This document shows positions 1 through 64,000 of a DNA stretch of 64,000 nucleotides, piece by piece. A program made the position numbers and the translations under genes. Under the pieces are notes generated by a model. That model worked only from the letters and a program-made list of their open reading frames with translations. It was not told the origin of the DNA and ran no database searches. This stretch comes from Candidatus Zixiibacteriota bacterium (GTDB taxonomy: Bacteria; Zixibacteria; MSB-5A5; GN15; FEB-12): assembly GCA_022571985.1 (NCBI GenBank), contig JACZWU010000001.1, forward strand, positions 405,501 to 469,500, read 5' to 3'. How positions within the stretch are numbered: the first letter of the stretch is position 1; the number at the start of each line of letters is the position of its first letter.

Positions 1-242
1 TTGTGTCCAAATTTACTACCAATTGCTGTGTCGGCAATCGTGGTGACTTAAACGGCGATGGAGATGACGCCAATATTCTCGACCTGACATTCGCAGTTGA
101 CAGAATTTTCCGAGGCGGGTCGGCGTCTCTCTGCCCGGAAGAAGGAGATGCTAACGGAGATAGCGACCCAACCAACATCCTGGACTTGACGTTTCTGGTA
201 GACAGAATATTCCGCGGCGGCCCGCCACCGGGATCATGCTGA
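1..242 (+). CDS. C-terminal fragment of an exported dockerin-like-module protein (partial)
   Basis: Only the last ~80 residues of a protein entering from the left edge are present. The frame is open to the edge, so the GTG at position 3 is probably not the start. What is visible is two copies of a ~33-residue dockerin-like unit. Each has an acidic calcium-type loop beginning DLNGDG or DANGDS, then ILDLTF, then VDRIFRGG. A Cys pair (CCVG) precedes the first unit, and the chain ends in PPPGSC. The same terminal module closes the proteins at 388, 49916 and 59616, and a looser version closes the one at 38256. The lost N-terminal part is likely an exported enzymatic or repeat domain, but it cannot be named. 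The module itself is certain from the sequence; its role in calcium binding, attachment or sorting is inferred from the dockerin family. Confidence 0.85.
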   Translation, partial: VSKFTTNCCVGNRGDLNGDGDDANILDLTFAVDRIFRGGSASLCPEEGDANGDSDPTNILDLTFLVDRIFRGGPPPGSC

Positions 243-387
243 CGGGTGCCCAATTGGGTTTATATGGTCCATTCTCAAAAGGATTTAAAAAGAAAAATCT
301 TGCATAATCTGTCGTAATATCTATCTTAATATGTCAATTTATAGGCTTTAAGTTCGCTCTAAACTTTCTTAGCAGAAAGGAAGATTT

Positions 388-2802
388 ATGCTTAAAGGTA
401 ATTCGTCCTATCGCGGATTTTTCAAAAAAATCAATCTAATCATTATCTTTGTCATTCTTCTTGTCTCTTCAGCAGTTCAAACAGCTTCTTCAAAAGAATC
501 AATCGTAAAAGATAATTTGTCAAACGTCCAGATAAACAGAAGTATTGCTTCACTGCCGCTGGCTTTTACTGCCAATCAGGGTCAATGGGACGATAAGGTT
601 CTGTTTCGGGCTAATGCCGGCGGAGCCACAATGTGGTTTGCATCCGACGGCGCCTACTACCAATTTATTAGAACAATTGAATCAGAAGATGGTGATCCCA
701 TTTCTATTGTAGATAAGCGTTTCGGCATGGTACCGGACGATATTTTAGATAGAAGGCCGAAAGCTGTTGAAACTATGATGATCAAAGCCACATTTGTGGG
801 AGCCAATCCAAATCCACAAATGACCGGCGTTGATATGATGGAGTACAAATGTAACTACTTCATCGGCAATGATCCGAACGAATGGCATACCGATGTTCCC
901 AACTACTCTGCCGTATTGTACGAAGAAATATATGACGGTATAAACTTGAAGTACTACGGCAACGGCAGGCAGATGGAGTATGATTTTATCGTCTCCCCCG
1001 GCGCTGACTATTCCCAAATAATGATACAGTATGAGGGGGCAGAATCAATCTCAATAAATGATAATGGTGATCTCGTAGTTGAAACTAAATGGGGTGAAGT
1101 AGTCGAACAACGCCCTCTGATTTATCAGTTAGAAAATGACTCCCGTATTGCAATTGCCGGTGAATACCGAATGATGAGTGACAATTCTTTCGGGTTTGAG
1201 CTCAGCAGCAGCTATAACCCGGTGTTGCCACTGGTAATTGACCCTCTGTTATCTTACAGCACTTATCTGGGAGGCGATGCATATGATTACGGAGTTGACA
1301 TTGCAGTGGACGGTTTTGGCAATGCCTATATCACCGGCCAGACTTATTCAACCGATTTCCCAACCGAAGGAGCATATCAAAGCACCCTTCAGGGTGGAGA
1401 TAGAGATGCCTTTGTGACCAAACTAAATTCTTCCGGCAACGCATTGGTATACAGTACTTATTTAGGAGGCAGTATTTATGAACATGGCAAGAGCATCGCA
1501 CTGGACAAGTTTGGCAATGTTTATATTGCCGGCATTACTTATTCCTCCGATTTCCCTGTCAAGAATGCTTATCAAAGATATAAAAGTGGTAATGAAGAGG
1601 GTTTCGTGACCAAACTCAATTCAGCCGGTAATGCTTTGGTTTACAGCACCTACCTGGGGGGTAGAAACGCTGATATGTGCTGGGATATAGCACTGGACTC
1701 TGCCGGAAATGCCTATATCACAGGCCATACTACTTCCAACGATTTTCCCACCAAAGGAGCGTATCAAGCCACCTATCAGGGTGGCACCGATGCCTTTGTA
1801 ACCAAACTAAATTCTACCGGCGACTCTTTGGTTTACAGCACATATCTGGGCGGAAGTGACTCAGAAATAGGCTTTGGCATCGCTGTGGACGGTTCCGGTA
1901 ATGCTTATGTTGCAGGCCGTACTTATTCCACCGATTTCCCAACCCAGGGAGAATATCAATCCAATCAGGGTGACCTGGATGCTTTCGTAACCAAACTAAA
2001 TGATTCCGGCAACGCCTTAGTATATAGTACTTATTTGGGGGGAACTGCAACTGAGGTGATCTTTAGCATCGCGCTGGACAGTTCTGGTAATGCTTATGTC
2101 ACTGGCCTTACTAATTCCACCGATTTCCCAACCGAAGGCGAATACCAAACCTATCAGGGTGACTATGATGCCTTTGTGACCAAACTAAATTCTTCCGGCA
2201 CTGCTTTGGATTACAGCACTTACCTGGGGGGAAATGATAGAGATGTTGGCCATGGTATCACACTCGACCGTTTTAATAACGCTTATATTACCGGCTATAC
2301 TCGTTCGGCAGATTTCCCTCTTGTGGAAGCTCTCCAAGCCTATCAGGCTAACGGCGATGCCTTTGTGAGCAAACTAAATCCAGCCGGCGCTGCTTTGGTT
2401 TACAGTACCTACTTAGGAGGTAGTAGTCATGACGAGGGCGTTGCCATCGCGCTCGACTTTTTCGACAATGCTTACATTACCGGCGAAACTCGGTCCGCTA
2501 ATTTTCCTGCCGAGGGAGAATTCCAAATTTATCAGGAAAGCGGGGATATTTTTGTGGTCAAACTAGCTCAAACCGCCGAATGCTGTTTAGGAATTCGTGG
2601 CAATTTAAATAGCGATGATAATGATGCCAATATTCTTGATTTGATTTTTCTGGTTGACTTTATATACCGTGGCAGTGGAAACCCCGGTGCTTGTCCCGAA
2701 GAAGCCGATGTTAACGGAGATGGTGACTCATCCAACGTCCTGGATTTGACTTTCCTGGTAGACAGAATATTCCGCGGTGGCCCGCCGCCAGGACCGTGCT
2801 AA
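388..2802 (+). CDS. Exported DUF7948/SBBP-repeat protein with C-terminal dockerin-like module
   Basis: An 804-residue exported protein. A hydrophobic signal or anchor segment lies at about residues 16-35. Residues ~55-290 match the DUF7948-type domain that usually precedes SBBP repeats (FTANQGQW near the start, a YDFIVSPGAD motif later). Then come seven SBBP beta-propeller-type repeats of ~62-65 residues, each opening with YSTYLGG and containing GNAYITG and DAFVTKLN signatures. Residues ~735-804 are a double dockerin-like module starting with a Cys pair and ending PPPGPC. A likely ribosome site (GAAAGGAAG) lies just before the ATG. SBBP proteins are typically surface or secreted, with no known enzymatic activity. 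The repeats are strongly alike at DNA level, suggesting recent internal duplication. A second protein of this architecture, at 19011, carries a different C-terminal signal. Confidence 0.9.
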   Translation: MLKGNSSYRGFFKKINLIIIFVILLVSSAVQTASSKESIVKDNLSNVQINRSIASLPLAFTANQGQWDDKVLFRANAGGATMWFASDGAYYQFIRTIESEDGDPISIVDKRFGMVPDDILDRRPKAVETMMIKATFVGANPNPQMTGVDMMEYKCNYFIGNDPNEWHTDVPNYSAVLYEEIYDGINLKYYGNGRQMEYDFIVSPGADYSQIMIQYEGAESISINDNGDLVVETKWGEVVEQRPLIYQLENDSRIAIAGEYRMMSDNSFGFELSSSYNPVLPLVIDPLLSYSTYLGGDAYDYGVDIAVDGFGNAYITGQTYSTDFPTEGAYQSTLQGGDRDAFVTKLNSSGNALVYSTYLGGSIYEHGKSIALDKFGNVYIAGITYSSDFPVKNAYQRYKSGNEEGFVTKLNSAGNALVYSTYLGGRNADMCWDIALDSAGNAYITGHTTSNDFPTKGAYQATYQGGTDAFVTKLNSTGDSLVYSTYLGGSDSEIGFGIAVDGSGNAYVAGRTYSTDFPTQGEYQSNQGDLDAFVTKLNDSGNALVYSTYLGGTATEVIFSIALDSSGNAYVTGLTNSTDFPTEGEYQTYQGDYDAFVTKLNSSGTALDYSTYLGGNDRDVGHGITLDRFNNAYITGYTRSADFPLVEALQAYQANGDAFVSKLNPAGAALVYSTYLGGSSHDEGVAIALDFFDNAYITGETRSANFPAEGEFQIYQESGDIFVVKLAQTAECCLGIRGNLNSDDNDANILDLIFLVDFIYRGSGNPGACPEEADVNGDGDSSNVLDLTFLVDRIFRGGPPPGPC

Positions 2803-2854
2803 CCACCATGGCTTCGTCACCCTGAGCGAACAAGGTCCCCTGTATTCAAGAAAA

Positions 2855-2884
2855 CGTAGGGCAGAACCCTTTAGTGGTTCTGCC
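2855..2884 (+). repeat. REP-like hairpin, left partner of the RAYT unit
   Basis: A 9-bp perfect inverted repeat (GGCAGAACC / GGTTCTGCC) with a 7-base loop, preceded by CGTAG. Its reverse complement matches the element at 3428-3457 at 29 of 30 positions. The pair brackets the tyrosine transposase gene. Weaker similarity continues outward (GGTCC and CAAGAA blocks). Confidence 0.85.
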
Positions 2885-2902
2885 ATAAATAACGGCTAAA
2901 AC

Positions 2903-3406
2903 CTACTCACCAAAATCTCCTTCAAAAATTGGAGCTTTACGAGTACCCCAATCGGATTCATACTGTCCTCTCTTCAAATATGCATGAATCGAAGAATGCT
3001 CCCATTCATACGGATTTATTACCAAGCCATGCTTTACCGGATTAAAATGGATATAATCCAAATGCCTGTTGAGGTCATTTTCGTCTCGAATGATGTGGTC
3101 CCAAAACCGGCTCTGCCAAACTTTACCTCGATACATATTTTGGCTATTCCTGAATTGGTAAGCGAAAGATAGCTTGATTCTCTTGATTATAGATGACAGG
3201 TCAGATTCCAGCGGGTCAATGATGATGTGAAAGTGATCTGGCATAATCACCCAGGCACTCAACTCAAAATATATGTCTTTTTTTACCTTTTCTACTGCTT
3301 CCCAAAAGATATCACTATTTTCCACGAGAATTCTATGTCGATCATGAGTGACAGAGGTTATAAAATAGATTTGCCCTGGCGAATAATGTCTAATGAGTTT
3401 CGACAT
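2903..3406 (-). CDS. REP-associated tyrosine transposase (RAYT, IS200/Y1 family)
   Basis: A 167-residue single-strand DNA transposase of the Y1_Tnp/RAYT family. These enzymes recognise and cut REP hairpins through a 5'-phosphotyrosine intermediate. The metal-binding HxH pair is in PDHFHIII (H58 and H60). The likely nucleophile is Y118 in LDYIHFNPVKHGL, and the RAYT-typical WQSRFWDHIIR block is at ~97-107. The length matches intact family members, and the ATG at 3406 opens the conserved N-terminus. The gene is flanked by two REP-like hairpins in opposite orientation, the arrangement expected for a RAYT and its substrates rather than a multicopy insertion sequence. No other copy is seen in the window. 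Confidence 0.93.
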   Translation of the reverse strand: MSKLIRHYSPGQIYFITSVTHDRHRILVENSDIFWEAVEKVKKDIYFELSAWVIMPDHFHIIIDPLESDLSSIIKRIKLSFAYQFRNSQNMYRGKVWQSRFWDHIIRDENDLNRHLDYIHFNPVKHGLVINPYEWEHSSIHAYLKRGQYESDWGTRKAPIFEGDFGE

Positions 3407-3427
3407 GATTTACTAATCTCAAATGAT

Positions 3428-3457
3428 GGCAGAACCGCTAAAGGGTTCTGCCCTACG
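3428..3457 (+). repeat. REP-like hairpin, right partner of the RAYT unit
   Basis: An inverted copy of the 2855-2884 element: GGCAGAACC, a 7-base loop, GGTTCTGCC, then CTACG. It differs from the reverse complement of the left copy at one loop position. It lies 21 bases upstream of the transposase start codon. Confidence 0.85.
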
Positions 3458-3492
3458 ATTCTTGGGAAGGACCACCCGCCACTTAGTAAGTT

Positions 3493-4152
3493 TCATTTCT
3501 TCCAATCTTTCTTCCAAACACCTGATTCCAAAAGAACTGGTAAAAAGGGTGACTTCTGTAGCATTGCCTGCCTGATATCTTTCCAGGCCGCAATCAGATC
3601 GCGTGCAGCTTGAGACACGGCTGGGCGCTTAATCGAGGCAATCAAACTTTCAGACTTCCCTATTGTCTTCCTGTCAATGGCATGAAAATTGTCTAACATC
3701 GCGTACACTATGGTCAGAAGTTCATCATCTCCTAAATTTACTAATGTATCGTCGCCTAGAAAAGCAAGCTCCAATGCCCTTTGTCGTTCCAAGGCACGCA
3801 ATGTTTTGAAGTTTGACAGTGCCAAATCTCCAGCATCACATCTAGCAAGAACTACGATTAACACACACATCTCAAAATCGTCTGACGATTCCCCATAACG
3901 AATCAATTCCTGCTTATAGCATCGAACTCGTTCCTCTGCAACAGAATCAATCGCTTCACTAGCAAACATTGCTACTGGATAATCCTCGGTCCCGGCCCGG
4001 GAACATGTGCACACCAATGTAACGATGATCAACACACAGATTAGTCGCTTGCTGTTATAAATACTACTCGGGTTACCGCTGTGCGGCCCTCCTCTTATCG
4101 CAGATACAACTATTTCCACCTCCAGATTCCACGTCGCTTTAGCGCAACCCAC
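3493..4152 (-). CDS. Hypothetical exported or anchored protein
   Basis: Unrecognised protein of up to 219 residues. The open frame begins at a GTG, but the first ~34 residues look unlike a normal N-terminus. A hydrophobic export-type segment (LICVLIIVTLVC, residues ~37-48) with basic residues just before it suggests a shorter protein starting nearby. No ATG, GTG or TTG fits well there, so the start is unresolved. A purine-rich AGAGGAGG run sits in the extended N-terminal part. After the hydrophobic segment the protein is mostly helical, with many Leu, Ala and acidic residues and no cysteine-based or catalytic motif that I recognise. It is monocistronic, between the RAYT unit and a repeat-rich intergenic stretch, so it may be accessory. 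Coding is likely from length and composition; function unknown. Confidence 0.55.
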   Translation of the reverse strand: MGCAKATWNLEVEIVVSAIRGGPHSGNPSSIYNSKRLICVLIIVTLVCTCSRAGTEDYPVAMFASEAIDSVAEERVRCYKQELIRYGESSDDFEMCVLIVVLARCDAGDLALSNFKTLRALERQRALELAFLGDDTLVNLGDDELLTIVYAMLDNFHAIDRKTIGKSESLIASIKRPAVSQAARDLIAAWKDIRQAMLQKSPFLPVLLESGVWKKDWKK

Positions 4153-4436
4153 GTCGCCACTCTCTTAATTGAATGTATGTTCCGAGCGCCCAGCCCATGA
4201 ACAATACAAAAAACTACAAAACCTCTACTGATGCAATGAAAAAAGGCGAAACGAACCCATTTCCCCGTAACCCAATAACCCTCAATGAGGCCGACACGCT
4301 TTTCGCTCTATCTGGCGCATGCGAACCCATATGATTTTACAAAAAACAGTAATGTCGCATTCTGGCACCGCCTCTACTTGGCTATGATAGAGATACTACA
4401 TAAAGCCTAAAAAAGCGAGGGGCGTCCCAAAAAAAA
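4153..4436. other. Intergenic stretch, no firm gene
   Basis: Apart from a possible 45-codon plus-strand frame at 4197-4334, described under rejected items, I see no gene. The stretch ends at tRNA-Gly. It contains the word ACGAACCCA, which recurs near 21700 in another gene-poor stretch. Confidence 0.5.
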
Positions 4437-4508
4437 GCGGGAGACGAGGTTCGAACTCGCGACCAACAGCTTGGAAGGCTGTGACTCTACCAACTGAGTT
4501 ACTCCCGC
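4437..4508 (-). tRNA. tRNA-Gly (anticodon UCC)
   Basis: A 72-base cloverleaf on the minus strand with a 7-bp acceptor stem (GCGGGAG with CTCCCGC), the D-arm AGTTGGTAGAGT, and anticodon loop CTTCCAA giving anticodon UCC (plus-strand 4473-4475). The T-arm carries the GTTCGAA core. No CCA is encoded. Six T residues follow immediately on the transcribed strand and may end transcription. Confidence 0.96.
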
Positions 4509-4534
4509 ATAACATCTGTCTAAATCTCTTAAGT

Positions 4535-4594
4535 GGGGCAGACGAGACGTCTGCCACCCACAAAATAGTCATCCTGAGCCTGTCGAAGGGTGAC
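4535..4594. repeat. Two dispersed palindromic repeats (GGCAGACG type and CTTCGACAGGCTCAGGA type)
   Basis: At 4535-4555 is a palindromic element with arms GGCAGACG and CGTCTGCC. At 4568-4594 is an element whose reverse strand reads CCCTTCGACAGGCTCAGGA. Both families recur near 10.0-10.8, 21.8, 22.6, 52.9 and 53.8 kb; the second also recurs inside rlmN. Confidence 0.8.
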
Positions 4595-4658
4595 ACTCAC
4601 AGTAAAAACTACCTTTTTCAACAGTCATATCGTCTGGCCGAACAACTAATTTCTAAAT

Positions 4659-4684
4659 GATCCCACCGCAAGCGGTGGGCGACC
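4659..4684. repeat. 26-base palindromic repeat, identical copy at 10742
   Basis: The 26 bases here are identical to 10742-10767. The core is CCCACCGC AA GCGGTGGG, an 8-bp stem with a 2-base loop. Each copy lies downstream of, and close to, the 3' end of a minus-strand gene. Confidence 0.85.
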
Positions 4685-4745
4685 GAAAGCCACCAACCAA
4701 ACAACACTCAATTTAGAGCTTTTTGGCACAAACTGCAATTTGAAT

Positions 4746-5606
4746 TTAATTCGAGTCTCCCGAAGGCAAAAGCCCCCAGTGCAGCTTTGAGCGGCAGACA
4801 CGATAAAATGAATTTTCCTCAAAGGCAATAAACTGGTAAGCAAAATCTGCCCGCTTAATAGAAACAATATCACCGTCCGAAAGTTCTCTCATCACCTGGC
4901 CGTCTACTGTCAAAGAGGCGACTTTATGCTGTGACCTTACTTTTAAAACCAGAGCGTCGTCGGCCCGGAAAATCATCGGCCGCGTTGTCAGAGAAAATGC
5001 TGAAATAGGCGAAGCGATAATCGCCTGCATAGTCGGATGCAAAATCGGTCCTCCAGACGCCAGCGAATAAGCTGTCGAGCCGGTAGGAGTGGCGATAATC
5101 AGGCCGTCACAGCGGTAGTTAACGATATCTTCGCCGTTGACCTGCAGCCGGATATCTATCATACGGCTGATAGCCCCGTTATCCACGACCGCTTCATTGA
5201 GAGCATGAAACGTCTCGCCCGTTCTATCTATTTTAACTGTCAGGGCCATGCGCTCTTCTACGTTGTAATCTCCTTTGATAATTCGGTCTAAGCAGAGAAT
5301 CATTGATAGCGGCGTAATTTGTGTCAGAAACCCCAGCGAGCCGACATTGACACCCAGCAGTTTGGTTTTTCTGTCCCCCACAATGCGGGCAGAATGAATC
5401 AGAGTGCCGTCACCGCCCATTGAAACCAGCACATCACACTTATCCGGGAGTTCTTCAAATGTACAGTAAGATTGACCAACCGCGATTTCTTTAAGACCGT
5501 CCCATACGAAAATCTCTGATTTGGACTGCTTAGACCAGTCAAGAAAATCAGCGACAGCCTGCTTAGTGCCTTCCCGCTGTAAGTTGGCTACCAGCCCGAA
5601 CCGCAT
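4746..5606 (-). CDS. nadK: NAD kinase
   Basis: Cytosolic ATP-NAD kinase of 286 residues, making NADP from NAD. The sequence shows GGDGT (64-68), GVNVGSLGF (85-93), the NE pair at 137-138, CDGLI with the conserved Asp at 167, and the TPTGSTAYSL glycine-rich loop at 173-182, followed by GGP. These are the standard landmarks of the family, and the length is normal. It is last in the operon xseA-xseB-ispA-dxs-nadK, 9 bases after dxs. The link may be functional, because the MEP pathway begun by dxs consumes NADPH. Start: ATG at 5606. Confidence 0.96.
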   Translation of the reverse strand: MRFGLVANLQREGTKQAVADFLDWSKQSKSEIFVWDGLKEIAVGQSYCTFEELPDKCDVLVSMGGDGTLIHSARIVGDRKTKLLGVNVGSLGFLTQITPLSMILCLDRIIKGDYNVEERMALTVKIDRTGETFHALNEAVVDNGAISRMIDIRLQVNGEDIVNYRCDGLIIATPTGSTAYSLASGGPILHPTMQAIIASPISAFSLTTRPMIFRADDALVLKVRSQHKVASLTVDGQVMRELSDGDIVSIKRADFAYQFIAFEENSFYRVCRSKLHWGLLPSGDSN

Positions 5607-5615
5607 AACTATTCG

Positions 5616-7607
5616 CTATCCCTCTTTGGAAGTATAAAAGCTGCGGGAGGCCTCTGCCCCGGCGACTTTTTGCTTTAGTTCCGGTGACCTGCGAAATCGG
5701 AGTTTTTGGAACAGGCCTTGAGATTTTTTGCCGGTTTCACTGGCTTCAATCACAGCAGCAATAGTCTGAGCCAATCCCTTGGCATCAAGGCCAACTTCAT
5801 CAAGTAATTCTGCGCGACTTCCGTGGGTAACATAGCGGTCAGAAAGTCCAATGTTTTTAAAAGTGCCGTTCCAGCCCGAGCGCAGCAGATAACTTCCCAC
5901 TGCTTCGCCAAATCCTCCGCGAAGCTGAGCTTCTTCGATCGTAAAGATAGTCCGGGAATTATCACGGACTCTGTCAAGAATCTTGTAATCTAACGGCTTA
6001 ATAAAGCGGGCATTGACCACTGCCACATTATGGCCTTGTTCAGAGAGAATATCAGCAGCTCTCAAAGCTTCAGTTACCATTGTGCCGCAAGCCAGAACAG
6101 TAATATCACTTGCCGGAGTAAGCGTTTCCCAGGTGCCCCATTCAATTTGCTTGATATCTGTGGTCATTTCAGTCGGGACGCTGTCTCTGGGATATCTTAT
6201 GGCCACTGATGTTTCGAGTTTATTATCAACAGTCCAGTGAAGCATTGACCTCAGCTCGTTGCCGTCTTTGGGAACGGCAAAAGTTATATTTGGTATTACC
6301 GAAAGATAGGCGATATCAAAGACGCCATGGTGGGTGGGGCCGTCATTGCCGACAAGTCCGGCTCTATCCATGCAAATAACAACTTTCTGACCTTGAAGAG
6401 TAATATCATGAATAAGCGGATCGTAGGCTCTTTGCAGGAATGTTGAATATATGGTCAGGTAAGGTTTTTGGCCGTCGCTGGCGAGTCCGGCCGCGAAGCA
6501 ACCGGCATGGCATTCGGCAATGCCGACATCGAAAAACCGCTCAGGAAACTCTTTGGCAAAGCCAACTAAGCCTGTTCCCGCTGGCATAGCGGCGGTGATT
6601 GCCACAACTTTTTCATCCTTGTGCCCCAGTTCTATCATAGTACTGCCGAAAACTTTGGTATAGGCCGGCAGGCCGGATTTTGAGGCTGCTTTACCGGTAA
6701 TTTTATCAAACTTGCCTATCCCGTGGAATGAGTGAGCGTCCCCCTCGGCAGGAGCAAAACCTTTGCCTTTGACAGTAGCAATATGCAGCATTACCGGACC
6801 TCGCAGATTTTTAAGCTGCTCCAGAGTTTTTATCAAAGTCGGCAGATCGTGACCGTCTATCGGCCCAAAATAATTAAAGCCGAGTTTCTGAAATAACATT
6901 CCGGGCACCAAAAATCCTTTGATAGAATCTTCTATATTAGAAATAGCTTTACGGATTTTGTCGCGGCGCTTGAATTTTCCGGTCAGTTCCCAGATTTCAT
7001 CTCGGAGTTTATTAAATCTTTCATCTGAGGTAATATTCGTCAGATATTTCGAAATAGCGCCGACGTTCTTGGAAATCGACCAGGTATTATCGTTGAGAAT
7101 CACCAGCAGGTTTTTCTTCAAGCTGCCGGCATTATTAAGTCCCTCAAAAGCCAAGCCGCCTGTCATGGCCCCATCGCCGATTACAGCTATTACGCTGTGG
7201 TTCTGACCAGCCATATCTCTGGAGACTGCAAAGCCGAGTGCCGCTGAAATCGAGGTCGAAGCATGGGCCGCGCCGTAGGGGTCGTACTCAGATTCTATCT
7301 GACGTGCATATCCGGCCAAACCATGGTACTGACGCAGGGTTCTTATTCTGTCGCGTCTGCCGGTAATCATTTTATGGGTGTAGGTCTGATGGCTGACATC
7401 CCAGATTATTTTATCAGTCGGAGCCTCAAAGACATAGTGCAGAGCCAGAGTAAGCTCGACCGCCCCAAGATTCGAAGCTAAGTGGCCCCCGGTTTCACAC
7501 AAGGCCGAAAGCAATTCCTGTCTGATTTCGGTAGCCAGTTCGCCTAATTCTGCAATTGACAGCTTTTTTAGATCAAGCGGAGAGTCGATTTTGGACAAAT
7601 ATTTCAT
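5616..7607 (-). CDS. dxs: 1-deoxy-D-xylulose-5-phosphate synthase
   Basis: Thiamine-diphosphate transketolase-like enzyme joining pyruvate and glyceraldehyde 3-phosphate, the first step of the MEP isoprenoid route. I take the ATG at 7607, which has GGAAGAGG six bases upstream; an in-frame ATG at 7622 lacks such a site. The N-terminal part shows GGHLASNLG, the cofactor motif GDGAMTGG (~144-151) and NDN (~172-174). Later come the pyrimidine-domain block DRAGLVGNDGPTHHG and the C-terminal transketolase domain. The residue after NDN-T is Trp where many homologues have Met (the NDNxMSIS box), a small deviation. The ~663-residue length is slightly long because of a basic tail. The gene lies five bases or so after ispA, which uses its downstream product. 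Confidence 0.96.
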   Translation of the reverse strand: MKYLSKIDSPLDLKKLSIAELGELATEIRQELLSALCETGGHLASNLGAVELTLALHYVFEAPTDKIIWDVSHQTYTHKMITGRRDRIRTLRQYHGLAGYARQIESEYDPYGAAHASTSISAALGFAVSRDMAGQNHSVIAVIGDGAMTGGLAFEGLNNAGSLKKNLLVILNDNTWSISKNVGAISKYLTNITSDERFNKLRDEIWELTGKFKRRDKIRKAISNIEDSIKGFLVPGMLFQKLGFNYFGPIDGHDLPTLIKTLEQLKNLRGPVMLHIATVKGKGFAPAEGDAHSFHGIGKFDKITGKAASKSGLPAYTKVFGSTMIELGHKDEKVVAITAAMPAGTGLVGFAKEFPERFFDVGIAECHAGCFAAGLASDGQKPYLTIYSTFLQRAYDPLIHDITLQGQKVVICMDRAGLVGNDGPTHHGVFDIAYLSVIPNITFAVPKDGNELRSMLHWTVDNKLETSVAIRYPRDSVPTEMTTDIKQIEWGTWETLTPASDITVLACGTMVTEALRAADILSEQGHNVAVVNARFIKPLDYKILDRVRDNSRTIFTIEEAQLRGGFGEAVGSYLLRSGWNGTFKNIGLSDRYVTHGSRAELLDEVGLDAKGLAQTIAAVIEASETGKKSQGLFQKLRFRRSPELKQKVAGAEASRSFYTSKEG

Positions 7608-7627
7608 CTGGGCCTCTTCCATAAATT

Positions 7628-8515
7628 TCAGCTTTCCCTCTGGCCTATAAACAGCGCGATATGTTTAAGCATATTATCATCGTAATCATCTAACAATTCA
7701 ATCGCTTCGTCAATTAAAAGGTCAGCATCTTTTTTGGCCTGCTTGAGGCCGACAACTCCCGGATAGGTAGCTTTTCCTTTGATATTATCAGCGCCCACTT
7801 TTTTCCCCAGCAGTTCCTGGCTGCCTTCGACGTCAAGAATGTCATCTATTATTTGAAAAGCAAGGCCGATTTTTTCGCCATATTGAGACAGTGCTTCAAA
7901 AGTCGACCTTTCAGCGCCAGCCAGAATCGCACCGACCCGCACCGAACAGCGAATCAGGCTGCCGGTCTTGCAGCTGTGAATTTTGATTATTTCAGCTTTA
8001 GTGACTTCACGACCTTCGGCCTCAACATCTGCTATCTGCCCGCCTATCATACCCATGGTGCCGATAGCCTGTGCTAATTCTCTGACGATTTCTGTGTGGC
8101 CAGAGCGGGCCATCAGGTCAAAAGCTATATCGTGCAGGGCATCTCCGGCCAATACGGCAGTGGCGACTCCGAATTTCTTGTGGCAGGTGGGTTGGCCGCG
8201 GCGGAGGTCATCATCATCCATGCAGGGCAGGTCATCGTGGATAAGCGAATAAGTGTGAATCATTTCAAGCCCGGCCATAACATAGCCAATCGAGCTGTCT
8301 ATCTCAGAACTGTCTGTCCGACACAGTTCGTATGTTGCCAGAGCCAGTATCGGCCTGATTCTTTTGCCGCCGGCCATGACCGAATAGCGCATAGCGGCGT
8401 GCAGTGTTTTCGGTTCTTCAGAAGCCGCAGGAATATACCGGCTGAGCAATTCGTCGACTAACTTACGCTTTTCGCCCAGGTAATCTTTAATATTAACCAG
8501 TTCAGTCGATTTCAC
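7628..8515 (-). CDS. ispA: Polyprenyl diphosphate synthase (farnesyl/geranylgeranyl type)
   Basis: Short-chain trans-isoprenyl diphosphate synthase. The first aspartate-rich motif is DDLPCMDDDDLRRG and the second is FQIIDDILD. GGKR and HDD blocks are conserved. The family condenses IPP with allylic diphosphates. Chain length (C15 or C20) cannot be fixed here, though the residues before the first motif (MIHTYSLIHDD) are FPP-synthase-like. I prefer a GTG start at 8515, with GGGGA six bases upstream, giving ~295 residues as is usual. An in-frame TTG at 8548 would overlap xseB by 47 bases. Either way the start lies within the end of xseB, so translation is probably coupled. Supplies substrate for UppS (16 kb) and the UbiA-family enzyme (14.2 kb). 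Confidence 0.93.
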   Translation of the reverse strand: MKSTELVNIKDYLGEKRKLVDELLSRYIPAASEEPKTLHAAMRYSVMAGGKRIRPILALATYELCRTDSSEIDSSIGYVMAGLEMIHTYSLIHDDLPCMDDDDLRRGQPTCHKKFGVATAVLAGDALHDIAFDLMARSGHTEIVRELAQAIGTMGMIGGQIADVEAEGREVTKAEIIKIHSCKTGSLIRCSVRVGAILAGAERSTFEALSQYGEKIGLAFQIIDDILDVEGSQELLGKKVGADNIKGKATYPGVVGLKQAKKDADLLIDEAIELLDDYDDNMLKHIALFIGQRES

Positions 8516-8756
8516 TGTCGTCCCCGGAAGATTCAAAATTTTGTTCAACCAGCGCGCCGCCTTTTTCCTTAATGATCTTTATCTTCTTTTCTGCTTCGGC
8601 CAGTTTGCTGTTACAATATTTGGCAATCTCGAGACCTTCGGTATAAAGGTCTATGGATACTTCCAGCGTAGTGTCGCCAGACTCCATTGATTCGGTAATC
8701 TCTTCGAGTCTTTCCAGAGCAGTCTCAAAATCTTTATACTTCTTTTTGGGCGGCAT
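8502..8756 (-). CDS. xseB: Exodeoxyribonuclease VII small subunit
   Basis: An 84-residue XseB. The helical core has the family signature FETALERLEEITESMESGD, followed by LEVSIDLYTEGLEIAKYCNSKL and a charged coiled-coil end. XseB binds the large subunit in several copies and is needed for degradation of single-stranded DNA to oligonucleotides. It starts 4 bases after xseA, and its end overlaps the start of ispA. The pairing xseA-xseB-ispA is common in bacteria. Confidence 0.95.
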   Translation of the reverse strand: MPPKKKYKDFETALERLEEITESMESGDTTLEVSIDLYTEGLEIAKYCNSKLAEAEKKIKIIKEKGGALVEQNFESSGDDSEID

Positions 8757-8760
8757 GTTG

Positions 8761-9972
8761 CTAATTCCTGTTAATTTTTTCGATATTTGAAATTATTAGC
8801 CCGTCTTTCAGTCTGGTCTGCAGGCTGTCTCCGGCTTTGACATCTTTGACTGACTTTATCACTTCGTTTGAGGGTAATAACGAACTTACCGAATACCCCC
8901 TGGCCAGAACTTTTATTGGCGACAAAGCCTCCAGCCTTGAAAGCCCCAAAGATAGGCGGTTTTTAAACAATTCAAACCGATTTTTCCCTGAACTGTTTAA
9001 GAGCCTGAGCATACTGTCGATATTCTGCTGTCGTTCATAAATAAGTTCGAGCGGTCGCGACAATACCGGACGGCTGAGCAGCGCTGACAGAAAATCTCTG
9101 GCCGAACCGACCTGTCTTTCCAGATAAGTTGTCCCCTGCGCTATGAGTCCTTGAATCTTTGAGATGTATTCTTCTTTTGACCAGACCGCCAGTTCCGCTG
9201 CCGCAGAGGGAGTAGGCGCCCGCAGGTCGGCGACTAAATCCGAAAGCGTGATATCTATTTCATGGCCGACTGCTGATATCAGTGGAATTGTTGAATCAAA
9301 TATCGCTCTGACAACTATTTCAGTGTTAAAACACCAGAGGTCTTCGAGCGAACCGCCGCCGCGACCGGTGATTATCAAATCGACATTTTTTTGCTCGTTG
9401 AAATATTTTATCCCCTCAGCTATTGTCTCCTCGGCCCCGTCTCCCTGCACAGCTGTCGGATAAATGACTAACTCTACGGCCGGGTTTCTACGCTGTGCGA
9501 TTTGAATTATATCGCGGATAGCGGCGCCGGTTGGCGAAGTTACTATGCCGATGCGTGTAGCGTATTCTGGTATCGGCTGCTTGTGCTCTTCGTCGAATAA
9601 ACCTTCAGCCGAAAGTTTTTCATACAATTGACGATAGGCTAATTCCAGCGGGCCAATTCCTACCGGCACCAGTTTGCGGCAGATTAGCTGGTACTCTCCC
9701 CGTTTTTCGTATAACGAAATATCGCCGAATGCTAATACCTGCTGGCCGTCTTTCGGTTCAAACTGCAGCTGCTGCCCGAACGGCCGCCACATGGCCACCC
9801 GCAATACTGCTTTGTCATCTTTGAGGCTGAAATACCGATGTCCCGAAGAACCGTGATGATGAAAGTTTGAGATTTCGCCTTCGATACAGAGCCCGGAGAA
9901 AGAACCCTCAAGGGTGGTCTTGATCCTTTTAGTAAGGGCTGAGACAGTGAGTGTTTGCGGCTGTTCTTGCAT
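8761..9972 (-). CDS. xseA: Exodeoxyribonuclease VII large subunit
   Basis: Large subunit of the ExoVII single-strand DNA nuclease, ~403 residues. The N-terminal OB fold includes GEISNFHHHGSSGHRYFSLKD. The catalytic domain has GIVTSPTGAAIRDI, the GRGGGSLEDLWCFN block and ISAVGHEIDITLSDLVADLRAPTPSAAAE-type residues (split here by position ~225-260), followed by a long helical stalk and a C-terminal VLARGYS segment. All family landmarks are intact. I take the ATG at 9972; an in-frame TTG lies nine bases upstream. It is the first gene of the xseA-xseB-ispA-dxs-nadK operon, just downstream of a large repeat island with no obvious promoter. Confidence 0.95.
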   Translation of the reverse strand: MQEQPQTLTVSALTKRIKTTLEGSFSGLCIEGEISNFHHHGSSGHRYFSLKDDKAVLRVAMWRPFGQQLQFEPKDGQQVLAFGDISLYEKRGEYQLICRKLVPVGIGPLELAYRQLYEKLSAEGLFDEEHKQPIPEYATRIGIVTSPTGAAIRDIIQIAQRRNPAVELVIYPTAVQGDGAEETIAEGIKYFNEQKNVDLIITGRGGGSLEDLWCFNTEIVVRAIFDSTIPLISAVGHEIDITLSDLVADLRAPTPSAAAELAVWSKEEYISKIQGLIAQGTTYLERQVGSARDFLSALLSRPVLSRPLELIYERQQNIDSMLRLLNSSGKNRFELFKNRLSLGLSRLEALSPIKVLARGYSVSSLLPSNEVIKSVKDVKAGDSLQTRLKDGLIISNIEKINRN

Positions 9973-10019
9973 AAATGGCAATAAATGGAATTACGGGGCT
10001 TGCGCAACTAATAGATTTG

Positions 10020-10767
10020 GGATGTGATTATGGGGCCGACCCTTCGGCAGGCTCAGGACGGCGCGAGGGCGTCTGCCGCCCACTAAAATAGATTTTCACA
10101 TTAGTCATTGCCCGCTTCTGACTTTCCAGCTTTAGTCCCGTGTAGTCACGGGGCGTAGGCTGGAATCCATCTTTCAAACAGCGACAGCCCCTCTTGTCAT
10201 TCCCGAAAGCCGTTGTCGGGAATCCATCTTTCTCTTAAAGCACCCTTCGACTCCGCTCAGGATGACTCATATGTGCTCCGTCATTCCCGCGTATGCGGGA
10301 ATCCAGCCGGTGATAAGGGCACATACTTTCAAGAAGGGGCAGACGAGGGCGCCTGCCGCCCACTAAGCAAAATCAAAAACCCTTCGACCCTTCGGCTTCG
10401 CTCAGGACTGCGCAGGCTCAGGGTGACTGTCGCAGGGGGTACTTTATTATAGGCACTCTTGTGCTGTCATTCCCTCCGCTTCCTGTCATTGCCGCTTTAG
10501 TCCCGTGTATTCACGGGGCGAAGGCTGGAATCCATCTTGTCGTCATTCCGGACTAGTTCCGGAATCCAGCCGGTGATACGAGCACTTGGTTTCAAGATGG
10601 GGCAGACGAGGGCGTCTGCCCCCCACTAACTTCTGACTTTCCAGCGTAGGCGGGAATCCATCTTGTCGTCATTCCACGCCTGACGTGGAATCCAGTCGGT
10701 GATACGAGCAGTAAAGTCGATCTTGTAGCTTTGTATGATTAGATCCCACCGCAAGCGGTGGGCGACC
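10020..10767. repeat. Island of dispersed palindromic repeats
   Basis: About 750 gene-free bases made almost wholly of short palindromic elements from four families. (a) GTCATTCCCG...CGGGAATCC copies at 10196-10225, 10280-10306, 10542-10569 and 10668-10695, with different palindrome centres. (b) GGGGCAGACGAGGGC...CTGCC copies near 10065, 10336-10366 and 10599-10628. (c) CCCTTCGAC...CTCAGGA copies near 10037, 10244 and 10380-10425. (d) The 26-base CCCACCGCAAGCGGTGGG element at 10742-10767. Words such as TGGAATCCATCTT and CCGGTGATACGAGCA recur between elements, so longer composite units have been duplicated. Short open frames here are by-products of the repeats. The identity of whatever moves these elements is unknown. 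Confidence 0.85.
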
Positions 10768-10781
10768 AGCCTCCAAAATAC

Positions 10782-11606
10782 TTACGTAAAAACGAACATA
10801 AAAGTGGCCAAAGCAATTCCGTAGATCAATGTCCTCGTTCTAATATACAAGTAAGCAAAAGTTAAACCAAAAAGAAACGTCCGAATAATCTCTCCAACTT
10901 GATAATTGTAGTGAAAGCCCGCTAAGAGACTAGCATAGAGAATAATTTCAAGCATGCTTGTCTCTTCTTCTTTGAACATACTATCGAGAATAAACTTGGC
11001 TAATCCAATGAATATGAAGTGGTCTATCAGCACGAAGAAAAACACGTGTATAGCCGACCACCTTGCAAATGCTTCAAAAGGTGTGATGATACTTAGTTCA
11101 AAGATCTTGCCATGAATTGGAATATTCCCTAATAAAAGAATTAGTGCCCACAAAATGACACCAATTATGATAGACTTTCCTTCCTTCTCAATTCGTGCGT
11201 TTGAAAATTGGAATAATCTATTGAACGCACTTTCTTGTCCACCTGTAAATGCCGTTAACGGTGCCAATACACCTACCTGAAATGGAACAACAAGAACACT
11301 TACGTATAACATTCTTGTAATCTGTGTTTCAGATTTATAAACGATAGCAGGAAATACCGGAGGGTAGATAAGCAGAGCTATTCCTACAACTATTGCAAAT
11401 GCTATTAAGTATCGAAGTGCCAGTAAAGGACCCTTTGGCTCAAACAAAATCATAACGATAAGGGAAAGAACAATTGTCCAATAAAGCGGCAACTTATAAC
11501 TGTAAATCGTAATGGATGGGTTTGATCCGCCTAGCGTCGCAAATGAGTAGTATAAAGTCAGTACATTTATTACGACCCAAAGAAGGACTATCGTCTTAAC
11601 TGTCAA
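10782..11606 (-). CDS. Multi-pass membrane protein, degenerate CPBP-like (start uncertain)
   Basis: A 274-residue integral membrane protein with about eight hydrophobic segments. The C-terminal third (GFHYN, then FLFGLTFAYLYIRTRTLIYGI) resembles the end of CPBP/Abi intramembrane metalloproteases. The usual EExxxR motif is not present (FIGLAKFIL stands where it would be expected), so protease activity is doubtful. The apparent start is a TTG at 11606. The same frame stays open upstream for at least 24 codons and encodes another hydrophobic stretch (IVFFLVILF), with an AGAGGAG run further upstream at about 11686-11692, but no ATG/GTG/TTG there. The true start may be a rare codon or may have been lost. 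The gene is A+T rich and isolated between the repeat island and uvrC, compatible with an accessory gene. Confidence 0.7.
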   Translation of the reverse strand: MTVKTIVLLWVVINVLTLYYSFATLGGSNPSITIYSYKLPLYWTIVLSLIVMILFEPKGPLLALRYLIAFAIVVGIALLIYPPVFPAIVYKSETQITRMLYVSVLVVPFQVGVLAPLTAFTGGQESAFNRLFQFSNARIEKEGKSIIIGVILWALILLLGNIPIHGKIFELSIITPFEAFARWSAIHVFFFVLIDHFIFIGLAKFILDSMFKEEETSMLEIILYASLLAGFHYNYQVGEIIRTFLFGLTFAYLYIRTRTLIYGIALATFMFVFT

Positions 11607-11866
11607 TTGTGATTTCGTTTTCGAAAATAAGATTACTAAGAAAAAGACGATATTACAATATATTAATAGGTCCTCGATAAAAACTCCTCTCTGGGTTTAT
11701 TCTAAATATCACATGCTATGATAATATAGTTTTTATCACTATAGATATTCCCTTTCGATAAAAGTAAGTAAAGCAATTTTTCGTTCATTTTCATTTAAGG
11801 GATTTGTCTTGATTGAATTCAGTCATATGTTTATTCTCTTACTCACTTTGGCTGAGTTGTAACATT

Positions 11867-13699
11867 TCATCCCCCATTCAAACTACTCAATATCGCATTG
11901 GCCAGTTTAATGTTTATGCCGTTTAGTTCGGCTATCTGTTCGGGGGTAGATGCTTTGATTCTTTTGACCGAGCCGAATTGTTTTAGCAGTGCATGTTTTT
12001 TCGACGGGCCGACGCCGGGGATTTTGTCCAGTTCGGATTTTATCGTGCGTTTGCTGCGAACTTTGCGGTTGTAAGAGACAGCAAAGCGGTGGGCTTCGTC
12101 ACGTAGCTGCTTTAAGAGCATCAACGCCGGTGATGAACGGCTGATTGTTATCGAGTCCGAGGCCCCCGGCACAAAGACTTCTTCGAGACGCTTGGCCAGA
12201 GATACAACCGGCTGCTTATCAAAACCGAGAGAGGCCAGTTCTTTGATGACGGATGACAGCTGCCCTTTACCGCCATCGATAACTAACAAATCAGGCGGCA
12301 GCGTGGCTTCTTTCTTTATACGATAGAAATACCTGCCGACCACTTCGCGCATCATCCTATAATCATCCTGCCCTTTGACGCCTTTGATTTTGAAATGCCG
12401 GTACTCTTTCTTTTTCGGTCTGCCGTTTTCAAAATAGACGCAGGAACCGACAGCATCCGTCTCGCCGGTGTTGGAAATATCAAAACAGGCAATACGCCGC
12501 GGAGACTCAGACAGACTCAGTTCTTTCTTTAAGCTGGTCACCATTTTACTGGTGCGCTCTGATTGCTGCCTTTTTTGGATAAGCAAATCATCAAGCAAGA
12601 GCCTTGCGTTCTGAGCGGCAAGTTCTACCAGCCGAACTTTCTCCCCTTTTTGAGGGATGACGATATTTATTTTGCTGCCCTTTTGCTGATTCAGCCAGTC
12701 GTTTATCAGTTTAAGATTTTCGACTTTGATTGGCAGATAAATTTCTTTGGGCAAATTCGGCTGGTGGCTGTAGTACTGTGTCAAAAATGTATCGACTATC
12801 GCTTCGTCTGTTTCGTCGGCTTCAGCAGTCAACTGAAAATCCTGCCGCCCTATCAATATTCCTTCGCGGAGTTGCAAAACTGCTGCTACGGCTAAACGGC
12901 CTTCACGGGCTAATGCGATGATGTCGCGGTCGACACCGCTGCCGACATCGACTTTCTGCTTGACCATGACCGACTCAATTGCTTCTATCTGGTCGCGCAA
13001 TAGTGCGGCTTCTTCGTATTCCATCTGCTCTGAGGCTTGGTCCATTTTACTATGTAAATTTTCAATTACTTTTTTGGACTTGCCGGAAAGAATCATCAAC
13101 ACGGCATGTATATTTTCTTTGTAATCTTCGACTGTCTGCAGAGCTTCGCAGGGACCTTTGCAGAGTTTGATATGGTAATCGAGGCAGACTTTATACTGGC
13201 GTCCTTTGGGGGGAGGGATGACAAGATTGCAGCTTCGTATTTTAAAAAGGCGTCTCAGGAACTCGATAGTTTTGCGCATCCCCTTGGCCGATGTAAACGG
13301 CCCGAAATAACGGGCGTTATCTTTTTCGATTCTGCGTACAACTAAGATGCGAGGGAATGGTTCGTAGGTGGTGACTTTGATATATGGAAAGTGCTTGTCA
13401 TCTTTCAAGTCAACATTGTAACGCGGTTTATGCTGACGGACCAGATTCGCTTCGAGAATCAATGCCTCTACTTCTGTGTCGGTAACCAATAGTTCAATAT
13501 CTGTTGTCCTGGCGACTATCCGGGCAGATTTTGGGTCAGCCAGTTTGTTGGCACCAAAATAGCTGCGCACTCTGCTTTTTAAAACTTTGGCTTTCCCGAT
13601 ATAAATATATTTACCTGCGGAGTCCTTGAACATATAGACTCCCGTGGCATTGGGCAGTGTCTGCAGTTTCTTTTGAAGCGGCGATTCAGTTTTTGGCAT
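11867..13699 (-). CDS. uvrC: UvrABC excinuclease subunit C
   Basis: Nucleotide-excision-repair endonuclease that makes both incisions around a lesion with UvrB. Domains in order: N-terminal GIY-YIG nuclease (GVYMFKDSAGKYIYIGKA), Cys-rich region (CNLVIPP...CLDYHIKLCKGPCE), UVR/UvrB-binding helices (~200-240), the RNase H-like C-terminal nuclease (ACFDISNTGETDAVGSCV, then DLLVIDGGKGQL), and a terminal helix-hairpin-helix pair (KIPGVGPSKKHALLKQFG). I take the ATG at 13699; the frame also extends to a TTG at 13717. ~610 residues is normal. It is last in the operon that begins with uppS or the secreted protein upstream, 29 bases after the NlpC/P60 gene. Confidence 0.97.
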   Translation of the reverse strand: MPKTESPLQKKLQTLPNATGVYMFKDSAGKYIYIGKAKVLKSRVRSYFGANKLADPKSARIVARTTDIELLVTDTEVEALILEANLVRQHKPRYNVDLKDDKHFPYIKVTTYEPFPRILVVRRIEKDNARYFGPFTSAKGMRKTIEFLRRLFKIRSCNLVIPPPKGRQYKVCLDYHIKLCKGPCEALQTVEDYKENIHAVLMILSGKSKKVIENLHSKMDQASEQMEYEEAALLRDQIEAIESVMVKQKVDVGSGVDRDIIALAREGRLAVAAVLQLREGILIGRQDFQLTAEADETDEAIVDTFLTQYYSHQPNLPKEIYLPIKVENLKLINDWLNQQKGSKINIVIPQKGEKVRLVELAAQNARLLLDDLLIQKRQQSERTSKMVTSLKKELSLSESPRRIACFDISNTGETDAVGSCVYFENGRPKKKEYRHFKIKGVKGQDDYRMMREVVGRYFYRIKKEATLPPDLLVIDGGKGQLSSVIKELASLGFDKQPVVSLAKRLEEVFVPGASDSITISRSSPALMLLKQLRDEAHRFAVSYNRKVRSKRTIKSELDKIPGVGPSKKHALLKQFGSVKRIKASTPEQIAELNGINIKLANAILSSLNGG

Positions 13700-13728
13700 C
13701 AGACCTAAAGTAACCAAAAAAAGTTTAA

Positions 13729-14232
13729 CTATTCAACAACTCTGCGGGCGCCAATATATCTTTTTGACCAGTACTTGTTATGCATGCTGGAAATTATGAT
13801 ACCGTTTGAAGACGAAGCGTGCATAAATTCATCGTAGTCCATATAGATACCGACATGGGACACTTTTTTACGGTCGGTTTTGAAAAACACCAGATCGCCG
13901 AACTTGAGCTTGTGTCTGTTTACCGGCTTACCGGTTTTGAACTGATCAGCGGCAGTTCGGGGCAGCCGGGTTTTGTTGTACTTTTTGTAGGCTTCGCTGG
14001 TGAAAAGTGAGCAGTCCAGCCCGGGGTCTGTTTTTGAGCGGCCTTTGTACGGGCGGCCGAGATATGACTGCAGAATCTGCCCGAATTTTATTTTTGGATT
14101 TATCGATTGCTTGCTCGATTTCACCGCCGGCTTATGCGGCTGGGTGGCGCCATCTGTCCGGTAACGAGGATAAGGCGAACAGCCAACCACAAAAATCATA
14201 AATAATAAAATTGCTTTACTTAGTCTCATCAA
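13729..14232 (-). CDS. NlpC/P60-family lipoprotein (cell-wall peptidase)
   Basis: A 167-residue lipoprotein. A signal peptide ends in a lipobox-like FVVGC with Cys18 as the lipidation site. After a linker comes an NlpC/P60 domain: catalytic Cys in LDCSLFTSEAY, catalytic His in VSHVGIYMD, and a third polar position at FMHASSS. RLPRTAADQF and LKFGDLVFF are typical family blocks. Such proteins cleave peptidoglycan stem peptides in the periplasm. The gene overlaps the UbiA-family gene by 4 bases (ATGA), so it is translationally coupled within the envelope-lipid operon. Confidence 0.93.
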   Translation of the reverse strand: MMRLSKAILLFMIFVVGCSPYPRYRTDGATQPHKPAVKSSKQSINPKIKFGQILQSYLGRPYKGRSKTDPGLDCSLFTSEAYKKYNKTRLPRTAADQFKTGKPVNRHKLKFGDLVFFKTDRKKVSHVGIYMDYDEFMHASSSNGIIISSMHNKYWSKRYIGARRVVE

Positions 14233-15140
14233 GTTAACCCGGGATAAACCATATTAAACCTCTTTTTATAATATGCCCGCGTCAAAAAGAGCAAGGCAAC
14301 AACAAACAAAAAGTAAATCGGGTAAAAATATCCGGCCAGAAGTGTCAAAAGCAGAATCGGGATTTTTGCAGCTGCCAGTATTATCTGAAGATTCGAGGTT
14401 AAGAGCGCAGTCAGAGTCAAAGCTGCCGAAATTATGGCAATTATCATAAGCGGCAGGAAACTGGAGTAATGTGCGACAAGCGCTGCCCCTGCGAATGAAA
14501 TCAGAGCTGCCGACAGAGCTGCCCACAGCGGAAGAATCACGCCAATTGTTTTCTTGCCTGTCGCCCTGTCTCCCGTTTTATCTGGAATCGTAGTCAGAAT
14601 ATGCACGCCCAATACTGACAGGAAAAAATAGAGCGGATTATCCCAGCCTAAGAGGCCGGCATTGTGCTGAGTAAAAAAAGGCATAACCGTCATCGGAATC
14701 AAAAAGCCAAACGAATAAGCATTGGCAAAAAGTCCGGAGATCGGCCTGTCTTTTAGTCTAAGCGGCGGCGCTGAATATATGAAAGAGAGCAGGAGCAGTT
14801 GCAAAAAGATAATGAACAAAGCCGTCGAAATAAAAACAGCAGCTGACAAAGCCAGCACTGAAAAGATTATATACATTGCCATCAGAGTTCCGGCGCTGAC
14901 CAGCCGCCTTTGTAGAAAACCAAGCTTGCTGTTTAACTTGTCTGATTCAATATCATATACCTGGTTTATATAATAGGCAGCGGCAGTTAAAATAGTGAGA
15001 CATGCTAAAATTAAAAGATCAAGCCAGCTGAACGTCTTTTCCGCCAGCTCATGATGGTAGTGCAGCGCCACTAAGAAGATTGACCAGACCGGCAAAAGCA
15101 GCATCGGACGGGCAGCAAATATATAATCCAGCAGTTTCAT
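14229..15140 (-). CDS. UbiA-family membrane prenyltransferase
   Basis: A 303-residue, about nine-helix UbiA-superfamily prenyltransferase. The first aspartate motif is NQVYDIESD (NxxxDxxxD). The second is DKTGDRATGKKTIGV (DxxxD-type), so it is likely active. The family moves prenyl groups from prenyl diphosphates to acceptors such as quinone precursors, chlorophyllide, haem or prenylglycerol phosphate; the acceptor cannot be read from sequence. Its place directly between cdsA (4-base overlap) and a lipoprotein gene, in an operon with uppS, favours an envelope-lipid role over quinone synthesis, but that is inference. No quinone-pathway gene is nearby. Confidence 0.9.
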   Translation of the reverse strand: MKLLDYIFAARPMLLLPVWSIFLVALHYHHELAEKTFSWLDLLILACLTILTAAAYYINQVYDIESDKLNSKLGFLQRRLVSAGTLMAMYIIFSVLALSAAVFISTALFIIFLQLLLLSFIYSAPPLRLKDRPISGLFANAYSFGFLIPMTVMPFFTQHNAGLLGWDNPLYFFLSVLGVHILTTIPDKTGDRATGKKTIGVILPLWAALSAALISFAGAALVAHYSSFLPLMIIAIISAALTLTALLTSNLQIILAAAKIPILLLTLLAGYFYPIYFLFVVALLFLTRAYYKKRFNMVYPGLT

Positions 15141-15976
15141 TTCGAAATTAAAGTCAGATAAGCATACATAAACGGCGCCGCAAACAAGAGCGAATCAAAG
15201 CGGTCCAGCACTCCCCCATGACCGGGAATAATCCCCGATGAGTCTTTAATATTGAGCGATCGTTTCCACATTGACTCCACCAAATCCCCCAGCTGACCGA
15301 AAATCGAACAGCCAATAGCTATTACAAACATATCAGAGACGTTCATGAACGAAAATTTCCAGTAATATAAAATCACAGAGACAACAGCTGCACCGACTAA
15401 GCCACCAAAGAATCCTTCGACAGTCTTATTCGGTGAGACCGAAGGCGCTAGTTTTGTCTTGCCAAAAATTCTCCCAATTTGCATGGCGGCTGTATCCCCC
15501 ACCCATAAAATACCGAACAAAAGCAGCATGCTGTCACCGCCGTGAAACTGACCCACTCCCTTACCCACCAGATAAACAGTCGGATAGAGCAGGCTGATAT
15601 AAAGCAGCCCCCAGACCAGCCGGCTGTGTCGGGCGAATAATTCGGCCGGTGAATCTTTGCCCATACTAAGCAGCATGCCCGATACTAAAAAGAAGCTGAT
15701 AATTTCGACAATTACCCATGAAACATTCCGGCCGGAATCGTCGCCGTTTATGACACCGGCAACTGTAATAAACAGCAGCACAAAAGTTGTAATTGCCAGC
15801 CAGAATATAACGCTGCCTGGTTTAATTTTTTCCTGATATAGAAATTCTCCGAAAGCAATAGCAGCAAAAATAAATATCATGCCCAGAAACCAATTCCCGC
15901 CCTGGTAGACAATCCAGAGGATTGCCGGTATGGCCACGGCCGCCACCAGTATTCTGGTCAGCATATTTTTACTCAT
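15137..15976 (-). CDS. cdsA: Phosphatidate cytidylyltransferase
   Basis: Membrane enzyme of 279 residues making CDP-diacylglycerol from phosphatidic acid and CTP. Several hydrophobic helices precede the C-terminal signature: SPNKTVEGFFGG (~182-193), then GDLVESMWKRSLNIKDSS and PGHGGVLDRFDSL, which is the CdsA family pattern. Overlaps uppS by 4 bases upstream and the UbiA-family gene by 4 bases downstream. The uppS-cdsA pairing is widely conserved. Confidence 0.96.
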   Translation of the reverse strand: MSKNMLTRILVAAVAIPAILWIVYQGGNWFLGMIFIFAAIAFGEFLYQEKIKPGSVIFWLAITTFVLLFITVAGVINGDDSGRNVSWVIVEIISFFLVSGMLLSMGKDSPAELFARHSRLVWGLLYISLLYPTVYLVGKGVGQFHGGDSMLLLFGILWVGDTAAMQIGRIFGKTKLAPSVSPNKTVEGFFGGLVGAAVVSVILYYWKFSFMNVSDMFVIAIGCSIFGQLGDLVESMWKRSLNIKDSSGIIPGHGGVLDRFDSLLFAAPFMYAYLTLISK

Positions 15977-16737
15977 GCGCTGTTGCGGGCAGTTAGTTTT
16001 CCGAATCGACGTTCGCGTTTTTGGTAGTCGAGTATGGCTTCGAACAATTCTTTGCGGCCGAAATCCGGCCAGAGTTCGTCGGTGATAAAAAGCTCAGTGT
16101 AGCTTGTCTGCCACAACAGAAAATTTGAAATTCTTCTTACACCCGAGGTTCTGATCAGCATATCAGGGTCGGGCAAATCTACCGTGTATAGAAATCTGGA
16201 GAAAAGCTCTTCGGTAATATCTTTGATGTCAAGCATGCCTGCCCGTGACGAATTAGCTATCGCTTTGACTGCGTCAAGAATCTCAGAACGTCCGCCGTAG
16301 TTAAGAGCTAAATTAAGAACCAGACCTTTATTATCGCGGGTGCGTTCGATCGCTTCCAGAATAACTTCCCGCTTCTTTTGCGGCAGACCATTAATGCGGC
16401 CGATTGTGATAAGCTTGACATCGTTTTCGATTAATTCATTGATGGCATTCTTGGTAGTCCGCGTCAGCAGCTGCATTAATGCGGCAACCTCAGTAGCCGG
16501 CCGACTCCAGTTTTCACTTGAAAAAGTATAGAGCGTCAAATATTTGATGCCAATCTCACTGGCCGTCCGGACAACTTTCTTGACAGCGTCAACTCCGGCT
16601 TTATGCCCGAAAGTTCTGGGACGATTACGCTGAGCAGCCCAGCGGCCGTTGCCGTCCATTATGATGGCTACATGGACAGGAATCCGCTCAGGGGTTTCCA
16701 AAATCCGGGCTTTGAGATTTTCTTCGATATTCTTCAT
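15973..16737 (-). CDS. uppS: Undecaprenyl diphosphate synthase (cis-prenyltransferase)
   Basis: A 254-residue cis-prenyltransferase adding IPP units to farnesyl diphosphate to make the C55 carrier lipid for peptidoglycan. HVAIIMDGNGRWA holds the catalytic Asp and the P-loop-like residues. RPRTFGHKAG, TLYTFSSENW and the C-terminal DLLIRTSG-type block (DMLIRTSGVRRISNFLLWQ) are all present. ATG at 16737. Its substrate comes from the ispA product at 7.6 kb. Confidence 0.97.
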   Translation of the reverse strand: MKNIEENLKARILETPERIPVHVAIIMDGNGRWAAQRNRPRTFGHKAGVDAVKKVVRTASEIGIKYLTLYTFSSENWSRPATEVAALMQLLTRTTKNAINELIENDVKLITIGRINGLPQKKREVILEAIERTRDNKGLVLNLALNYGGRSEILDAVKAIANSSRAGMLDIKDITEELFSRFLYTVDLPDPDMLIRTSGVRRISNFLLWQTSYTELFITDELWPDFGRKELFEAILDYQKRERRFGKLTARNSA

Positions 16738-16813
16738 AATTTAACTGCAATAACAAGGCAATCGTGTCTCTTAGTCAACCAGAAAAGGCCGCTGCAACCG
16801 GCCAATTCTTTTT

Positions 16814-17476
16814 CTACCTAATCAGCTGCAGCTGCCCGATATCCGTATCCAGCCGGTAGTATTCGGTTGAAAAAACCCCGTGTTGAGCATTGAGCTCCGA
16901 AATCGAATCAGCAAAGATAAAACCATGCTGCTCTTTTAGCAGGTACGAACGGGTTAAGCGTTTGAAACCGTCAGGGTTTTGATAATAAAGATGCAGTCGT
17001 TTCAGCTTATACTCTTCTCTATCTATCACAGCCAGACCTGCCGGCAGGCTGTCCTCGCTGCCGGGAGTGTCAAAACCAATGGCAATGTTTTCCTCCCCAA
17101 TGTCGTTGGGGAAGAAATTAAATAAATAGGACTCTGCAAAGATGTTTGGAAACACAAAAGTCGGAGCGGGCATCTCCGAAGTCGGCTCGGCGACCACCTG
17201 AGTGGAGTCAATCCGGCTGCCGCTCATAAAGTATCTGGTAATCGCCGTATCCAGCCTTTCGACAACACCACCCCGGCCTATCTGTTTATAATGGCTAGAG
17301 GCCAAAAAAGTATAGCGCATACTTTCTGAACGCAGCTCTGACTTTTCAAACGTTTTTTTGGCCTGGGTTACATAAAAACCGAGTACCGCATCGGCCTGCT
17401 CCTGCGCCAGAGCTGAAATAAAGAGAATCGCAGCCAGTATCAGGACAGCCGTTATCTGAAAAAATCGTTTGGTCAT
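16814..17476 (-). CDS. Hypothetical secreted protein
   Basis: A 220-residue protein with a clear signal peptide (hydrophobic residues ~8-23, ending ISALAQE). The mature part has alternating beta-type segments with paired aromatic residues (YYQNPDG, STEYYRLDT) and no cysteine. I recognise no catalytic motif. The pattern (signal peptide, then a beta-rich domain describing its own 'YKLKRLHLYY...' strand runs) recalls LolA-like or outer-membrane lipoprotein-sorting folds, but weakly. It lies 76 bases upstream of uppS on the same strand and may be the first gene of that operon. Function unknown. Confidence 0.8.
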   Translation of the reverse strand: MTKRFFQITAVLILAAILFISALAQEQADAVLGFYVTQAKKTFEKSELRSESMRYTFLASSHYKQIGRGGVVERLDTAITRYFMSGSRIDSTQVVAEPTSEMPAPTFVFPNIFAESYLFNFFPNDIGEENIAIGFDTPGSEDSLPAGLAVIDREEYKLKRLHLYYQNPDGFKRLTRSYLLKEQHGFIFADSISELNAQHGVFSTEYYRLDTDIGQLQLIR

Positions 17477-17602
17477 TATTCAATAATTATACATACTAAA
17501 GCAGATATTTCATATTCACAACAGGGGTTTATTTTACAGTCTCAGCTGACAGCGTCTTTTGTGATACTTCTCTCAATCCAATAAACCCTGCCTGCCAACC
17601 AT

Positions 17603-17609
17603 AGGAGGG
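17603..17609 (+). promoter_or_regulatory. Strong ribosome binding site before the CBS gene
   Basis: AGGAGGG lies six bases before the ATG at 17616 and fixes that start over the out-of-frame ATG at 17611. Confidence 0.85.
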
Positions 17610-17615
17610 CATGCC

Positions 17616-18056
17616 ATGTTAGTAAAGGATTTTCTTAAAAACAGAAATCGGGCTGTAATCACCGGTAAACCGTCAATGTCCATCCTTGAGGCCATGCAGC
17701 TGCTCGTCTCCAACCGCATCAGCTCCCTGCCAGTTTTGGACGAAGACAAAAAGCTGAAAGGAATTGTCAGCGACCGCGATATTTTCCGCTCTATCACGGT
17801 AGATAATAACGCTTTCAAAAATCTTTCGGTCAGCGACCTGATGACTACTCATTTAATAATTGGCGTTCCCGATGATGACCTGGGTTATATCGGCAGTGTC
17901 ATGACTAAAAATCATATCCGGCATATTCCTATTGTCGAGAACGACCAGTTGGTTGGCCTGGTCTCGGTGGGCGATGTTGTAAAATCCCATATTGATTCAA
18001 TCGAAGTCGAAAACCGGTATTTGATGAATTATATCAGCGGCGACTACCCGGGGTGA
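17616..18056 (+). CDS. CBS-domain pair protein
   Basis: A 146-residue protein consisting of two CBS motifs (about residues 8-60 and 75-130) and little else. Each has the typical end: LPVLDEDKKLKGIVSDRDIF and IPIVENDQLVGLVSVGDVV. Stand-alone CBS pairs bind adenine nucleotides and regulate partner proteins; the ligand here is unknown. It is divergent from the 16814 gene and overlaps the following gene by 4 bases (GTGA). Confidence 0.93.
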   Translation: MLVKDFLKNRNRAVITGKPSMSILEAMQLLVSNRISSLPVLDEDKKLKGIVSDRDIFRSITVDNNAFKNLSVSDLMTTHLIIGVPDDDLGYIGSVMTKNHIRHIPIVENDQLVGLVSVGDVVKSHIDSIEVENRYLMNYISGDYPG

Positions 18057-18955
18057 GGAAATTATATAAAATAGCGATTGGCTTAGTCGTATTGTTCACG
18101 CTTTTCTTTCTGCTGTGCTATGAACACTATAGTGTACCGGAAGATGCACGGGGTACAATATTCGTTATTGGTGATGACGCTTATGCTTACAACCCTTCTA
18201 AAGATATAAGAACTGAAATACCTGAGCTTGGAAAGCATTTGCAGCCCGCATTTCAATGTAAACTGTCACTTGATTCTTTCATTGTTTCGTCACTTAATCC
18301 CTTAGATAGCTCCAAAGGACTATTCGGATTTTACAAGGTTACCCCATTTGGAAAAACGGTTACAAGAATCGTAAAGCTAAGAGAACGTAGATATTTGAAA
18401 CAGTCTCTTGACTACAACGAACAATTAGACTTGTTTCTCTTTAATGGTCAACTAAACAGCGATGAAGATGGTTTGTATATTCTTGATACAGGATTCAACA
18501 TTATAGAAGATCTTTCATTCATTGTTAATTCTCTTGAGCGTCCTGGTTCGGTAGAGAACTATTACCTTCTTGATTCAACTACGCTTTTGTTTAACTATTT
18601 TTATCGGGAAGTTCGTTTGTATTCACTAAAAGACAGCACCTCGAAGATAATTGCGCATGGCTCTCTGGAGGCAATCAGTCATGACAGAACAAAAGTAGTT
18701 TTGTCTGTTGGTTATGGACTTCAACAGATAAATCTTCTAGTAGACCTTAAAGGAGGTCCTGATGTCAAATTACCTCCAATTAATTCTGCAGGCTTTTGCT
18801 TTTCACCGGACGACTCATATATAGCATGCATGCACGGTACGAATGATCTTTCAAATACATTCGAGCTACACATTTACGAAAGAAGCTCGCACAAAATGTA
18901 TAAGACAAAAATCACGGGCAGAGGCTATTTGGTCTGGGTAAATAAAGAAAACTAG
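18053..18955 (+). CDS. Hypothetical membrane-anchored protein, propeller-like
   Basis: A 300-residue protein starting at a GTG that overlaps the CBS gene stop. An N-terminal hydrophobic helix (residues ~7-23) then a periplasmic or external domain. The body has repeated short strands with blocks such as GLYILDTGFNI, and near the C-terminus FSPDDSYIACM, of the kind found in WD40-like or TolB-type beta-propellers. No recognised enzyme motif. Base composition is more A+T rich than the operon before it. Co-translation with the CBS protein suggests, but does not prove, a joint function. Confidence 0.75.
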   Translation: MRKLYKIAIGLVVLFTLFFLLCYEHYSVPEDARGTIFVIGDDAYAYNPSKDIRTEIPELGKHLQPAFQCKLSLDSFIVSSLNPLDSSKGLFGFYKVTPFGKTVTRIVKLRERRYLKQSLDYNEQLDLFLFNGQLNSDEDGLYILDTGFNIIEDLSFIVNSLERPGSVENYYLLDSTTLLFNYFYREVRLYSLKDSTSKIIAHGSLEAISHDRTKVVLSVGYGLQQINLLVDLKGGPDVKLPPINSAGFCFSPDDSYIACMHGTNDLSNTFELHIYERSSHKMYKTKITGRGYLVWVNKEN

Positions 18956-19010
18956 ATTTGCCTACTTTGACATATGTTGCTATATTAGTATACTAATGAG
19001 TTAACTGCAT

Positions 19011-21467
19011 ATGAAAAAATATAGTATCATAAAATTCTTGTGTTCTCCGATTTGTCTAAGTTGTGTCTTCTTTGTACTATGGTCAAATTCGAGTGCTTCA
19101 GCTACTGGAAGAAATACTCCCGTTTTCATTGAAAACATAGGCCAGTGGCCGGATAGTGTTTTATTCGTCTGCAATACAGGATCACAGGCTCTTTGGTTTA
19201 CATATAATGGCGTACATCATAGGTTGGCAAGAATAGATACTTCTGCTACCCGAACAAGCAGCCTGAGATCGAAACTTGGTGCCAAACACCCAGTATTGGG
19301 CAAATTTGGTGCAACTCTGCCACAGCTTGAATTTATGACTGTTTCTGCCAAATTTGAAGGCACTAACCCCAACGTCAAAGTATTAGGGGCGTCCAAACAG
19401 AAACAATATTATAATTTTTATAAAGGCAGGGACCGCTCAAAATGGAAGTCACATGTCCCCTGTTTTGAGTCAATAATCTATGAAGATATCTACCCAGGCA
19501 TAAATCTGTCGTACTACAGCAATGGGAATAAGATAGAATACGATTTTATGGTCTCTCCCACTGCCGACCCTTCTCAAATAAGAATCGCATACCAGGGAGC
19601 AAAATCTGTCCAAATCAGCAAAAAGGGGAAACTGATAGTCGGCGCCGATTGGGGAGAAATTATAGAAAGTAAACCCAAAGTCTATCAGATGAAAGGTGGC
19701 CGACGAAAAGTAATTGATGCTTCTTTCAACATGCTATCGGAAAACATGATCGGATTCAAGGTATCAAAAGAGTATGACAAAAGCAAAAAACTGATAATAG
19801 ATCCAGTGCTTAGCTATAGCACATACTTTGGTACAGTTTCGGGGCAAATTGCACTTAGCATTGACCTGGACAGCCAGGGGAATATGCTCATAAGTGGGTT
19901 AACAGGGCCGTCTTTTCCAACATTCAAAGCGTTTGACAGCGTTGGCTCAGGTGGTCAAGATGCGTTTATTAGCAAGATTTCTGCGTCCGGACACGAACTA
20001 ATTTTTAGTACGTATCTGGGTGGAGATGAATGGGAGCTCTTTAGTAACGCAAAAACAGACACCTTCGATAACATTTATGTTGCAGGAATAACATTGTCTC
20101 CAAACTTTCCTGCCTTAATTGGCTACGACACTACTTTTGATGGAATTAAGGAAACCGGTTTCCTGTGCAAGTTCACGCCAGGATGCGATTCTATGATATA
20201 CTCAACATTTGTAGGAGGTTCAGATTTTGATTTCCTGGTGGGATTGGATGTGGATAATGACGGCTTTGCATATGTGACAGGACTGACTACTTCAACCGAT
20301 CTTGTTTTTGAGTATTCATACATAAGAGAATATATGAATAGAGGAGACGGATTTTTGGTAAAAGTTTCGCCCGATGGGCAGAGCCCTGTATTTGGTACAT
20401 ATTTGGGGGGGTATGATAATAGTGATTTCCCCTTCGGAATTGCAGTGGATGACTCTGGAAACGCTTTTGTCACTGGATATACTACTTCTAATGACTTCCC
20501 AAGCACTGACCCTTCGGATACGATTATGTGGAATGCTGGCTATGATGCTTTCGTGCAGCAAATTTCTACTAATGATAGTAGCCTTGTATATTCTGTTCGT
20601 TTTGGCAGTACCGGCGACGATGAAGGACTGGATATTAAACTCGATAAGTCAGGCGACGCATATGTCACCGGTAGGGCTTTCGGCAGGGGTTTCCCCCTAA
20701 TGAATGCCTATGATTCAACTCCCAATGGAGGTGGAGACTTGTTTGTGAGTAAATTCCAGAAAAGCACAGGCAATCTGCTTTTTTCAACTTATATGGGAAG
20801 TAGAAGTTGGGATGACAGCTATTGTATTGGTGTTGACAATGAGCATAGGGTCTGGATTGCAGGTGATACATGGGAAGACAATTTCCCTACTGTTGATGCT
20901 TTTGACAATACGTTTAACGGGAGGATTGATGCCTTTGTGGCTTGTCTTTCGGCGTCTGGCTCAGAATTACTTTATAGTACTTATTTGGGTGGAAACGAAT
21001 GGGATGGTTTCTTTGGCATGGTAATTGATGCTTCAAATAATGTGTATTTGGCAGGTAGAACCCAATCTCTAAATTACCCTACAATTGATCCATATCAGGC
21101 AGAACTTGGAGGTCATTGGGACGTTGTAATTGCAAAATTTAGTCCGGTGGCAACTTCGATTGATGATTCTGCTGGTTCAACATTGCCTGCGAAATTTGTG
21201 ATTAGTAACAATTATCCTAATCCGTTTAATCCATCTACTACTATCTCGTATTCCTTGCCTGAGAGATCTCATACACAAATTGTTGTCTATAATATATTAG
21301 GTGAAGAAGTTATAAAGCTCGTTGATCAAGTAAAATCAGCTGGTAGTTATACAGTGACATGGAACGGTATGGATAGAAATGGCAAGGTTTCTGCAACAGG
21401 AGTCTACTTTTATCAACTAGTAACTGAAAACTACCGAGAATCTAAGAAAATGCTTTTGCTCAAATAG
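19011..21467 (+). CDS. Exported DUF7948/SBBP-repeat protein with T9SS-type C-terminal domain
   Basis: An 818-residue paralogue in architecture of the 388 protein. Signal segment at residues ~8-30. The DUF7948-type domain covers ~35-260 (FIENIGQWPDSV, later YDFMVSPTADPSQIRI). There are seven SBBP-type repeats, each opening with a YSTYLGG-like motif, some diverged (YSTFVGG, YSVRFGS, FSTYMGS). Residues ~735-818 are a FlgD/T9SS type A sorting domain: NNYPNPFNPSTTISYSLP, VYNILGEEV, then GVYFYQL and a basic end KKMLLLK. This tail normally directs type IX secretion and is removed at the surface. The 388 protein has a dockerin-like module instead. Protein is likely surface-attached or released; repeat function unknown. 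Confidence 0.92.
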   Translation: MKKYSIIKFLCSPICLSCVFFVLWSNSSASATGRNTPVFIENIGQWPDSVLFVCNTGSQALWFTYNGVHHRLARIDTSATRTSSLRSKLGAKHPVLGKFGATLPQLEFMTVSAKFEGTNPNVKVLGASKQKQYYNFYKGRDRSKWKSHVPCFESIIYEDIYPGINLSYYSNGNKIEYDFMVSPTADPSQIRIAYQGAKSVQISKKGKLIVGADWGEIIESKPKVYQMKGGRRKVIDASFNMLSENMIGFKVSKEYDKSKKLIIDPVLSYSTYFGTVSGQIALSIDLDSQGNMLISGLTGPSFPTFKAFDSVGSGGQDAFISKISASGHELIFSTYLGGDEWELFSNAKTDTFDNIYVAGITLSPNFPALIGYDTTFDGIKETGFLCKFTPGCDSMIYSTFVGGSDFDFLVGLDVDNDGFAYVTGLTTSTDLVFEYSYIREYMNRGDGFLVKVSPDGQSPVFGTYLGGYDNSDFPFGIAVDDSGNAFVTGYTTSNDFPSTDPSDTIMWNAGYDAFVQQISTNDSSLVYSVRFGSTGDDEGLDIKLDKSGDAYVTGRAFGRGFPLMNAYDSTPNGGGDLFVSKFQKSTGNLLFSTYMGSRSWDDSYCIGVDNEHRVWIAGDTWEDNFPTVDAFDNTFNGRIDAFVACLSASGSELLYSTYLGGNEWDGFFGMVIDASNNVYLAGRTQSLNYPTIDPYQAELGGHWDVVIAKFSPVATSIDDSAGSTLPAKFVISNNYPNPFNPSTTISYSLPERSHTQIVVYNILGEEVIKLVDQVKSAGSYTVTWNGMDRNGKVSATGVYFYQLVTENYRESKKMLLLK

Positions 21468-22013
21468 CTGTGTGCCCAGTTGTACTCGGTGGGACTATTG
21501 TCCATCGCAAATTCACTTGCTAATCACTGCAAAATACGCCGCCCCACCACTATATAAAACGGCAGCTCTTGAATACCATGACTAAGAAACAATTCTATTC
21601 CGAACATCGCATACAAGCACTTGTCTTATCTTTTTCTGTGTCCGCTGATTACAAAATCACTACAAGTCCTGATAGCCGAAAAGTAAAATATAACAAAACG
21701 AACCCAAATGTGATGTGAATAAGTGTTTGTATTATTGGCTGGATTCTCGCATGCGCGAGAATGACGAGACCAAAACTTGTGGGCGGCAGACGTCTCGTCT
21801 GCCCCAGTGTTTAGTATGCAATAATTTTAAGATGGATTCCTGCCTGCCCCTCGGCTCCCAAGTCTACGCTAGGGACTTTGTACTCTCGGGATTAAAACGC
21901 AGGAAAGACACCAGCAGATGTTCAATCCTCTTAAGATTGAACACATTCACAATACGTACGTTATAAGAATATCGAAAATATCATCAACTCTTTAAAACGA
22001 AGGGACAACCCGG
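21468..22013. other. Gene-poor stretch with dispersed repeats
   Basis: No convincing gene. At 21741-21765 is a GGATTCTCGC...GCGAGAATGAC palindrome, and at 21781-21805 a GGGCGGCAGACG...CGTCTGCCCC palindrome. The repeat-associated word AGATGGATTCCTGCC lies near 21831. The frame at 21715-21966 is built from these repeats. A possible 46-codon frame at 21578-21718 is listed under rejected items. Confidence 0.7.
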
Positions 22014-22556
22014 ATGTCTGAGCTTATTAATGAGAAGAGAAGAAAGTTTCTCAAAAAAAGTTTAATCGGAGGCATTGGCATTGCGGCCGTTCCTGTTTTA
22101 GCCTTTTCTCAAGCAGAAGAATCTGCATATTTAAAGGCACGGCAAACAAGTAAAAATCTGTCCGACAAGGGACCCGCTGCCGACGAAGAAATGGTTTTTG
22201 AAATGGTTCACAAAGCCCATTTCAACATTCAAATAGTGAAAGAACTACAAGCAAAAGAACCATCACTTGTAAATGCATCCTGGGACTGGGGTGGGGGCGA
22301 TTTCGAAACTCCTTTAGGGGCAGCTTCGCATACGGGAAATCGTGAGATTGCAGAATTCTTGATTGCCAACGGAGCACGCCCGAACTTGTTTGCAGCTACA
22401 ATGCTGGGACGACTTGACATAGTAAAGGGTTTTTTAGAATTGGATCCGAATTTGAAAAACTGCAAAGGGCCACACGGACTTTCACTTCTTCATCACGCAG
22501 AAAAAGGCAAGGAGAAAGCAAAAGAAATTGTCAAGTATTTGAACTCCTTGTCATAA
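22014..22556 (+). CDS. Tat-exported ankyrin-repeat protein
   Basis: A 180-residue protein with a twin-arginine signal (RRKFLKKSLIGG, then a hydrophobic run to VLAFSQA). The mature part has ankyrin-type repeats: TPLGAASHTGNREIAEFLIANGARPN is the clearest (~98-123), with neighbours around ATMLGRLDIVKGFLELDPN and LSLLHHAEKGKEKAKEIVKYL. Ankyrin repeats mediate protein contacts and no enzyme motif is present. Tat export implies folding in the cytoplasm before transport. The gene stands alone, flanked on both sides by dispersed palindromic repeats. An AAGGGA run 11 bases before the ATG may be the ribosome site. Confidence 0.88.
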   Translation: MSELINEKRRKFLKKSLIGGIGIAAVPVLAFSQAEESAYLKARQTSKNLSDKGPAADEEMVFEMVHKAHFNIQIVKELQAKEPSLVNASWDWGGGDFETPLGAASHTGNREIAEFLIANGARPNLFAATMLGRLDIVKGFLELDPNLKNCKGPHGLSLLHHAEKGKEKAKEIVKYLNSLS

Positions 22557-22586
22557 GAAACCGAAAGGAGCCTGTATTTCCAGTAT

Positions 22587-22674
22587 GTGGGCGGCCCGCC
22601 GCGGCGGGTCTCGTCTGCCCCGGCGCTGAGTACGAAATCATATGAAGATGGATTCCAGCCTTCGCTGGAAAGAC
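22587..22674. repeat. Two dispersed palindromic repeats downstream of the ankyrin gene
   Basis: At 22587-22621 a GTGGGCGGC...CTGCCCC element with a CCCGCCGCGGCGGG centre. At 22647-22674 a GATGGATTCCAGCC...GGCTGGAA-type element. Both belong to the families of the 10-kb island. Confidence 0.75.
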
Positions 22675-22762
22675 AGAAAAGACAGAAATGAGAGATAAGC
22701 GGCAAGAACAGAAAAAGCAGAAATTACAAACAGAATCAATAGAGCGAATCCGACAACGTCGG

Positions 22763-23320
22763 CTAAACCTCCATTACCTCTTTTTCTTTTGCAGCAAGGA
22801 GGACATCGATTTTTTTGGTGTGGTTGTCGGTTAATTCCTGAATCTCGTCGTGCAAATCATGCTCCTGGTCTTCGGAAACTTCTTTATCTTTCTGCAGCTT
22901 TTTGACGTGTTCGTTGGCGTCACGGCGGATATTACGGATAGCCACCCGGCCTTCTTCGGCCAGATGTTTACATTGCCTGGCCATTTCTTTGCGGCGTTCT
23001 TCGTTTAGGGCAGGTATGGGAACACGAATAGTGGTACCATCGGCTATCGGATTTAGTCCCAGATCTGCCGACTGAATTCCTTTGATAATGTCACCGACCG
23101 TGCTTTTGTCAAAGGCCTGCACTACCAAAAGGCGCGGCTCCGGAGCATTAACTGTGGCTACTTGATTTAAGGGCATAGAAGTACCGTAAGCCTCGACTTT
23201 AACAGTATCAAGCAGATGTGCGCTGGCTTTGCCGGTGCGGACTGCCCGGAACTCACTGGCCACGACCTCCACGGTCTTATCCATTTTCTGGTCTATCTCT
23301 TCTTTATAGGCTTCCTGCAT
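22763..23320 (-). CDS. frr: Ribosome recycling factor
   Basis: A 185-residue RRF that, with EF-G, splits post-termination ribosomes. FRAVRTGKASAHLLD, the core PLNQVATV, RLLVVQAFDKS and the C-terminal NIRRDANEHVKKLQK helix are family landmarks. Last gene of the rpsB-tsf-pyrH-frr cluster, 28 bases after pyrH, the usual bacterial order. Confidence 0.97.
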   Translation of the reverse strand: MQEAYKEEIDQKMDKTVEVVASEFRAVRTGKASAHLLDTVKVEAYGTSMPLNQVATVNAPEPRLLVVQAFDKSTVGDIIKGIQSADLGLNPIADGTTIRVPIPALNEERRKEMARQCKHLAEEGRVAIRNIRRDANEHVKKLQKDKEVSEDQEHDLHDEIQELTDNHTKKIDVLLAAKEKEVMEV

Positions 23321-23348
23321 TATTGCCTCCTGAATCTGCTCCGATTTT

Positions 23349-24071
23349 CTATGAAATCAGCGTCCCGACCTCTTCTCCCATGACAACCCGTTTGAGATTG
23401 CCGGGCACATTTAAATCTATAACACGGATAGGAATCTGGTTGTCTTTTAAAAGCGATATGGCGGTTGAATCGATAACTTTCAGCTCTTTGACCAGCACAT
23501 CCATATAATTCAGCTCGCGGTAAAATTCTGCTTCACTATCTTGTTTAGGGTCAGCCGAATAGACGCCGTCAACGTTGGTCGCTTTTATAAATACTTCGGC
23601 GCCGATTTCCATCGCCCGCAGCGAGGCCGCAGTATCCGTAGTGAAGTAAGGATTACCCGTACCGGCAGCAAGAATTACCAGACGGCCTTTTTCCATATGG
23701 CGGATAGCGCGTCTTCTGATATATGGTTCAGCGAAAGTTTCCATTTTTACTGCCGACATCACTCTGGTATAAACACCCAGACTTTCCAAGCAGTCCATCA
23801 GAGCCAGACTGTTTATGACCGTGGCCATCATACCCATATTATCAGCGGTGACACGGTCCATACCGCGTTTGACCATTTCCTGGCCGCGGCAGATATTTCC
23901 GCCGCCAACAACTAAGCCGATTTCCAGATTCAACTTTTTTATTTCAAGAATTTGTTCGCAGATACGCTGAATTGCTAAAGGGTCAAGTCCGAACGATTCG
24001 CTGCCCATCAAAGCTTCACCGGAAAGTTTGAGAAGAATTCTTTTGTACTTGGGGCTATCCTCTTCAGACAT
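23349..24071 (-). CDS. pyrH: UMP kinase
   Basis: A 240-residue bacterial UMP kinase of the amino-acid-kinase fold, phosphorylating UMP to [15 protein letters not shown] at the start, [25 protein letters not shown], the [15 protein letters not shown] block and [16 protein letters not shown] are all intact. It abuts tsf, sharing one base, and follows the conserved rpsB-tsf-pyrH-frr order. Confidence 0.97.
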
Positions 24072-24667
24072 TAATTTTCACCCAGACGGAAGCGGGAGAA
24101 TCTGCAGATTTTCATATTCTCTCCCAATGCAGCAATCGTTTCATTGACCAGTTCTTCTATAGTCTTGTCGTTGTCTTTTACAAACGGCTGCTCTAAAAGA
24201 ACTGTTTCGGCGTAATATTTTTCAATTTTGCCGGTAACTATTTTTTCAATAATTTTTTCAGGTTTGCCTTCTTTAAGCGCCTGCTGTTTGAAAATTTCGC
24301 GCTCTTTTTCCAGCAAAGTCGGGTCAAGTTCATCGCGTGAGACACAGCTGGGACTGGTGGCAGCTATATGCATGGCCACGTCCCGGGCAAAGCCTTTGAA
24401 CTGGTCGGTGCGCGCCACAAAATCTGTTTCGCAGTTGATTTCGACCATAACGCCAAGCTTGTCACCGGCATGAATATATGAGGCTACCACACCTTCGGCG
24501 GTCTGACGCCCTTCTTTTGAGGCAGCTTTGGCAATGCCTTTCTCACGTAAGACTGTTATGGCTTTTTCCACATCGCCGTTTGCTTCGGACAGCGCTTTTT
24601 TGCAGTCCATCATGCCAGCTCCGGTTTTTGTGCGTAACTCTTTGACCATGCTTGCAGTTATATCCAT
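24071..24667 (-). CDS. tsf: Elongation factor Ts
   Basis: A 198-residue EF-Ts, the GDP/GTP exchange factor of EF-Tu. N-terminal UBA-like segment ending [12 protein letters not shown], then [15 protein letters not shown], and the core [21 protein letters not shown]. The C-terminal part (LLEQPFVKD) is shortened as in the compact ~200-residue class, lacking part of the E. coli-type dimerisation region. It lies 47 bases after rpsB. Confidence 0.96.
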
Positions 24668-24714
24668 TATCTGATTCCTAAATAATACTCGTTTAGTTGT
24701 TCGTGCTATTTCAA

Positions 24715-25509
24715 TTATGTTTTATCGTTCTTGGTATCGGCAGATTTTTCTTCATCCGAAGAAGTATAAACGGTCTGAGGAGTTCCTCTTTCTTCATCGA
24801 CAGCAGATTCAATCATACCCTGTGTAAGGCCGCTTCTGGTATCTAAAGCGGCATCAACCAGCTCTCTGATTAAAATCTTGATAGATTTAATAGCGTCATC
24901 ATTGGCAGCAATGGGAAAATCAATCAAATCAGGATCGGCATTGGTATCGAGGATTCCTATAATGGGTATTCCAAGCTTCGAAGCTTCTGCTACTGCAATA
25001 TTTTCACGTCTGGCATCGACAACAATTACCAGACCGGGTTTGACATTCATATCTTTTATACCGCCCAGCACTTTTTCGAGACGCTCAGCCTGTTTGTCAA
25101 ACTTGATCCGTTCTTTCTTGGTGAACTGTTCAATCTCGCCGGTTTCTTTCATCTTCTCAATATTTTTAAGCTTTTTAATCGACTGCTTGATGGTGTCAAA
25201 GTTGGTCAGCATACCACCCAGCCAGCGTTCGGTAACATAGAAGCCGCCGCAGCGTTTGGCTTCTTCGACTATTACGGCTTTGGCCTGTTTTTTGGTACCG
25301 ACAAACAGAATAGAACGTCCGCGGCTGACTACTTCACGAACTTTGGTTTTGGCAACTTCGAGCGAGTTAAGAGTTTTTTTGAGGTCGATAATATAGATGC
25401 CGTTGCGAGCGGCAAAAATAAACGGCTTCATTTTGGGGTTCCAGCGACGTGTCTGATGGCCGAAATGCACCCCGGCTTCTAAAAAGTCTTTAATTTTTGG
25501 TGAAAGCAT
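24715..25509 (-). CDS. rpsB: Ribosomal protein S2
   Basis: A 264-residue S2. LLEAGVHFGHQT-type start (DFLEAGVHFGHQTRRWNPKM), GIYIIDLKKT, ERWLGGMLTNF and the NADPDLIDFPIAANDDAIKS block are diagnostic. The ~35-residue acidic C-terminal tail (DEERGTPQTVYTSSDEEKS) is extra relative to shorter homologues. First of rpsB-tsf-pyrH-frr and separated by 121 bases, with inverted repeats, from rpsI upstream. Confidence 0.97.
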   Translation of the reverse strand: MLSPKIKDFLEAGVHFGHQTRRWNPKMKPFIFAARNGIYIIDLKKTLNSLEVAKTKVREVVSRGRSILFVGTKKQAKAVIVEEAKRCGGFYVTERWLGGMLTNFDTIKQSIKKLKNIEKMKETGEIEQFTKKERIKFDKQAERLEKVLGGIKDMNVKPGLVIVVDARRENIAVAEASKLGIPIIGILDTNADPDLIDFPIAANDDAIKSIKILIRELVDAALDTRSGLTQGMIESAVDEERGTPQTVYTSSDEEKSADTKNDKT

Positions 25510-25620
25510 ACATCTCCTGAGGCTTGGGTTAATCTTGACCGCTGCTTCTACCCTGTCAAAAACCCTGTATTAAGGGACCCTAAGACAGGTCAGCTGCGGC
25601 TGCTTACTTAACTTATTTAT
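25510..25620 (-). promoter_or_regulatory. Structured leader between rpsI and rpsB (candidate)
   Basis: On the transcribed strand the stretch contains CCTGTC...GACAGG enclosing CCCT...AGGG followed by TTTTT. This could be a weak intrinsic terminator after rpsI, or a leader through which S2 controls its own operon as is known in other bacteria. The pairing is seen by eye; its function is inference. Confidence 0.4.
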
Positions 25621-25630
25621 CTAAAAAAAC

Positions 25631-26023
25631 TTAACGTTTCGAATACTGGAATTTCTTACGGGCTTTCGGCTGACCATATTTTTTACGTTCAACAGCTCTG
25701 GGGTCACGGGTCAAAAAGCCTTCTTTTTTTAGGGCCGGTCGTAATTCCGGGTCTAGCAGAATAAGCGCTCTGGCTATGCCCAGTCTGATTGCTCCGGCCT
25801 GACCGGAAAGACCCCCACCGGAGGTGGTGCAAACAATATCAAGCTGACCAGCCATTTCTAAAGCTTCCATCGGCTCGCTGGCATACTGCAGTACGGTATC
25901 TCTGAGCAGGTAATCTCTGGCCTTCTTCTTATTAATTATAAAAGAGCCTTTACCCTGAGATATTATTACTCTGGCAGTTGATTCTTTACGTCTTCCGGTT
26001 GCTGCGAATTTATTATCGGTCAT
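25631..26023 (-). CDS. rpsI: Ribosomal protein S9
   Basis: A 130-residue S9 with the standard GRRKESTARV start, the GGGLSGQAGAIRLGIARAL core and the basic C-terminal tail ending KKFQYSKR, which reaches the tRNA anticodon in the P site. It lies 12 bases after rplM in the conserved rplM-rpsI pair. Confidence 0.97.
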   Translation of the reverse strand: MTDNKFAATGRRKESTARVIISQGKGSFIINKKKARDYLLRDTVLQYASEPMEALEMAGQLDIVCTTSGGGLSGQAGAIRLGIARALILLDPELRPALKKEGFLTRDPRAVERKKYGQPKARKKFQYSKR

Positions 26024-26035
26024 TTACAATCAATC

Positions 26036-26470
26036 CTATTTGTTAATCGCCAGTGATTCTGGTTTCTGGGCAGCATGCTCATGTTTGGCTCCGGCATAGA
26101 CATGCAATTTTTTCAGCATTTTCCGGCCAAGTTTGTTTTTTGGCAGCATTCCTCTTACGGCATGGATAAAAACAAATTCGGGTGTTGACTGCATTTTTTT
26201 CTTAAATGATGTCTCTTTTAATCCACCCGGATAACCAGAATATCTATAATACATGTTCTGTTCTAGTTTCTTGCCAGAAACTTTTAGACCGCTGGCGTTA
26301 ACTGCAATGACATGGTCGCCGGTATCCATATGCGGAGTGAAAATTGGCTTGTCTTTGCCTCTCAAAATATTGGCGACTTTGACAGCAGTACGACCCAGCA
26401 CTACCCCGTTTAGGTCAACCAGATGCCATTTGCGGTTGCTCGAATCAATTTTTGGTATGTATGTCTTCAT
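26036..26470 (-). CDS. rplM: Ribosomal protein L13
   Basis: A 144-residue L13: RKWHLVDLNGVVLGRTAVKVANILRGKDKP, in shorter blocks, at the N-terminus; then GDHVIAVNASGLKVSGKK, YRYSGYPGGLKE and VRGMLPKNKLGRKMLKKL. First gene of the rplM-rpsI pair. An AAAGGA run precedes the ATG at 26470, and a sigma-70-like promoter lies 36-63 bases upstream. Confidence 0.97.
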   Translation of the reverse strand: MKTYIPKIDSSNRKWHLVDLNGVVLGRTAVKVANILRGKDKPIFTPHMDTGDHVIAVNASGLKVSGKKLEQNMYYRYSGYPGGLKETSFKKKMQSTPEFVFIHAVRGMLPKNKLGRKMLKKLHVYAGAKHEHAAQKPESLAINK

Positions 26471-26505
26471 ATTCCTTTAGCTCAATTATAGTTACAGAGC
26501 CACCC

Positions 26506-26533
26506 AGTATAATAAGTTGTCGGAAAAAGTCAA
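26506..26533 (-). promoter_or_regulatory. Sigma-70-like promoter for rplM-rpsI
   Basis: On the minus strand TTGACT (26528-26533), a 16-base spacer, then TATACT (26506-26511). It is placed 36 bases before the rplM start. Two good boxes at acceptable spacing; not tested. Confidence 0.55.
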
Positions 26534-26592
26534 TACTGGCTTTAAACTTTCTCACATTTGATTTTTGCCACAGAGTTTATATGAAAGTTGCT

Positions 26593-27270
26593 TCAGGCAT
26601 TTTTCTCAGCCAAAATGTGATGATACAGCATTGCTGCCAATACCGAGCCAATTATCGGCCCAACCCAGTAAATCCAAGTGTTTTCGAACCCTCCACCCAG
26701 CAGCGCCGGGCCTAAATGTCTGGCCGGGTTCATGGCAGCCCCTGAAATTGGCCCGCCCATAAATATATCAAGAGTAACAGTCATTCCGATTAGAAGAGCT
26801 CCAAACTTGGGCGCCCTCTTGTCTACAGCGACTCCGTAAATCACAAACATCAATAGAAATGTCAGAATTATCTCTGTAACCAGGGCCATAGAAACAGAAA
26901 CGCTGGCAAGGTCACTTACCGCCGGTATTCCCATCTTTACTGCCGTAAGTGCTTCAGCTGGAATACATTGCTTTATCAGGAAAGCTGCGAAAATAGCTCC
27001 AAGGCATTGAGACACTATGTAGCCGGCAGCCGTTTTGAGATCAATTTTGCCTATCGTCAAAAAGCCAATTGTTACGGCAGGATTGATGTGTGCGCCGCTT
27101 ATACCTCCAACAGCCCCAACCATTACTGCGATAGCCAGGCCATGCGCAATGGCAATACCTGTCAAGCCAACCGAACCATTGGTAATAAAGTCCATTGCGA
27201 TAGCCCCCACCCCTATGAAGACCAGAGTAAACGTGGCTACGAATTCTGCAATTAATGGCTTAAAATTCAT
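26593..27270 (-). CDS. Aquaporin (MIP family channel)
   Basis: A 225-residue, six-helix MIP channel with both half-helix motifs: HINPAVT (~62-68) and MNPAR (~178-182). The second NPAR is not followed by the Asp typical of glycerol facilitators, so a water-type channel is favoured. AGGGAGGAG lies just before the ATG at 27270. Monocistronic between rplM and the SprT-like gene. Confidence 0.94.
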   Translation of the reverse strand: MNFKPLIAEFVATFTLVFIGVGAIAMDFITNGSVGLTGIAIAHGLAIAVMVGAVGGISGAHINPAVTIGFLTIGKIDLKTAAGYIVSQCLGAIFAAFLIKQCIPAEALTAVKMGIPAVSDLASVSVSMALVTEIILTFLLMFVIYGVAVDKRAPKFGALLIGMTVTLDIFMGGPISGAAMNPARHLGPALLGGGFENTWIYWVGPIIGSVLAAMLYHHILAEKNA

Positions 27271-27360
27271 CGGCTCCTCCCTTTTCTACTTTGCCAATCT
27301 CTTATTTCTCAATTTATGTTAAAATATCTCCAAAAAGGTAATCAGAACATTATTACCAAG

Positions 27361-27954
27361 TCAAGCGTAACTAATCTCTCTGCCGGCTGCGAACGATTTA
27401 GCAAGTTTCAGCTTGAAATCAGGGTCAAACCGACCTCTTCTGGAGCAGTCACCACAGGATGACATTCTCACTTTTTTCTTTCTGGGGTACTCAAGACCAC
27501 AGCTGGGGCAGACATAAAGATATTTAGGCTGTCTTCTAAGTGATGGGTGCGTTTTGGCTTTTAGTGAGGCCCCAATTCTATTGGCTTCGGCCTTAAAAGC
27601 AGCGTTATGGTTAAAGTGAATTATATGAATCATTTCATGTTTGAGAGTGTCCTCGATTTCATCGGGGAATATATTATGATATTTTCGGCTAATCTTGATC
27701 AGGTTTTTGACTGGTGTATAGCTGCCGGCACAGGTCATTCTGTTGGAATATTCGATAACAGGATGGGAAAGTTTTCCATCAAAATATAGAAAGTTGAAGC
27801 GGTTAAAAAGATGCTCTAGTGTTTCTGTTGAAGGCAGTGCACCGGCCTGCTCTTTTGGGAGGATAGCTTGTTTAGATATCCCAATCTGAGCATTTTCAAA
27901 AAGGTCGTAGTTTAATGCCCTGACTGCCAGCTGTTGTTTTCTTGAAGTTAACAT
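27361..27954 (-). CDS. SprT-like zinc metalloprotease
   Basis: A 197-residue SprT-like protein. The zinc protease motif HEMIHIIHFNH holds the HExxH core and a following His. A C-terminal zinc-ribbon has Cys pairs in YVCPSCG and SSCGDCS. LFNRFNFLYFDGKL is the family entry block. The nearest characterised relatives (SprT, Spartan) act on DNA-protein crosslinks or as stress proteases; the substrate here is unknown. A ~45-residue N-terminal extension is not part of the family core. Confidence 0.9.
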   Translation of the reverse strand: MLTSRKQQLAVRALNYDLFENAQIGISKQAILPKEQAGALPSTETLEHLFNRFNFLYFDGKLSHPVIEYSNRMTCAGSYTPVKNLIKISRKYHNIFPDEIEDTLKHEMIHIIHFNHNAAFKAEANRIGASLKAKTHPSLRRQPKYLYVCPSCGLEYPRKKKVRMSSCGDCSRRGRFDPDFKLKLAKSFAAGREISYA

Positions 27955-28017
27955 TTGTAGCTGTTTTAAAAGCAGAGAACCAGCAGGTTAGTCAACTACA
28001 AACAAATAGCAAAGCAG

Positions 28018-29034
28018 CTAACTGCGTCCGCCGGGGCGAATGCCGTATTCGGTAATAAAGAAAGTAACCAATTCATTGGGGGTAATATCAAAGGCAGGTG
28101 AGTAAACCTCGATATCTGCAGGCGCTATGACATCTCCGAAACCGTTAGTGATTTCTAAAGGAGATCGTTCCTCTATTTTAATTTCAGCGCCTGTTTTAAT
28201 TGAGTCATCAAAAGAAGTCGAAGGTGCGGCCACGTAAAAGGGAATGTTATGATGCAGGGCAAGTACTGCCAGAGGATAAGTGCCGATTTTATTGGCAGTA
28301 TCGCCATTAGCTGCAATTCTGTCGGCACCTACGATGACATGATTTATTCTGCCCTGTTTCATTATCATACCGGCCATATTGTCACAAATTAAAGTAACCG
28401 GGATTCCTTCCTGTTTCAGTTCCCAGGCAGTAAGTCTGGCGCCTTGTAAAACCGGACGGGTCTCATCTGCAAAAATCCTGTTTTTCTTACCCTGGTCACG
28501 GCAGGTATAGATAACTCCCAGAGCGGTGCCTATGCCTCCGGTGGCCAGGGCTCCGGTATTGCAGTGGGTCAGGATAGTGTCACCAACACCTATCAGCTCT
28601 GCGCCGTTTTTACCGATCGATTCACACATTTGCTGGTCTTCGCTATGAATCGACGATGCTTCCTGCCACAGCAGCTTAGCGGCTGATTCTGTGTTTTGAG
28701 GAGTTTCGGTAAATAGCTTGCTTTTCATTCTGTCTACAGCCCGGAAAAGATTTACTGCTGTCGGACGTGAGGAGTAAAATTCTTCAGCAACTTCATCTAT
28801 GAATCTCTTGTCATACTTCTCGAATTTACCGACAGCCATAGCCATGCCATAGCCTGCTGCGATGCCAATAGCAGGAGCTCCTCTGATTTTGAGCGTATTT
28901 ATTGCTTCGACTACCTGCTGATAGTCATCGAGTACCAGGTAGTTCAGTTCAGAAGGAAGTTTGGTCTGATCTATGATTTTTATAGTGCTGTTCTGCCGCT
29001 CAATTGCTTTGACTTTCATAGGCTTCTCAATCAC
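28018..29034 (-). CDS. mtnA: S-methyl-5-thioribose-1-phosphate isomerase
   Basis: A 338-residue MtnA, isomerising methylthioribose 1-phosphate to the ribulose form in methionine salvage. KIRGAPAIGIAAGYGMA, THCNTGALATGGIGTALG (with the catalytic Cys) and VGADRIAANGDTANKIGTY (with the catalytic Asp) are intact, separating it from eIF2B subunits. It overlaps the YjbQ gene by 8 bases. No other salvage gene is in view. Confidence 0.95.
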   Translation of the reverse strand: MIEKPMKVKAIERQNSTIKIIDQTKLPSELNYLVLDDYQQVVEAINTLKIRGAPAIGIAAGYGMAMAVGKFEKYDKRFIDEVAEEFYSSRPTAVNLFRAVDRMKSKLFTETPQNTESAAKLLWQEASSIHSEDQQMCESIGKNGAELIGVGDTILTHCNTGALATGGIGTALGVIYTCRDQGKKNRIFADETRPVLQGARLTAWELKQEGIPVTLICDNMAGMIMKQGRINHVIVGADRIAANGDTANKIGTYPLAVLALHHNIPFYVAAPSTSFDDSIKTGAEIKIEERSPLEITNGFGDVIAPADIEVYSPAFDITPNELVTFFITEYGIRPGGRS

Positions 29035-29443
29035 CCATTATCTGGCAGATTATGGTTCTCGAACGTGCTCTGTTATCAAATTCACAGAAAGTAACCTGCT
29101 GCCAGGTGCCCAGAGTCAGCTGGCCATTTACGAAAGGAACGGTAATATCTGTTCCGATTACAGCAGAGCGGAGATGAGAAAAGCCGTTGCCGTCGTGCCA
29201 GGTTTCGTCGTGGTGATATGTCTTATCTGAGGGTATCAATTTTTCCATTAGCTTTGGGAAATCTTTCAGAAGTCCCGGTTCATATTCTATAGTTGTCAGT
29301 CCGGCTGTTGAACCGGCTACAAATACAGTAACTATACCTGAGCTGATTCCCGACTCTGTGACAGCATTATTGATTGAGTCGGTAATATCTATCAAATCTC
29401 CAGCCCCTTTTGTATTCAATTTTATTTCGGCAGTTCTTACCAT
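29027..29443 (-). CDS. YjbQ-family protein (UPF0047)
   Basis: A ~138-residue YjbQ/UPF0047 protein. I take the ATG at 29443, with TGAGGA four bases upstream; the frame extends to a TTG at 29467. Family motifs: GIVTVFVAGSTAGLTTIEYEPGLL, DETWHDGNGFSHLRSAVIG and GTWQQVTFCEFDNRAR, in order. Members form trimers with a metal-like His/Glu site, and some show thiamine-phosphate synthase activity in vitro; the physiological role is unsettled. It is co-translated with mtnA. Confidence 0.93.
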   Translation of the reverse strand: MVRTAEIKLNTKGAGDLIDITDSINNAVTESGISSGIVTVFVAGSTAGLTTIEYEPGLLKDFPKLMEKLIPSDKTYHHDETWHDGNGFSHLRSAVIGTDITVPFVNGQLTLGTWQQVTFCEFDNRARSRTIICQIMGD

Positions 29444-29502
29444 AATTTCCTCATTATTTTGAATCAATTTAGATAATGACAGTATCTGAGAAAAGCATCA
29501 AT

Positions 29503-29532
29503 AAAAAGGCCACCGAATAATCGGCGGCCTTT
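29503..29532 (-). terminator. Intrinsic terminator after the Ig-domain lipoprotein
   Basis: Stem AAAGGCC-GCCGA with TCGG-GGCCTTT around a 4-base loop, then TTTTTAT on the minus strand. One position pairs as G-U only in the minus-strand RNA, which fixes the direction. Confidence 0.85.
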
Positions 29533-29554
29533 ATGATAGGTATATTAAATTGAG

Positions 29555-31648
29555 TTACTGTACATCTACACCTTGCGTAAACGTAAATCCACCACGGGGA
29601 TCTGTATCCTGAATGGTGATTGTCACCTTTTCGGCTGCGCCCGGTGCAGTCCAGAGGAATCCACTGGCTTCACCGTAGGCATTAGTTTCCTGAGTACCAT
29701 TTGCTACGGTTCCAGCGGTAGCAGTCATAATCAGAGTGTGGTCACCAAGAGGATTATTGAAACGGTCCTTTATCAGGACAGAAATATTTACAATTTCGCC
29801 CGGAAATGCTGTCGCCGGTGCAGTTAATATACAGTTTTGAAGATAAGCATCATCAGTTGTAATTGTTACATTATATGAAACAGAACCCCCGCCGGGTGAC
29901 GAGAAAGTGACCACGTCAATGGCGCCAATGCCATCATCGTTGGCACCTGTCAATGATTTGTCTTTGCTAAGGGTATTCGAAAAAATTGTTATTTCTACTT
30001 CTGAAGAAGTACATCCATTTTCAAGAACACCGCTGGAAACACCGAGTATTCCGGCTCTGCCATTTAACTCAATCCCACCAATAACAAAGTTTCCGTTTAA
30101 GTCCAGTCCGATGACGTCGACGAAAACCTTGGAGTCATTATCTGCGGGCATAGATGCTGGCATGTTGTTCGAAAAAATATTTACCGGCACATGACTATTA
30201 ATAAAGAAGCTTGTATCGGCTACTGTGCCGCCGGCAGTCTCAGCCATTATCATGACTATGCCGTCGGCTGAAGGATCGTCATATCCTGAAAACCAGACAG
30301 AGGTAGCAATACCTTCATGGTCCCGGGTTCTTAGTTCGTGTGATTTCATAGTACCTTCGTCGGTGGTGAAATACACAACTGTAGAATCATTTACCGGATT
30401 GTTATACATATCTGATACTATAGCTGATATTTTGTTTTCTTCGACTATGTTATCCCAGAAAGGCACGTTGCAATCTTCGGACCCTATCGAAATTTTTGCA
30501 GGCGGTCCGGCAGAAATAAGTACCTGGGTTGCGTTGGAAAGAATCGTATCAGAGATTGCCCGTATATTGACTGTACCTGAGACTGTACCTGAATGGAAAC
30601 TCGCCTGAGCTTCTCCTTGAGAATTGGTTACTGCATCTAATGGTCCGCCGCCGACATTGCTAAGATGCTCGCCGCCACCGGGACCATTGATAATTATGAA
30701 GCTTACCGGAATACCCTGTGGAACCCTATTGCCGCTGATATCATAACAAGTAGCACGAAGGATTCCCGATTCAATCCCTCCCGTCGTTTTAACTGACAAA
30801 TGCATTGAATCTGAGGCCAAGTAAATTGAAGCTACTGTTGCGTCCGGCGTTACCTGCAGCTGTACTTCGGCGCTGCCTGTAATCCCGGCATCATTAACAG
30901 TAGCTACAAGATAAACTGTCAAGGCTTCGTTGCCGGAAACATAGTTGACAGTAGCAGAACCCGTTCCACCGGCTGTTACGGCGGTAGCCGGAATAAAACC
31001 GAGAGCGTCCCACTGACCGTTGGCGTTGGCATCAAAAATCAGAGAATCTACGTTTGAGGTCCAGTAGCCATTGCTGTCTCTGTCTTCAAACTTTTCACCG
31101 GCGGTAATCCAGATGTTTACTCCGTCTGCAACCGGCTGTCCCAGTGCATCACGGACTGTAATGGTGACTATCGAAGTATCAGCGCCATTGGCCAAAAGCA
31201 GACTTGGGGTAACAGAAATAGTTATGTTGCCGCTGCCCTGTTGAGGAGCATCTGTTATAGTAGCAGCGCTTACACTGCTGATGGAAGTATTTTCCACTGC
31301 AGCGCTAATGTTAACGGAACCGGATACGGTGGCGTTAAATACAACTGCGGCTACACCGCTGGCATCGGTTGTGTCAGCTGTGGGAGTAAAGTAACCGGAA
31401 GTCGAAGGAGACACAGTAAAGTTAACCACGCGATTAGCAAGAGGCGTACCTGAGGAAGTAACTGTAGCCGTAACAATCGCGGTAGTATTTGTTTCAATAG
31501 TAGCTGGACTCACTATTAGTGATAATGTACTCCCGGCTGGAGTGTCATCTACTACATTCTTGGAGCTGCATCCGGCCAGTAACATTACCGCCAGAGACAT
31601 GGTCAATACTGATTTGACCATTGATTTTCCTTGATAGAACTTAAACAT
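29555..31648 (-). CDS. Lipoprotein with bacterial Ig-like (Big_1/invasin-type) domains
   Basis: A 697-residue lipoprotein. The signal peptide ends in the lipobox MLLAGC (Cys ~26), followed by SSK. The mature chain is a series of immunoglobulin-like domains: Big_1-type signatures recur (AVVFNATVSGSVNISAAV; GEAQASFHSGTVSGTVNIRA; GEASGFLWTAPGA), with TNSQG/TDASG turns. About five or six domains fit. One domain carries a short EF-hand-like insert (RDSNGYWTSNVDSLIFDANANGQW region). Such proteins are usually surface adhesins or stalks. Ribosome site GGGGAGAG precedes the ATG at 31648. It is 148 bases after pilQ and past a terminator, so probably separately transcribed. Confidence 0.9.
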   Translation of the reverse strand: MFKFYQGKSMVKSVLTMSLAVMLLAGCSSKNVVDDTPAGSTLSLIVSPATIETNTTAIVTATVTSSGTPLANRVVNFTVSPSTSGYFTPTADTTDASGVAAVVFNATVSGSVNISAAVENTSISSVSAATITDAPQQGSGNITISVTPSLLLANGADTSIVTITVRDALGQPVADGVNIWITAGEKFEDRDSNGYWTSNVDSLIFDANANGQWDALGFIPATAVTAGGTGSATVNYVSGNEALTVYLVATVNDAGITGSAEVQLQVTPDATVASIYLASDSMHLSVKTTGGIESGILRATCYDISGNRVPQGIPVSFIIINGPGGGEHLSNVGGGPLDAVTNSQGEAQASFHSGTVSGTVNIRAISDTILSNATQVLISAGPPAKISIGSEDCNVPFWDNIVEENKISAIVSDMYNNPVNDSTVVYFTTDEGTMKSHELRTRDHEGIATSVWFSGYDDPSADGIVMIMAETAGGTVADTSFFINSHVPVNIFSNNMPASMPADNDSKVFVDVIGLDLNGNFVIGGIELNGRAGILGVSSGVLENGCTSSEVEITIFSNTLSKDKSLTGANDDGIGAIDVVTFSSPGGGSVSYNVTITTDDAYLQNCILTAPATAFPGEIVNISVLIKDRFNNPLGDHTLIMTATAGTVANGTQETNAYGEASGFLWTAPGAAEKVTITIQDTDPRGGFTFTQGVDVQ

Positions 31649-31740
31649 GTTCTCTCCCCTTATTTGAATTATTCAACTTTTTAAATCTTAAGAATTGCTT
31701 ATAGATATTTATCGGTAGATTTATGAATCGGTTTAGACAT

Positions 31741-31775
31741 AAAAAGCCCGTTTCTTAGTAAGAAACGGGCTTTTT
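31741..31775 (-). terminator. Intrinsic terminator after pilQ (symmetrical)
   Basis: A perfect palindrome of 16 paired bases around a 3-base loop: AAAAAGCCCGTTTCTT, loop, AAGAAACGGGCTTTTT. It ends the pil operon 22 bases past the pilQ stop. Confidence 0.93.
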
Positions 31776-31796
31776 AGAGATAATTTCGGCTTAAAT

Positions 31797-33104
31797 TCAG
31801 TCGCCTAAGGCCAGCTCTTCTTCAATTATGGTAGGAGTTACAAAGATTACCAGGTCGCGGCTTTCTGTTTTAGTCGTACGATATCTGAAAAGCACACCTA
31901 TAATCGGAATATCTTTTAGGATCGGAATACCAACTTCGGACTCTATTTCGTCCTGAGTTGTCAAACCAGCTATTACAGCTGTCTGGCCGTTATCAACGAT
32001 TACGTTGGTTTCGGCGTTGCTGGTATTAATAATAATTCCGTTGGGGTCAAACTGGAAAGTTGATCTTTCAGGTTTGAGATGCATGAGAATCCGATTTTTG
32101 GCAGTTATGTGTGGCGTAACTTCCAGAATGGTGCCTATTTCTTCAAATTTTATGACTACGTTTCCTGATGCATCAAACTGCTTTATTGGTATTTTTTGAC
32201 CCACTTGAATCCTGGCAGTTTTGTTTTCCAGGGTGGTGATTTCCGGGTGTGCAATAATTTTCCCTTTACCGGAGGTTACCAGCGCCTCTATGATAGCATT
32301 CACAGACCAGCCACTTTGAAGGGCGCTCACGGTATAACGGCCGGCTACGTCGGTGTTGCGCGCAGTAAGCACTTCACCTTTTTGAGGATATGAGCGGCCG
32401 GTCAAGGTTGTATAGGTACCCGCTACGGTCCAGGAAATGCCAAGCTCTTGCAGATCAGTGGTGAATACTTCCAATAACTGAGTTGATATTCTTATCTGCC
32501 TGGCAGGTTTGTCAAGTTCTGCAATGAGGCTTATAACTTTTTCCATGTTTGCAGGAACTTCACGCAGGATTATTGAATTTGAGCGAGAGTCGCTGATTAC
32601 TTCGCCTCTCTCAGTTAATAGAGACTTGGCTGTCTTGGCAATATCATCAGAGGTAGAGTTAGCGATTTTGATGATTTTTGTTTCAAGTTCCACCAGTTCG
32701 CGCTGTTCTTTCTTGTGCTTTTCCTGCTCCGATGTCTCTTTGCGATAGTCTGCTTCCGATAACACTCTTATGTAGCCGCTTCTTTCATCAACAATGGCCA
32801 GGCCATATGTGCGTCCAATGATGTCCAAGGCATCACGCCAAAGGACATTTGACAGCTTGATTGTTACGGCGCCCTTTACATCAGGAGCAACAACTATGTT
32901 AACATTTCCATAATCGGCTAAAAAGCTGAGCACCGAACGGATATCGGCAGACTGAAACTGCAAGTTTTTGATCGGCTCCTTCTGGGCAATTACCGGAGCT
33001 TTTTCGGGAGCCTCTTCCTGAGCTGAGACAGCTACCAGCAGTCCCATCGAAAAAGCCAGTAATACTGAAACTATAATCAGTTTGTTATATTTTTTGCTAA
33101 ACAT
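31797..33104 (-). CDS. pilQ: Type IV pilus secretin PilQ (short, without AMIN domains)
   Basis: A 435-residue outer-membrane secretin. Signal peptide to ~28 (VAVSAQ). Next a secretin/TonB short N-terminal domain (FQSADIRSVLSFLADYGNVNIVV), an N1-type domain (SRSNSIILREVPANMEKV) and the C-terminal secretin pore (TTLENKTARIQVGQKIP, then VIAGLTTQDEIESEVGIPILKDIPIIGVLFR and the closing DLVIFVTPTII). Typical PilQ of Proteobacteria has AMIN domains in front; here these are missing, and one sits in the neighbouring gene. AAGGAAGGG precedes the start. Last in pilM-N-O-(P)-Q. Confidence 0.95.
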   Translation of the reverse strand: MFSKKYNKLIIVSVLLAFSMGLLVAVSAQEEAPEKAPVIAQKEPIKNLQFQSADIRSVLSFLADYGNVNIVVAPDVKGAVTIKLSNVLWRDALDIIGRTYGLAIVDERSGYIRVLSEADYRKETSEQEKHKKEQRELVELETKIIKIANSTSDDIAKTAKSLLTERGEVISDSRSNSIILREVPANMEKVISLIAELDKPARQIRISTQLLEVFTTDLQELGISWTVAGTYTTLTGRSYPQKGEVLTARNTDVAGRYTVSALQSGWSVNAIIEALVTSGKGKIIAHPEITTLENKTARIQVGQKIPIKQFDASGNVVIKFEEIGTILEVTPHITAKNRILMHLKPERSTFQFDPNGIIINTSNAETNVIVDNGQTAVIAGLTTQDEIESEVGIPILKDIPIIGVLFRYRTTKTESRDLVIFVTPTIIEEELALGD

Positions 33105-33123
33105 TAGTCTATCCCTTCCTTAC

Positions 33124-34707
33124 CTAATAAGAATCCATATTCAGTGCAACGGTACGGCTCCAACCATACTCAAATATCTGGAAATATACTTTTTCCATAT
33201 CCACTCTCAGAACATAACCTTTTTGTACTTTATCACCGGCGCTAAGGATATATCCGAAGCCATCTTTATCTTCAAACAAGGCCCTGTTACTTTCGCCGGC
33301 CGTCTCCAGCACACCGACCAGTTTCAGACCTTCGACATTCGGCACGCGCTTTTCTACCAGACTGTTGCTGATCCTGGTCTCATTAATTAGAGTCTCAAAC
33401 GGATCACGATAGCGCTTACCTTTGTATTTGATTACCAGACGCTTTGGAAATTCTGCAACCATGGTCCCTTTGATTTTCCTTGACTGGGCCGGGCTGCGGC
33501 GGAATCTGGCAGTGGAACTCTTTTCTGCTTTCTTGTCAGTCTTGGCAACTGTAGTTGGCTTCCTGCTTTTCTTTTTACTAACAGATGATTTCTTGGCGTT
33601 ACTGTTTTTGGCAAGAGTAGCTTTGGGCGTGCTTTTGCGGCTGCTTGATTTTGCCAGCTTACTGGATTTTGCATTATTTGGGCTGGCCGGCGGGCCGGTT
33701 TTTTTCAGTTTTGATTCGGTCGCCGATTTACCTTTATATTTGGACTTAATCTGCTTTGCCTGAGTCGGTTTGGACGGGACTGGTTTGGAAACAGCCGTAG
33801 ACGGTTTTTTGGTAACTTTGGCTGTTTTGATCGCTTCCTTTTTGGTGGAAGGAACTGAACTGCCAGTCGACTTTGTTAACGAAGATGGCTTAACTGCTAC
33901 TTTCTTGGTCACAGGCTTCTTGTCAGCAGCAGCCAATTTTGAGGTAGAAGTTTTAGCCTCCGGTTTCGTAATTATTTTTGACTTACTATCTTTAAGCGGT
34001 GCGTCATCAATTACAGAAGAATACATTTTCTTGGTAGCAGAAGGCTTCTTTACTTTGGGAACAGAAACTCCGGAACTAGGTTTCTTAGAAGTACTCTGTT
34101 CTCTGCTGGGATAAATAAACGGTTTTGACTCCGCTGATTCCAAGCTTGATTTACGGTCTTCATCAAGAGCTTTATTAATAGAAGCTATTTTTGCATATGA
34201 ACTATTGTCTGGCTCATCTTTCGCAGACGAAGGCTTTGCTGCGACGGCCGGCTTTTTGGCAGGAGCAGGCTCTTTGTAAGAATCTGAAGACCAGGTTGCG
34301 AAGGACTTACTGTCTTTATCGTGAATAAACAGAAAGACAGAATTATTTTGAGACTCTATTCTATAAGTTGATTCGCCTTTCATGTCCAGAACTATGCGCA
34401 CAATTTTCTCCGGTTTCACGGCGTATTGACTGGTACGAATGCTGGTTATGCGACAGTCGGGTAGCTGCTCATAGGTCTTGGCGCTCAGATCGTGAGTGGC
34501 AGAAAGGATATCTACAATTATTCTGAACGGTCTGCCATCTTTGGCAATTTCTGTCTGATGCGTAAAACGGACCTTTCCTTTGACATTTATCTTTGCCACC
34601 GTAAATCCGTTTGCTTTGTCCAGCTCAATGCTCTTCACTTTCGAAGAATAAGCCGGAGTCGCCGCCACTAATATGACAGCACACAATATTGTAAAAAAGC
34701 TCCTCAT
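33124..34707 (-). CDS. AMIN-linker-PilP fusion protein
   Basis: A 527-residue protein in the pilP position of the operon. Signal peptide to ~22 (ATPAYSS). Residues ~25-130 are an AMIN-type peptidoglycan-binding domain (GFTVAKINVKG, RFTHQTEIAKDGRPFRIIVDI, IRTSQY...RIVLDM). A ~270-residue Lys/Ser/Pro/Thr-rich, low-complexity linker follows. The last ~95 residues look like PilP: YRDPFETLI, LKLVGVLETAGESNRALFED, GYILSAGDKVQKGYVLRVD. PilP couples the inner-membrane PilNO to PilQ, while AMIN binds the wall. Here both sit on one chain, unlike the usual split. Recognition of the end as PilP rests on pattern and gene order. Confidence 0.85.
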   Translation of the reverse strand: MRSFFTILCAVILVAATPAYSSKVKSIELDKANGFTVAKINVKGKVRFTHQTEIAKDGRPFRIIVDILSATHDLSAKTYEQLPDCRITSIRTSQYAVKPEKIVRIVLDMKGESTYRIESQNNSVFLFIHDKDSKSFATWSSDSYKEPAPAKKPAVAAKPSSAKDEPDNSSYAKIASINKALDEDRKSSLESAESKPFIYPSREQSTSKKPSSGVSVPKVKKPSATKKMYSSVIDDAPLKDSKSKIITKPEAKTSTSKLAAADKKPVTKKVAVKPSSLTKSTGSSVPSTKKEAIKTAKVTKKPSTAVSKPVPSKPTQAKQIKSKYKGKSATESKLKKTGPPASPNNAKSSKLAKSSSRKSTPKATLAKNSNAKKSSVSKKKSRKPTTVAKTDKKAEKSSTARFRRSPAQSRKIKGTMVAEFPKRLVIKYKGKRYRDPFETLINETRISNSLVEKRVPNVEGLKLVGVLETAGESNRALFEDKDGFGYILSAGDKVQKGYVLRVDMEKVYFQIFEYGWSRTVALNMDSY

Positions 34708-34725
34708 TAGTTCAGTTCCCTCAGA

Positions 34726-35343
34726 CTATATTTCCAATTCGTGAAGTCGTTCTGATTCCTGCACAAAATATGTTGACAGTGTAAACACTGCGGTTATTGT
34801 TTCTTTTTTCTTCGAAAGATTTTGCAGCCCGTCTTTTTGTGCCTTTTTAGATATCGCCACGTTTTTGGCAGTAATCTTGACGCCTGAAACGTTGGCAATA
34901 AAAGGAAAGTTGGCCACATAGCTCATAAATACGGCAAACTCATGGAATCCACCGACCATTTCGATTTCAAAAGCAGTGACGTTGTAGAATTCTTCGGGCT
35001 CAATCGGAATTGGCTTAATCTTTTTAATGGTGGTGCCGGTTATAGAGGAAGCGGTATGCAACTGCACCAGTAGTGAAGGAATCTGCTTCACTTCCGGCAA
35101 AAGAGATTCGATCTGGTCGTAGCGTTTAACTAAATCTTCGTACTCAAGCTGCAAAGCATCCAGAGATTTTGCTTTCATCTCGACATTGCGAAGATTCGTG
35201 GTAATTGTTTCGAATTGCTGAGTCTTGCTGGTTATCTGGGCATCATAATTTTCATAAACCTTGATATACCAGAAATAAACGATCACCAGGAACGCAACCG
35301 CCCCGAGAATTAACTTTTGACTTTTTGGGTCTTTGAAGTCCAT
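34726..35343 (-). CDS. pilO: Type IV pilus assembly protein PilO
   Basis: A 205-residue bitopic membrane protein: short N-terminus, one transmembrane helix (~12-27), a coiled coil (~35-80, NLRNVEMKAKSLDALQLEYEDLVKRY in part) and a ferredoxin-like periplasmic domain (FEIEMVGGFHEFAVFMSYVANFPFIANV). LLPEVKQIPSLLVQLH is a family block. It pairs with PilN below the outer-membrane complex. Gap to pilN is 14 bases. Confidence 0.92.
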   Translation of the reverse strand: MDFKDPKSQKLILGAVAFLVIVYFWYIKVYENYDAQITSKTQQFETITTNLRNVEMKAKSLDALQLEYEDLVKRYDQIESLLPEVKQIPSLLVQLHTASSITGTTIKKIKPIPIEPEEFYNVTAFEIEMVGGFHEFAVFMSYVANFPFIANVSGVKITAKNVAISKKAQKDGLQNLSKKKETITAVFTLSTYFVQESERLHELEI

Positions 35344-35357
35344 TATATAATCTCTTC

Positions 35358-36092
35358 TTAATTCAGCTTTTTATGGCTGGTTTTTTGCGAACTTCCCTTT
35401 TTTCTTCCTAAAGCACTGGCAATCTGCTGACGCATCTCATCGTCTGACAAATAATGTAAATTTGCATTGATTACGAAGTTGTGAGCTTTGTGATTTTCAA
35501 ACGTCACTTCGGTGGTAGAAGTTAATTCCACTTCATCAAAGTAATCGGAGCGCATCATCTTAATCATAAATGAAGCCAGAGCGTTCAAGGTAAAGGCGTA
35601 TCCTTCAATTTTGACGGGTCTTACTGTCGGCAGGTCGCCTTTGGCTACTGCGGGCTCTGCTTTCGCGTTATTTTGAGGTGCCCTTGCTCCCTTGTTCTTA
35701 TTATCTTTCTTATCTTTTACTTCTTCAATTTGTCCGAGCCAGACAAAATCCGGTACGATCTTCGCAAAATCGTTTAAGATTCTAACCCAGGTTGAACGAT
35801 GGCTGTCTAATTTTTCTACTGCCGCCATACGCTGTTTTACTTTATTCTTAACATCAATCAGGGCATCGACAACTTTGATATCTTTTTGAAGCATGGCAGC
35901 ACGCTTGTTGGCGATCTTGATTCTGGCATCAAGACTTGTTAGCTGCTGCATCTGATAGAATGTCACACCGGCCAGCATCACCAGAATTCCAATGACACCA
36001 AAAGCTGCGTATGCTCCGGCTTTTCCTAAAGAAAGGTTAAACCTTTTCTTTTGATATTCTTTTGGCAGTAAATTTATTTCTATCATTTTCAT
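35358..36092 (-). CDS. pilN: Type IV pilus assembly protein PilN
   Basis: A 244-residue protein starting with the family hallmark MIEINLLP (here MKMIEINLLPKEYQKKR), whose short cytoplasmic stretch binds PilM. One transmembrane helix at ~28-48, then a coiled coil and a fimbrial-assembly ferredoxin-like domain. A Lys/Asn/Ala-rich loop (~125-155) is longer than usual. Lies 8 bases after pilM. Confidence 0.93.
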   Translation of the reverse strand: MKMIEINLLPKEYQKKRFNLSLGKAGAYAAFGVIGILVMLAGVTFYQMQQLTSLDARIKIANKRAAMLQKDIKVVDALIDVKNKVKQRMAAVEKLDSHRSTWVRILNDFAKIVPDFVWLGQIEEVKDKKDNKNKGARAPQNNAKAEPAVAKGDLPTVRPVKIEGYAFTLNALASFMIKMMRSDYFDEVELTSTTEVTFENHKAHNFVINANLHYLSDDEMRQQIASALGRKKGSSQKTSHKKLN

Positions 36093-36100
36093 ATATACGC

Positions 36101-37150
36101 CTACTTTGTCTTCCTCATGGCCAGACCCACTGGAACTGAAAGAAGCGGCGCAATTTTTTCCGGCTGCAGGTACTGAAACAGTTCAGGGTCGTAGTCTACA
36201 TTTCTCAGAGGATTGGCAATTTCTAAAGGGACACCTAATTTGGACTGCAGAAACTCAGGCAGATATGGTATCAGCGCTCCACCACCGGACAAAACCAGCC
36301 ATTCCACATTATCAATTTTGGCTTGAGACTTAAAGTACGAAAAGGCCAGTTCGATTCCTGAAATCAGTTCGTCGGTAGCTGCTATAATAGTGGCTTTGAG
36401 CATGTCCTGGTCAACTGAATCCTGCATTTCGCCCTTAATAGCTTTATTAGTAAGCTCTGGATTGAGCCGGAATTCTTTTTGAATCGCGTCATAAACATCA
36501 CGGGTTCCCGAGGAAACGTCGCGGGTTGACTGATATTGTCCGTCTACTATATAAGTAATATTGGTAACGTCATGGCCAATATTGACCAGAGCCGTAGTTC
36601 TGGTCGGGTCTACATCATAATTGTTGATATATGAATTATAGATAGCCAGGGAGTCATCATCGACGATAACAGGATTCAACCCGCAATCCTGAATCAATTC
36701 CAGAAACATTTCCAGATACTCGCGTCTGGCAGCTACCAATAAGACATCCATTTTATTTTCTTCGTCGTTGGTGCTTATGATGTGGTAATCCAAAGAAACA
36801 TCTTCTATATCAAATGGCGCCCGTTGTTCAGTCTCGAACAAAATCGCCTGCTCGGCTTCTGCTCCGGTTTTCTTATCAATGGTAAACCGGTCAGTAATTA
36901 CGCCGTGACCAGAGATCGAAACTACTACATTTTTAATTTTGGGGTCAGTTTGATCTATAAGTGACTGAATATTGAATATAACAGCTTCCCGGTCTCTAAT
37001 TTCATCGGCAACTATCGCCTCAGGGGGAAACTCTCTGATTCCAATAGCGGCGACAGCATAGCCGTCTTTGGTATGGTCAAGTTTGACCAGCTTAACTGAA
37101 TTAGCTCCAACGTCCAAGCCTACAGTTGATTTACTTCCACTTGAAAACAT
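36101..37150 (-). CDS. pilM: Type IV pilus assembly ATPase-like protein PilM
   Basis: A 349-residue actin-like protein. VGLDVGANSVKLVKL opens the fold; VVVSISGHGVITDRF, FETEQRAPFDIEDVSLDYHI, VDDDSLAIYNSY, TTALVNIGHDVTNITYIVDG and VLSGGGALIPYLPEFLQ are the family blocks in order. It binds the PilN cytoplasmic tail and ATP. First gene of the pil assembly operon. AGGGAAG precedes the start. Confidence 0.95.
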   Translation of the reverse strand: MFSSGSKSTVGLDVGANSVKLVKLDHTKDGYAVAAIGIREFPPEAIVADEIRDREAVIFNIQSLIDQTDPKIKNVVVSISGHGVITDRFTIDKKTGAEAEQAILFETEQRAPFDIEDVSLDYHIISTNDEENKMDVLLVAARREYLEMFLELIQDCGLNPVIVDDDSLAIYNSYINNYDVDPTRTTALVNIGHDVTNITYIVDGQYQSTRDVSSGTRDVYDAIQKEFRLNPELTNKAIKGEMQDSVDQDMLKATIIAATDELISGIELAFSYFKSQAKIDNVEWLVLSGGGALIPYLPEFLQSKLGVPLEIANPLRNVDYDPELFQYLQPEKIAPLLSVPVGLAMRKTK

Positions 37151-37334
37151 ATATTGTTTTTCGCTTCCCTTATTAGTTATTTTCTGGTGTACAGACTTTT
37201 ATCTTATCGACAAAATGCCTTGTTAGTTAACTCTTTTGCCAATTTCACAAATAATTGCTCCATCTCATTTGTATTTTCTGCTGCTAATTATTCCTACTGA
37301 TAGACTAATTATCGGATATGCCTGAATGCGTCTT

Positions 37335-37369
37335 TACTCTATTTATCATAAAATGAATTTTTTTGTCAA
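37335..37369 (-). promoter_or_regulatory. Possible promoter of the pilMNO-P-Q operon
   Basis: Minus strand TTGACA (37364-37369) followed by a very A+T-rich stretch with weak -10 candidates. A perfect -35 but no clear -10 at standard spacing, so only a candidate. The rest of the 300-base gap 37151-37449 shows nothing else. Confidence 0.3.
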
Positions 37370-37449
37370 ATATTATCGAAAACCCCCGGTTTCAGGCAGG
37401 GGTCAGTAAATCTGTTTCTATTTGAAACTCTTGTTCAAAATCTGCACAG

Positions 37450-37956
37450 TTAGTAATATGCTGACATAGTTTCTATTCTTCCGGTAGCGGCCAGAATAGT
37501 ATGCTGATGAACGGCTATGATATCCGGTGTAACAGCCAGCGTAACCACATTTACAGTACCCGGAGTTGAACCGTTGGATCTGAATACTATCGAATTATTT
37601 ATTTCGTCGGTTGCTAAAAAACTAAATACTGCGGGCAGTGTATCCAGGCTGATGATTGAATCTCCCGCATCGAATTGCATAGCTCCGGTATTTACTACGT
37701 CTTTGAAGAGAATATAAGAAAGTGCAGCCTGGTCGAAATATACTCCGTGCTGGCTCTTGGTGCTTACAGCAAATGACCGGGCCAGTCTTATTTTGGAAGT
37801 AATCTCCCTGTTGGCCGCTCGGAATTTTATTCTTTCGTAAGCTATCTGGAACCTGGGAACCGCCATGGCTGCAACAATACCTACTATGACAACTGCTATC
37901 AGCAGTTCCATTATGGTCATACCTTTTTTTGACTTAATTCTCTGGGATAACATCAT
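37450..37956 (-). CDS. Prepilin-like protein, GspH/FimT type
   Basis: A 168-residue minor (pseudo)pilin. The class III signal is KSKKG|MTIMELLIAVVIVGIVAAM, with Glu at +5 of the mature chain and the hydrophobic helix after it. The C-terminal half (RLARSFAVSTKSQHGVYFD, later FRSNGSTPGTVNVV) is of the GspH/FimT type, which prime the pilus tip. It lies ~300 bases upstream of pilM on the same strand and has its own transcription unit, plausibly used by the same machine. Confidence 0.92.
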   Translation of the reverse strand: MMLSQRIKSKKGMTIMELLIAVVIVGIVAAMAVPRFQIAYERIKFRAANREITSKIRLARSFAVSTKSQHGVYFDQAALSYILFKDVVNTGAMQFDAGDSIISLDTLPAVFSFLATDEINNSIVFRSNGSTPGTVNVVTLAVTPDIIAVHQHTILAATGRIETMSAYY

Positions 37957-38255
37957 CTTAATCCATCCGTTCTTGATTCGGCTTTGTCTTTAAGACCGAA
38001 AATAATTCTTCCTTTTTAAGTAGAATCAAATAAGCTGCCGAACCAGGCAAAAACCGTATAACTGAATGGTAGGAAGCAGGTTCCACTGAAACAATAACTG
38101 CGCTTAGCTGGCTGCAGACTATAGGAAATGTCCAATACTGATGGGAGGGGGGCTACTTGTGTTGACAAATAAAAAATCAGCAGTAACTTTGGTTTCTATG
38201 GCTGTTGTCAGCCTGGTAAAGATGTTATACGTGATGGTAAAATAAAGGATCGTAA
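37957..38255. other. Divergent intergenic region
   Basis: About 300 bases between the pseudopilin gene and the S8 protease. A TTGACA box at 38162-38167 could serve the protease, but no matching -10 is evident. An AAAGGA ribosome site precedes the ATG at 38256. Nothing else is recognised. Confidence 0.5.
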
Positions 38256-40634
38256 ATGTATTTCAGAGCCGTATTAAAGATCCTTTTGTTCATTTTACTT
38301 TTTTTCTCTGTTTCTATCGCCAATCCAAATTATAAATCCGCGACAGTTTTCCTGACCAAATACTTAAAATCGGATGTAGTGCAAATCGGTGTAAAGAATC
38401 CGCGGATTTCTGAGTCAGCCAGAAGTTTCCTCCTGGATAGAGACGGTGAAAAACTGAAAATCTGGCTCTTTTTTACAGACAAAGGCTTATTTGACTCCAA
38501 AGATTTTGAGAGAGCTGCCAGCTCAACAATTTTGAGCGAAAAACAGTTAAAGAGACGTAAGAAAACCGGGCTTGAAGAAATTGTCTTTGCCGATTTGCCG
38601 GTTTTTAGGAATTATATAGAACAAGTCGAGAGACTTGGTGCCAAGCATAGACGAAGTTCCAGATGGCTAAACGCCGCCAGTTTTGAAGTTTCTGTCGAGA
38701 CACTCAATCAAATTATGCAGCTGCCGTTTGTATCTTCAATTAAGCCGGTTGCAATTTATAAAAGAACACCCGTCACAGTTGAGGAAATAAAACCCAACAA
38801 ATATTTCCTTCAAACCCAAAGTGCGGATGCAATTAACTATGGCAACTCAGCCTTTCAATTAGAGCAGATAAACGTGATAGCTGTACATCAAAGAGGCTAT
38901 CACGGCGAAGGTGTGACGCTTGCAATACTTGACACAGGTTTTAGAAAGTCCCACGAAGCGTTTGCGGCTCATTTTGCTGATGGCCGCGTGCTGGCCGAGT
39001 ATGATTTTGTCTTTAGAGATAGTAATACAGCTAACGAGGCAATAGACACGACGCATCAGTGGGACCACGGCACTTACATCTGGTCTGCTGCCGGCGGGCT
39101 ATTGAATGGAGTTATATACGGTCCTGCTTTTAAGGCAAATTTTCTTTTGGCAAAAACTGAAGATATCAGGTTTGAGAATCAGGTCGAAGAAGACAACTGG
39201 GTAGCCGCTGCCGAGTGGGCTGACTCGCTCGGCGCCGATGTTTTAACTTCTTCTTTAGGATATATTAAGTGGTACGATTATTCGGATTTAAACGGTGAGA
39301 CCGCTGTTACCACAGTAGCTGCAAATATTGCTACTTCTATGGGTATTGTGGTCTGTAACGCGATGGGGAATATGGGACCTGGAGACTCAACACTGATAGC
39401 GCCTGCCGATGCTCACGACATCCTATCAGTGGGAGCAGTAAACGGCGCCGGTCTAATTGAAAGTTTTTCCTCAAGAGGACCGACTTTTGACGGACGAATC
39501 AAGCCCGAGGTTTGTGCCAGAGGCAGGAGTGTCTGGTCAAGCTCGGCAGATTCTGACAGCAGCTACGCCAGTGTCAGCGGAACATCCCTTTCGACGCCGC
39601 TGATAGCAGGCGCAGCTTGTCTATTGGTTCAGGCCAGGCCGGATATGCCACCTGAAATTATCAGGCAAGCTCTGCTGGAAACTGCAGATAACGCTGATTC
39701 AATCAACAACACTTACGGCTGGGGTGTAATTGATCTCCTTGAAGCTTTTACCTGGGGAGCAGAATTTTCTGTTGATACCTCGGTAGGAAACGCTCCTCTG
39801 ACAGTTCAGTTTACGTCAAACTCTTCCCTGCCGGTATTTAAGTACAAGTGGGATTTTGGTGATGGCGGCAGTTCAGCATTGGAAAACCCAAGCTATGAAT
39901 ATAAAGACCCCGGAACTTATGACGTAACCTTGACTACTTTGACAAACTACGGAAACATCGACAATCAACAATTGGGACTAATTACACTGTATGGTGACAC
40001 CATGACAATTGGAACCGACTCGGCTTTTGCCGGCGAGAAGTTAGAAATCAGCGTTGAACTGATCAACACCCAGTCGCTTACTTCTCTGACAATACCATTT
40101 AAGTATGGCAGTTCTTCTGATTTCAAATTTGATTCAGTCAGCCTTGGCAGCCGTACTAATTACTTCGAAAAAATTAGTTCCATCGGAACAGATATAAACA
40201 AAAACCGCTATGGTTTCAGATTGACAGCTGACGATGGCGGAGGTTCGCCGCCTCTCGCTCCGGGAAATGGTGAAATTCTCAAAATTCACCTTTCAATAGA
40301 CAGCCTCTCTCTTGGAGGAATTGGCGCAACTATCGATACTACTTCTTTCTTGAGCAACAAACTGCAGCTATATACAGCTTCGACCAACTATACTCCAATA
40401 GTATTTGCCGGCTCGATGAGTTCTAAAGTTATTATCAGAGGGGATGCCAATTACGACAACAGGATATCCGTTTTGGATCTGACTTTTATAATTAACTACA
40501 TTTATCGAGGGGGACCCAACTCAGTAACCGTGCAGTCCTGGGATGTCAATTTTGATTATAAATTAGACTTCAAAGATATTACTTATCTGGTAGATTTCAT
40601 GTTCAGAGGCGGCCCCGCTCCGCCGACACCATAG
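38256..40634 (+). CDS. Secreted subtilisin-family (S8) protease with PKD, cohesin-like and dockerin-like domains
   Basis: A 792-residue exported protease. Signal peptide ~5-22, then an N-terminal propeptide-like region. The S8 domain has all catalytic residues: Asp226 (LAILDTGF), His271 (WDHGTY), Ser444 (SGTSLSTPLIAG), with an oxyanion Asn around 368-372. A PKD domain follows at ~510-580 (FKYKWDFGDGGSSALENP, DPGTYDVTL). Residues ~590-710 have the look of a cohesin-like beta-sandwich (FAGEKLEISVELIN..., ending GEILKIHLSID). The end is a double dockerin-like unit (GDANYDNRISVLDLTF...YRGG; DVNFDYKLDFKDITYLVDFMFRGG) without the terminal Cys seen in its relatives. Its 3' end overlaps the convergent ogt gene by 32 bases. 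Confidence 0.93.
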   Translation: MYFRAVLKILLFILLFFSVSIANPNYKSATVFLTKYLKSDVVQIGVKNPRISESARSFLLDRDGEKLKIWLFFTDKGLFDSKDFERAASSTILSEKQLKRRKKTGLEEIVFADLPVFRNYIEQVERLGAKHRRSSRWLNAASFEVSVETLNQIMQLPFVSSIKPVAIYKRTPVTVEEIKPNKYFLQTQSADAINYGNSAFQLEQINVIAVHQRGYHGEGVTLAILDTGFRKSHEAFAAHFADGRVLAEYDFVFRDSNTANEAIDTTHQWDHGTYIWSAAGGLLNGVIYGPAFKANFLLAKTEDIRFENQVEEDNWVAAAEWADSLGADVLTSSLGYIKWYDYSDLNGETAVTTVAANIATSMGIVVCNAMGNMGPGDSTLIAPADAHDILSVGAVNGAGLIESFSSRGPTFDGRIKPEVCARGRSVWSSSADSDSSYASVSGTSLSTPLIAGAACLLVQARPDMPPEIIRQALLETADNADSINNTYGWGVIDLLEAFTWGAEFSVDTSVGNAPLTVQFTSNSSLPVFKYKWDFGDGGSSALENPSYEYKDPGTYDVTLTTLTNYGNIDNQQLGLITLYGDTMTIGTDSAFAGEKLEISVELINTQSLTSLTIPFKYGSSSDFKFDSVSLGSRTNYFEKISSIGTDINKNRYGFRLTADDGGGSPPLAPGNGEILKIHLSIDSLSLGGIGATIDTTSFLSNKLQLYTASTNYTPIVFAGSMSSKVIIRGDANYDNRISVLDLTFIINYIYRGGPNSVTVQSWDVNFDYKLDFKDITYLVDFMFRGGPAPPTP

Positions 40635-41160
40635 CAGCTGAAGAGACCTGAACTCCTTCATGGCGCAAGAGCTTTATTTTGAGCGGTAGTCCTCCCCCGT
40701 AGCCACCTAAACCGTTAGCAGCGACAACTCTGTGACAGGGTATTATCAAAGGCAAATTATTGCGGGCGTTGGCAGTACCAACAGCCCTTGAGGCACGGGG
40801 ATTGCCGAGTTTCAAAGCAATCTCTCCGTATGATAATGTCTTACCGTAGGGAATTTTTGAGACAAATTTTAATACTTTTTTCTGAAACGGCGAAGCATCG
40901 ATTTCAAAATCAATCGTAAATTTTTTGAGATTTCCTGCCAGATAAGCTTTAAGCTCTCTTTCGGCCTGCCTGTTTAACTTGCCCCCTTGCTCGACTATCA
41001 GCCCGCCGAACTTTTCGGCAATCTTGTCATCAAAGCATGAAACAGATTCGCCCGGCATAGAGATTAATACCAGCTTGCTTTCGGTGGCAGCGGTTCGAAA
41101 CTCCCCCCACTCTGTCATGAAATTATGAACAAATAGTCTTTTATTTGATTCGGTTTTCAT
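40603..41160 (-). CDS. ogt: Methylated-DNA--protein-cysteine methyltransferase
   Basis: A ~185-residue suicide enzyme removing O6-alkyl groups from guanine. The acceptor Cys is in LIIPCHRVVAANG; PYGKTLSYGEIALKLGNPRASRAVGTANARN, in parts, is the DNA-binding helix-turn-helix with the Arg finger; GGYGGGLPLKIKLLRHEG closes the domain. An N-terminal RNase-like domain of ~80 residues precedes it. ATG at 41160 (frame open to a TTG at 41166). It overlaps the HAD gene upstream by 20 bases and the convergent protease gene downstream by 32 bases. Confidence 0.95.
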   Translation of the reverse strand: MKTESNKRLFVHNFMTEWGEFRTAATESKLVLISMPGESVSCFDDKIAEKFGGLIVEQGGKLNRQAERELKAYLAGNLKKFTIDFEIDASPFQKKVLKFVSKIPYGKTLSYGEIALKLGNPRASRAVGTANARNNLPLIIPCHRVVAANGLGGYGGGLPLKIKLLRHEGVQVSSAAMVSAERGRL

Positions 41161-41803
41161 TTTCAAACATCCTGCTTAATGTCAGCGGCAAGTGAGCTAT
41201 CTCTTCAATAAAAAAATCAGGGTTTAAGTTCATCACATCTTTTGAATCGCCATAGGGGGATTTCACCGCCACGTTCCTGACAGACAGTTCTTTGGCCGGC
41301 AGAATATCGTTTATGGTATCTCCGACAATTACTGTATTTTCGGGGTCAGCCTTCATCAGAGCCATTAGTGAGGAAAACATCTCCGGGTCCGGTTTAATTT
41401 TAGTTACTTCGTCTCCACCAATTATTTCAGAAAAATATTCGTTCCAGCCGAGCTTGTTTAATATGCTATCAATATTCCTTCGCCATTTAGTAGTCGCAAT
41501 TCCCAAATCGTAGCCACTTTCAAAAAGTGATACAACAGTTTCATTGGCACCATCGAGTGGGTTGCTTGAGTCAACAACAGTATGCCTAGCTTTTAGTGTA
41601 AAGTCATTCTTTAGAGAGTCGAAATTCCCGTCAGTGAACATCCCAAACATGTGGTCTAACGAAAAACCGATATGTTTAACTATTTCATCTCTGGGCTGGC
41701 TCGGCAGACCGTTTTTGGTCATGGCATAATTGAAGGCTTCAACTATGCCATCGGCTGAGTCTATCAGGGTGCCGTCCAAATCAAAAATAATCGTCTTTTG
41801 CAT
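41141..41803 (-). CDS. HAD-family phosphatase (phosphoglycolate phosphatase-like)
   Basis: A 220-residue HAD hydrolase with subclass I cap. Motif I IIFDLDGTLIDS (nucleophile Asp), motif II in IATTKW, Lys in TKIKPDPEMF, and motif IV VGDTINDILPA. The closest look is Gph/PpaX-type phosphatases, but the substrate cannot be assigned. Its start shares one base with the stop of the signal-peptidase-like gene and its end overlaps ogt. Confidence 0.92.
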   Translation of the reverse strand: MQKTIIFDLDGTLIDSADGIVEAFNYAMTKNGLPSQPRDEIVKHIGFSLDHMFGMFTDGNFDSLKNDFTLKARHTVVDSSNPLDGANETVVSLFESGYDLGIATTKWRRNIDSILNKLGWNEYFSEIIGGDEVTKIKPDPEMFSSLMALMKADPENTVIVGDTINDILPAKELSVRNVAVKSPYGDSKDVMNLNPDFFIEEIAHLPLTLSRMFENENRIK

Positions 41804-42609
41804 TAGTTAAATAGTTTCTCAACTTTTCCTTTTACATCAGATAATGGAATTTCGTAAACCTTGTCAATAGCTCCAAGACTTAGCTCAGCCACTAAGATTG
41901 AAAACTGGCCAACTAACAGAGGAGATACTTCTCCGGTAAGGGTCAGGCCCCCAATCCAGCCTGCGAACTCAGGGCTGCCATCGATTATTACTCTGCCTTC
42001 AACAACTTCAATCCCCTCCCCCGGCAGCCCCAGAACAACGACGTTGGTTATGCGGCTTGACGGCAGCTTACAACGCACGATATCGTATCTCTCCGGCAGG
42101 TGATGAAATCGGGGCATGTCGAAGCCGACAATATTTATGCTGTATTCAAGTGAACTTAATTTCATAAGAGTTCCTCGCTGATACAATGGGCTGAGCCGGT
42201 TGTTTTCAAGTTCAAAAACGCGCGGGCCGTTGTGAATCCAAAAATTGCCTGGCGCCGTTGGTGAAAACAACTGATAGACGAGTGCAACTGCTAAAACTAT
42301 ACCAGCATAAGTTCTGCTGTTTGGTTTCACTCTGGGTTTTGACTTTGGTTTCACTTTTAAGTTTTTAGCAAAGCTTTGTGAAAGGTCAAAAAAAGTGAAA
42401 AGGTAAAAAACCAGTGGCAGCCCAAGCAAAACTGTCTTTACCAGAAAGGGAAGCTCTAACAGAAATGAAACATAGAAAAGAACCGAAGCGATTATCCAGA
42501 CCAGCAGAATAAAGATTCCGAATAGATAATCACGAAAATAGAAATGTCCCAGACCAGGAAACAGAACATTCAGCAGCAATCCAAACCATAAAGAGCCGGC
42601 AGATTTCAT
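41803..42609 (-). CDS. Signal-peptidase-like (S26) membrane protein lacking catalytic residues
   Basis: A 268-residue protein. The N-terminal ~80 residues have three hydrophobic helices beginning NVLFPGLGHFYF, a motif of small multi-pass membrane proteins. A further helix follows (~102-115), then an S26-like beta domain: YDIVRC, VVVLGLPGEGIEVVEGRVIIDG matches the SPase 'RViGlPGd.v...G.v.iNG' box. Where the family has SMxPT the sequence reads RLSPL (R138 in place of the Ser nucleophile), and the catalytic Lys position before GLPG is Val. If my alignment is right it is not a peptidase. It heads the three-gene unit with HAD and ogt. Confidence 0.75.
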   Translation of the reverse strand: MKSAGSLWFGLLLNVLFPGLGHFYFRDYLFGIFILLVWIIASVLFYVSFLLELPFLVKTVLLGLPLVFYLFTFFDLSQSFAKNLKVKPKSKPRVKPNSRTYAGIVLAVALVYQLFSPTAPGNFWIHNGPRVFELENNRLSPLYQRGTLMKLSSLEYSINIVGFDMPRFHHLPERYDIVRCKLPSSRITNVVVLGLPGEGIEVVEGRVIIDGSPEFAGWIGGLTLTGEVSPLLVGQFSILVAELSLGAIDKVYEIPLSDVKGKVEKLFN

Positions 42610-42952
42610 AAGTCTCCTTATTTACTAAAAAGCTTTAGTCAATGATACGACTATAAAACCGTTACGCCCTAAAAGATCTGCTTGACTGATCAGTTAAATG
42701 AGTACAATCTAATAGTGGTACAAATATTGCATCTGGTTAGATGTGAGAGAATTGGGTAACAGCTTAACAGCTAACCTGACATCAGGTTAAGCCAGGAGAA
42801 GGTCGTTTGAAGCTTAAGAAGGAACAAAACAGCTTGATTGAGCGTAAAACAGTTATTCGGGTTAGTTTTAGACTGGCCCAGTTACCTGATTTAGTTGGTT
42901 TAAAAAGTGAAAATAGCTGCCTAAGGGGCATTAAATAACATCGGAGGCGTTA
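42610..42952. promoter_or_regulatory. Upstream region of ctpA with an operator-like palindrome
   Basis: A 343-base divergent gap. At 42772-42789 is a perfect palindrome TAACCTGA-CA-TCAGGTTA. Around 42673 is TTGACT with TACAAT 15 bases on, a sub-optimal promoter. GGAGG lies eight bases before the ctpA ATG. No small gene recognised. Confidence 0.5.
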
Positions 42953-44761
42953 ATGGTCCGCTTTTCTATACAATTATTTGGCATTACGGTATTTGCAATA
43001 GCAATGATCTGGGTAGTCGGTTCCGGCGAAGCTGTGCAATCTAATGCATCATCTGAGCCTGTTTTTTGGGCGGACACAATTCAGATTGACCTGACCGGAG
43101 AGAAGAATAAATCCGATGAAATAAAATCGCCTAAGGCCAAAAGAGATTCATTTTTCAGAGATATCAAAAAACTCAGCCAGGTAGCTTTTAATATCCGCAA
43201 TCACTATATGGAAGAAGTTGACACCGAAGAAATAATCAAAGCCGGTATCAGAGGCATGCTTTCTGACTTAGACAGGTTTTCGGTATTGATGGAGCCGCGC
43301 TCGTATGATGCGCTGATGGAATCTACTCAGGGCAAGTATGAAGGTCTGGGGATGGTTATAGATTCCCGCGATGACAGGATTGTAATTATTTCTCCTATTG
43401 AGGGTTCTCCGGCTGACAGACGCGGGCTGCGGGCCGGCGATATAATCTGGAAAATTGAAGATACTGATACCAAGGGCATGCGTACTTCGGAGGCTTCCAA
43501 ACTGATGCGAGGCACAGCCGGAACTTCTATCAATTTAACTATCAAAAGAACTGGCATAGATGAACTAATGGAGTTTGAAGTCAATCGGGCAGTAATTGAA
43601 CTCAAGTCTGTCAATTACTCAGGTATCGTACCCGGCACCGATATCGGCTATGTCAGGCTGTCCAAATTCGCCGAAGAGACAAGCCATGAACTTCGGGAAG
43701 CAATCAGCGAACTCAACGATCAAAATGTATCAGCACTTATATTCGACCTTCGCTCCAACGGCGGCGGCTTACTTGACCAGGCCATCGAAACAGCCGAACT
43801 GTTTCTTGAAAAAGGCCGCGAAGTTGTCTACACCAAAGGCAAATATGCCGATACCGAGCGCCATTTTTATTCCAAGCGAGAACCTATTTTCCCTGACAAA
43901 CCAATAATAGTTCTGGTAGACGAAGGTACAGCTTCGGCCTCGGAAATTGTTGCCGGCGCCATTCAGGACTGGGACCGCGGTCTTATAATTGGCAGTGACA
44001 CTTACGGCAAAGGGCTGGTTCAGCAGATTTTTCCAGTATCAAACGACCGCGACCTGCGACTAAAGCTGACAACTGCCAAGTATTATGTACCCTCCGGAAG
44101 ATCTATCCAGAGGCCGGACCGACAACATAAAGCGAGTCACAAGTCCAGTAACGATGATGACGAAGATGAAGACAGCGATTCCATGAAAGTCTCTAACAAA
44201 GAAATTTTTTATACTAATGGCGGCCGGGTTGTTTATGGCGGCGGCGGCATAATTCCTGACGTAACAGTCGATCGTGACACCTACAAGCCGATAGAAATCA
44301 ATATGGTCAGACAGTCTATGTTTTTTGACTATGCTATCAAATATGTTTCTGAGCATCCTGACGTAAAACCAAATTTTGAGGTCACAGACGTTATGGTTGA
44401 GGACTTCAGAATCTTTACAGAAGAAAAAGAATTCAGCTATAAAACGAAACTTCAAATATCGTTAGAGGACCTTGAAGAATCTATTACTGACGACAACCAG
44501 CGGGATTTTCTGCAGCCGGCAATTGATTCTCTGGCATCTCTTATTGAATTTGAAAAAGGAAAAGACTTTGATAAATCCCTGAAATATATCAAGAGAGCAA
44601 TCAAACGTGAAATAGTTTCATCGATCGCCAGCGAACGCGGTGTCTATGAAGAAATAGTTCTCAAGACAGATGACGGCGTGCGCAAAGCAGTCGAGCTCTT
44701 GCAAAACCCCAAAGAGTACAGCAGACTATTGACAGAAGGGAAAAAGAAAGCTGAGCTGTAA
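42953..44761 (+). CDS. ctpA: C-terminal processing peptidase (S41, CtpA/Prc type)
   Basis: A 602-residue exported or periplasmic tail-specific protease. One N-terminal hydrophobic segment (~8-23). The PDZ domain lies at ~125-205 (GKYEGLGMVID, GSPADRRGLRAGDIIWKIED). The S41 core: IFDLRSNGGGLLDQAI, nucleophile Ser328 in GTASASEIVAGA, general base Lys353 in YGKGLVQQIF; the 25-residue Ser-Lys spacing is that of CtpA enzymes. After the catalytic core is a His/Lys/Asp-rich loop (~385-405) and an ~180-residue helical extension not in the minimal enzyme. Followed by an intrinsic terminator, so likely monocistronic. Confidence 0.95.
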   Translation: MVRFSIQLFGITVFAIAMIWVVGSGEAVQSNASSEPVFWADTIQIDLTGEKNKSDEIKSPKAKRDSFFRDIKKLSQVAFNIRNHYMEEVDTEEIIKAGIRGMLSDLDRFSVLMEPRSYDALMESTQGKYEGLGMVIDSRDDRIVIISPIEGSPADRRGLRAGDIIWKIEDTDTKGMRTSEASKLMRGTAGTSINLTIKRTGIDELMEFEVNRAVIELKSVNYSGIVPGTDIGYVRLSKFAEETSHELREAISELNDQNVSALIFDLRSNGGGLLDQAIETAELFLEKGREVVYTKGKYADTERHFYSKREPIFPDKPIIVLVDEGTASASEIVAGAIQDWDRGLIIGSDTYGKGLVQQIFPVSNDRDLRLKLTTAKYYVPSGRSIQRPDRQHKASHKSSNDDDEDEDSDSMKVSNKEIFYTNGGRVVYGGGGIIPDVTVDRDTYKPIEINMVRQSMFFDYAIKYVSEHPDVKPNFEVTDVMVEDFRIFTEEKEFSYKTKLQISLEDLEESITDDNQRDFLQPAIDSLASLIEFEKGKDFDKSLKYIKRAIKREIVSSIASERGVYEEIVLKTDDGVRKAVELLQNPKEYSRLLTEGKKKAEL

Positions 44762-44781
44762 CAGACTTAAGTTTAGTTTAC

Positions 44782-44818
44782 AAAAAAGCTCCCTACTTTA
44801 CAGTCGGGCGCTTTTTTT
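44782..44818 (+). terminator. Intrinsic terminator after ctpA
   Basis: AAAAAAGC-CCC-ACT stem paired with AGT-GGG-GC and then seven T, with two internal mismatches. It sits 20 bases past the ctpA stop and may also serve the convergent gene. Confidence 0.7.
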
Positions 44819-44839
44819 GTTACAATATTTTGCCGGCTG

Positions 44840-45280
44840 CTAATCTGCTATCGTTTCTCCGGCGCCCCGCTCTTCGAATCTGCTCAATAGCCAGATTTCA
44901 TTGTCGTATGAAAACAAAAGAGTCATGGGACGATTTTTAGTTCTGGTGCTGTCCATCAGATAACACTCAATCATGGCAACTTTTTCTGTATAGATTATCA
45001 ACGGCTCACCAAACAATTCAAAAACAAAACTGTTGTCCGCACCATAAATATAATTTAAAAGCGAATCTGAGCTCTGTCCAATATCAAGAATTTTCACAGA
45101 CAATACCGAGTCTATTGCAGCCCGGTTCTTAGTCAGCACACCATGTTGCAAATACGACAGCTTTTCTTTGATAAGAGGTATATGATCTCTTGAGGGAGTG
45201 CTTTGTTCAGCACAGCCAAGTAAACAAGCTGACATTGCAGCAGTAAGTAATATCAGGAATTTGGTGCAGGTTTTAGTCAT
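44840..45280 (-). CDS. Hypothetical lipoprotein
   Basis: A 146-residue lipoprotein with a signal peptide ending in the lipobox CLLGC (Cys23). The mature domain (~120 residues) resembles a small nuclear-transport-factor-2-like or SnoaL-type fold in strand pattern (helix ending KNRAAIDSVLS, later VAMIECYLMDSTRTKNRPMTLLFSYDNEIWLLSRFEER), the usual shape of periplasmic scaffold lipoproteins; this is a guess. Its ATG directly follows the stop codon of the 471-residue protein (TAG|ATG), so the two are probably co-translated and may act together. Confidence 0.82.
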   Translation of the reverse strand: MTKTCTKFLILLTAAMSACLLGCAEQSTPSRDHIPLIKEKLSYLQHGVLTKNRAAIDSVLSVKILDIGQSSDSLLNYIYGADNSFVFELFGEPLIIYTEKVAMIECYLMDSTRTKNRPMTLLFSYDNEIWLLSRFEERGAGETIAD

Positions 45281-46696
45281 CTAAAAATCAAATCCGTCAA
45301 ATCTATATTGTCCGTTGCCCCGACGTGTCAGCTTGCCGCTTTCAGTCAGGTTTTCTATGACTCTTGTGGCCACCAAATTCCAGAACCACCAGCGGTGGCC
45401 GAAGAGTAAGAAAGTTTTATTATAAGATTGAGCTATCACTGTCAGTTTGTGAAAAGCCTCAGCCATAATCGGGTCAATTCCAGTTCTCAAATGGACCAGC
45501 ATGGGGCGGACTGTTGCAGAATCCATCATAAATGATTCAGGGAAATACTCTTTCTCATATTCCCATTGCACCTCTACTCCTGCCATAGAAGCGAACATAA
45601 AACCAAGGGGACAAGTTATTTGAGGTATCGTATCGCCAAAGATAATTTGATAACTGTTGCCGCTGGTGACCATGGCATAGAAACAATTACCGCTGATTTC
45701 TTCGTCTCCTTCTATCATATACATATAGTAGGGAATATGAGCATTGCAAAAGTCTGTGCGGTCAAAGATATTAAAGGGGGCAGTTCCGGTAATGAAGCTT
45801 CTGCCCATATCATACCAGAGAGACAAGGCAGTTACCACCGGGTAAGGTCGATACAAGACCGAACCTCCATCCATAAAGGCATTGCTGTCATTAACGATTT
45901 TTCCTGCGGCTACCAGCGTATCAAGCACGTCCCAATAAGAGTCAATGTTAACAGATAATTTACCGCTGATTTTATCAGCGATTTCTACAGCAAGCTTTTT
46001 GCTTTCTGCCGCTTCAGATTGGCTTATTGTCGGAACCCTGGACCTGAATCTGCTGCCATCTTTCCGATAATAGCCTCTGGTAGACATATACTCAAGATGG
46101 TCAATTACAAAAGAGCTGTCACAACCGGCCATCTCAGCAATTTCTCCGGCGCTTTTGTTTTCCGAAACCAAAAATGGCATTACTCTGGCAAAATCATAGT
46201 CGAGGTCCATATGCCTGCCGACCATGGGCGGCAATGTCACGTTTTTCTGCAGATACGGCTTAATGCCAGCCGGCGGCTCTATAGAATAAGAGCCGGAATC
46301 ACTATAGAACATTTGGTAGTCGAGAAGTTCGTCCAGTGTATCTATCACATGATAAAGCGAGAGCTTATAATTAAATTCACCATAATTGCCGGGCACCCAG
46401 AAAAGCGCCTGAATTGAGATAGTATCGTTTCCGTACAGCGGATAATTACCAACCAGTTTTCTTTCCGGTGAGTATCTTTCGCCCTTACATAAAACATTGG
46501 TAACTACTGTTACGAACTGAATATATTCTTCAGTATTTATTATTTCCAGCGGCACGTAGTGCCTGCCCCAGCCAAGACTCTCCAGGTCATAATCAGAAAC
46601 ATCATATTTCAGGACTTCTGACTCTTGAGCAAATCCGGAGCTGGCATTTGCGAAAACGAGCAATAGCAAGAGTGTCATTAATCTAAATTTGTGCAC
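45281..46696 (-). CDS. Hypothetical secreted protein with a winged-helix-like segment
   Basis: A 471-residue exported protein, signal peptide to ~24 (SSGFAQE). I do not recognise the family. Residues ~25-140 look like a beta-sandwich. At ~185-215 is KSAGEIAEMAGCDSSFVIDH, which reads like a helix-turn-helix, and the C-terminus (RVIENLTESGKLTRRGNGQYRF) also reads like a winged-helix segment, odd in an exported protein. The start overlaps the end of rlmN by 14 bases, and its stop abuts the lipoprotein gene. Several Cys residues in the mature part suggest disulfides. Confidence 0.85.
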   Translation of the reverse strand: MHKFRLMTLLLLLVFANASSGFAQESEVLKYDVSDYDLESLGWGRHYVPLEIINTEEYIQFVTVVTNVLCKGERYSPERKLVGNYPLYGNDTISIQALFWVPGNYGEFNYKLSLYHVIDTLDELLDYQMFYSDSGSYSIEPPAGIKPYLQKNVTLPPMVGRHMDLDYDFARVMPFLVSENKSAGEIAEMAGCDSSFVIDHLEYMSTRGYYRKDGSRFRSRVPTISQSEAAESKKLAVEIADKISGKLSVNIDSYWDVLDTLVAAGKIVNDSNAFMDGGSVLYRPYPVVTALSLWYDMGRSFITGTAPFNIFDRTDFCNAHIPYYMYMIEGDEEISGNCFYAMVTSGNSYQIIFGDTIPQITCPLGFMFASMAGVEVQWEYEKEYFPESFMMDSATVRPMLVHLRTGIDPIMAEAFHKLTVIAQSYNKTFLLFGHRWWFWNLVATRVIENLTESGKLTRRGNGQYRFDGFDF

Positions 46697-47792
46697 TTAC
46701 TCTATCCTTTTCAAATTTCCTGGCAGCCAGCTGTCCACAGGCGGCATCAATATCCATGCCTCTGCTCTTGCGGACAGTCACTGCCCTGACTTTTTGATTT
46801 AATTCTTTGCCGAACCAGTTGATTTTGTCATCAGAGGGACGTTTAAAATCAAGTCCCGGCACCGGGTTGTAGGCTATCACGTTTATTTTACACCGCAGCC
46901 CCCTTACCAGACGACTCAAATCTTCAACATCCTGCCTGGTGTCGTTAAATCCAGCGAATAAGATATACTCAAAGGTAACCGGAAGATTAGAACTGTCGGC
47001 GTACAGCCGGACGGCTTTCATAAGATTATCAAGCTTGAATGTCTTAGCAATAGGCATTATGACCTGACGTTTCTGCTGAGTTGCAGCATGCAAAGAAAGA
47101 GCCAGACGAACTCCAACCTTTTCTTCGGCCAGTTTTATGATTTTTGGAGTTATGCCGGATGTTGAAAGTACGATTTTTTTGGGGCTGATGTTTAAGCCAA
47201 TCTCATCTGTCATAATTCTGATAGCGTCTATTACGTTCTTAAAATTTAAGAGCGGCTCACCCATGCCCATCATGACAACATTGGAAAAAGCCGTGGGACC
47301 GTACTTGTCGCGCAGGAACATGAGCTGTCCGACAATTTCTCCGGCTGTCAAATCACGCAAAAGCCCCATCGTCCCGGTAGCACAAAAGAAACAACCGACT
47401 GCGCAGCCTGCCTGAGACGATATACAGGCAGTATTTCTTCCTGAATTCGTCGAAGGGCTCTGTCCTGAGCTTGTCGAAGGACGCCGGTCTTCTTCCTCGC
47501 TGGGGATAACTACAGTTTCGATAGGCTTGTTATCATCGAGTCTGAAAAGAAACTTTTCGGTACCGTCTACAGATATTTTATGATCTTCGGGATTAAGTTC
47601 CTTAATCTCGAAATTTTCAGCAAGTTTATCTCTAAGTTCCTTGGAAAGGTCAGTCATCAGTTCGAAATCATACTGTCTGACGCTGTAGAGCCATTTGAAC
47701 AGCTGCCGGCCATGAAACCGCTTCTCCCCCATCTTCTGTAGTCTGGTTTCGAGCTCTGATCTGGAAAGGCCTATTAGATTTAGCTTTGACAT
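46683..47792 (-). CDS. rlmN: Dual-specificity 23S rRNA/tRNA adenine-C2 methyltransferase RlmN, with repeat insertion
   Basis: Radical-SAM methyltransferase acting on A2503 of 23S rRNA and A37 of some tRNAs. CAVGCFFCATG is the CxxxCxxC cluster motif; MGMGEPLLNF, LSTSGITPKI, LSLHAATQQKR and the C-terminal catalytic Cys in DIDAACGQLA complete the family pattern. I take the ATG at 47792 (frame open to a TTG at 47828). Just before NTACISSQAGC about 15 extra residues (PSTSSGQSPSTNSG) are encoded by two tandem copies of the genome's CTTCGAC-CTCAGGA repeat. The insertion is in frame, in a linker ahead of the radical-SAM core, so the enzyme is probably still active. Confidence 0.95.
   Translation of the reverse strand: MSKLNLIGLSRSELETRLQKMGEKRFHGRQLFKWLYSVRQYDFELMTDLSKELRDKLAENFEIKELNPEDHKISVDGTEKFLFRLDDNKPIETVVIPSEEEDRRPSTSSGQSPSTNSGRNTACISSQAGCAVGCFFCATGTMGLLRDLTAGEIVGQLMFLRDKYGPTAFSNVVMMGMGEPLLNFKNVIDAIRIMTDEIGLNISPKKIVLSTSGITPKIIKLAEEKVGVRLALSLHAATQQKRQVIMPIAKTFKLDNLMKAVRLYADSSNLPVTFEYILFAGFNDTRQDVEDLSRLVRGLRCKINVIAYNPVPGLDFKRPSDDKINWFGKELNQKVRAVTVRKSRGMDIDAACGQLAARKFEKDRVSAQI
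47444..47487 (-). repeat. Tandem dispersed repeat inserted in rlmN
   Basis: On the minus strand two head-to-tail units, TCCTTCGACAAGCTCAGGA and CCCTTCGACGAATTCAGGA, lie within the rlmN frame. The same unit is intergenic at 4568-4594 and in the 10-kb island. Confidence 0.85.
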
Positions 47793-47950
47793 CGCCCTTG
47801 AATTTATCAAATATCGCGGATTTGGCAAGGAGGATTATTTTCACTTGATTAGGACCAAAGTTGCGTCACTTTGAGCGGACGAAGTCCCGAGTAGCCGAGG
47901 GAGACGAAGGATTACCGCTTGCTGTTTTATCGGACAACTCCCTAGCTGTG

Positions 47951-47974
47951 CTGTCGGACGCCCCCGTCCGACAG
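47951..47974. repeat. Perfect hairpin, 10-bp stem
   Basis: CTGTCGGACG, loop CCCC, CGTCCGACAG. It lacks a T-run, so it is unlikely to be a terminator. A degenerate repeat of the CTTCG family lies nearby at about 47870-47917. Confidence 0.75.
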
Positions 47975-48039
47975 TTACGCCATCTCAAACTACTTTATTG
48001 ACTGTTTAGACCGAAAGAGATATTATGTCTGCCAGAATT

Positions 48040-48113
48040 CGGGGTGTGGCGCAGTCCGGTAGCGCGCTTGCTTTGGGAGCAAGATGTCGGAGGTTCGAAT
48101 CCTCTCACCCCGA
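48040..48113 (+). tRNA. tRNA-Pro (anticodon UGG)
   Basis: A 74-base cloverleaf: acceptor CGGGGTG with CACCCCG, discriminator A. Anticodon stem CTTGC/GCAAG, loop TTTGGGA with UGG at 48074-48076. T-loop GTTCGAATC. No encoded CCA. Confidence 0.96.
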
Positions 48114-48178
48114 TTTGAGATATTTATCAAATTTTAAGATATGAGAACAATTTGCGAAATTGTTAGATTTCCAGACTC

Positions 48179-49501
48179 TCAGCTCTCCGGTTCTTCTCTT
48201 TCGTCATAGTGAGAAAGAACTAACTGTTTGGCTTTGTCATCAATTAGAACCACAATAGGACCTTTCATCCGCGTTTTCACCTGGTGGCGCTGTCCTAATA
48301 CTGTGAATTTGGTGCCGACATAAACCTGTTCTTCGATACGTATGCTGTCGGTCTGCTCGGACTTGGCCTGATTTTCTGACGTCGGTGATTCTGCTGAATC
48401 TTCTGTCTCTGAGTCATCTGATTTATCTGTTTTTCTTATCTCAAGTAGAGTTAAAACGTTTTTGTCATTTCCGGCAATATCAGCAATAATATTTGTACCT
48501 GCTATTATTTCACCACCGACGATCCGGCCTCTACAGTAAACTTCGCCGCCCGCCAGAATCCTTGACTTTACAATTTCAACTTCAGATGCTACGTTGCCGC
48601 CGGCTTCAAGAACAGCGTTCATAATATACTTTGCTTTTATGCCACCTTTGGCGCTTATCTTTTTGTCTTCACGGCCGCTAATTCCACCGTTGACTATTAA
48701 ATCCCCGCCGCTGGTAATGTTACAGGCCCCGATTACTCCGGTTACAAGTATAGATTTGGTGGCCTCGACGTTATACTCTGAATCAATATCACCCCGGATA
48801 ATTATATCACCCTCGTGTTTGATATTGCCGGTCTTGCGGCCTACATCACCCTCAATGCTGAAGACTTCCTGAATCTCAAGGCTGGCACCAGGCATCCTTA
48901 AACGACCTGAGACGGCGGCGAGGTATCCGCTTACTTCTTCGTCCCAGCGGAGGTTGGGACCAACTTTCATTTCTGCTTTAACCGGAGGATTCACTTTGAT
49001 CAGCTGGCCATATACATCAATACCGTCCTCACCTGGCGTTGGGGGGATGATTTTTATAATCAGGTCATCTTCCAGGACCACAGGGCTGGCGACCTTTTCG
49101 CGAAAATCTATTATATTTGTGGTGATGTCAATCTTGTAGCCTTTGGCAAAATAGTCTTTTGACCATACTAAGCGGCCGTCGACAGGCATAACCAGCGCTT
49201 TACCTCTGACTAATACAATTTCCTGCATTTGATCGCCGTCATATTTGGTTTCTTCAAGTCTGGTTTGAATTAATTCTAATTCGGGTAGATTGTCGATACC
49301 CATCTCGGTCAATTTTTCGAGAATTTTATCGGCGGTGTCAGAAACAGCGGCAGTTAAGGCGTCGATTGAAAGAACAACTTCCAGCTTGTCATCGTCAACA
49401 TTCAGTTGAAATTCCGAACCGACTTCCGGCTTTTCATCGTTAACATTCGGTTGAAATTCCGAGCCGACTTCCGGCTTTTCAATGTTTACTTCGTTTTCCA
49501 T
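48179..49501 (-). CDS. FapA/DUF342-family polymer-forming protein
   Basis: A 440-residue protein. The centre and C-terminus are the DUF342/FapA fold: an N-terminal domain (GRLVWSKDYFAKGYKIDIT) then a right-handed parallel beta-helix of short Gly-rich repeats (GDIIIRGDIDSEYNVEATKSI..., GGDLIVNGGISG, AGGEVYCRGRIVGG). A Ser/Glu/Asp-rich insert at ~365-395 and an all-beta end follow. At the N-terminus a near-duplicate of ~14 residues (EVGSEFQPNVNDEKP / EVGSEFQLNVDDDKL) occurs twice. Named FapA in flagellated species, but no flagellar gene is in view; related proteins occur with surface polysaccharide or cytoskeletal roles. Function uncertain. Confidence 0.9.
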   Translation of the reverse strand: MENEVNIEKPEVGSEFQPNVNDEKPEVGSEFQLNVDDDKLEVVLSIDALTAAVSDTADKILEKLTEMGIDNLPELELIQTRLEETKYDGDQMQEIVLVRGKALVMPVDGRLVWSKDYFAKGYKIDITTNIIDFREKVASPVVLEDDLIIKIIPPTPGEDGIDVYGQLIKVNPPVKAEMKVGPNLRWDEEVSGYLAAVSGRLRMPGASLEIQEVFSIEGDVGRKTGNIKHEGDIIIRGDIDSEYNVEATKSILVTGVIGACNITSGGDLIVNGGISGREDKKISAKGGIKAKYIMNAVLEAGGNVASEVEIVKSRILAGGEVYCRGRIVGGEIIAGTNIIADIAGNDKNVLTLLEIRKTDKSDDSETEDSAESPTSENQAKSEQTDSIRIEEQVYVGTKFTVLGQRHQVKTRMKGPIVVLIDDKAKQLVLSHYDEREEPES

Positions 49502-49743
49502 TTTCTACAGCAGCGCGGTTTTTGGAATCAGTTGATAATTTCACCGCGGTCTGCTCTCTCCAAAATGTCTATTTAGGGCTTCATTCACTGACAGCCCATA
49601 AGTCTTTTATTTATCGGCGTTAATGCAGATTCTCTTAATCTGTGAACTTGATGCCCTCAAAACCCGGCTGGGGACTTAACTTTTAATTGCCTATAGGGCT
49701 ATGGTTCAGTATTTTACCAGGGAAAGAAACAATATACGTTTAT

Positions 49744-49817
49744 GCCCCCGTAGCTCATTTGGATAGAGCATCTGCCTTCTAAGCAGAGGGTAACAGGTTC
49801 GAATCCTGTCGGGGGTA
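49744..49817 (+). tRNA. tRNA-Arg (anticodon UCU)
   Basis: A 74-base cloverleaf: acceptor GCCCCCG with CGGGGGT (terminal G-U), discriminator A. Anticodon stem TCTGC/GCAGA, loop CTTCTAA with UCU at 49778-49780. T-loop GTTCGAATC. No encoded CCA. Confidence 0.95.
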
Positions 49818-49915
49818 TTTTCAATCTCACAATAAGATTATTGACACTTTTTGATCCGGTTAGTAGATTATTGTAGTCTTATAGAATTAACGACAAATTT
49901 CTGGGAAAAAAGGTT

Positions 49916-50638
49916 ATGGGCAAATCACACAATCTCAGGCGCTCTTTCTACCTTCTGGCAGCTATTATAATCATACTCCAACTGGCCGGCAATGCCAATG
50001 GACACGTGTACTTGTCTGACCCCAAAGGTGGAGAAACCCTCGAAGTTGGTACCGTTTATACAATCCGATGGACAAATGCGATTCCACACATTTTACAAAA
50101 CTGGGATTTATGGTATTCTACTACTGGTGCTGGAGGTCCCTGGATAGTAATTGCCATGGATATACCTGGAGGCGATAACACCGTTAGTAGTATTCATACG
50201 TATAATTGGACAGTCCCTGATGACCCATCTAGTCAAATTCGAGTCCGTGTGAGACAAGATAATAGTGTATATGATTACGAGGATACTAGTAATGCAGATT
50301 TAACGATTGTGCGAATTGATTCAGATGGTGACGGCGTGGTGGATCCGCTTGACAACTGCCCGAACAGCCCGAATCCGACTCAAACAGATACTGATGGCGA
50401 TGGCATAGGTGACGCTTGCTGCTGTGTCGGCAGCAGGGGTGATCTGAATGGTGATGGAAACAACGCCAATATTCTCGACTTAACCAACATTATAGATATC
50501 ATATTTCGAGGCGGTAGTGATCCCGGCTGCCCAAATGAAGCCGATTTAAATAGTGACGGAACTTCTGGCAATATTCTCGATTTAACTTACCTGGTAGACC
50601 GAATCTTTCGCGGCGGACCACCACCCGGCCCGTGCTAA
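49916..50638 (+). CDS. Secreted protein with Kre9/KNH-type Ig domain, TSP3-like calcium repeat and dockerin-like module
   Basis: A 240-residue exported protein. Signal peptide ~10-30 (FYLLAAIIIILQLAGNANG). Residues ~33-125 are an Ig-like domain of the 'YTIRWT...WDLWYST...YNWTVPDD' type known from KNH/Kre9-like domains. Next a thrombospondin type 3-like calcium stretch (DSDGDGVVDPLDNCPN...DTDGDGIGDAC). Residues ~168-240 are the double dockerin-like module, starting with a Cys pair (CCVG) and ending PPPGPC. A complete minimal example: signal, one Ig domain, TSP3, module. Starts ~100 bases after tRNA-Arg. Confidence 0.92.
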   Translation: MGKSHNLRRSFYLLAAIIIILQLAGNANGHVYLSDPKGGETLEVGTVYTIRWTNAIPHILQNWDLWYSTTGAGGPWIVIAMDIPGGDNTVSSIHTYNWTVPDDPSSQIRVRVRQDNSVYDYEDTSNADLTIVRIDSDGDGVVDPLDNCPNSPNPTQTDTDGDGIGDACCCVGSRGDLNGDGNNANILDLTNIIDIIFRGGSDPGCPNEADLNSDGTSGNILDLTYLVDRIFRGGPPPGPC

Positions 50639-50726
50639 ATTAGCTTAACCATATAGCTTAAGTTGTCAACCGTTTTAGTTTTTTTATCTTTAATCATTTA
50701 TAATTACTTCCGATAGAGTATTACCA

Positions 50727-50885
50727 ATGAAAACCATGATCATCATCATATTAACTTCTATTTGTGGCTGGGTCGGCTGGTGGATAGGGTATCATCTGGG
50801 AATATTCGCGGCGCTCGTATTAAGCATGATAGGCACCGGGTTAGGTATCTATGCCGGCAGAAAAATTAATCAGTTGTATAGCTGA
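50727..50885 (+). CDS. Small membrane protein (52 residues)
   Basis: A 53-codon frame with two hydrophobic stretches, MIIIILTSICGWVGWWIGY and IFAALVLSMIGTGLGIYAG, and a charged end (RKINQLYS). A degenerate second copy of its last 24 codons lies at 52489-52563 with mostly silent or conservative changes (GIYAGRKINQ kept), so the sequence was under protein-level selection. No strong ribosome site. Function unknown. The two-helix hairpin with GWWIGY / GxGLGIYAG glycine spacing fits small transmembrane proteins with helix packing. Confidence 0.7.
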   Translation: MKTMIIIILTSICGWVGWWIGYHLGIFAALVLSMIGTGLGIYAGRKINQLYS

Positions 50886-50985
50886 AGTATTTCACAAATG
50901 AAGCAGCGTAAAATGATAAATTGCTTTAAATGTCATTTCGTATATATTGGTAAGGTAAATCGAAATATTTTATTGGTGTATTCAA

Positions 50986-52416
50986 ATGATGCATAAGTTA
51001 ATAATTCACATCTTAATAGCTATGGCTGTTTACAATTTGGCTTTTTCATCTGAGTTAGCGTTTATCAGGCGGGTCGACTATCAGGTTGGACATTTGCCGT
51101 CATCCGTTTACCCGGTAGATTTGAACGGCGATGGATTCGTTGATTTAGTAGTGGCCCACGAATCTGCCAGCGGTATATGGATACTGCTAAATAATGGTAA
51201 CGGGACTTTCGACATTGCCGCCGACTATGCAGCAGGGGACGCTTCATTGTCAGTTATTTCGACCGAACTAAATGGAGACAAATTCGATGATTTGGTCGTG
51301 GTGAATGTGTTGACAGACAGTATTTACGTCCTGTTTAATGATGGCAGTGGGGTTTTTCCCAGTGGGGCTTTATTTGCCGTAGGAGGCTTCCCTCATTCGG
51401 TTATTGCCGCCGATCTAAATGGTGATGGCTACAATGACCTGGCAACTGCTAACACCTCCACTAAGAATGTAACAGTTTTGTTGAATAGTTTTGATAGTAC
51501 TTTTATTAGCGCAGTAGAGTACGATGCGCAGAGTGGAGCGTTATCACTTGCTGCCGGGGACTTTGATGGTGACGGTGATGTTGATATCGGCGTGGCCAAT
51601 ATAATCTCAGACAACGTTTCTATTTTGCTGAACGATGGAAATGGAATTTTTGAGCTTGTCGGCAATTATGACGTCGGTGAGGGACCACATTCTGTCATCG
51701 CCGCTGACTTCGACACTGACGGATACTGTGACCTTGCTACGGCAAACGTCTTCACCAACGATATTTCAGTGCTGTTCAGTTCTGGCGATGGTACATTTTG
51801 CGCAGCAAAAAGTGTTGAGGTTGGATCCGGACCATCTTCACTCTTTGCGGCCGATTTCAGTAATAACGGTATCTTAGACTTAGTTGTGGCCACCGGTTTC
51901 TCGGACAGCGTGACGGTATTATTGAATTCGGGCAGAAGGGACTTTATTTCAGGTGGCAGTTTTGCAGTTGGTCATATCCCTATTGCTGTTTCAGCCGCAG
52001 ACTTAGACAATAACGGCGCTATTGATATTGTTGTAGCTAATACGGGTTCAGATGACATAACCGTCATTTTGAACGTGAGCTTTCCAGGACTTAACGGAAG
52101 ACCACAGACTTGGGTCGATTGTGAACTTTTTAACGGTGTGGTTACTCCGGCTACATTTGATCTGAAATCCGAAACGTTTGACGAACTCTACGCGGGTGGC
52201 AGTGGTTTCAAAGACGGCGCTCCGCTCATATCCGAGTCCAAGCCCGGCGATGCTGATTACAATGGCGGCAGATGGCATAAGAATGTACTAAAGTCAGGTG
52301 TGTCTCCAGATAAATATGCTAACGCTTGTACTGTTGAAGACCTTGATTTAAGTGATTTCGAATCCACCAACGATTATTTTGAATGTCCCCTTCTTCCCAG
52401 ACGTCGTAGAAACTAG
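50986..52416 (+). CDS. Secreted FG-GAP/VCBS-repeat protein
   Basis: A 476-residue exported protein. Signal peptide ~4-21. Residues ~25-365 hold about seven FG-GAP/VCBS-type propeller blades, each with the calcium motif (DLNGDGFVDLVV, DLNGDGYNDLAT, DFDGDGDVDIGV, DFDTDGYCDLAT, DLDNNGAIDIVV) and ILLN-type strands. The last ~105 residues are a compact separate domain (WVDCELFNGVVTPATF, KPGDADYNGGRWHKNVLK, CTVEDLDLSDFESTNDYFECP) that I do not recognise by name, ending RRRRN. Unlike its neighbours it lacks a dockerin-like or T9SS tail. Likely beta-propeller for ligand or integrin-like binding; precise role unknown. Confidence 0.92.
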   Translation: MMHKLIIHILIAMAVYNLAFSSELAFIRRVDYQVGHLPSSVYPVDLNGDGFVDLVVAHESASGIWILLNNGNGTFDIAADYAAGDASLSVISTELNGDKFDDLVVVNVLTDSIYVLFNDGSGVFPSGALFAVGGFPHSVIAADLNGDGYNDLATANTSTKNVTVLLNSFDSTFISAVEYDAQSGALSLAAGDFDGDGDVDIGVANIISDNVSILLNDGNGIFELVGNYDVGEGPHSVIAADFDTDGYCDLATANVFTNDISVLFSSGDGTFCAAKSVEVGSGPSSLFAADFSNNGILDLVVATGFSDSVTVLLNSGRRDFISGGSFAVGHIPIAVSAADLDNNGAIDIVVANTGSDDITVILNVSFPGLNGRPQTWVDCELFNGVVTPATFDLKSETFDELYAGGSGFKDGAPLISESKPGDADYNGGRWHKNVLKSGVSPDKYANACTVEDLDLSDFESTNDYFECPLLPRRRRN

Positions 52417-52488
52417 CGCTTGACACTCAAAGTTAGCGAGATTTCAGTCATTTTATCAAAAAAAGGAGATGGATTATGAGCTTTCACA

Positions 52489-52563
52489 GCGCTGGTCTTG
52501 AGCATGACAGGCACCGACTTAGGTATTTATGCCGGCCGCAAGATTAACCAGAGGCTTAGCTGA
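52489..52563 (+). pseudogene. Truncated, degenerate copy of the 50727 small-protein gene
   Basis: Reads ALVLSMTGTDLGIYAGRKINQRLS then TGA, matching the end of the 50727 protein (ALVLSMIGTGLGIYAGRKINQLYS). No in-frame start or upstream match remains. The preceding ATG at 52476 is out of frame. A relic of duplication around the FG-GAP gene. Confidence 0.75.
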
Positions 52564-52582
52564 CCCGGGAACAAATTTGAGC

Positions 52583-52873
52583 TCACGACTGTTTCTGGCG
52601 ATTAAACAATAGCCAAATCAGGCCAATCACTACTATTACCGTATCCGGGTGGAGCAGGAAAAACAGCAGCATCCAGGGTGACAATTCGGCCGATAGCAAA
52701 GCTAAACCAACTATCGCTAATATGGGCCCAAAAAACGGGATGGGTGAGCTGTGATGTGCTTTGGGGTCGTCCCGATTTTTGTAGTTCTGCACCTGTCCTA
52801 TATAGCTGCAGACTATTACGAATGAACCGAAGGCCAGCAGAGCTAAGCCAAGAATAGTAAGCAAGATGTTCAT
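52583..52873 (-). CDS. Small two-helix membrane protein
   Basis: Probable start ATG at 52873, giving ~96 residues. Transmembrane helices at the N-terminus (LLTILGLALLAFGSFVIVCSYI) and the C-terminus (MLLFFLL...VVIGLIWLLF), with a cytosolic loop of charged residues and a PFFGPILAIVGLALL hydrophobic stretch. The frame continues upstream through a dispersed repeat, which I exclude. Function unknown. Confidence 0.7.
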   Translation of the reverse strand: MNILLTILGLALLAFGSFVIVCSYIGQVQNYKNRDDPKAHHSSPIPFFGPILAIVGLALLSAELSPWMLLFFLLHPDTVIVVIGLIWLLFNRQKQS

Positions 52874-52896
52874 TCTATAATTATCGGCATTACTAA

Positions 52897-52970
52897 GGGG
52901 GCAGATAAGGACACGCCATAGGCGGCCGCCCACTAAAGAGATGAGACCCGCCATGGCGGGCCACCCAGGT
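52897..52970. repeat. Dispersed palindromic repeats upstream of the small membrane protein
   Basis: GGGGCAGATAAGG...GCGGCCGCCCACTAA, followed by GAGACCCGCCATGGCGGGCC, another palindrome. Same families as at 22.6 and 53.8 kb. Confidence 0.75.
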
Positions 52971-53072
52971 AATTCGACAAACATAAGAGTATTATTTTTA
53001 GTTTGAAATCCGATAATAATTAAGTGAACTTTTCTGGATAATGTAGAAGAAGTATCAGATCTGGAGGATTAT

Positions 53073-53756
53073 ATGAAATTTTCAAAAGTCCTGTCAGCAC
53101 TATTGCTGACATTAATTATGACCGCTGCGGCTGGCAAAACAGCCGAAGTTAGCTTTGGTCTGTCTGCCGATCAGGACGGACTAAAAAGTTTTTATCTGTC
53201 AATCGGTGAGCATTATAAAGCTCCCGAAACAGAGATAATGATTGTCCGTAAACATAACATTCCTGACGACGAAATGCCGGTGGTCTTTTTTATCTCCCGC
53301 CATGGTGATGTTGACGCCAAATTAGTGGTGAAACTTCGCTCTGAAGGCAAATCATGGTTTGAAATCTCAGCTCATTTTGGACTCTCCCCCGAAGTCTACT
53401 ACGTTTCTTTTGACAGGGACCCGGGTCCCCCCTACGGTAAGGCCTGGGGGCATTATAAAGACAAAAAACGGAAAGACTGGCATAAGATTCACTTGAGCGA
53501 CGGCGATGTTGTCAATTTTGTGAATATTAAGTTTATGAGTGAGCGCTATGGCTATACTCCTGATGAAATCGTCAAGATGCGCGGCAAAAAGCAGGGCTTC
53601 GTAAACTTGAACGCTAAAGTGAAAAAACATAAACACGACAAACAGAAAAAAGCCAAACTTCAGGCGAACTCAAAAAAATCGGGTAAAACTGCACCCGCGA
53701 AAAATAAGTCTAAAGACAAAGACAAGAAAAAAGGTAAAGGTAAAGGGAACAAATAA
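53073..53756 (+). CDS. Secreted protein with a lysine-rich basic tail
   Basis: A 227-residue exported protein; signal peptide ~3-22 (LLLTLIMTAAAGKTA). The central ~150 residues are a compact domain of unknown family (MPVVFFISRHGDVDAKLVVKLR, WFEISAHFGLSPEVYYVSF, YGYTPDEIVKMRGK) repeated in spirit as two short helix-strand blocks. The last ~50 residues are almost only Lys, with Gly, Ser, Ala and Asp, ending GKGKGNK. Such tails bind nucleic acid, acidic polysaccharides or cell walls. GGAGG sits eight bases before the ATG. Followed by dispersed repeats and a terminator. Confidence 0.8.
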   Translation: MKFSKVLSALLLTLIMTAAAGKTAEVSFGLSADQDGLKSFYLSIGEHYKAPETEIMIVRKHNIPDDEMPVVFFISRHGDVDAKLVVKLRSEGKSWFEISAHFGLSPEVYYVSFDRDPGPPYGKAWGHYKDKKRKDWHKIHLSDGDVVNFVNIKFMSERYGYTPDEIVKMRGKKQGFVNLNAKVKKHKHDKQKKAKLQANSKKSGKTAPAKNKSKDKDKKKGKGKGNK

Positions 53757-53774
53757 AGACAAATTGTTCATGAA

Positions 53775-53851
53775 GGGGCAGACGGGGACACGCCATAGGC
53801 GGCCGCCCCGAAAAGGGGCAGATGAGAACACTCTATAGGCTGCCGCCCACG
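53775..53851. repeat. Two adjacent GGGGCAGA...GCCGCCC palindromic repeats
   Basis: Two copies in tandem: GGGGCAGACGGGGACACGCC...GGCGGCCGCCCC and GGGGCAGATGAGAACACTC...GGCTGCCGCCCAC. Second is diverged from the first. Same family as 52897. Confidence 0.8.
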
Positions 53852-53864
53852 AATTAATGGAAAT

Positions 53865-53893
53865 AAAAAAGGCCACCATATTGGTGGCCTTTT
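53865..53893. terminator. Bidirectional intrinsic terminator
   Basis: AAAAAAGGCCACCA, loop TAT, TGGTGGCCTTTTT. Lies between convergent genes at 53756 and 53919 and can serve both. Confidence 0.92.
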
Positions 53894-53918
53894 TATTATT
53901 CAGTAGTACTAAGTTTTA

Positions 53919-54527
53919 TTACTCACTGTCAATCAGAAGTCTGAAGGCCGGACGCAGCAAATAATTTTGGTCGGTGCTGATAACCGAAGTGGCAGCGTCA
54001 AATTCAATTGTTGCTGTCAAAGTTTCGCCACCTTCAATTACCACATCGAAACTCAGCTTAACACCTGTCTCTGTTCCACTGGGAACAGTCAGGGATTCAC
54101 TGGTGCCGTCAAAGACTATTTCGTTTACCTCAGCCAGAATTAGACGCAACATGGTGTAACGGCCGGGCTCTATAGCTACGGAGGTTAGCTCGACAGTAAC
54201 GCCGTCTACTAATTGTAAAAAGTCATAGGTTGCGTTCGGCTCTGCAACAGTAATCCAGCCGAGTGAATCATCAGCTTTTCTTAGTTCAACGGAAACCACT
54301 GTCAGATAGATATTCTCCGGTTCAATGCCTTCGGGTGGTGTGAAAACACCCTCCCCAAAGCTGGCAGTAGTGGCGTAGAGAATAAAGTTATCAGGGTCAA
54401 GCGTACCATCTGAGGGGTCTGTGGGTTGCGAAGTATTATTGCTGGTGAGAACATCTTCCCCCTTTTGACTGCAGCCGGCCACAACCAGCAGAGCCATCAG
54501 AGAAAATAAAAGCAGTATTGTTTTCAA
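53919..54527 (-). CDS. DUF4382-family lipoprotein
   Basis: A 202-residue lipoprotein; the lipobox is LLVVAGCSQ (Cys19). The mature part is a DUF4382-type beta-sandwich (YLTVVSVELRKADDSLGWITV, DFLQLVDG, GRYTMLRLILAEVNEIVFDGTS). Exact function unknown; family members are envelope-associated. Its 3' end is at a shared terminator. Confidence 0.9.
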   Translation of the reverse strand: MKTILLLFSLMALLVVAGCSQKGEDVLTSNNTSQPTDPSDGTLDPDNFILYATTASFGEGVFTPPEGIEPENIYLTVVSVELRKADDSLGWITVAEPNATYDFLQLVDGVTVELTSVAIEPGRYTMLRLILAEVNEIVFDGTSESLTVPSGTETGVKLSFDVVIEGGETLTATIEFDAATSVISTDQNYLLRPAFRLLIDSE

Positions 54528-54675
54528 GAATTCACCTCTTGATCTGAGTTATTTCTTAATAATTAAAATAGTGAAAAATTGAACTTAGTCAATGTCTAAT
54601 TTTTTATAATGACTCCAGACTCTTGATTTCTTTAACTAAGTGCAACTATTTCAAAAAAATTGAGTATGTAAATTT

Positions 54676-55374
54676 ATGCCGTCCCCTGTCTTAAAAGCAA
54701 CTGATCTCTGTCGTACTTTTCAGCGCGGCCCACAGGTTATTCAGGCAGTTAAAGATGTTAACCTCGAGATAGCAAAAGGAGAATTCGCAGGCCTGGTGGG
54801 TGCCTCAGGGTCAGGGAAATCTACTTTGCTGAATTTGCTGGCCGGGCTTGACAGCCCTACTTCCGGAGAAATCAAAGTAAACGGAACTTCCCTGGACAGC
54901 CTGACACGAAAGGAGTTGTCTTCTTATCGTGCCAATCAGATTGGGATGATTTTTCAGACATTCAATTTGTTACCACATAGAACAGCCTTAGAAAATGTTG
55001 AGATGGCTTTATACTTTACCGGTATAAGCAAAGCAGAACGTCGAAAGAAATCAATATCGGCGTTGGAGAGGTTAGGATTAGAAGATAGGCTTGACCATCT
55101 TCCCAATAGTTTGTCAGGTGGTGAGCAGCAAAGAGTTGCTGTGGCCAGAGCCGTGGTAAAAGAGCCGGAGATAATTTTTGCCGATGAACCAACCGGCAAC
55201 TTAGACAAAGATAATGCCCATCAGATTGTCGAATTACTGGCAGAACTCAATCGTAACAATTTAACGATAGTCCTGGTTACACATGATGAAAATCTGGCTG
55301 TCAAATATGCGGACAACATTTATCGTATGGACTTCGGATTGCTGGCCGCAAACGGCGGCAGGATTAGAGAATGA
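54676..55374 (+). CDS. ABC transporter ATP-binding protein (LolD/MacB type)
   Basis: A 232-residue ATPase: Walker A GASGSGKST (41-49), Q-loop IFQTFNLLPHRTALENVEM, signature LSGGEQQR, Walker B IIFADEPTGNLD, switch His in LVTHDENLA. The family drives lipoprotein release or efflux. It overlaps the permease gene by 4 bases (ATGA). No DNA-level ribosome site is evident. Confidence 0.96.
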   Translation: MPSPVLKATDLCRTFQRGPQVIQAVKDVNLEIAKGEFAGLVGASGSGKSTLLNLLAGLDSPTSGEIKVNGTSLDSLTRKELSSYRANQIGMIFQTFNLLPHRTALENVEMALYFTGISKAERRKKSISALERLGLEDRLDHLPNSLSGGEQQRVAVARAVVKEPEIIFADEPTGNLDKDNAHQIVELLAELNRNNLTIVLVTHDENLAVKYADNIYRMDFGLLAANGGRIRE

Positions 55375-56837
55375 GATATCAAGATGTCATAGACATTAGC
55401 CTGGGCAATTTATGGAGGATGAAGCTGCGCACATTGCTTACGCTGCTCGGCGTTATCATCGCTATCGGGGCGTTTGTTTCTATGCTATCTCTTGGCGCCG
55501 GGATGCAGGAGCAGGTTTCCCAGCAATTTGAAAAACTCGGCTTGTTCTTTACTATTCAAGTATATCCTGAACGGGATGTTGACGAAGAAGTTTCAGAAGA
55601 CAAACCTAAATCGCTTTTGAATGACAGCGCTCTTGTCAGGCTCTCGCAACTTCCCGGAGTGCAGCTTGCTTACCCTTTCGATGAATACCAAACGAAAACC
55701 ACCATAAATGACACAACTATTGATGTCAAAGCTCAGCCTCTTTCGGTTAGTGCACTTCACACTAAGCTGTTTTCGAGAATAGAAACAGGTCGTGTTTTTG
55801 ATTCAGACAGCGCCAAAGAAGTGATAGTCAACAAGGAATTTCTTGACATGCTTGATATCGAAAATGCAGATTCAATTTTAGGAACCAGCATTGTAGTTTC
55901 TATCGAAGTAGCTTCTTTTGACAGTGGCTTGGTGCATGTATTTAAGAGCGATGGCAAATTAATCTGGGACAGATTTAAGAATATCAAATTTGATTCTTTG
56001 GCAAACTCAGAATATCGAAGTAGAGTATTAACCCGCGAATTGGGTGGGGCAGCCGGTAGATTTATTGATGGTTATATGAACGCCCGAATTCCTGTATCCG
56101 ACACTCTGGTAATTACGGGGGTCCTGCACAATTCCAGGGGACGATCAAGGACCAGTTCAATTATAGTGCCCCTGGCCACTGGCAGAAAATTCAGCGCTGC
56201 CGGATTTTCAGGAGATATGACAAGCATACTGGGCGGAATCTCCAGCGGCTCTTTGTTTCAAGCGTCCTCTGACCGGATAACTTTGGAATACTCTAAAGTT
56301 ACTCTGAACATAGAGCCCGGAGTTGTGCACGGACCGATTCGGGATTCAATTAAAGCTATGGGATTCAGATCGTTTTCATACGCCGAAGAATTTGAAGAAA
56401 TACAAACGGTCTTCACTTATTTTAATATGGGTCTGGCGGTGATGGGCATGATCGCTCTGTTCGTTTCGTCCCTCGGCATTGTAAATACGATGCTGATGTC
56501 TATTACCGAGCGTCGTCGTGAAATAGGTATAATGAAATCTCTCGGCGCCGATGAATCAGAAATCAAAGTCTTATTTCTGGTCGAATCCGGCATAATTGGA
56601 ACGATTGGTTCCTTGCTGGGTATTTTATTGGGCTGGACTGTTAGCCGGGTAATATCAATGGTGGTTCAGGCTTATATGAAGGAGCAGGGTGCCGACCCGA
56701 TTGAACTTTTTTCACTGCCGCTCTGGCTGATAGGAGCCTCAATTGCGCTGGGCTTGGCAGTCAGTCTGATAGCAGGTTATCTGCCGGCAGCACGTGCCGC
56801 AAAAATCGATCCGGTGCAAGCGCTGCGATATGAATAA
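55371..56837 (+). CDS. ABC transporter permease (MacB/FtsX type)
   Basis: A 488-residue permease. First helix ~18-40 (LRTLLTLLGVIIAIGAFVSMLSLGAGM), then a large MacB_PCD-type periplasmic domain (~45-330), then three C-terminal helices of the FtsX domain (GLAVMGMIALFVSSLGIVNTMLMSITERRREIGIMKSLGA; later blocks to DPVQALRYE). Together with the ATPase it is a MacB/Lol-type exporter acting on periplasmic or membrane substrates. Substrate unknown; the next gene downstream (surface protein) is convergent, not co-transcribed. Confidence 0.95.
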   Translation: MRYQDVIDISLGNLWRMKLRTLLTLLGVIIAIGAFVSMLSLGAGMQEQVSQQFEKLGLFFTIQVYPERDVDEEVSEDKPKSLLNDSALVRLSQLPGVQLAYPFDEYQTKTTINDTTIDVKAQPLSVSALHTKLFSRIETGRVFDSDSAKEVIVNKEFLDMLDIENADSILGTSIVVSIEVASFDSGLVHVFKSDGKLIWDRFKNIKFDSLANSEYRSRVLTRELGGAAGRFIDGYMNARIPVSDTLVITGVLHNSRGRSRTSSIIVPLATGRKFSAAGFSGDMTSILGGISSGSLFQASSDRITLEYSKVTLNIEPGVVHGPIRDSIKAMGFRSFSYAEEFEEIQTVFTYFNMGLAVMGMIALFVSSLGIVNTMLMSITERRREIGIMKSLGADESEIKVLFLVESGIIGTIGSLLGILLGWTVSRVISMVVQAYMKEQGADPIELFSLPLWLIGASIALGLAVSLIAGYLPAARAAKIDPVQALRYE

Positions 56838-56840
56838 AGA

Positions 56841-56870
56841 AAAAAGCCCTCTTTGGTAAGAGGGCTTTTT
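56841..56870. terminator. Bidirectional intrinsic terminator
   Basis: AAAAAGCCCTCTT, loop TGGT, AAGAGGGCTTTTT. Between the convergent ABC permease and surface-protein genes. Confidence 0.94.
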
Positions 56871-56894
56871 ATTTAAGTGACTGCTTGATGTCGA

Positions 56895-58874
56895 TTAGTT
56901 ATTCGATGCTGCTTCTATCGTAATTGCTTCAGGTATCGGCAGTGGCTTTAACTTGCCCTGCTTGGCTGGTGCGGAATACTGCATTTGATCCAGAGCAGCT
57001 TTTTTCTCAGGGTGTGCATCAAGATGCTTGTTTTGCCGGACGTAGTCGATTCCCAATTCTTTCGGCATGCCGTAAACTTCGGGATGTGAATATAGACCAA
57101 TATCTTCTTCATCTTTTGGCACTTCTGTTAAAATTGGATTAGCAAGCGCGTAAGCATCTTTGCGGACGCCTGTCAGCTGCCAGCTTACTTCCATCCCCGG
57201 CTTTCCACCGGCAATTGAAAAAACATTATTTCTTACTTTTGATTCAATATAAACCGGAGCATAGCCGCCAATACAGGTAAGCTGATAACGGAAATTTTCG
57301 TTAAGCGCATCGAACCAGTCGGGAAGTGTTACTGTAGCAGATCCATTGGCGTTGAGAACTACCACGCCGTCATAAACGTTTTTCATTTCATCCGATTCGA
57401 CGAACGAATGCTGCAAGTATTTGTTCTCCGGGTCAAGCGGGTGGTCGATTCGGAAAGCACCGGCAGATTTAGTTAATGTACCCTGAATGTGACAATTGCC
57501 AATTGAGTAGACTCCATAGTTAATTCCCGCACCTGAGGCAGACCCTACAACACCGAATTTAGAGCCGGACTCTCCTGTAGCAAAGCCGATGACGCCGAAA
57601 CGAGAGCCTCCTCCGGTTCCTGACACATTTCCAGTAACACCATAATAGGAATAGCTTGAATCTGAAGAGACCCTGCCCCATACACCTCTAAAACCACCTT
57701 TAAATTCTCCACCGATCCCATACCATTCCTTCGGGACAGAGTAGCCGAGTACACCGGTCGCATCGTTAGTGCCTGTTCCATCGTAATGCCCATAAACAGC
57801 AGCTGCATTGATATTTAGCTTGTCGGTCGTAAACTCACCGCCGTAAAGACTGTCCGACTCGACATACAGCCCTTTGCCTCCGGTATAGTAGCCGGAAAAG
57901 CCGCTGCCCGCTTCGGACCTGATTGCGGTAGAGTTGTTTCCGGCGGTGTGAGCTATAATTGCATTACCTCCATCTAGTTGGTGACCGGCAAAAATACCCG
58001 TTGCCGTTCCTGCGGAAAATGTTTGAAAAGCAGTTCCACTACTATAAACAGTAGTTGCAGCGAGGGCGCTCGGTCTTAACCAAACGCCGGAGGTTTGACC
58101 CTTGTAAAACAAACCTCCTAAGCCACTGGTAGCCGATGTATCAGTGTTCACTCCGAAGATTGCAATATCAAGCGGACCTGTACCATTATTATGTGCTTCG
58201 AACGTTGTATTTGACAGCAACCCAGAGGTGCCACCGACTATCACTCTATCATTGACATCTACTGTTCTGACTAGTGAGCCGACATCCTCCCAGCCGTGAT
58301 TATGGCTTGATGGCGCAAAACCGGTTGAATTTACGCCGTCCAAAAGGCCGGCATTGTCCGCATAGGCGGCAGAATCTGCCAAAATGGCGAATTCAGCAAC
58401 TAAGGACAAGACCGAAAACCCCGAGGTGTCAGCATACCCGGCTGAGTCTGCATATCCTGCACTATCTGAATAACTTGCCTTATCTGCTGTAAGAGCGTGG
58501 AAAGCAAAGCTGGTAGTGGTAAATCGAATCCGGGGCAAAATCTCCGGGTCGGTATCTACTTGAATGCCCAGACTCAGTAATGTATCAGTTGCCCATTCAG
58601 CTGTCGGCAAGGGTGGCTGTGGTGGTTCACCCAGAGCGACGGAAAACGATCCGGCGGTAAAAGTGATAGTGATGAAGCCGGAATTCCAGATGTCAGTACC
58701 GGTATTGTCATAAATCGTAAATTTTACCGACTTGGTGCCCGAGTAGGGTGCACCAACGCTGCTCTTTAGGACACCCTGATAAGTTATTAACCGGGGAACG
58801 TCGGCCGAGGCCGTTGCTGCCAGAAAAATAAGAATACCAACAAAAATGACGGCAATTTGTGATTTTAAACGCAT
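56895..58874 (-). CDS. Exported tail-fibre-like surface protein
   Basis: A 659-residue exported protein; signal peptide to ~24 (LAATASADVP). An N-terminal beta domain (ITYQGVLKSSVGAPYSGTKSVKFTIYD, in parts, then GSFSVALGE) is followed by a short repeat ADSAGYADSAGYADTSG (~140-156), then repeated Gly-rich turns (GVLGYS, GVTGNVSG, GVIGFATGES, GVVGSASG, GVYSIG), each GVxG-like unit similar to phage tail-fibre or collar repeats. The C-terminus is a compact domain (FRIDHPLDPENKYLQHSFVES, then CIGGYAPVYIESK) resembling an end domain of such proteins. AGGAGG precedes the ATG at 58874. Role as surface appendage is inferred from pattern. Confidence 0.88.
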   Translation of the reverse strand: MRLKSQIAVIFVGILIFLAATASADVPRLITYQGVLKSSVGAPYSGTKSVKFTIYDNTGTDIWNSGFITITFTAGSFSVALGEPPQPPLPTAEWATDTLLSLGIQVDTDPEILPRIRFTTTSFAFHALTADKASYSDSAGYADSAGYADTSGFSVLSLVAEFAILADSAAYADNAGLLDGVNSTGFAPSSHNHGWEDVGSLVRTVDVNDRVIVGGTSGLLSNTTFEAHNNGTGPLDIAIFGVNTDTSATSGLGGLFYKGQTSGVWLRPSALAATTVYSSGTAFQTFSAGTATGIFAGHQLDGGNAIIAHTAGNNSTAIRSEAGSGFSGYYTGGKGLYVESDSLYGGEFTTDKLNINAAAVYGHYDGTGTNDATGVLGYSVPKEWYGIGGEFKGGFRGVWGRVSSDSSYSYYGVTGNVSGTGGGSRFGVIGFATGESGSKFGVVGSASGAGINYGVYSIGNCHIQGTLTKSAGAFRIDHPLDPENKYLQHSFVESDEMKNVYDGVVVLNANGSATVTLPDWFDALNENFRYQLTCIGGYAPVYIESKVRNNVFSIAGGKPGMEVSWQLTGVRKDAYALANPILTEVPKDEEDIGLYSHPEVYGMPKELGIDYVRQNKHLDAHPEKKAALDQMQYSAPAKQGKLKPLPIPEAITIEAASNN

Positions 58875-59102
58875 GGCAGTACCTCCTGCTGTGAAAGTCG
58901 GAATTTGATTCTGCCGACTTTCGGCTAAGTGATATTATTGATTTCTTTTTTCGGTAACGGGAATACCGACAGTTAGCTGCCCATATACCCATATCATCCT
59001 ACATCCGTTGATATAAGATAAATATAATTAGATTCGTCCAGAGGTCAATGATAATGTTGTACTTACAGATAGCTGTACAGGGAAACTTAACTAACAAATA
59101 GG

Positions 59103-59390
59103 TTAGCTGAGAGCCAGACTAAACGGTAGCAACTCGGCAGTAAAGATTTTGGCTTTAACAGCCGGATCGTCATTCATAATTTGTTGAGCTTCCTGTTCGG
59201 CCTCAGTTTCCAGTAGAGCAATTCCAAAACGGGCATCTTCGATTCTACCGGCAAATAGTACAACCTTTTCTGCGTGAAGTTGCTTTAGATATTCGAAGTG
59301 TTTCATAACTTCTGCGGACTCTTCAGGCGTTGCATTTTCAGCAAATCCGTCCCTGGGCGGGCAGTACATAATCAGGTAATGTCTGGACAT
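59103..59390 (-). CDS. YciI-family protein
   Basis: A 95-residue ferredoxin-like YciI-family protein: MSRHYLIMYCPPRDGF, the loop EYLKQLHAEKVVLFAGRIED, then FGIALLETEAEQEAQQIMNDDPAVKAKIF in pieces. The family is widespread with few known activities (one member has a dehalogenase-type role). No neighbour on the same strand. Confidence 0.9.
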   Translation of the reverse strand: MSRHYLIMYCPPRDGFAENATPEESAEVMKHFEYLKQLHAEKVVLFAGRIEDARFGIALLETEAEQEAQQIMNDDPAVKAKIFTAELLPFSLALS

Positions 59391-59615
59391 ATTCTGCCTC
59401 GTCTTGTTTTTGTCTAAGTAACAGGGTCTTAAGAAAGCATATCAATTGGTACGCCAAATATTTCGAAAAGTCTACCGATATGATTCGCAGGGCAGATTTT
59501 GCGTTAAACACTATTCATCGTATTAGCGTTATAAAATTGATTGGCGAATTTTCAAATATTCGCTTTATTAAAGGATAATTTAAGTTTCAAATAATTGATA
59601 CTCAAAAAGGCCGCT

Positions 59616-61769
59616 ATGAAAATTTCGATAAAACTGAACTCTTTTCTATTCTGCATCTTGATAATATTGGTGTTCTCAGTAATTTCAAATTCATCTTTAT
59701 TACCTCTTTCTGAAAAAAATAGCGCTTTTAATTCTGAAAACAGAAGTAGTTTGAACCTTCCTCACAGCGACAGCCTCATCGAGATATATGCCGAATGGAT
59801 AGGCACACCTCAATGGATGAGTGGCGTTGATAACGGCAGGGAAGCATTCGGGGGCTCTATTGCCAAGGGGTCTGACTTTTTTGGCAGTAATTTAGGAGCT
59901 GCTGACTACTTTCCGGTTGAAATTATATTTGATATAGATAGTAACAATTGGTCAAATGCACAGTTTTTCAGAAGAGATAAATTATACAAGTCTGTCGGTG
60001 TGGGTACTTTTCCCGGATCGGTCTGGGATGTAAGCGAGCCTGAAAATCCGCGCCGAATTAATGTCTGTATTGCCGAATTTTATGACGGTAGTGACACTCT
60101 GCCACCGGCAAATTTTAAATGGGACCCCGACAACAGCGCTCAGGGGAAATACGAATATCTTTTTATCATGGGCAGCGATTATGACAGCACCGGCCTAACC
60201 TATGCCGACAGTAATGTCCTGCTAAATGACATGGATAATCTTTATGCCTGGTGGCCAAGACTTGCCGACGGTCATACTTTTTTTGAAACCGATACCGCCA
60301 AATTAATAATCGGCACTTACATTGGCCTGCTGGCTACTCCTTTTGAAGACCTGGTTTATCTCAACTGGGTTTACCCGGGTCAAAATCCTGACAATTTCAA
60401 AATCTTCTGGGGTACAGATTCAATACCAGACCAGTTGCTGACAGAACTGGCGGGGGATATGCGGGACTTTGCTCATACTAATTTGCTGACAGAAATAGAT
60501 TATTACTATCAAGTCAGGTCGTATGACTCTCTTGATAACGAAGTGCTGGCAAGCCGCGTTAAACGTGCCCGAACCAGATATAATACACTGGATCTTTCCC
60601 TTTTTGGACAATGGAACGAACGTTCCGGCTACGGCGACATCTGGGGCTATACTGACAGCACCAATGGTAAAGAATATGCCTTAATATGTGCCAGAAGTGA
60701 AGGGCTGTACATTATTGACATAAACGACACGCCCTTTGTCGAAGTTAGCTTTGTCGAAGGCTGCGGCGACACCAAAGATGTCAAAACATATAGTCATTAT
60801 GCAGTAATTTTTCAAGAGAACTGCCCTACCATGATCGTGGACATTGCCGATGTTACCAACCCCCAAGTTGTTTCAACAATGTCCAGTGGTTGTCACAATG
60901 GACTGATTGACGGGCATTATGTTTATCAGATGGGCGGAAATCCCTCAGGGCTTGTAATATTTTCTATTTTAGACCCGGCCAATCCTGATTCTGTTAACAA
61001 TTATAGCATCTACAGCTACCATGACGCCGCTATCAGAAATGACACCCTGGCCGCCTGCATCATAAACGGCGGTGGTGTAGATATTTTGGATTTGACAGAC
61101 AAGAGCAATATACAATTGATCGGCCAGTTCAATTACACGAGTTCGGGAGCGCATAATGCGGCCTTCAGCGAAGATGGTAACTTTCTATTTATAGGTGATG
61201 AAATCGGCGGAGGAAGACACACCAGAGTCTTTGATATTTCCAACTTAAACAGTATTAACAAAGTGGCAGATATAATAGTCAACCCCAATACTGTTACTCA
61301 TAACAGTTATGTAAAAGACGGGCATCTCTTTATCGCGCACTATGTAGACGGCTTACGGGTCTGGAATGTAGAAGACCCGGCTGACCCCTACGAAACTGCC
61401 TTTTACGATACTCACTCGCAAACTCCGCTCGGGCCCTATGAAGGTGCCTGGGGTGTCTACCCCTATTTTGCATCGGGGAAAGTAATTGTCTCTGATATGC
61501 AAAACGGGCTTTTTGTATTCAATACTTCCGTACCGGGTGAAAGCTGCTGTATTGGCAACCGGGGCGACATAAACGGCGATGGTAATTCTATCATAACTGT
61601 ATTAGACATGACTTATCTGATTGACTTTATTTTCAGGGGCGGTCCGAAACCCTCCTGCGATGCAGCCAGCGATGTCAACGCTGACAATGATTTGGCCGAT
61701 GTCGTTGATTTGACATTCATAATTGACAGGATATTCAGGGGAGGCCAGTTGCCCAGCTCCTGTCCTTAA
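59616..61769 (+). CDS. Secreted LVIVD-repeat (choice-of-anchor B) protein with dockerin-like module
   Basis: A ~717-residue exported protein from the ATG at 59616 (AAAAGG nine bases upstream; the frame also extends to a TTG at 59595). Signal anchor ~5-23. Residues ~50-285 form an N-terminal module (GTPQWMSGVDNGREAFGGSI, WDVSEPENPRRINVC) shared with the next gene. A propeller of LVIVD-type repeats follows (GLYIIDINDTPFVEVSFVEG, MIVDIADVTNPQVVS, VDILDLTDKSNIQLIG, LRVWNVEDPADPYETAFYD), of the choice-of-anchor B type. The end is a double dockerin-like module (CCIGNRGDINGDG..., ending PSSCP). In this copy the first acidic loop is one residue longer. Confidence 0.93.
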   Translation: MKISIKLNSFLFCILIILVFSVISNSSLLPLSEKNSAFNSENRSSLNLPHSDSLIEIYAEWIGTPQWMSGVDNGREAFGGSIAKGSDFFGSNLGAADYFPVEIIFDIDSNNWSNAQFFRRDKLYKSVGVGTFPGSVWDVSEPENPRRINVCIAEFYDGSDTLPPANFKWDPDNSAQGKYEYLFIMGSDYDSTGLTYADSNVLLNDMDNLYAWWPRLADGHTFFETDTAKLIIGTYIGLLATPFEDLVYLNWVYPGQNPDNFKIFWGTDSIPDQLLTELAGDMRDFAHTNLLTEIDYYYQVRSYDSLDNEVLASRVKRARTRYNTLDLSLFGQWNERSGYGDIWGYTDSTNGKEYALICARSEGLYIIDINDTPFVEVSFVEGCGDTKDVKTYSHYAVIFQENCPTMIVDIADVTNPQVVSTMSSGCHNGLIDGHYVYQMGGNPSGLVIFSILDPANPDSVNNYSIYSYHDAAIRNDTLAACIINGGGVDILDLTDKSNIQLIGQFNYTSSGAHNAAFSEDGNFLFIGDEIGGGRHTRVFDISNLNSINKVADIIVNPNTVTHNSYVKDGHLFIAHYVDGLRVWNVEDPADPYETAFYDTHSQTPLGPYEGAWGVYPYFASGKVIVSDMQNGLFVFNTSVPGESCCIGNRGDINGDGNSIITVLDMTYLIDFIFRGGPKPSCDAASDVNADNDLADVVDLTFIIDRIFRGGQLPSSCP

Positions 61770-61824
61770 CAGCTATGAATCAGCTCGCATTTGAGCAATC
61801 TGTTTTCTGGCAATAGGAAGCATT

Positions 61825-64000
61825 ATGAAAAGAAATTTTAATTACATGTGTAAGTCCCTTGCTATTGTTCTGTTGCTTGCAAATTCTACCCCAATACACG
61901 CTACTGAACATTTCCCTATTGAAGCTGTCTGGTCAGGTACCCCCCAATGGATGAGCGGAGTTGACAATGGCTATGAGACATTTGGCGGCAGCATTGCCAA
62001 GGGTGTTGATTTTTTTGGAAGCAGTGTTGTCACAAATGAATATGTGCCAATCAAAATAGAGTTTGAAACAGATACTACTCTGTGGAGCCTGGCACGAACT
62101 TTTCGTTGGGGCGCGTACAATGCTACCGGAATCGGCAGCTTCCCCGGCAGAGCCTGGGATATCAGTGACCCGGCTAATCCTCGCAGGTTGAATCTTTGCT
62201 ATGTAGAATACGATGACGGTCCGGATGGAGTTCCACCTCCTAACGAGAGGTGGGACCCTGATGATTCCCCATCTGGTAAATCGGAGTTTTTGTTTGTGAT
62301 GAATTCATCGTATGATACTTCCTCTACTGTTTATGAAACCATTAACATATTTAGCAGTAACCCCGATGTACTTTATGCCTGGTGGCCAAGGGTAGCCGAC
62401 AGTCACACCTTTTTGGAAAGTCTACCGGCCTCGCTGTTTATATATCCAAGAATCAATCTCGCTGCTGGCCAAGTGAAGAATACTGTCAAACTTGCGTGGT
62501 TTTCCCCCGGTTCAACACCTGACAAATACAGAGTTTTTCTCGGTGACTCTGCAGCAGATTCGTTAGTAGCAGTTTTGCCCGGGACAGATGCCGCATTTTT
62601 GCACTCAGAGATTACGATAGGAGAGAATTATTTTTACCAAGTAAAATCTTATGATTCGCTGGATAATCTTATATTTAGCAGCTTTGAGCATAGTGTCACT
62701 ATTTCGAATTTGGCGCCTGTCGATTCTATCTTCCCTGCTTCACAGGAACTTGCCGCCGAGCGCATTACCGACATCGTAGTAAGATTTGATTCCATTATGG
62801 ACCCGGTAACTATCAACAACTCAACATTCAGAATCTTCGGAAGATGGTCGGGGCCTGCTACAGGGCTATTTCAATTTGAAGATGGAAACAGGCAGGTGCG
62901 GTTCACGCCCGATGAACCGTTTTTTGCGGGTGAATGGGTCACTGTTTCGTTGTCAAAAGGAATTACGACCTCTGGCGCTACTCCAATGGCTACTGGTTAC
63001 AGCTGGAGTTTCTGGGCAAAGTCAGATTATTCATCGATACACCAGACGCTTGACACAATTTTAGAAATAAGAAACGGCGGTGAAGGACCTATCTTAACTT
63101 ATGGAGGATACGCTGGAGACATAAACAATGATGGCTTTAGTGATTTGTCTGTTATAAACGAATTTTCTGATGATGTCCGCTTGTTTCTAAATGACGGCAC
63201 CGGAGCATTTTTGCCATTTACAACTTATGAATTCGCGGGAAGCGGACTGGCCAGCCCGAACGAGGGCGCAGACTTTAATAATGATGGATTTATTGACCTG
63301 GCCATAGGGGCAACAGGAACAAGCAATCTCAGGATACTCATGGGTGACGCCGCCGGTGGTTATATCACTCCGGCCGTAGAGTATTCCGCGGGCCTTTCTA
63401 TCCGCGGCTTAACTGTAACAGATATCGACGGAGATGGTGATGACGATATTTGCGCAGCAACGTTTCAAGGAGATAATATTACTGTTTTCCTAAATGACGG
63501 CAGCGGGGATTTCCCCACTATATATACCGTCGAAACTGGCTCAAAATGGGAGATTGCTTGTGTTGCAGCTGATGCCAACAATGACGGACTACCAGACCTT
63601 TTTGTTGGGGCAAATGGCAGCCGCGAAATTGTACTGCTACTTGGCGATGGAACCGGCGGGTTAGAACTCTCTGCCAAAGTCGATGCAAAGGGAAACTCCT
63701 GGGTGATAGCTGTAGGAGATGTTAATGGCGATGGCAATATTGATGTTGTTTCAGCAAATACCACCGACGATAACGTAAGCATTGTACTGGGAGACGGGTT
63801 GGGCGGATTGTTACCGGCAGTAGTGTATGATACTCCCCCTTATGCAATCGCCGTTGATTTGGGCGATCTGGACGGTGACGGTGATCTGGATATGGTTGTC
63901 AGTTCCCTCGTTGGAAATATCTTCAGGGTTTTCGAAAACGATGGCAAGGGAAATTATAGTAGTTACGAAGACTATCCATCCGTTTCAGCTGCTTCCTGCT
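61825..64000 (+). CDS. Secreted FG-GAP-repeat protein, paralogue of its neighbour (cut at right edge)
   Basis: An exported protein of more than 725 residues, running off the window. ATG at 61825 with AGGAAG eight bases upstream; signal peptide to ~26. Residues ~28-270 are the same N-terminal module as the 59616 protein (GTPQWMSGVDNGYETFGGSI, WDISDPANPRRLNLC, LYAWWPRVADSHTF). Next is an Ig-like domain of the 'DSIMDPVTINNSTFRIFG' type (~290-395), then FG-GAP/VCBS propeller blades (DINNDGFSDLSV, DFNNDGFIDLAI, DIDGDGDDDICA, DVNGDGNIDVVS, DLDGDGDLDMVV). The C-terminal anchor is not in view. Tandem paralogues with different bodies. Confidence 0.93.
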   Translation, partial: MKRNFNYMCKSLAIVLLLANSTPIHATEHFPIEAVWSGTPQWMSGVDNGYETFGGSIAKGVDFFGSSVVTNEYVPIKIEFETDTTLWSLARTFRWGAYNATGIGSFPGRAWDISDPANPRRLNLCYVEYDDGPDGVPPPNERWDPDDSPSGKSEFLFVMNSSYDTSSTVYETINIFSSNPDVLYAWWPRVADSHTFLESLPASLFIYPRINLAAGQVKNTVKLAWFSPGSTPDKYRVFLGDSAADSLVAVLPGTDAAFLHSEITIGENYFYQVKSYDSLDNLIFSSFEHSVTISNLAPVDSIFPASQELAAERITDIVVRFDSIMDPVTINNSTFRIFGRWSGPATGLFQFEDGNRQVRFTPDEPFFAGEWVTVSLSKGITTSGATPMATGYSWSFWAKSDYSSIHQTLDTILEIRNGGEGPILTYGGYAGDINNDGFSDLSVINEFSDDVRLFLNDGTGAFLPFTTYEFAGSGLASPNEGADFNNDGFIDLAIGATGTSNLRILMGDAAGGYITPAVEYSAGLSIRGLTVTDIDGDGDDDICAATFQGDNITVFLNDGSGDFPTIYTVETGSKWEIACVAADANNDGLPDLFVGANGSREIVLLLGDGTGGLELSAKVDAKGNSWVIAVGDVNGDGNIDVVSANTTDDNVSIVLGDGLGGLLPAVVYDTPPYAIAVDLGDLDGDGDLDMVVSSLVGNIFRVFENDGKGNYSSYEDYPSVSAASC

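Follow-up and report, generated by a model that had tools for sequence, protein, structure and literature searches.

The window analysed here, a stretch of 64,000 nucleotides from a Candidatus Zixiibacteriota genome, holds several genes on the forward strand whose products end in a dockerin module or in a T9SS sorting tail. At its left edge, a class A dockerin module (24–239, detected with a profile made from four window copies) closes a protein that starts upstream, in the same open frame (796 aa) as a DUF7948 match at G000:C1:403526-404209. The next carrier is a DUF7948 and SBBP beta-propeller protein (388–2802; Pfam 229 and 221 bits), also with a class A tail (about 2581–2799; 142.5 bits with the four-copy profile). 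A paralogous DUF7948 protein (19011–21467; 219.8 bits), whose body is 38% identical to that of 388–2802 over 691 residues, carries a T9SS sorting tail (about 21213–21455; TIGR04183, 45.8 bits) in place of the dockerin. According to a Pfam scan, the S8 protease at 38256–40634 contains PKD, cohesin and class B dockerin domains. Its dockerin (40431–40625) is detected both by Pfam Dockerin_1 (29.8 bits, cut-off 22.9) and by the four-copy profile (61.5 bits). The cohesin lies immediately N-terminal of it (39996–40358); with Pfam Cohesin it reaches 19.8 bits (E = 9.4e-4), short of the 24.1 cut-off, and with a family profile in which this sequence is itself included, 99 bits. Two further class A tails are found on a 240 aa protein with TSP3 repeats (49916–50638; TSP_3 28.3 bits; module 50417–50635, 142.3 bits) and on a 'choice-of-anchor B'/LVIVD protein (59595–61769; NCBIfam TIGR04312, 165 bits; domain about 60621–61520, module 61542–61763). 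The last protein (61825–64000) is cut by the window edge, its class A dockerin lying just outside at G000:C1:469587-469808.

A preliminary description had seen a shared C-terminal double unit of about 70 residues on four or five otherwise unrelated proteins. The unit itself is well founded: an alignment of 73 positions joins the four copies with ends at 242, 2802, 50638 and 61769, which share 53–71% identity with the first; the copy of the S8 protease is looser. All five carriers stand, and the protein starting at 61825 makes a sixth. The bodies are not all unrelated, since two of the carriers, the left-edge protein (end at 242) and that at 388–2802, are DUF7948 members; nor does the window lack a cohesin, one being present inside the S8 protease.

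Across the 2.93 Mb genome, the profile built from the four good window copies yields 104 hits (E ≤ 0.01), the best (1.2e-41) being the seed copies themselves, and the module thus occurs far beyond chance. One iteration gave the genome-wide set of frames (E ≤ 1e-4), in which the double unit is present in 97 open frames and ends 12 residues or fewer from the stop in 94. By a crude rule, 72 of these 97 frames have a signal peptide, versus 56 of 135 neighbouring control frames. These counts support the proposed picture of one constant module at the end of diverse exported proteins, resembling a sorting or attachment signal, the module being neither often internal nor confined to non-exported proteins. 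The listed module C-termini stop, by eye, in or just past the second unit, usually at P-x-C, and none shows a hydrophobic helix with a basic end of the kind seen in LPXTG, PEP-CTERM and similar signals. The 97 module frames and the 29 frames matched by the TIGR04183 tail profile (one of them, C5:14050, below the curated cut-off; three weaker tail matches excluded) overlap in a single frame, C9:444683, where an internal module copy is followed by a T9SS tail on a separate stretch.

Two forms of the module can be distinguished. Class A (58 frames) is characterised by CC-x-G-x-RG, by one Cys between the units and another at the terminus, and by loops that are mostly of 13 residues; the CC is missing from class B (39 frames). 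Measured from the first Asp of the loop to that of LDL, the class A loop has 13 residues in 51/58 first units and 54/58 second units, as the window copies had suggested, and 12 residues in 0/58 and 1/58, so that class A does not share the canonical 12-residue calcium loops of type I dockerins. In class B, 12-residue loops are found in 14/29 first and 9/29 second units, the rest being mostly of 13. The class A Cys columns are occupied in 58, 58, 58 and 57 of the 58 frames. They make two conserved pairs, whose predicted disulfides would probably clasp the N-terminal end covalently to the C-terminal one; if these form, the four-Cys dockerin would be a sturdy coupling part. The helix of the class A dockerin at 24–239 bears an invariant Asp at +6 and Arg at +10.

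As modelled, the module is a dockerin by fold. The AF2 model (pLDDT 95.6, pTM 0.81) consists of two near-identical tandem loop-helix units packed like those of solved dockerins. VIA-align against type I dockerins gives Z 9.9 and an rmsd of 1.9 over 65–67 residues, and dockerin and cohesin-dockerin structures occupy rows 1–30 of the 34 listed by Foldseek (best E of 2.3e-3 at probability 1.00). The initial wording 'dockerin-like', in the sense of something other than a dockerin, is thus superseded. The units presumably bind calcium. At the sequence level, PF00404 gives 15.1 bits, 17.0 bits or no match on the window class A copies (cut-off 22.9), and Pfam dockerins are found at E ≤ 1e-3 in 6/58 class A and 11/39 class B proteins. 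Because of these low or absent scores and few Pfam matches, class A is not classed as canonical type I and is undercounted by annotation. The class A profile has no match among solved sequences at E ≤ 0.01; the link to dockerins therefore comes from the fold, and from Pfam mainly for class B.

The slot occupied by the module is one used by known anchors, as the 'choice-of-anchor B' body in the window illustrates. Such families are made of one body type with exchangeable C-terminal anchors. No tail swap was seen among TIGR04312 members of the phylum, whose 30 loci gave 27 closed frames, 26 ending in a profile-detected dockerin, one unassigned (dockerin-like by eye) and none in a T9SS tail; DUF7948 took its place as the swap test. 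There, dockerin and T9SS tail are interchangeable. The 388–2802 protein and a T9SS-tailed paralogue are 62% identical over 722 residues and then continue into different tails, a natural swap that offers a ready-made test of what the C-terminal tail alone decides. Forty of the listed DUF7948 loci were analysed and gave 36 closed frames, of which 19 end in a dockerin, 9 in a T9SS tail and 8 are unassigned. The tree leaves out four of the 40, two in which the longest frame is apparently not the cargo (L274, L293) and two that are cut off (L290, L292). At least nine tail changes are counted among DUF7948 proteins (n = 38), five unassigned rows being taken as dockerin by eye and an IPTL-like row (L271) being omitted. 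Divergent dockerin-like ends can be recognised by eye on L262, L264, L265, L267 and L272, none of which was assigned by the profiles.

Contrary to the first impression from the window, a co-occurring cohesin family does exist. The family profile finds 20 cohesin-bearing frames in the genome: 12 are T9SS-tailed, such as a 333 aa protein at G000:C5:121118-122116, five are dockerin-tailed, including the window S8 protease, and three are neither. With a separately iterated profile, cohesins are present in 12/29 T9SS-tailed versus 5/94 dockerin-terminal frames (p 1e-5) and in 0/191 others; 89 of the 94 dockerin-terminal frames are thus without a detected cohesin of their own. An SprA translocon gene is also present (538 bits, cut-off 200). 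The Pfam scores of these cohesins are low, several falling under the cut-off. This might suggest that they are plain structural beta-sandwiches of T9SS proteins and that the dockerin tags bind another partner, as could the loose correlation of dockerin and cohesin counts over genomes (rho about 0.3), but of the solved sequences, 36 are retrieved by the family profile (E ≤ 0.1; best 8.6e-13), almost all under the name of cohesin or scaffoldin, which makes this reading very improbable.

In the phylum, Pfam dockerins are found in 127/132 genomes and cohesins in 118/132. The five genomes without Pfam dockerins are all without Pfam cohesins as well; they belong to two families only (f6 and f17) and so amount to two events, and one of the five is 52% complete. 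Another f17 genome, G122, has one dockerin and two cohesins. Nine of the 127 genomes with Pfam dockerins have no Pfam cohesin at E ≤ 1e-3. In 18 relatives, a T9SS tail terminates each of the 18 closed, readable cohesin frames. A trade-off between dockerins and T9SS tails is weak and was dropped as main evidence: based on densities of first-look candidates, rho is −0.20 (module) or 0.06 (Pfam dockerins) over 132 genomes, and the value of −0.67 over 19 family medians is driven by f6, f15, f16 and f17. True absence of the module in f15 and f16 was likewise rejected: the class A profile yields little there, yet Pfam dockerins are present, and the five DUF7948 proteins with divergent dockerin-like ends (L262, L264, L265, L267 and L272) speak against absence as well.

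These observations are best accounted for, and on balance probably so, by a cohesin–dockerin display system in which T9SS-anchored cohesins are the receptors and the dockerin is an indirect surface-attachment tag. Cargo would be exported by Sec, and its C-terminal tag would bind the cohesin domains of a small receptor set, whose T9SS sorting tail would lead to fixation on the outer surface. One such displayed set could hold about 100 interchangeable cargo proteins. As a working hypothesis, this suggests how the surface may be organised in a phylum known here from genomes alone: T9SS would display a few receptors and, if so, dockerins would make the remaining surface proteome pluggable.

A variant of the display reading, in which the dockerin tail is both export pass and anchor, cargo docking in the periplasm on a T9SS-tailed cohesin protein and crossing the outer membrane jointly with it, appears unlikely. 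Were it true, T9SS would export about 100 proteins that it does not itself recognise, and the class A cysteine staple would keep the plug folded in transit.

Also rather improbable is the reading toward which the preliminary description leaned: a sorting signal that works by itself, with no cohesin involved, and is recognised by dedicated machinery of the secretion or sortase-like kind. The terminal position of 94 of the 97 copies, the exchange on DUF7948 cargo with the T9SS tail, itself a true sorting signal, and the nine genomes with Pfam dockerins and no detected Pfam cohesin would all fit such a signal. However, the module is a folded dockerin of two near-identical units, cohesins are present in this genome and in most of the phylum (118/132), and the internal copy of C9:444683 precedes a T9SS tail.

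Five dockerin-tailed frames own a cohesin, which makes binding within the chain possible. That cohesin and dockerin pair inside a single chain, or link several copies of one cargo protein, for self-assembly or stability rather than as tag and receptor, has a small chance of being right. Besides these five frames, in which the dockerin follows the cohesin, several T9SS-tailed proteins have, by eye, a divergent dockerin-like unit after their cohesin; against this, 89 of the 94 dockerin-terminal frames show no cohesin of their own, and cohesins are concentrated on T9SS-tailed proteins. One natural cohesin and class A dockerin chain (G000:C1:296462-297322) was modelled as a single chain (pLDDT 73.6, pTM 0.51), from an input alignment in the C-terminal half of which the cohesin-only rows are out of register. 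Cohesins make up most of the best Foldseek rows of this model and superpose poorly, and the interface prediction was discarded, the model being poor and the alignment partly misaligned.

A cellulosome-like degradative complex, in which the tag would gather hydrolases on scaffolds for polymer digestion, has likewise a slim chance. Some cargo proteins are peptidases (S8, M14, M6, Reprolysin-like) or an amidase, and complexes of this kind were proposed in Cloacimonadota (PMC8542988) and Planctomycetes (PMC6461901). The cargo is nevertheless led by propellers, FG-GAP, TSP3 and LVIVD repeats, with no glycoside hydrolase among the commonest 25 of the 38 and 49 Pfam families of class A and class B cargo. 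At most two cohesin matches fall in any one frame of this genome, so that no tandem array is seen; a frame from one relative (L202) has three. The earlier statement that the module is not a cellulosome part holds in a narrow sense.

The layout is similar to that already proposed for Cloacimonadota (PMC8542988). The cellulosome-like complex of Ca. Stygibacter is described there with four listed dockerin enzymes and, besides them, one halomucin-like protein; its single scaffold, 3,755 aa long, carries tandem cohesins and CBMs, and the complex is interpreted as serving polymer digestion (PMC8542988). Common to both are enzymes with a signal peptide and a C-terminal dockerin, an S8 peptidase among them, and cohesin proteins with a C-terminal cell-surface attachment domain, a T9SS review being cited in that account (PMC8542988). 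In contrast with what is described there, the present genome has 94 frames ending in a dockerin, for which the families listed are mostly non-enzymatic. It also has many small proteins that combine a T9SS tail with a cohesin or two, one of its dockerin classes has four Cys, and its dockerin swaps with the T9SS tail. The Planctosome of Nemodlikiaceae (Planctomycetes), as outlined in PMC6461901, also uses cohesin–dockerin modules without cellulose degradation, with an anchoring protein, an adaptor bearing both modules and docked peptidases; its proposed anchor is a lamin-tail-domain protein and not a T9SS tail, and its components are few.

The T9SS sorting tail (TIGR04183/PF18962) shares with the dockerin the terminal slot on exported proteins; its sequence is different, and it directs sorting by itself, while the dockerin would depend on a T9SS-displayed receptor. 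With the type I clostridial cellulosome, the system has in common the dockerin fold, cohesin homology and repeated similar units. It differs by the 13-residue loops and four Cys of class A, by T9SS anchoring and by the fact that no tandem-cohesin scaffold was found in this genome; the residues on the recognition helix also differ from the clostridial motifs. In a contig scan with narrow patterns, the 31 loci found all belong to Ca. Zixiibacteriota records.

The proteins ending at 242, 2802, 50638 and 61769 do close with the same double unit, as the preliminary description had proposed: the four copies can be aligned over 73 positions, among which a CC pair, an RG motif, the Asp in each of the two LDL motifs and the Arg in each RGG end are invariant. 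A profile of these copies gave 104 matches (E ≤ 0.01) in the source genome (2.93 Mb, 17 contigs), where the window spans C1:405501–469500. The stretches around these matches were fetched and the profile was rebuilt once, yielding 97 open frames with the module (E ≤ 1e-4). The claim that the module always comes last holds almost universally, since its end lies within 12 residues of the stop in 94 of the 97 frames. The three exceptions are internal and located on two contigs, at C9:444683 (220 residues from the end), C9:381053 (188) and C5:218795 (101). The proposed placement on exported proteins is also supported: a crude signal-peptide rule was positive for 72/97 module frames (five of the negative ones lack a closed 5′ end within the fetched stretch) versus 56/135 neighbouring control frames. 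Signal-like N-termini were also seen by eye on several of the rule-negative frames.

Two forms of the module can be distinguished. Class A (58 frames) opens with CC-x-G-x-RG and has a Cys between the units and another at the end, these four Cys columns being filled in 58, 58, 58 and 57 of the 58 frames. Its loops have 13 residues in 51/58 and 54/58 frames for the two units, in line with the 13-residue spacing first noticed. Three helix residues (Asp, Asp+6 and Arg+10) do not vary in either unit (58/58), and the units resemble each other (77% identity over 14 residues). Clostridial dockerins bind in two orientations, which this internal likeness would allow here by analogy. Class B (39 frames) lacks the initial CC. 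The 12-residue loop ascribed to the protease copies was found, among the 29 strong class B frames that were aligned, in 14 for the first unit and in nine for the second.

By its modelled fold, class A is a divergent dockerin, mostly overlooked by annotation. The AF2 model derived from the 58-row alignment (pLDDT 95.6, pTM 0.81) contains two helices. Its Foldseek matches in the PDB come from dockerin or cohesin–dockerin entries for rows 1–30 of 34, the best E-value being 2.3e-3 and none reaching 0.001 or below; VIA-align gave a Z of 9.9 and an rmsd of 1.9. Pfam Dockerin_1 detects the S8 protease copy above its cut-off but not the class A copies of the window, and the class A profile had no match among solved sequences at E ≤ 0.01.

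Candidate cohesin partners, of which none had been recognised in the window, are in fact numerous. Pfam Cohesin gave eight matches in the genome (E ≤ 0.1), six of them in frames carrying the C-terminal sorting tail of type IX secretion (T9SS). This tail (TIGR04183) has 32 matches at E ≤ 0.01, 28 above the cut-off, and the system itself is present, because SprA matched at 538 bits. A profile of 26 cohesin domains (14 from this genome, 12 from relatives) matched 36 sequences of solved structures at E ≤ 0.1 (best 8.6e-13), almost every one of which bears the name cohesin or scaffoldin. Genome-wide, it gave 21 matches in 20 frames, 12 of them T9SS-tailed and five dockerin-tailed, including the window's own S8 protease (38256–40634), these counts depending on a profile that includes 14 of the sequences themselves. 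A separately iterated profile, differing in one T9SS frame, found cohesins in 12/29 T9SS frames versus 5/94 dockerin-terminal frames (p 1e-5), and in none of 191 other frames of at least 250 aa. The simplest receptor candidate, C5:121118–122116, combines a single cohesin with a T9SS tail, each scoring above its Pfam cut-off, and its N-terminus looks signal-like by eye. In a cluster at C11:7–16 kb, a class B dockerin frame adjoins three T9SS-tailed cohesin frames. C9:444683–447007 is a possible surface adaptor, in which Laminin_G, TSP3, cohesin and a T9SS tail accompany a class B dockerin in internal position. A possible minimal adaptor is C1:296462–297322 (287 aa), which begins with a signal-like sequence and joins a single cohesin to a class A dockerin. 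The cohesin frame at C9:381053 lacks a T9SS tail; its dockerin is internal, and its signal-like stretch has Cys as the last residue. Two small cohesin frames, at C1:672038 (196 aa; locus from C1:671909) and C3:133170 (257 aa; locus C3:133002–133772), have a signal-like start and no recognised tail, and are perhaps periplasmic or released cohesins. Behind the cohesin of four T9SS-tailed frames (loci L086, L124, L121 and L108), another dockerin-like pair recurs by eye (DRGDINLN..., then ...ATDVNADG...LSVADLV), internal, before another segment and the T9SS tail; it is perhaps a third dockerin class.

The same elements extend across the phylum. Among 132 genomes, the class A profile matched in 117 (E ≤ 1e-6) and the T9SS tail in all 132 (E ≤ 1e-4); at E ≤ 1e-3, 127 genomes have a Pfam dockerin and 118 a Pfam cohesin. 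The five genomes without Pfam dockerins, one of them only 52% complete, also lack Pfam cohesins, which are missing too from nine of the other 127; these five belong to two families (f6 and f17), and therefore represent two events at most. Among the best 30 cohesin loci of relatives, one per genome, all 18 closed cohesin frames end in a T9SS tail; nine others are open-ended and received no tail call, a further open frame retains part of a T9SS tail, and two loci had a different gene as their longest frame. Cohesin–dockerin assemblies outside cellulosomes have already been proposed in the literature: one in Cloacimonadota, with a scaffold that carries a domain for surface attachment at its C-terminus (PMC8542988), and the planctosome (PMC6461901). 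The phylum-wide scale, four-Cys form, small T9SS-tailed cohesins and tail swap were not found in open PMC text, searched mostly under the spelling Zixibacteria.

This tail swap is seen on DUF7948 proteins, five of which occur in the genome: three dockerin-tailed, including those ending at 242 and at 388–2802, and two T9SS-tailed, including 19011–21467. The body of 388–2802 is 62% identical to that of C9:171687 over 722 residues up to a junction, past which the former has the CC dockerin and the latter a T9SS tail. Among 40 fetched DUF7948 stretches, 36 gave closed frames, with 19 dockerins, nine T9SS tails and eight without assigned tail. On a 38-row tree, in which 16/36 forks are weak but the sister sets C9/window 388–2802 and L285/L288 are starred, the tail changes at least nine times, much like shuffled labels (mean 10.5 changes; 57/300 at nine or fewer). 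Since DUF7948 tails swap between dockerin and T9SS, the dockerin occupies a slot open to a known surface-sorting signal. Another cargo body, named ‘choice-of-anchor B’ in NCBIfam, has a dockerin end by profile in 26 of 27 closed members from relatives, and a T9SS tail in none of the 27.

Dockerin fold, terminal position, cohesins, T9SS tails and tail swap are the observations on which a display model can be built. Most likely, about a dozen cohesin proteins would be exported and fixed by T9SS, and would serve as receptors into which dockerin-tailed cargo, exported by Sec, would plug at the surface, with binding presumably involving calcium and the module being held by disulfides. The outer-membrane step of the cargo could be ensured by another secretion system, or by periplasmic docking and joint export.

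Other endings were also noticed. One DUF7948 frame without assigned tail (L271, family f16) ends in an IPTL-like membrane tail, with a hydrophobic stretch and basic residues, a third kind of tail on this cargo family. Divergent dockerin-like ends such as DANGDCLVIGSDVTRLVNYFRG, outside the profile assignment, were seen in L262, L264 and L265 (one f15 genome), L267 and L272 (two f16 genomes). In the window, residues 112–231 of 49916–50638 (TSP3 and dockerin) score 54 bits, below the cut-off of 200, against the C-terminal portion of the NCBIfam model NF045500 (Omp28-related selenoprotein), which may have a similar ending built in.

Follow-up and report, generated by a model that had tools for sequence, protein, structure and literature searches.

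An AMIN–PilP fusion in the pil operons of Zixibacteria, a probable wall anchor of the type IVa pilus machine

Placement and anchoring of the type IVa pilus machine are attributed to AMIN domains in its secretin, PilQ, and the binding of peptidoglycan by AMIN domains is known for AmiC and for the PilQ of Pseudomonas aeruginosa. PilQ has two such domains in P. aeruginosa and three in Myxococcus xanthus. The AMIN domains of P. aeruginosa PilQ bind peptidoglycan and recruit PilMNOP through the contact between the homology-region (HR) domain of PilP and the N0 domain of PilQ (PMC5285504), while M. xanthus PilQ without its AMIN domains is neither recruited nor assembled (PMC10653833). A survey of ten species has explained polar versus peritrichous piliation by whether or not the secretin bears AMIN (PMC10653833). 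The known PilP proteins of type IVa pili (P. aeruginosa, 2lc4 and 2y4x; Neisseria meningitidis, 2ivw; M. xanthus, 3jc8) are small inner-membrane lipoproteins without an extra domain, which are encoded between pilO and pilQ and possess a flexible N-terminal region ahead of the HR domain. Two other envelope machines are relevant here. In the type II secretion system (T2SS), the HR-fold protein OutB binds both the secretin N0 domain and the wall (PMC9239104). In the flagellar export gate, FliO occurs with AMIN or LysM domains, and the FliO AMIN domain affects the stability of FlhB (PMC12403147).

The stretch of DNA analyzed here (the window, 64 kb) originates from a Candidatus Zixiibacteriota genome. 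The list of open reading frames places pilM-N-O-P-Q, in that order, on the minus strand at 31797–37150, and the order and coordinates agree with those given in an earlier note on this DNA. All of the features described below lie on this strand. The operon comprises pilM (36101..37150; TIGR01175, 196.8 bits against a cut-off of 133), pilN (35358..36092, starting MKMIEINLLPKEY; PF05137, E 7e-12), pilO (34726..35343; PF04350, E 1.1e-21), a 527-aa AMIN–linker–PilP fusion gene in the pilP position (33124..34707), whose architecture recurs in the phylum, and pilQ (31797..33104), which encodes a 435-aa secretin without AMIN (TIGR02515, 276.8 bits, just below the cut-off of 284.35). Pfam cut-offs are exceeded by PilM, PilN, PilO, and PilQ. 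The nearest named genomes, in which PilM is 99% identical, are Candidatus Zixiibacteriota MAGs, and the gene order is conserved among relatives, with the fusion gene between pilO and pilQ. Matches to the PilT family above cut-off, as well as other ATPase matches, are found elsewhere in the same genome. Based on the pilM-N-O-P-Q operon and PilT, the fused protein belongs to a type IVa pilus machine, of which the fusion is a variant and not a new kind of system.

The fused PilP resembles the known PilP proteins in its HR fold and profile, in its operon position, and in the flexible region that precedes the HR domain. In contrast to these proteins, it lacks a lipobox, carries AMIN at its mature N-terminus, and is about three times as long. 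The secretin differs as well. AMIN serves the same secretin complex as in AMIN-bearing PilQ, but in Zixibacteria it sits on PilP, and PilQ begins almost directly with N0. The window PilQ is filled by N0 (residues 48–114, 32763..32963; PF21305, E 2.7e-7), which is the expected docking site for the HR domain, by N1 (Secretin_N, residues 142–203, 32496..32681; PF03958, E 6.4e-13), and by the secretin channel domain (residues 274–428, 31821..32285; PF00263, E 6.4e-43). N0 is preceded by just 47 residues, counting the signal peptide, which leaves no room for an AMIN domain and agrees with the AMIN-less PilQ of the earlier note. That note had also named an independent pilP and an AMIN-bearing pilQ elsewhere in the genome as evidence against its reading; neither was found, and the single AMIN-profile match and the single PilP-profile match in the genome both fall in the fusion gene.

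Scanning the fused protein at full length yielded no relevant Pfam or NCBIfam domain match, a PF11741 search of its own genome yielded none, and neither did a single-sequence search of the PDB. Alignment of the fused proteins from relatives' pil operons identified two conserved blocks (residues 22–134 and about 400–527) with a variable low-complexity stretch between them, and the domains were then cut out. Both domains had been missed in scans that included the low-complexity linker, and cutting them out solved the problem. Scanned alone, residues 22–134 (34306..34644) match AMIN (PF11741) with an E value of 2e-6 and 28.3 bits (Pfam cut-off 20.5), and the cut-out N-terminal blocks of 20 of 25 homologues match the same family at E values up to 10. 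A profile of this block, searched against solved proteins, matches M. xanthus PilQ (9e-7) and Escherichia coli AmiC (0.036). The fold predicted by AlphaFold has a pLDDT of 93.4, and the best Foldseek matches to this model are M. xanthus PilQ (2.1e-4) and AmiC (2.6e-4), with a probability of 1.00; the B2 (AMIN) domain of N. meningitidis PilQ is found lower, with a TM of 0.67 but an E value of only 0.085. Score and fold together confirm the AMIN domain that had been proposed for the gene in the pilP position, and this domain is, beside the HR domain, the best conserved region of the fused protein.

The C-terminal block contains the HR domain (residues about 426–527, 33127..33432). The match of the isolated window domain to PilP (PF04351) is weak (E 0.026, 14.9 bits) and below the Pfam cut-off of 25.6, while the HR domains of 18 of 23 homologues match PF04351, the best at 5e-4. 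When the HR profile was widened with relatives from outside the phylum (profile A3), it recovered PilP proteins of solved structure, with E values of 5.7e-16 for M. xanthus, 3e-5 for P. aeruginosa, and 7e-5 for N. meningitidis; GspC ranks behind all of these at 0.01. The HR model has a pLDDT of 76.7 overall and about 82–93 in its core. The top three Foldseek matches to the model are all PilP (E 3e-4 to 8e-3), and no other match falls below 0.6. A GspC-like identity of the C-terminal domain was rejected, as GspC follows PilP in the profile search and the fold matches solely PilP. Profile and fold thus both recover PilP, consistent with the PilP-like end described in the earlier note, which had named a lack of any PilP match in this region as counter-evidence.

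Export of the fused protein would depend on a signal peptide (residues 1–21, MRSFFTILCAVILVAATPAYSS; 34645..34707) that has no lipobox and is probably cleaved by signal peptidase I. By a simple rule, a lipobox is present in none of 50 AMIN–PilP proteins and in 32 of 82 other PilP proteins, a comparison among related proteins in which 50 non-fused PilP also lack one. The lipobox is a trait of proteobacterial PilP and not of the whole PilP family. Between the two domains lies a low-complexity linker rich in Lys, Ser, Ala, Pro, and Thr (residues 135–414, 33466..34305), assigned by composition and conservation. Most of the 31 same-family proteins share the linker motif NKALDEDRKSSL (residues 178–189, 34141..34176; consensus NxxIxxDRxxSL). 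A basic motif, STARFRR (residues 398–404, 33496..33516; family consensus [ST][AS]RFRR), precedes the PilP domain in 31 of 31 same-family proteins and in none outside the family. The linker spans 211–357 residues in the window's family and 38–430 elsewhere in the clade (see below); it is mostly basic in this family, and outside it both length and charge vary. Such wide variation suggests a loose tether rather than a ruler that sets the span of the periplasm. The long Lys/Ser/Pro-rich linker put forward in the earlier note stands, at about 280 residues; the suggestion in that note that the chain perhaps spans the periplasm differently is refined by the lengths of 38–430 residues and the variable charge. 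The linker may act as a tether that carries a docking motif close to the HR domain; any mechanical role would be putative, as length and charge are not conserved across the clade.

The AMIN–PilP fusion is phylum-wide in Zixibacteria. Among 132 genomes, PilP profile matches were obtained in 117 and AMIN profile matches in 119, and 111 genomes, including some complete chromosomes, have both domains in a single open frame (counted by pairing AMIN and PilP matches by eye on their contig and the length of the open frame). In the other six genomes with a PilP match, the two domains are split between contigs or frames, or AMIN is not matched. The fusion frames range from 292 to 731 codons, and PilQ is without AMIN throughout the phylum sample. 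Recurrence of the same architecture in 111 genomes excludes chance or mis-assembly, and an assembly error as the source of the fusion was rejected.

Beyond the phylum, 254 more distant genomes were searched, 160 were searched again with a wider profile, and operons were read from about 90. PilP carries AMIN above the Pfam cut-off in lineages L109, L110, L111, and L113, and by the widened AMIN profile only in L126 and L118; members outside the phylum also exceed the cut-off when whole genomes are searched. Other modules were also observed on PilP, including a C-terminal SPOR domain in L112 (57.4 bits), two SH3_3 domains in L118 (84.6 bits), and a weak SH3_3 match in L124. An AMIN domain in the N-terminal part of the L124 and L125 proteins found no support (hhalign E 0.19, no Pfam match). 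Among 118 pilP–pilQ pairs in which PilQ has 340 aa or more, 45 carry AMIN on PilP and 50 on PilQ; in 23 pairs neither protein carries it, and in no pair do both. The Fisher value for this exclusion is 1e-15, which is inflated by the relatedness of the sequences; only five PilP-type pairs come from outside the phylum, and the exclusion rests on related sequences. PilQ is 519–1083 aa long with AMIN and 361–711 aa without. The 23 pairs without detectable AMIN on either protein indicate that the machine does not always require a wall module in one of the two, or that some were missed; the long PilQ of L154 and L199, for example, may hold diverged AMIN domains.

The history of the fusion was examined using two trees. 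In a tree of PilM and PilQ, computed without the gappy AMIN columns of PilQ, the AMIN–PilP lineages group together (98/96) inside a 14-row clade (100/99), L110 excepted. The other members of this clade, L124 and the SPOR-bearing L112 among them, carry SPOR, SH3, or other extras on PilP, and their PilQ is without AMIN. L110 falls outside the AMIN–PilP clade, has a very long branch, and is possibly a second origin or a misplacement. In the AMIN tree, most of the PilP domains adjoin the first PilQ AMIN of neighboring lineages and stand apart from the amidase AMIN domains, with weak support for this placement (SH-aLRT about 80). Because the PilP domains lie near the first PilQ AMIN and not near those of the amidases, AMIN most likely reached PilP by a move from PilQ, and the statement in the earlier note that AMIN moved from the secretin is thereby weakly supported. 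There is an even chance, in our estimation, that a deep clade including all Zixibacteria transferred wall attachment from the secretin to PilP, lost the membrane anchor of PilP, and later swapped AMIN, SPOR, and SH3, such that PilP would decide where the machine is sited and what it pulls against.

Taken together, we favor a reading (probability roughly 0.7) in which a soluble type IVa PilP serves as the wall anchor, with AMIN holding peptidoglycan and HR docked on PilQ N0 in place of the AMIN domains of PilQ. In Zixibacteria, a phylum of uncultured bacteria, the part that fixes the pilus to the wall is thus probably not the one that does so in the bacteria examined to date. First, the fused PilP would be exported as a soluble periplasmic protein, the usual inner-membrane lipid anchor being gone. 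Its N-terminal AMIN domain would then grip peptidoglycan, by analogy with AmiC and P. aeruginosa PilQ, while the C-terminal HR domain would dock onto the N0 ring of PilQ as in known PilP. The long flexible linker, with its short conserved motifs just ahead of HR, would tie AMIN to HR and would probably touch PilN and PilO. AMIN domains appear to have been lost from the PilQ of Zixibacteria, and with such a PilQ a chain of PilQ N0, PilP HR, linker, AMIN, and wall would both recruit the machine to particular places on the wall and withstand the force of retraction. GspB/OutB of the T2SS offers a likeness, since an HR-fold inner partner joins wall and secretin by N0 docking and peptidoglycan binding; unlike the fused PilP, OutB is membrane anchored, binds the wall by a C-terminal extension rather than AMIN, and belongs to the T2SS (PMC9239104). 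FliO is likewise a core part of an envelope machine that has gained an N-terminal AMIN domain in some lineages, but it is a membrane protein of the flagellar export gate and is unrelated to PilP (PMC12403147).

The most serious competitor, although unlikely, is that AMIN acts during assembly as a localization tag to septal or polar wall and bears no load, the anchor being a different protein, for instance a TsaP-like LysM protein. The AMIN domains of AmiC and PilQ are known chiefly for septal or polar targeting, and a flexible linker of variable length fits recruitment better than force transmission; targeting and anchoring are, however, not mutually exclusive. The same linker, long, basic, and of low complexity in the window's family, could be protease sensitive, so that the fusion would be a precursor from which cleavage releases AMIN as a protein of its own and leaves a PilP of the usual short length. 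This is improbable in view of the linkers of down to about 38–60 residues that persist in other families and phyla, the PilP half that is without its own export signal, and the operons read from the sampled clade, in which AMIN and PilP are never separate genes. Least credible is a structural spacer or PilQ assembly chaperone that has lost wall binding: some AMIN domains may act otherwise, as the effect of FliO AMIN on FlhB suggests (PMC12403147), but AMIN and HR are the best conserved parts of the protein, and near relatives carry other wall-associated modules (SPOR, SH3) on PilP, suggesting that what these modules share is contact with the wall.

No report of a PilP fused to AMIN or SPOR was found in the open-access literature, and the new observations are the phylum-wide fusion and its occurrence in further lineages outside Zixibacteria. 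Since standard scans can miss both domains when the linker is included, the architecture is likely under-annotated. Scoring of the secretin only would call the AMIN–PilP clade AMIN-less although the operon encodes AMIN. Whether AMIN works as well from PilP would be a direct test of the need for a wall module on the secretin itself.

The genome encodes one other secretin (425 aa, no AMIN), which lies in a separate T2SS-like locus together with an ATPase, a PilC-like protein, two pilin-like proteins, and PilM/N/O-like proteins. The fused protein was also considered as a partner in type II secretion (GspC/GspD), a role that was rejected because GspC ranks after all PilP proteins for its C-terminal domain and because this locus lies elsewhere and has a GspC-like protein of its own, which is 149 aa long and only just attains the Pfam cut-off for GspC.

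Among near relatives of the window's operon, PilP is found with other wall-associated modules. The PilP encoded at L112:3623-4486 (L-numbers denote DNA stretches from other genomes, except L128) possesses a SPOR domain at its C-terminus, and the PilQ of this operon lacks AMIN and is only 361 residues long as called. A second variant, a PilP of 598 residues (L118:2536-4329), contains two bacterial SH3 domains and a diverged AMIN-like N-terminus. The PilP proteins encoded at L124:4163-6175 and L125:4404-6431 are approximately 670 residues long and include an Ala/Glu/Lys repeat stretch, a weak match to SH3 and an N-terminal domain; the assignment of this last domain as AMIN was not supported when tested.

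The linkers of the pilP products L054, L056, and L057 consist of repeated KADKKAKA-type units, suggesting from their sequences that these linkers grew by tandem duplication. PilM-PilN fusions are present at L110:5972-7615 and L114:660-2537, where the PilM and PilN matches fall within a single ORF each. The pil genes of L133 and L134 are ordered M-N-Q-O-P rather than M-N-O-P-Q.

The window's own genome contains a second type IV filament/T2SS-like locus (L128:3862-11727; C1, ~183.9-191.7 kb), which encodes an ATPase, a PilC-like protein, two pilin-like proteins, a PilM-N-like fusion, a PilO-like protein, a GspC-like protein (149 residues), and a secretin (425 residues).

Directly downstream of the window's pilQ is a minus-strand gene (29555-31648) for a 697-residue protein with a lipobox-like LLAGCSS motif and Big_1/invasin D3 domains, possibly a pilus-associated surface protein. 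Judged by ORF length, many relatives have a possible counterpart of ~580-720 residues at this place. Upstream of pilM, also on the minus strand, lies a gene for a pilin-like protein (37450-37956; N_methyl over the cut-off, GspH just under it), and most relatives have an ORF of similar size upstream of pilM.
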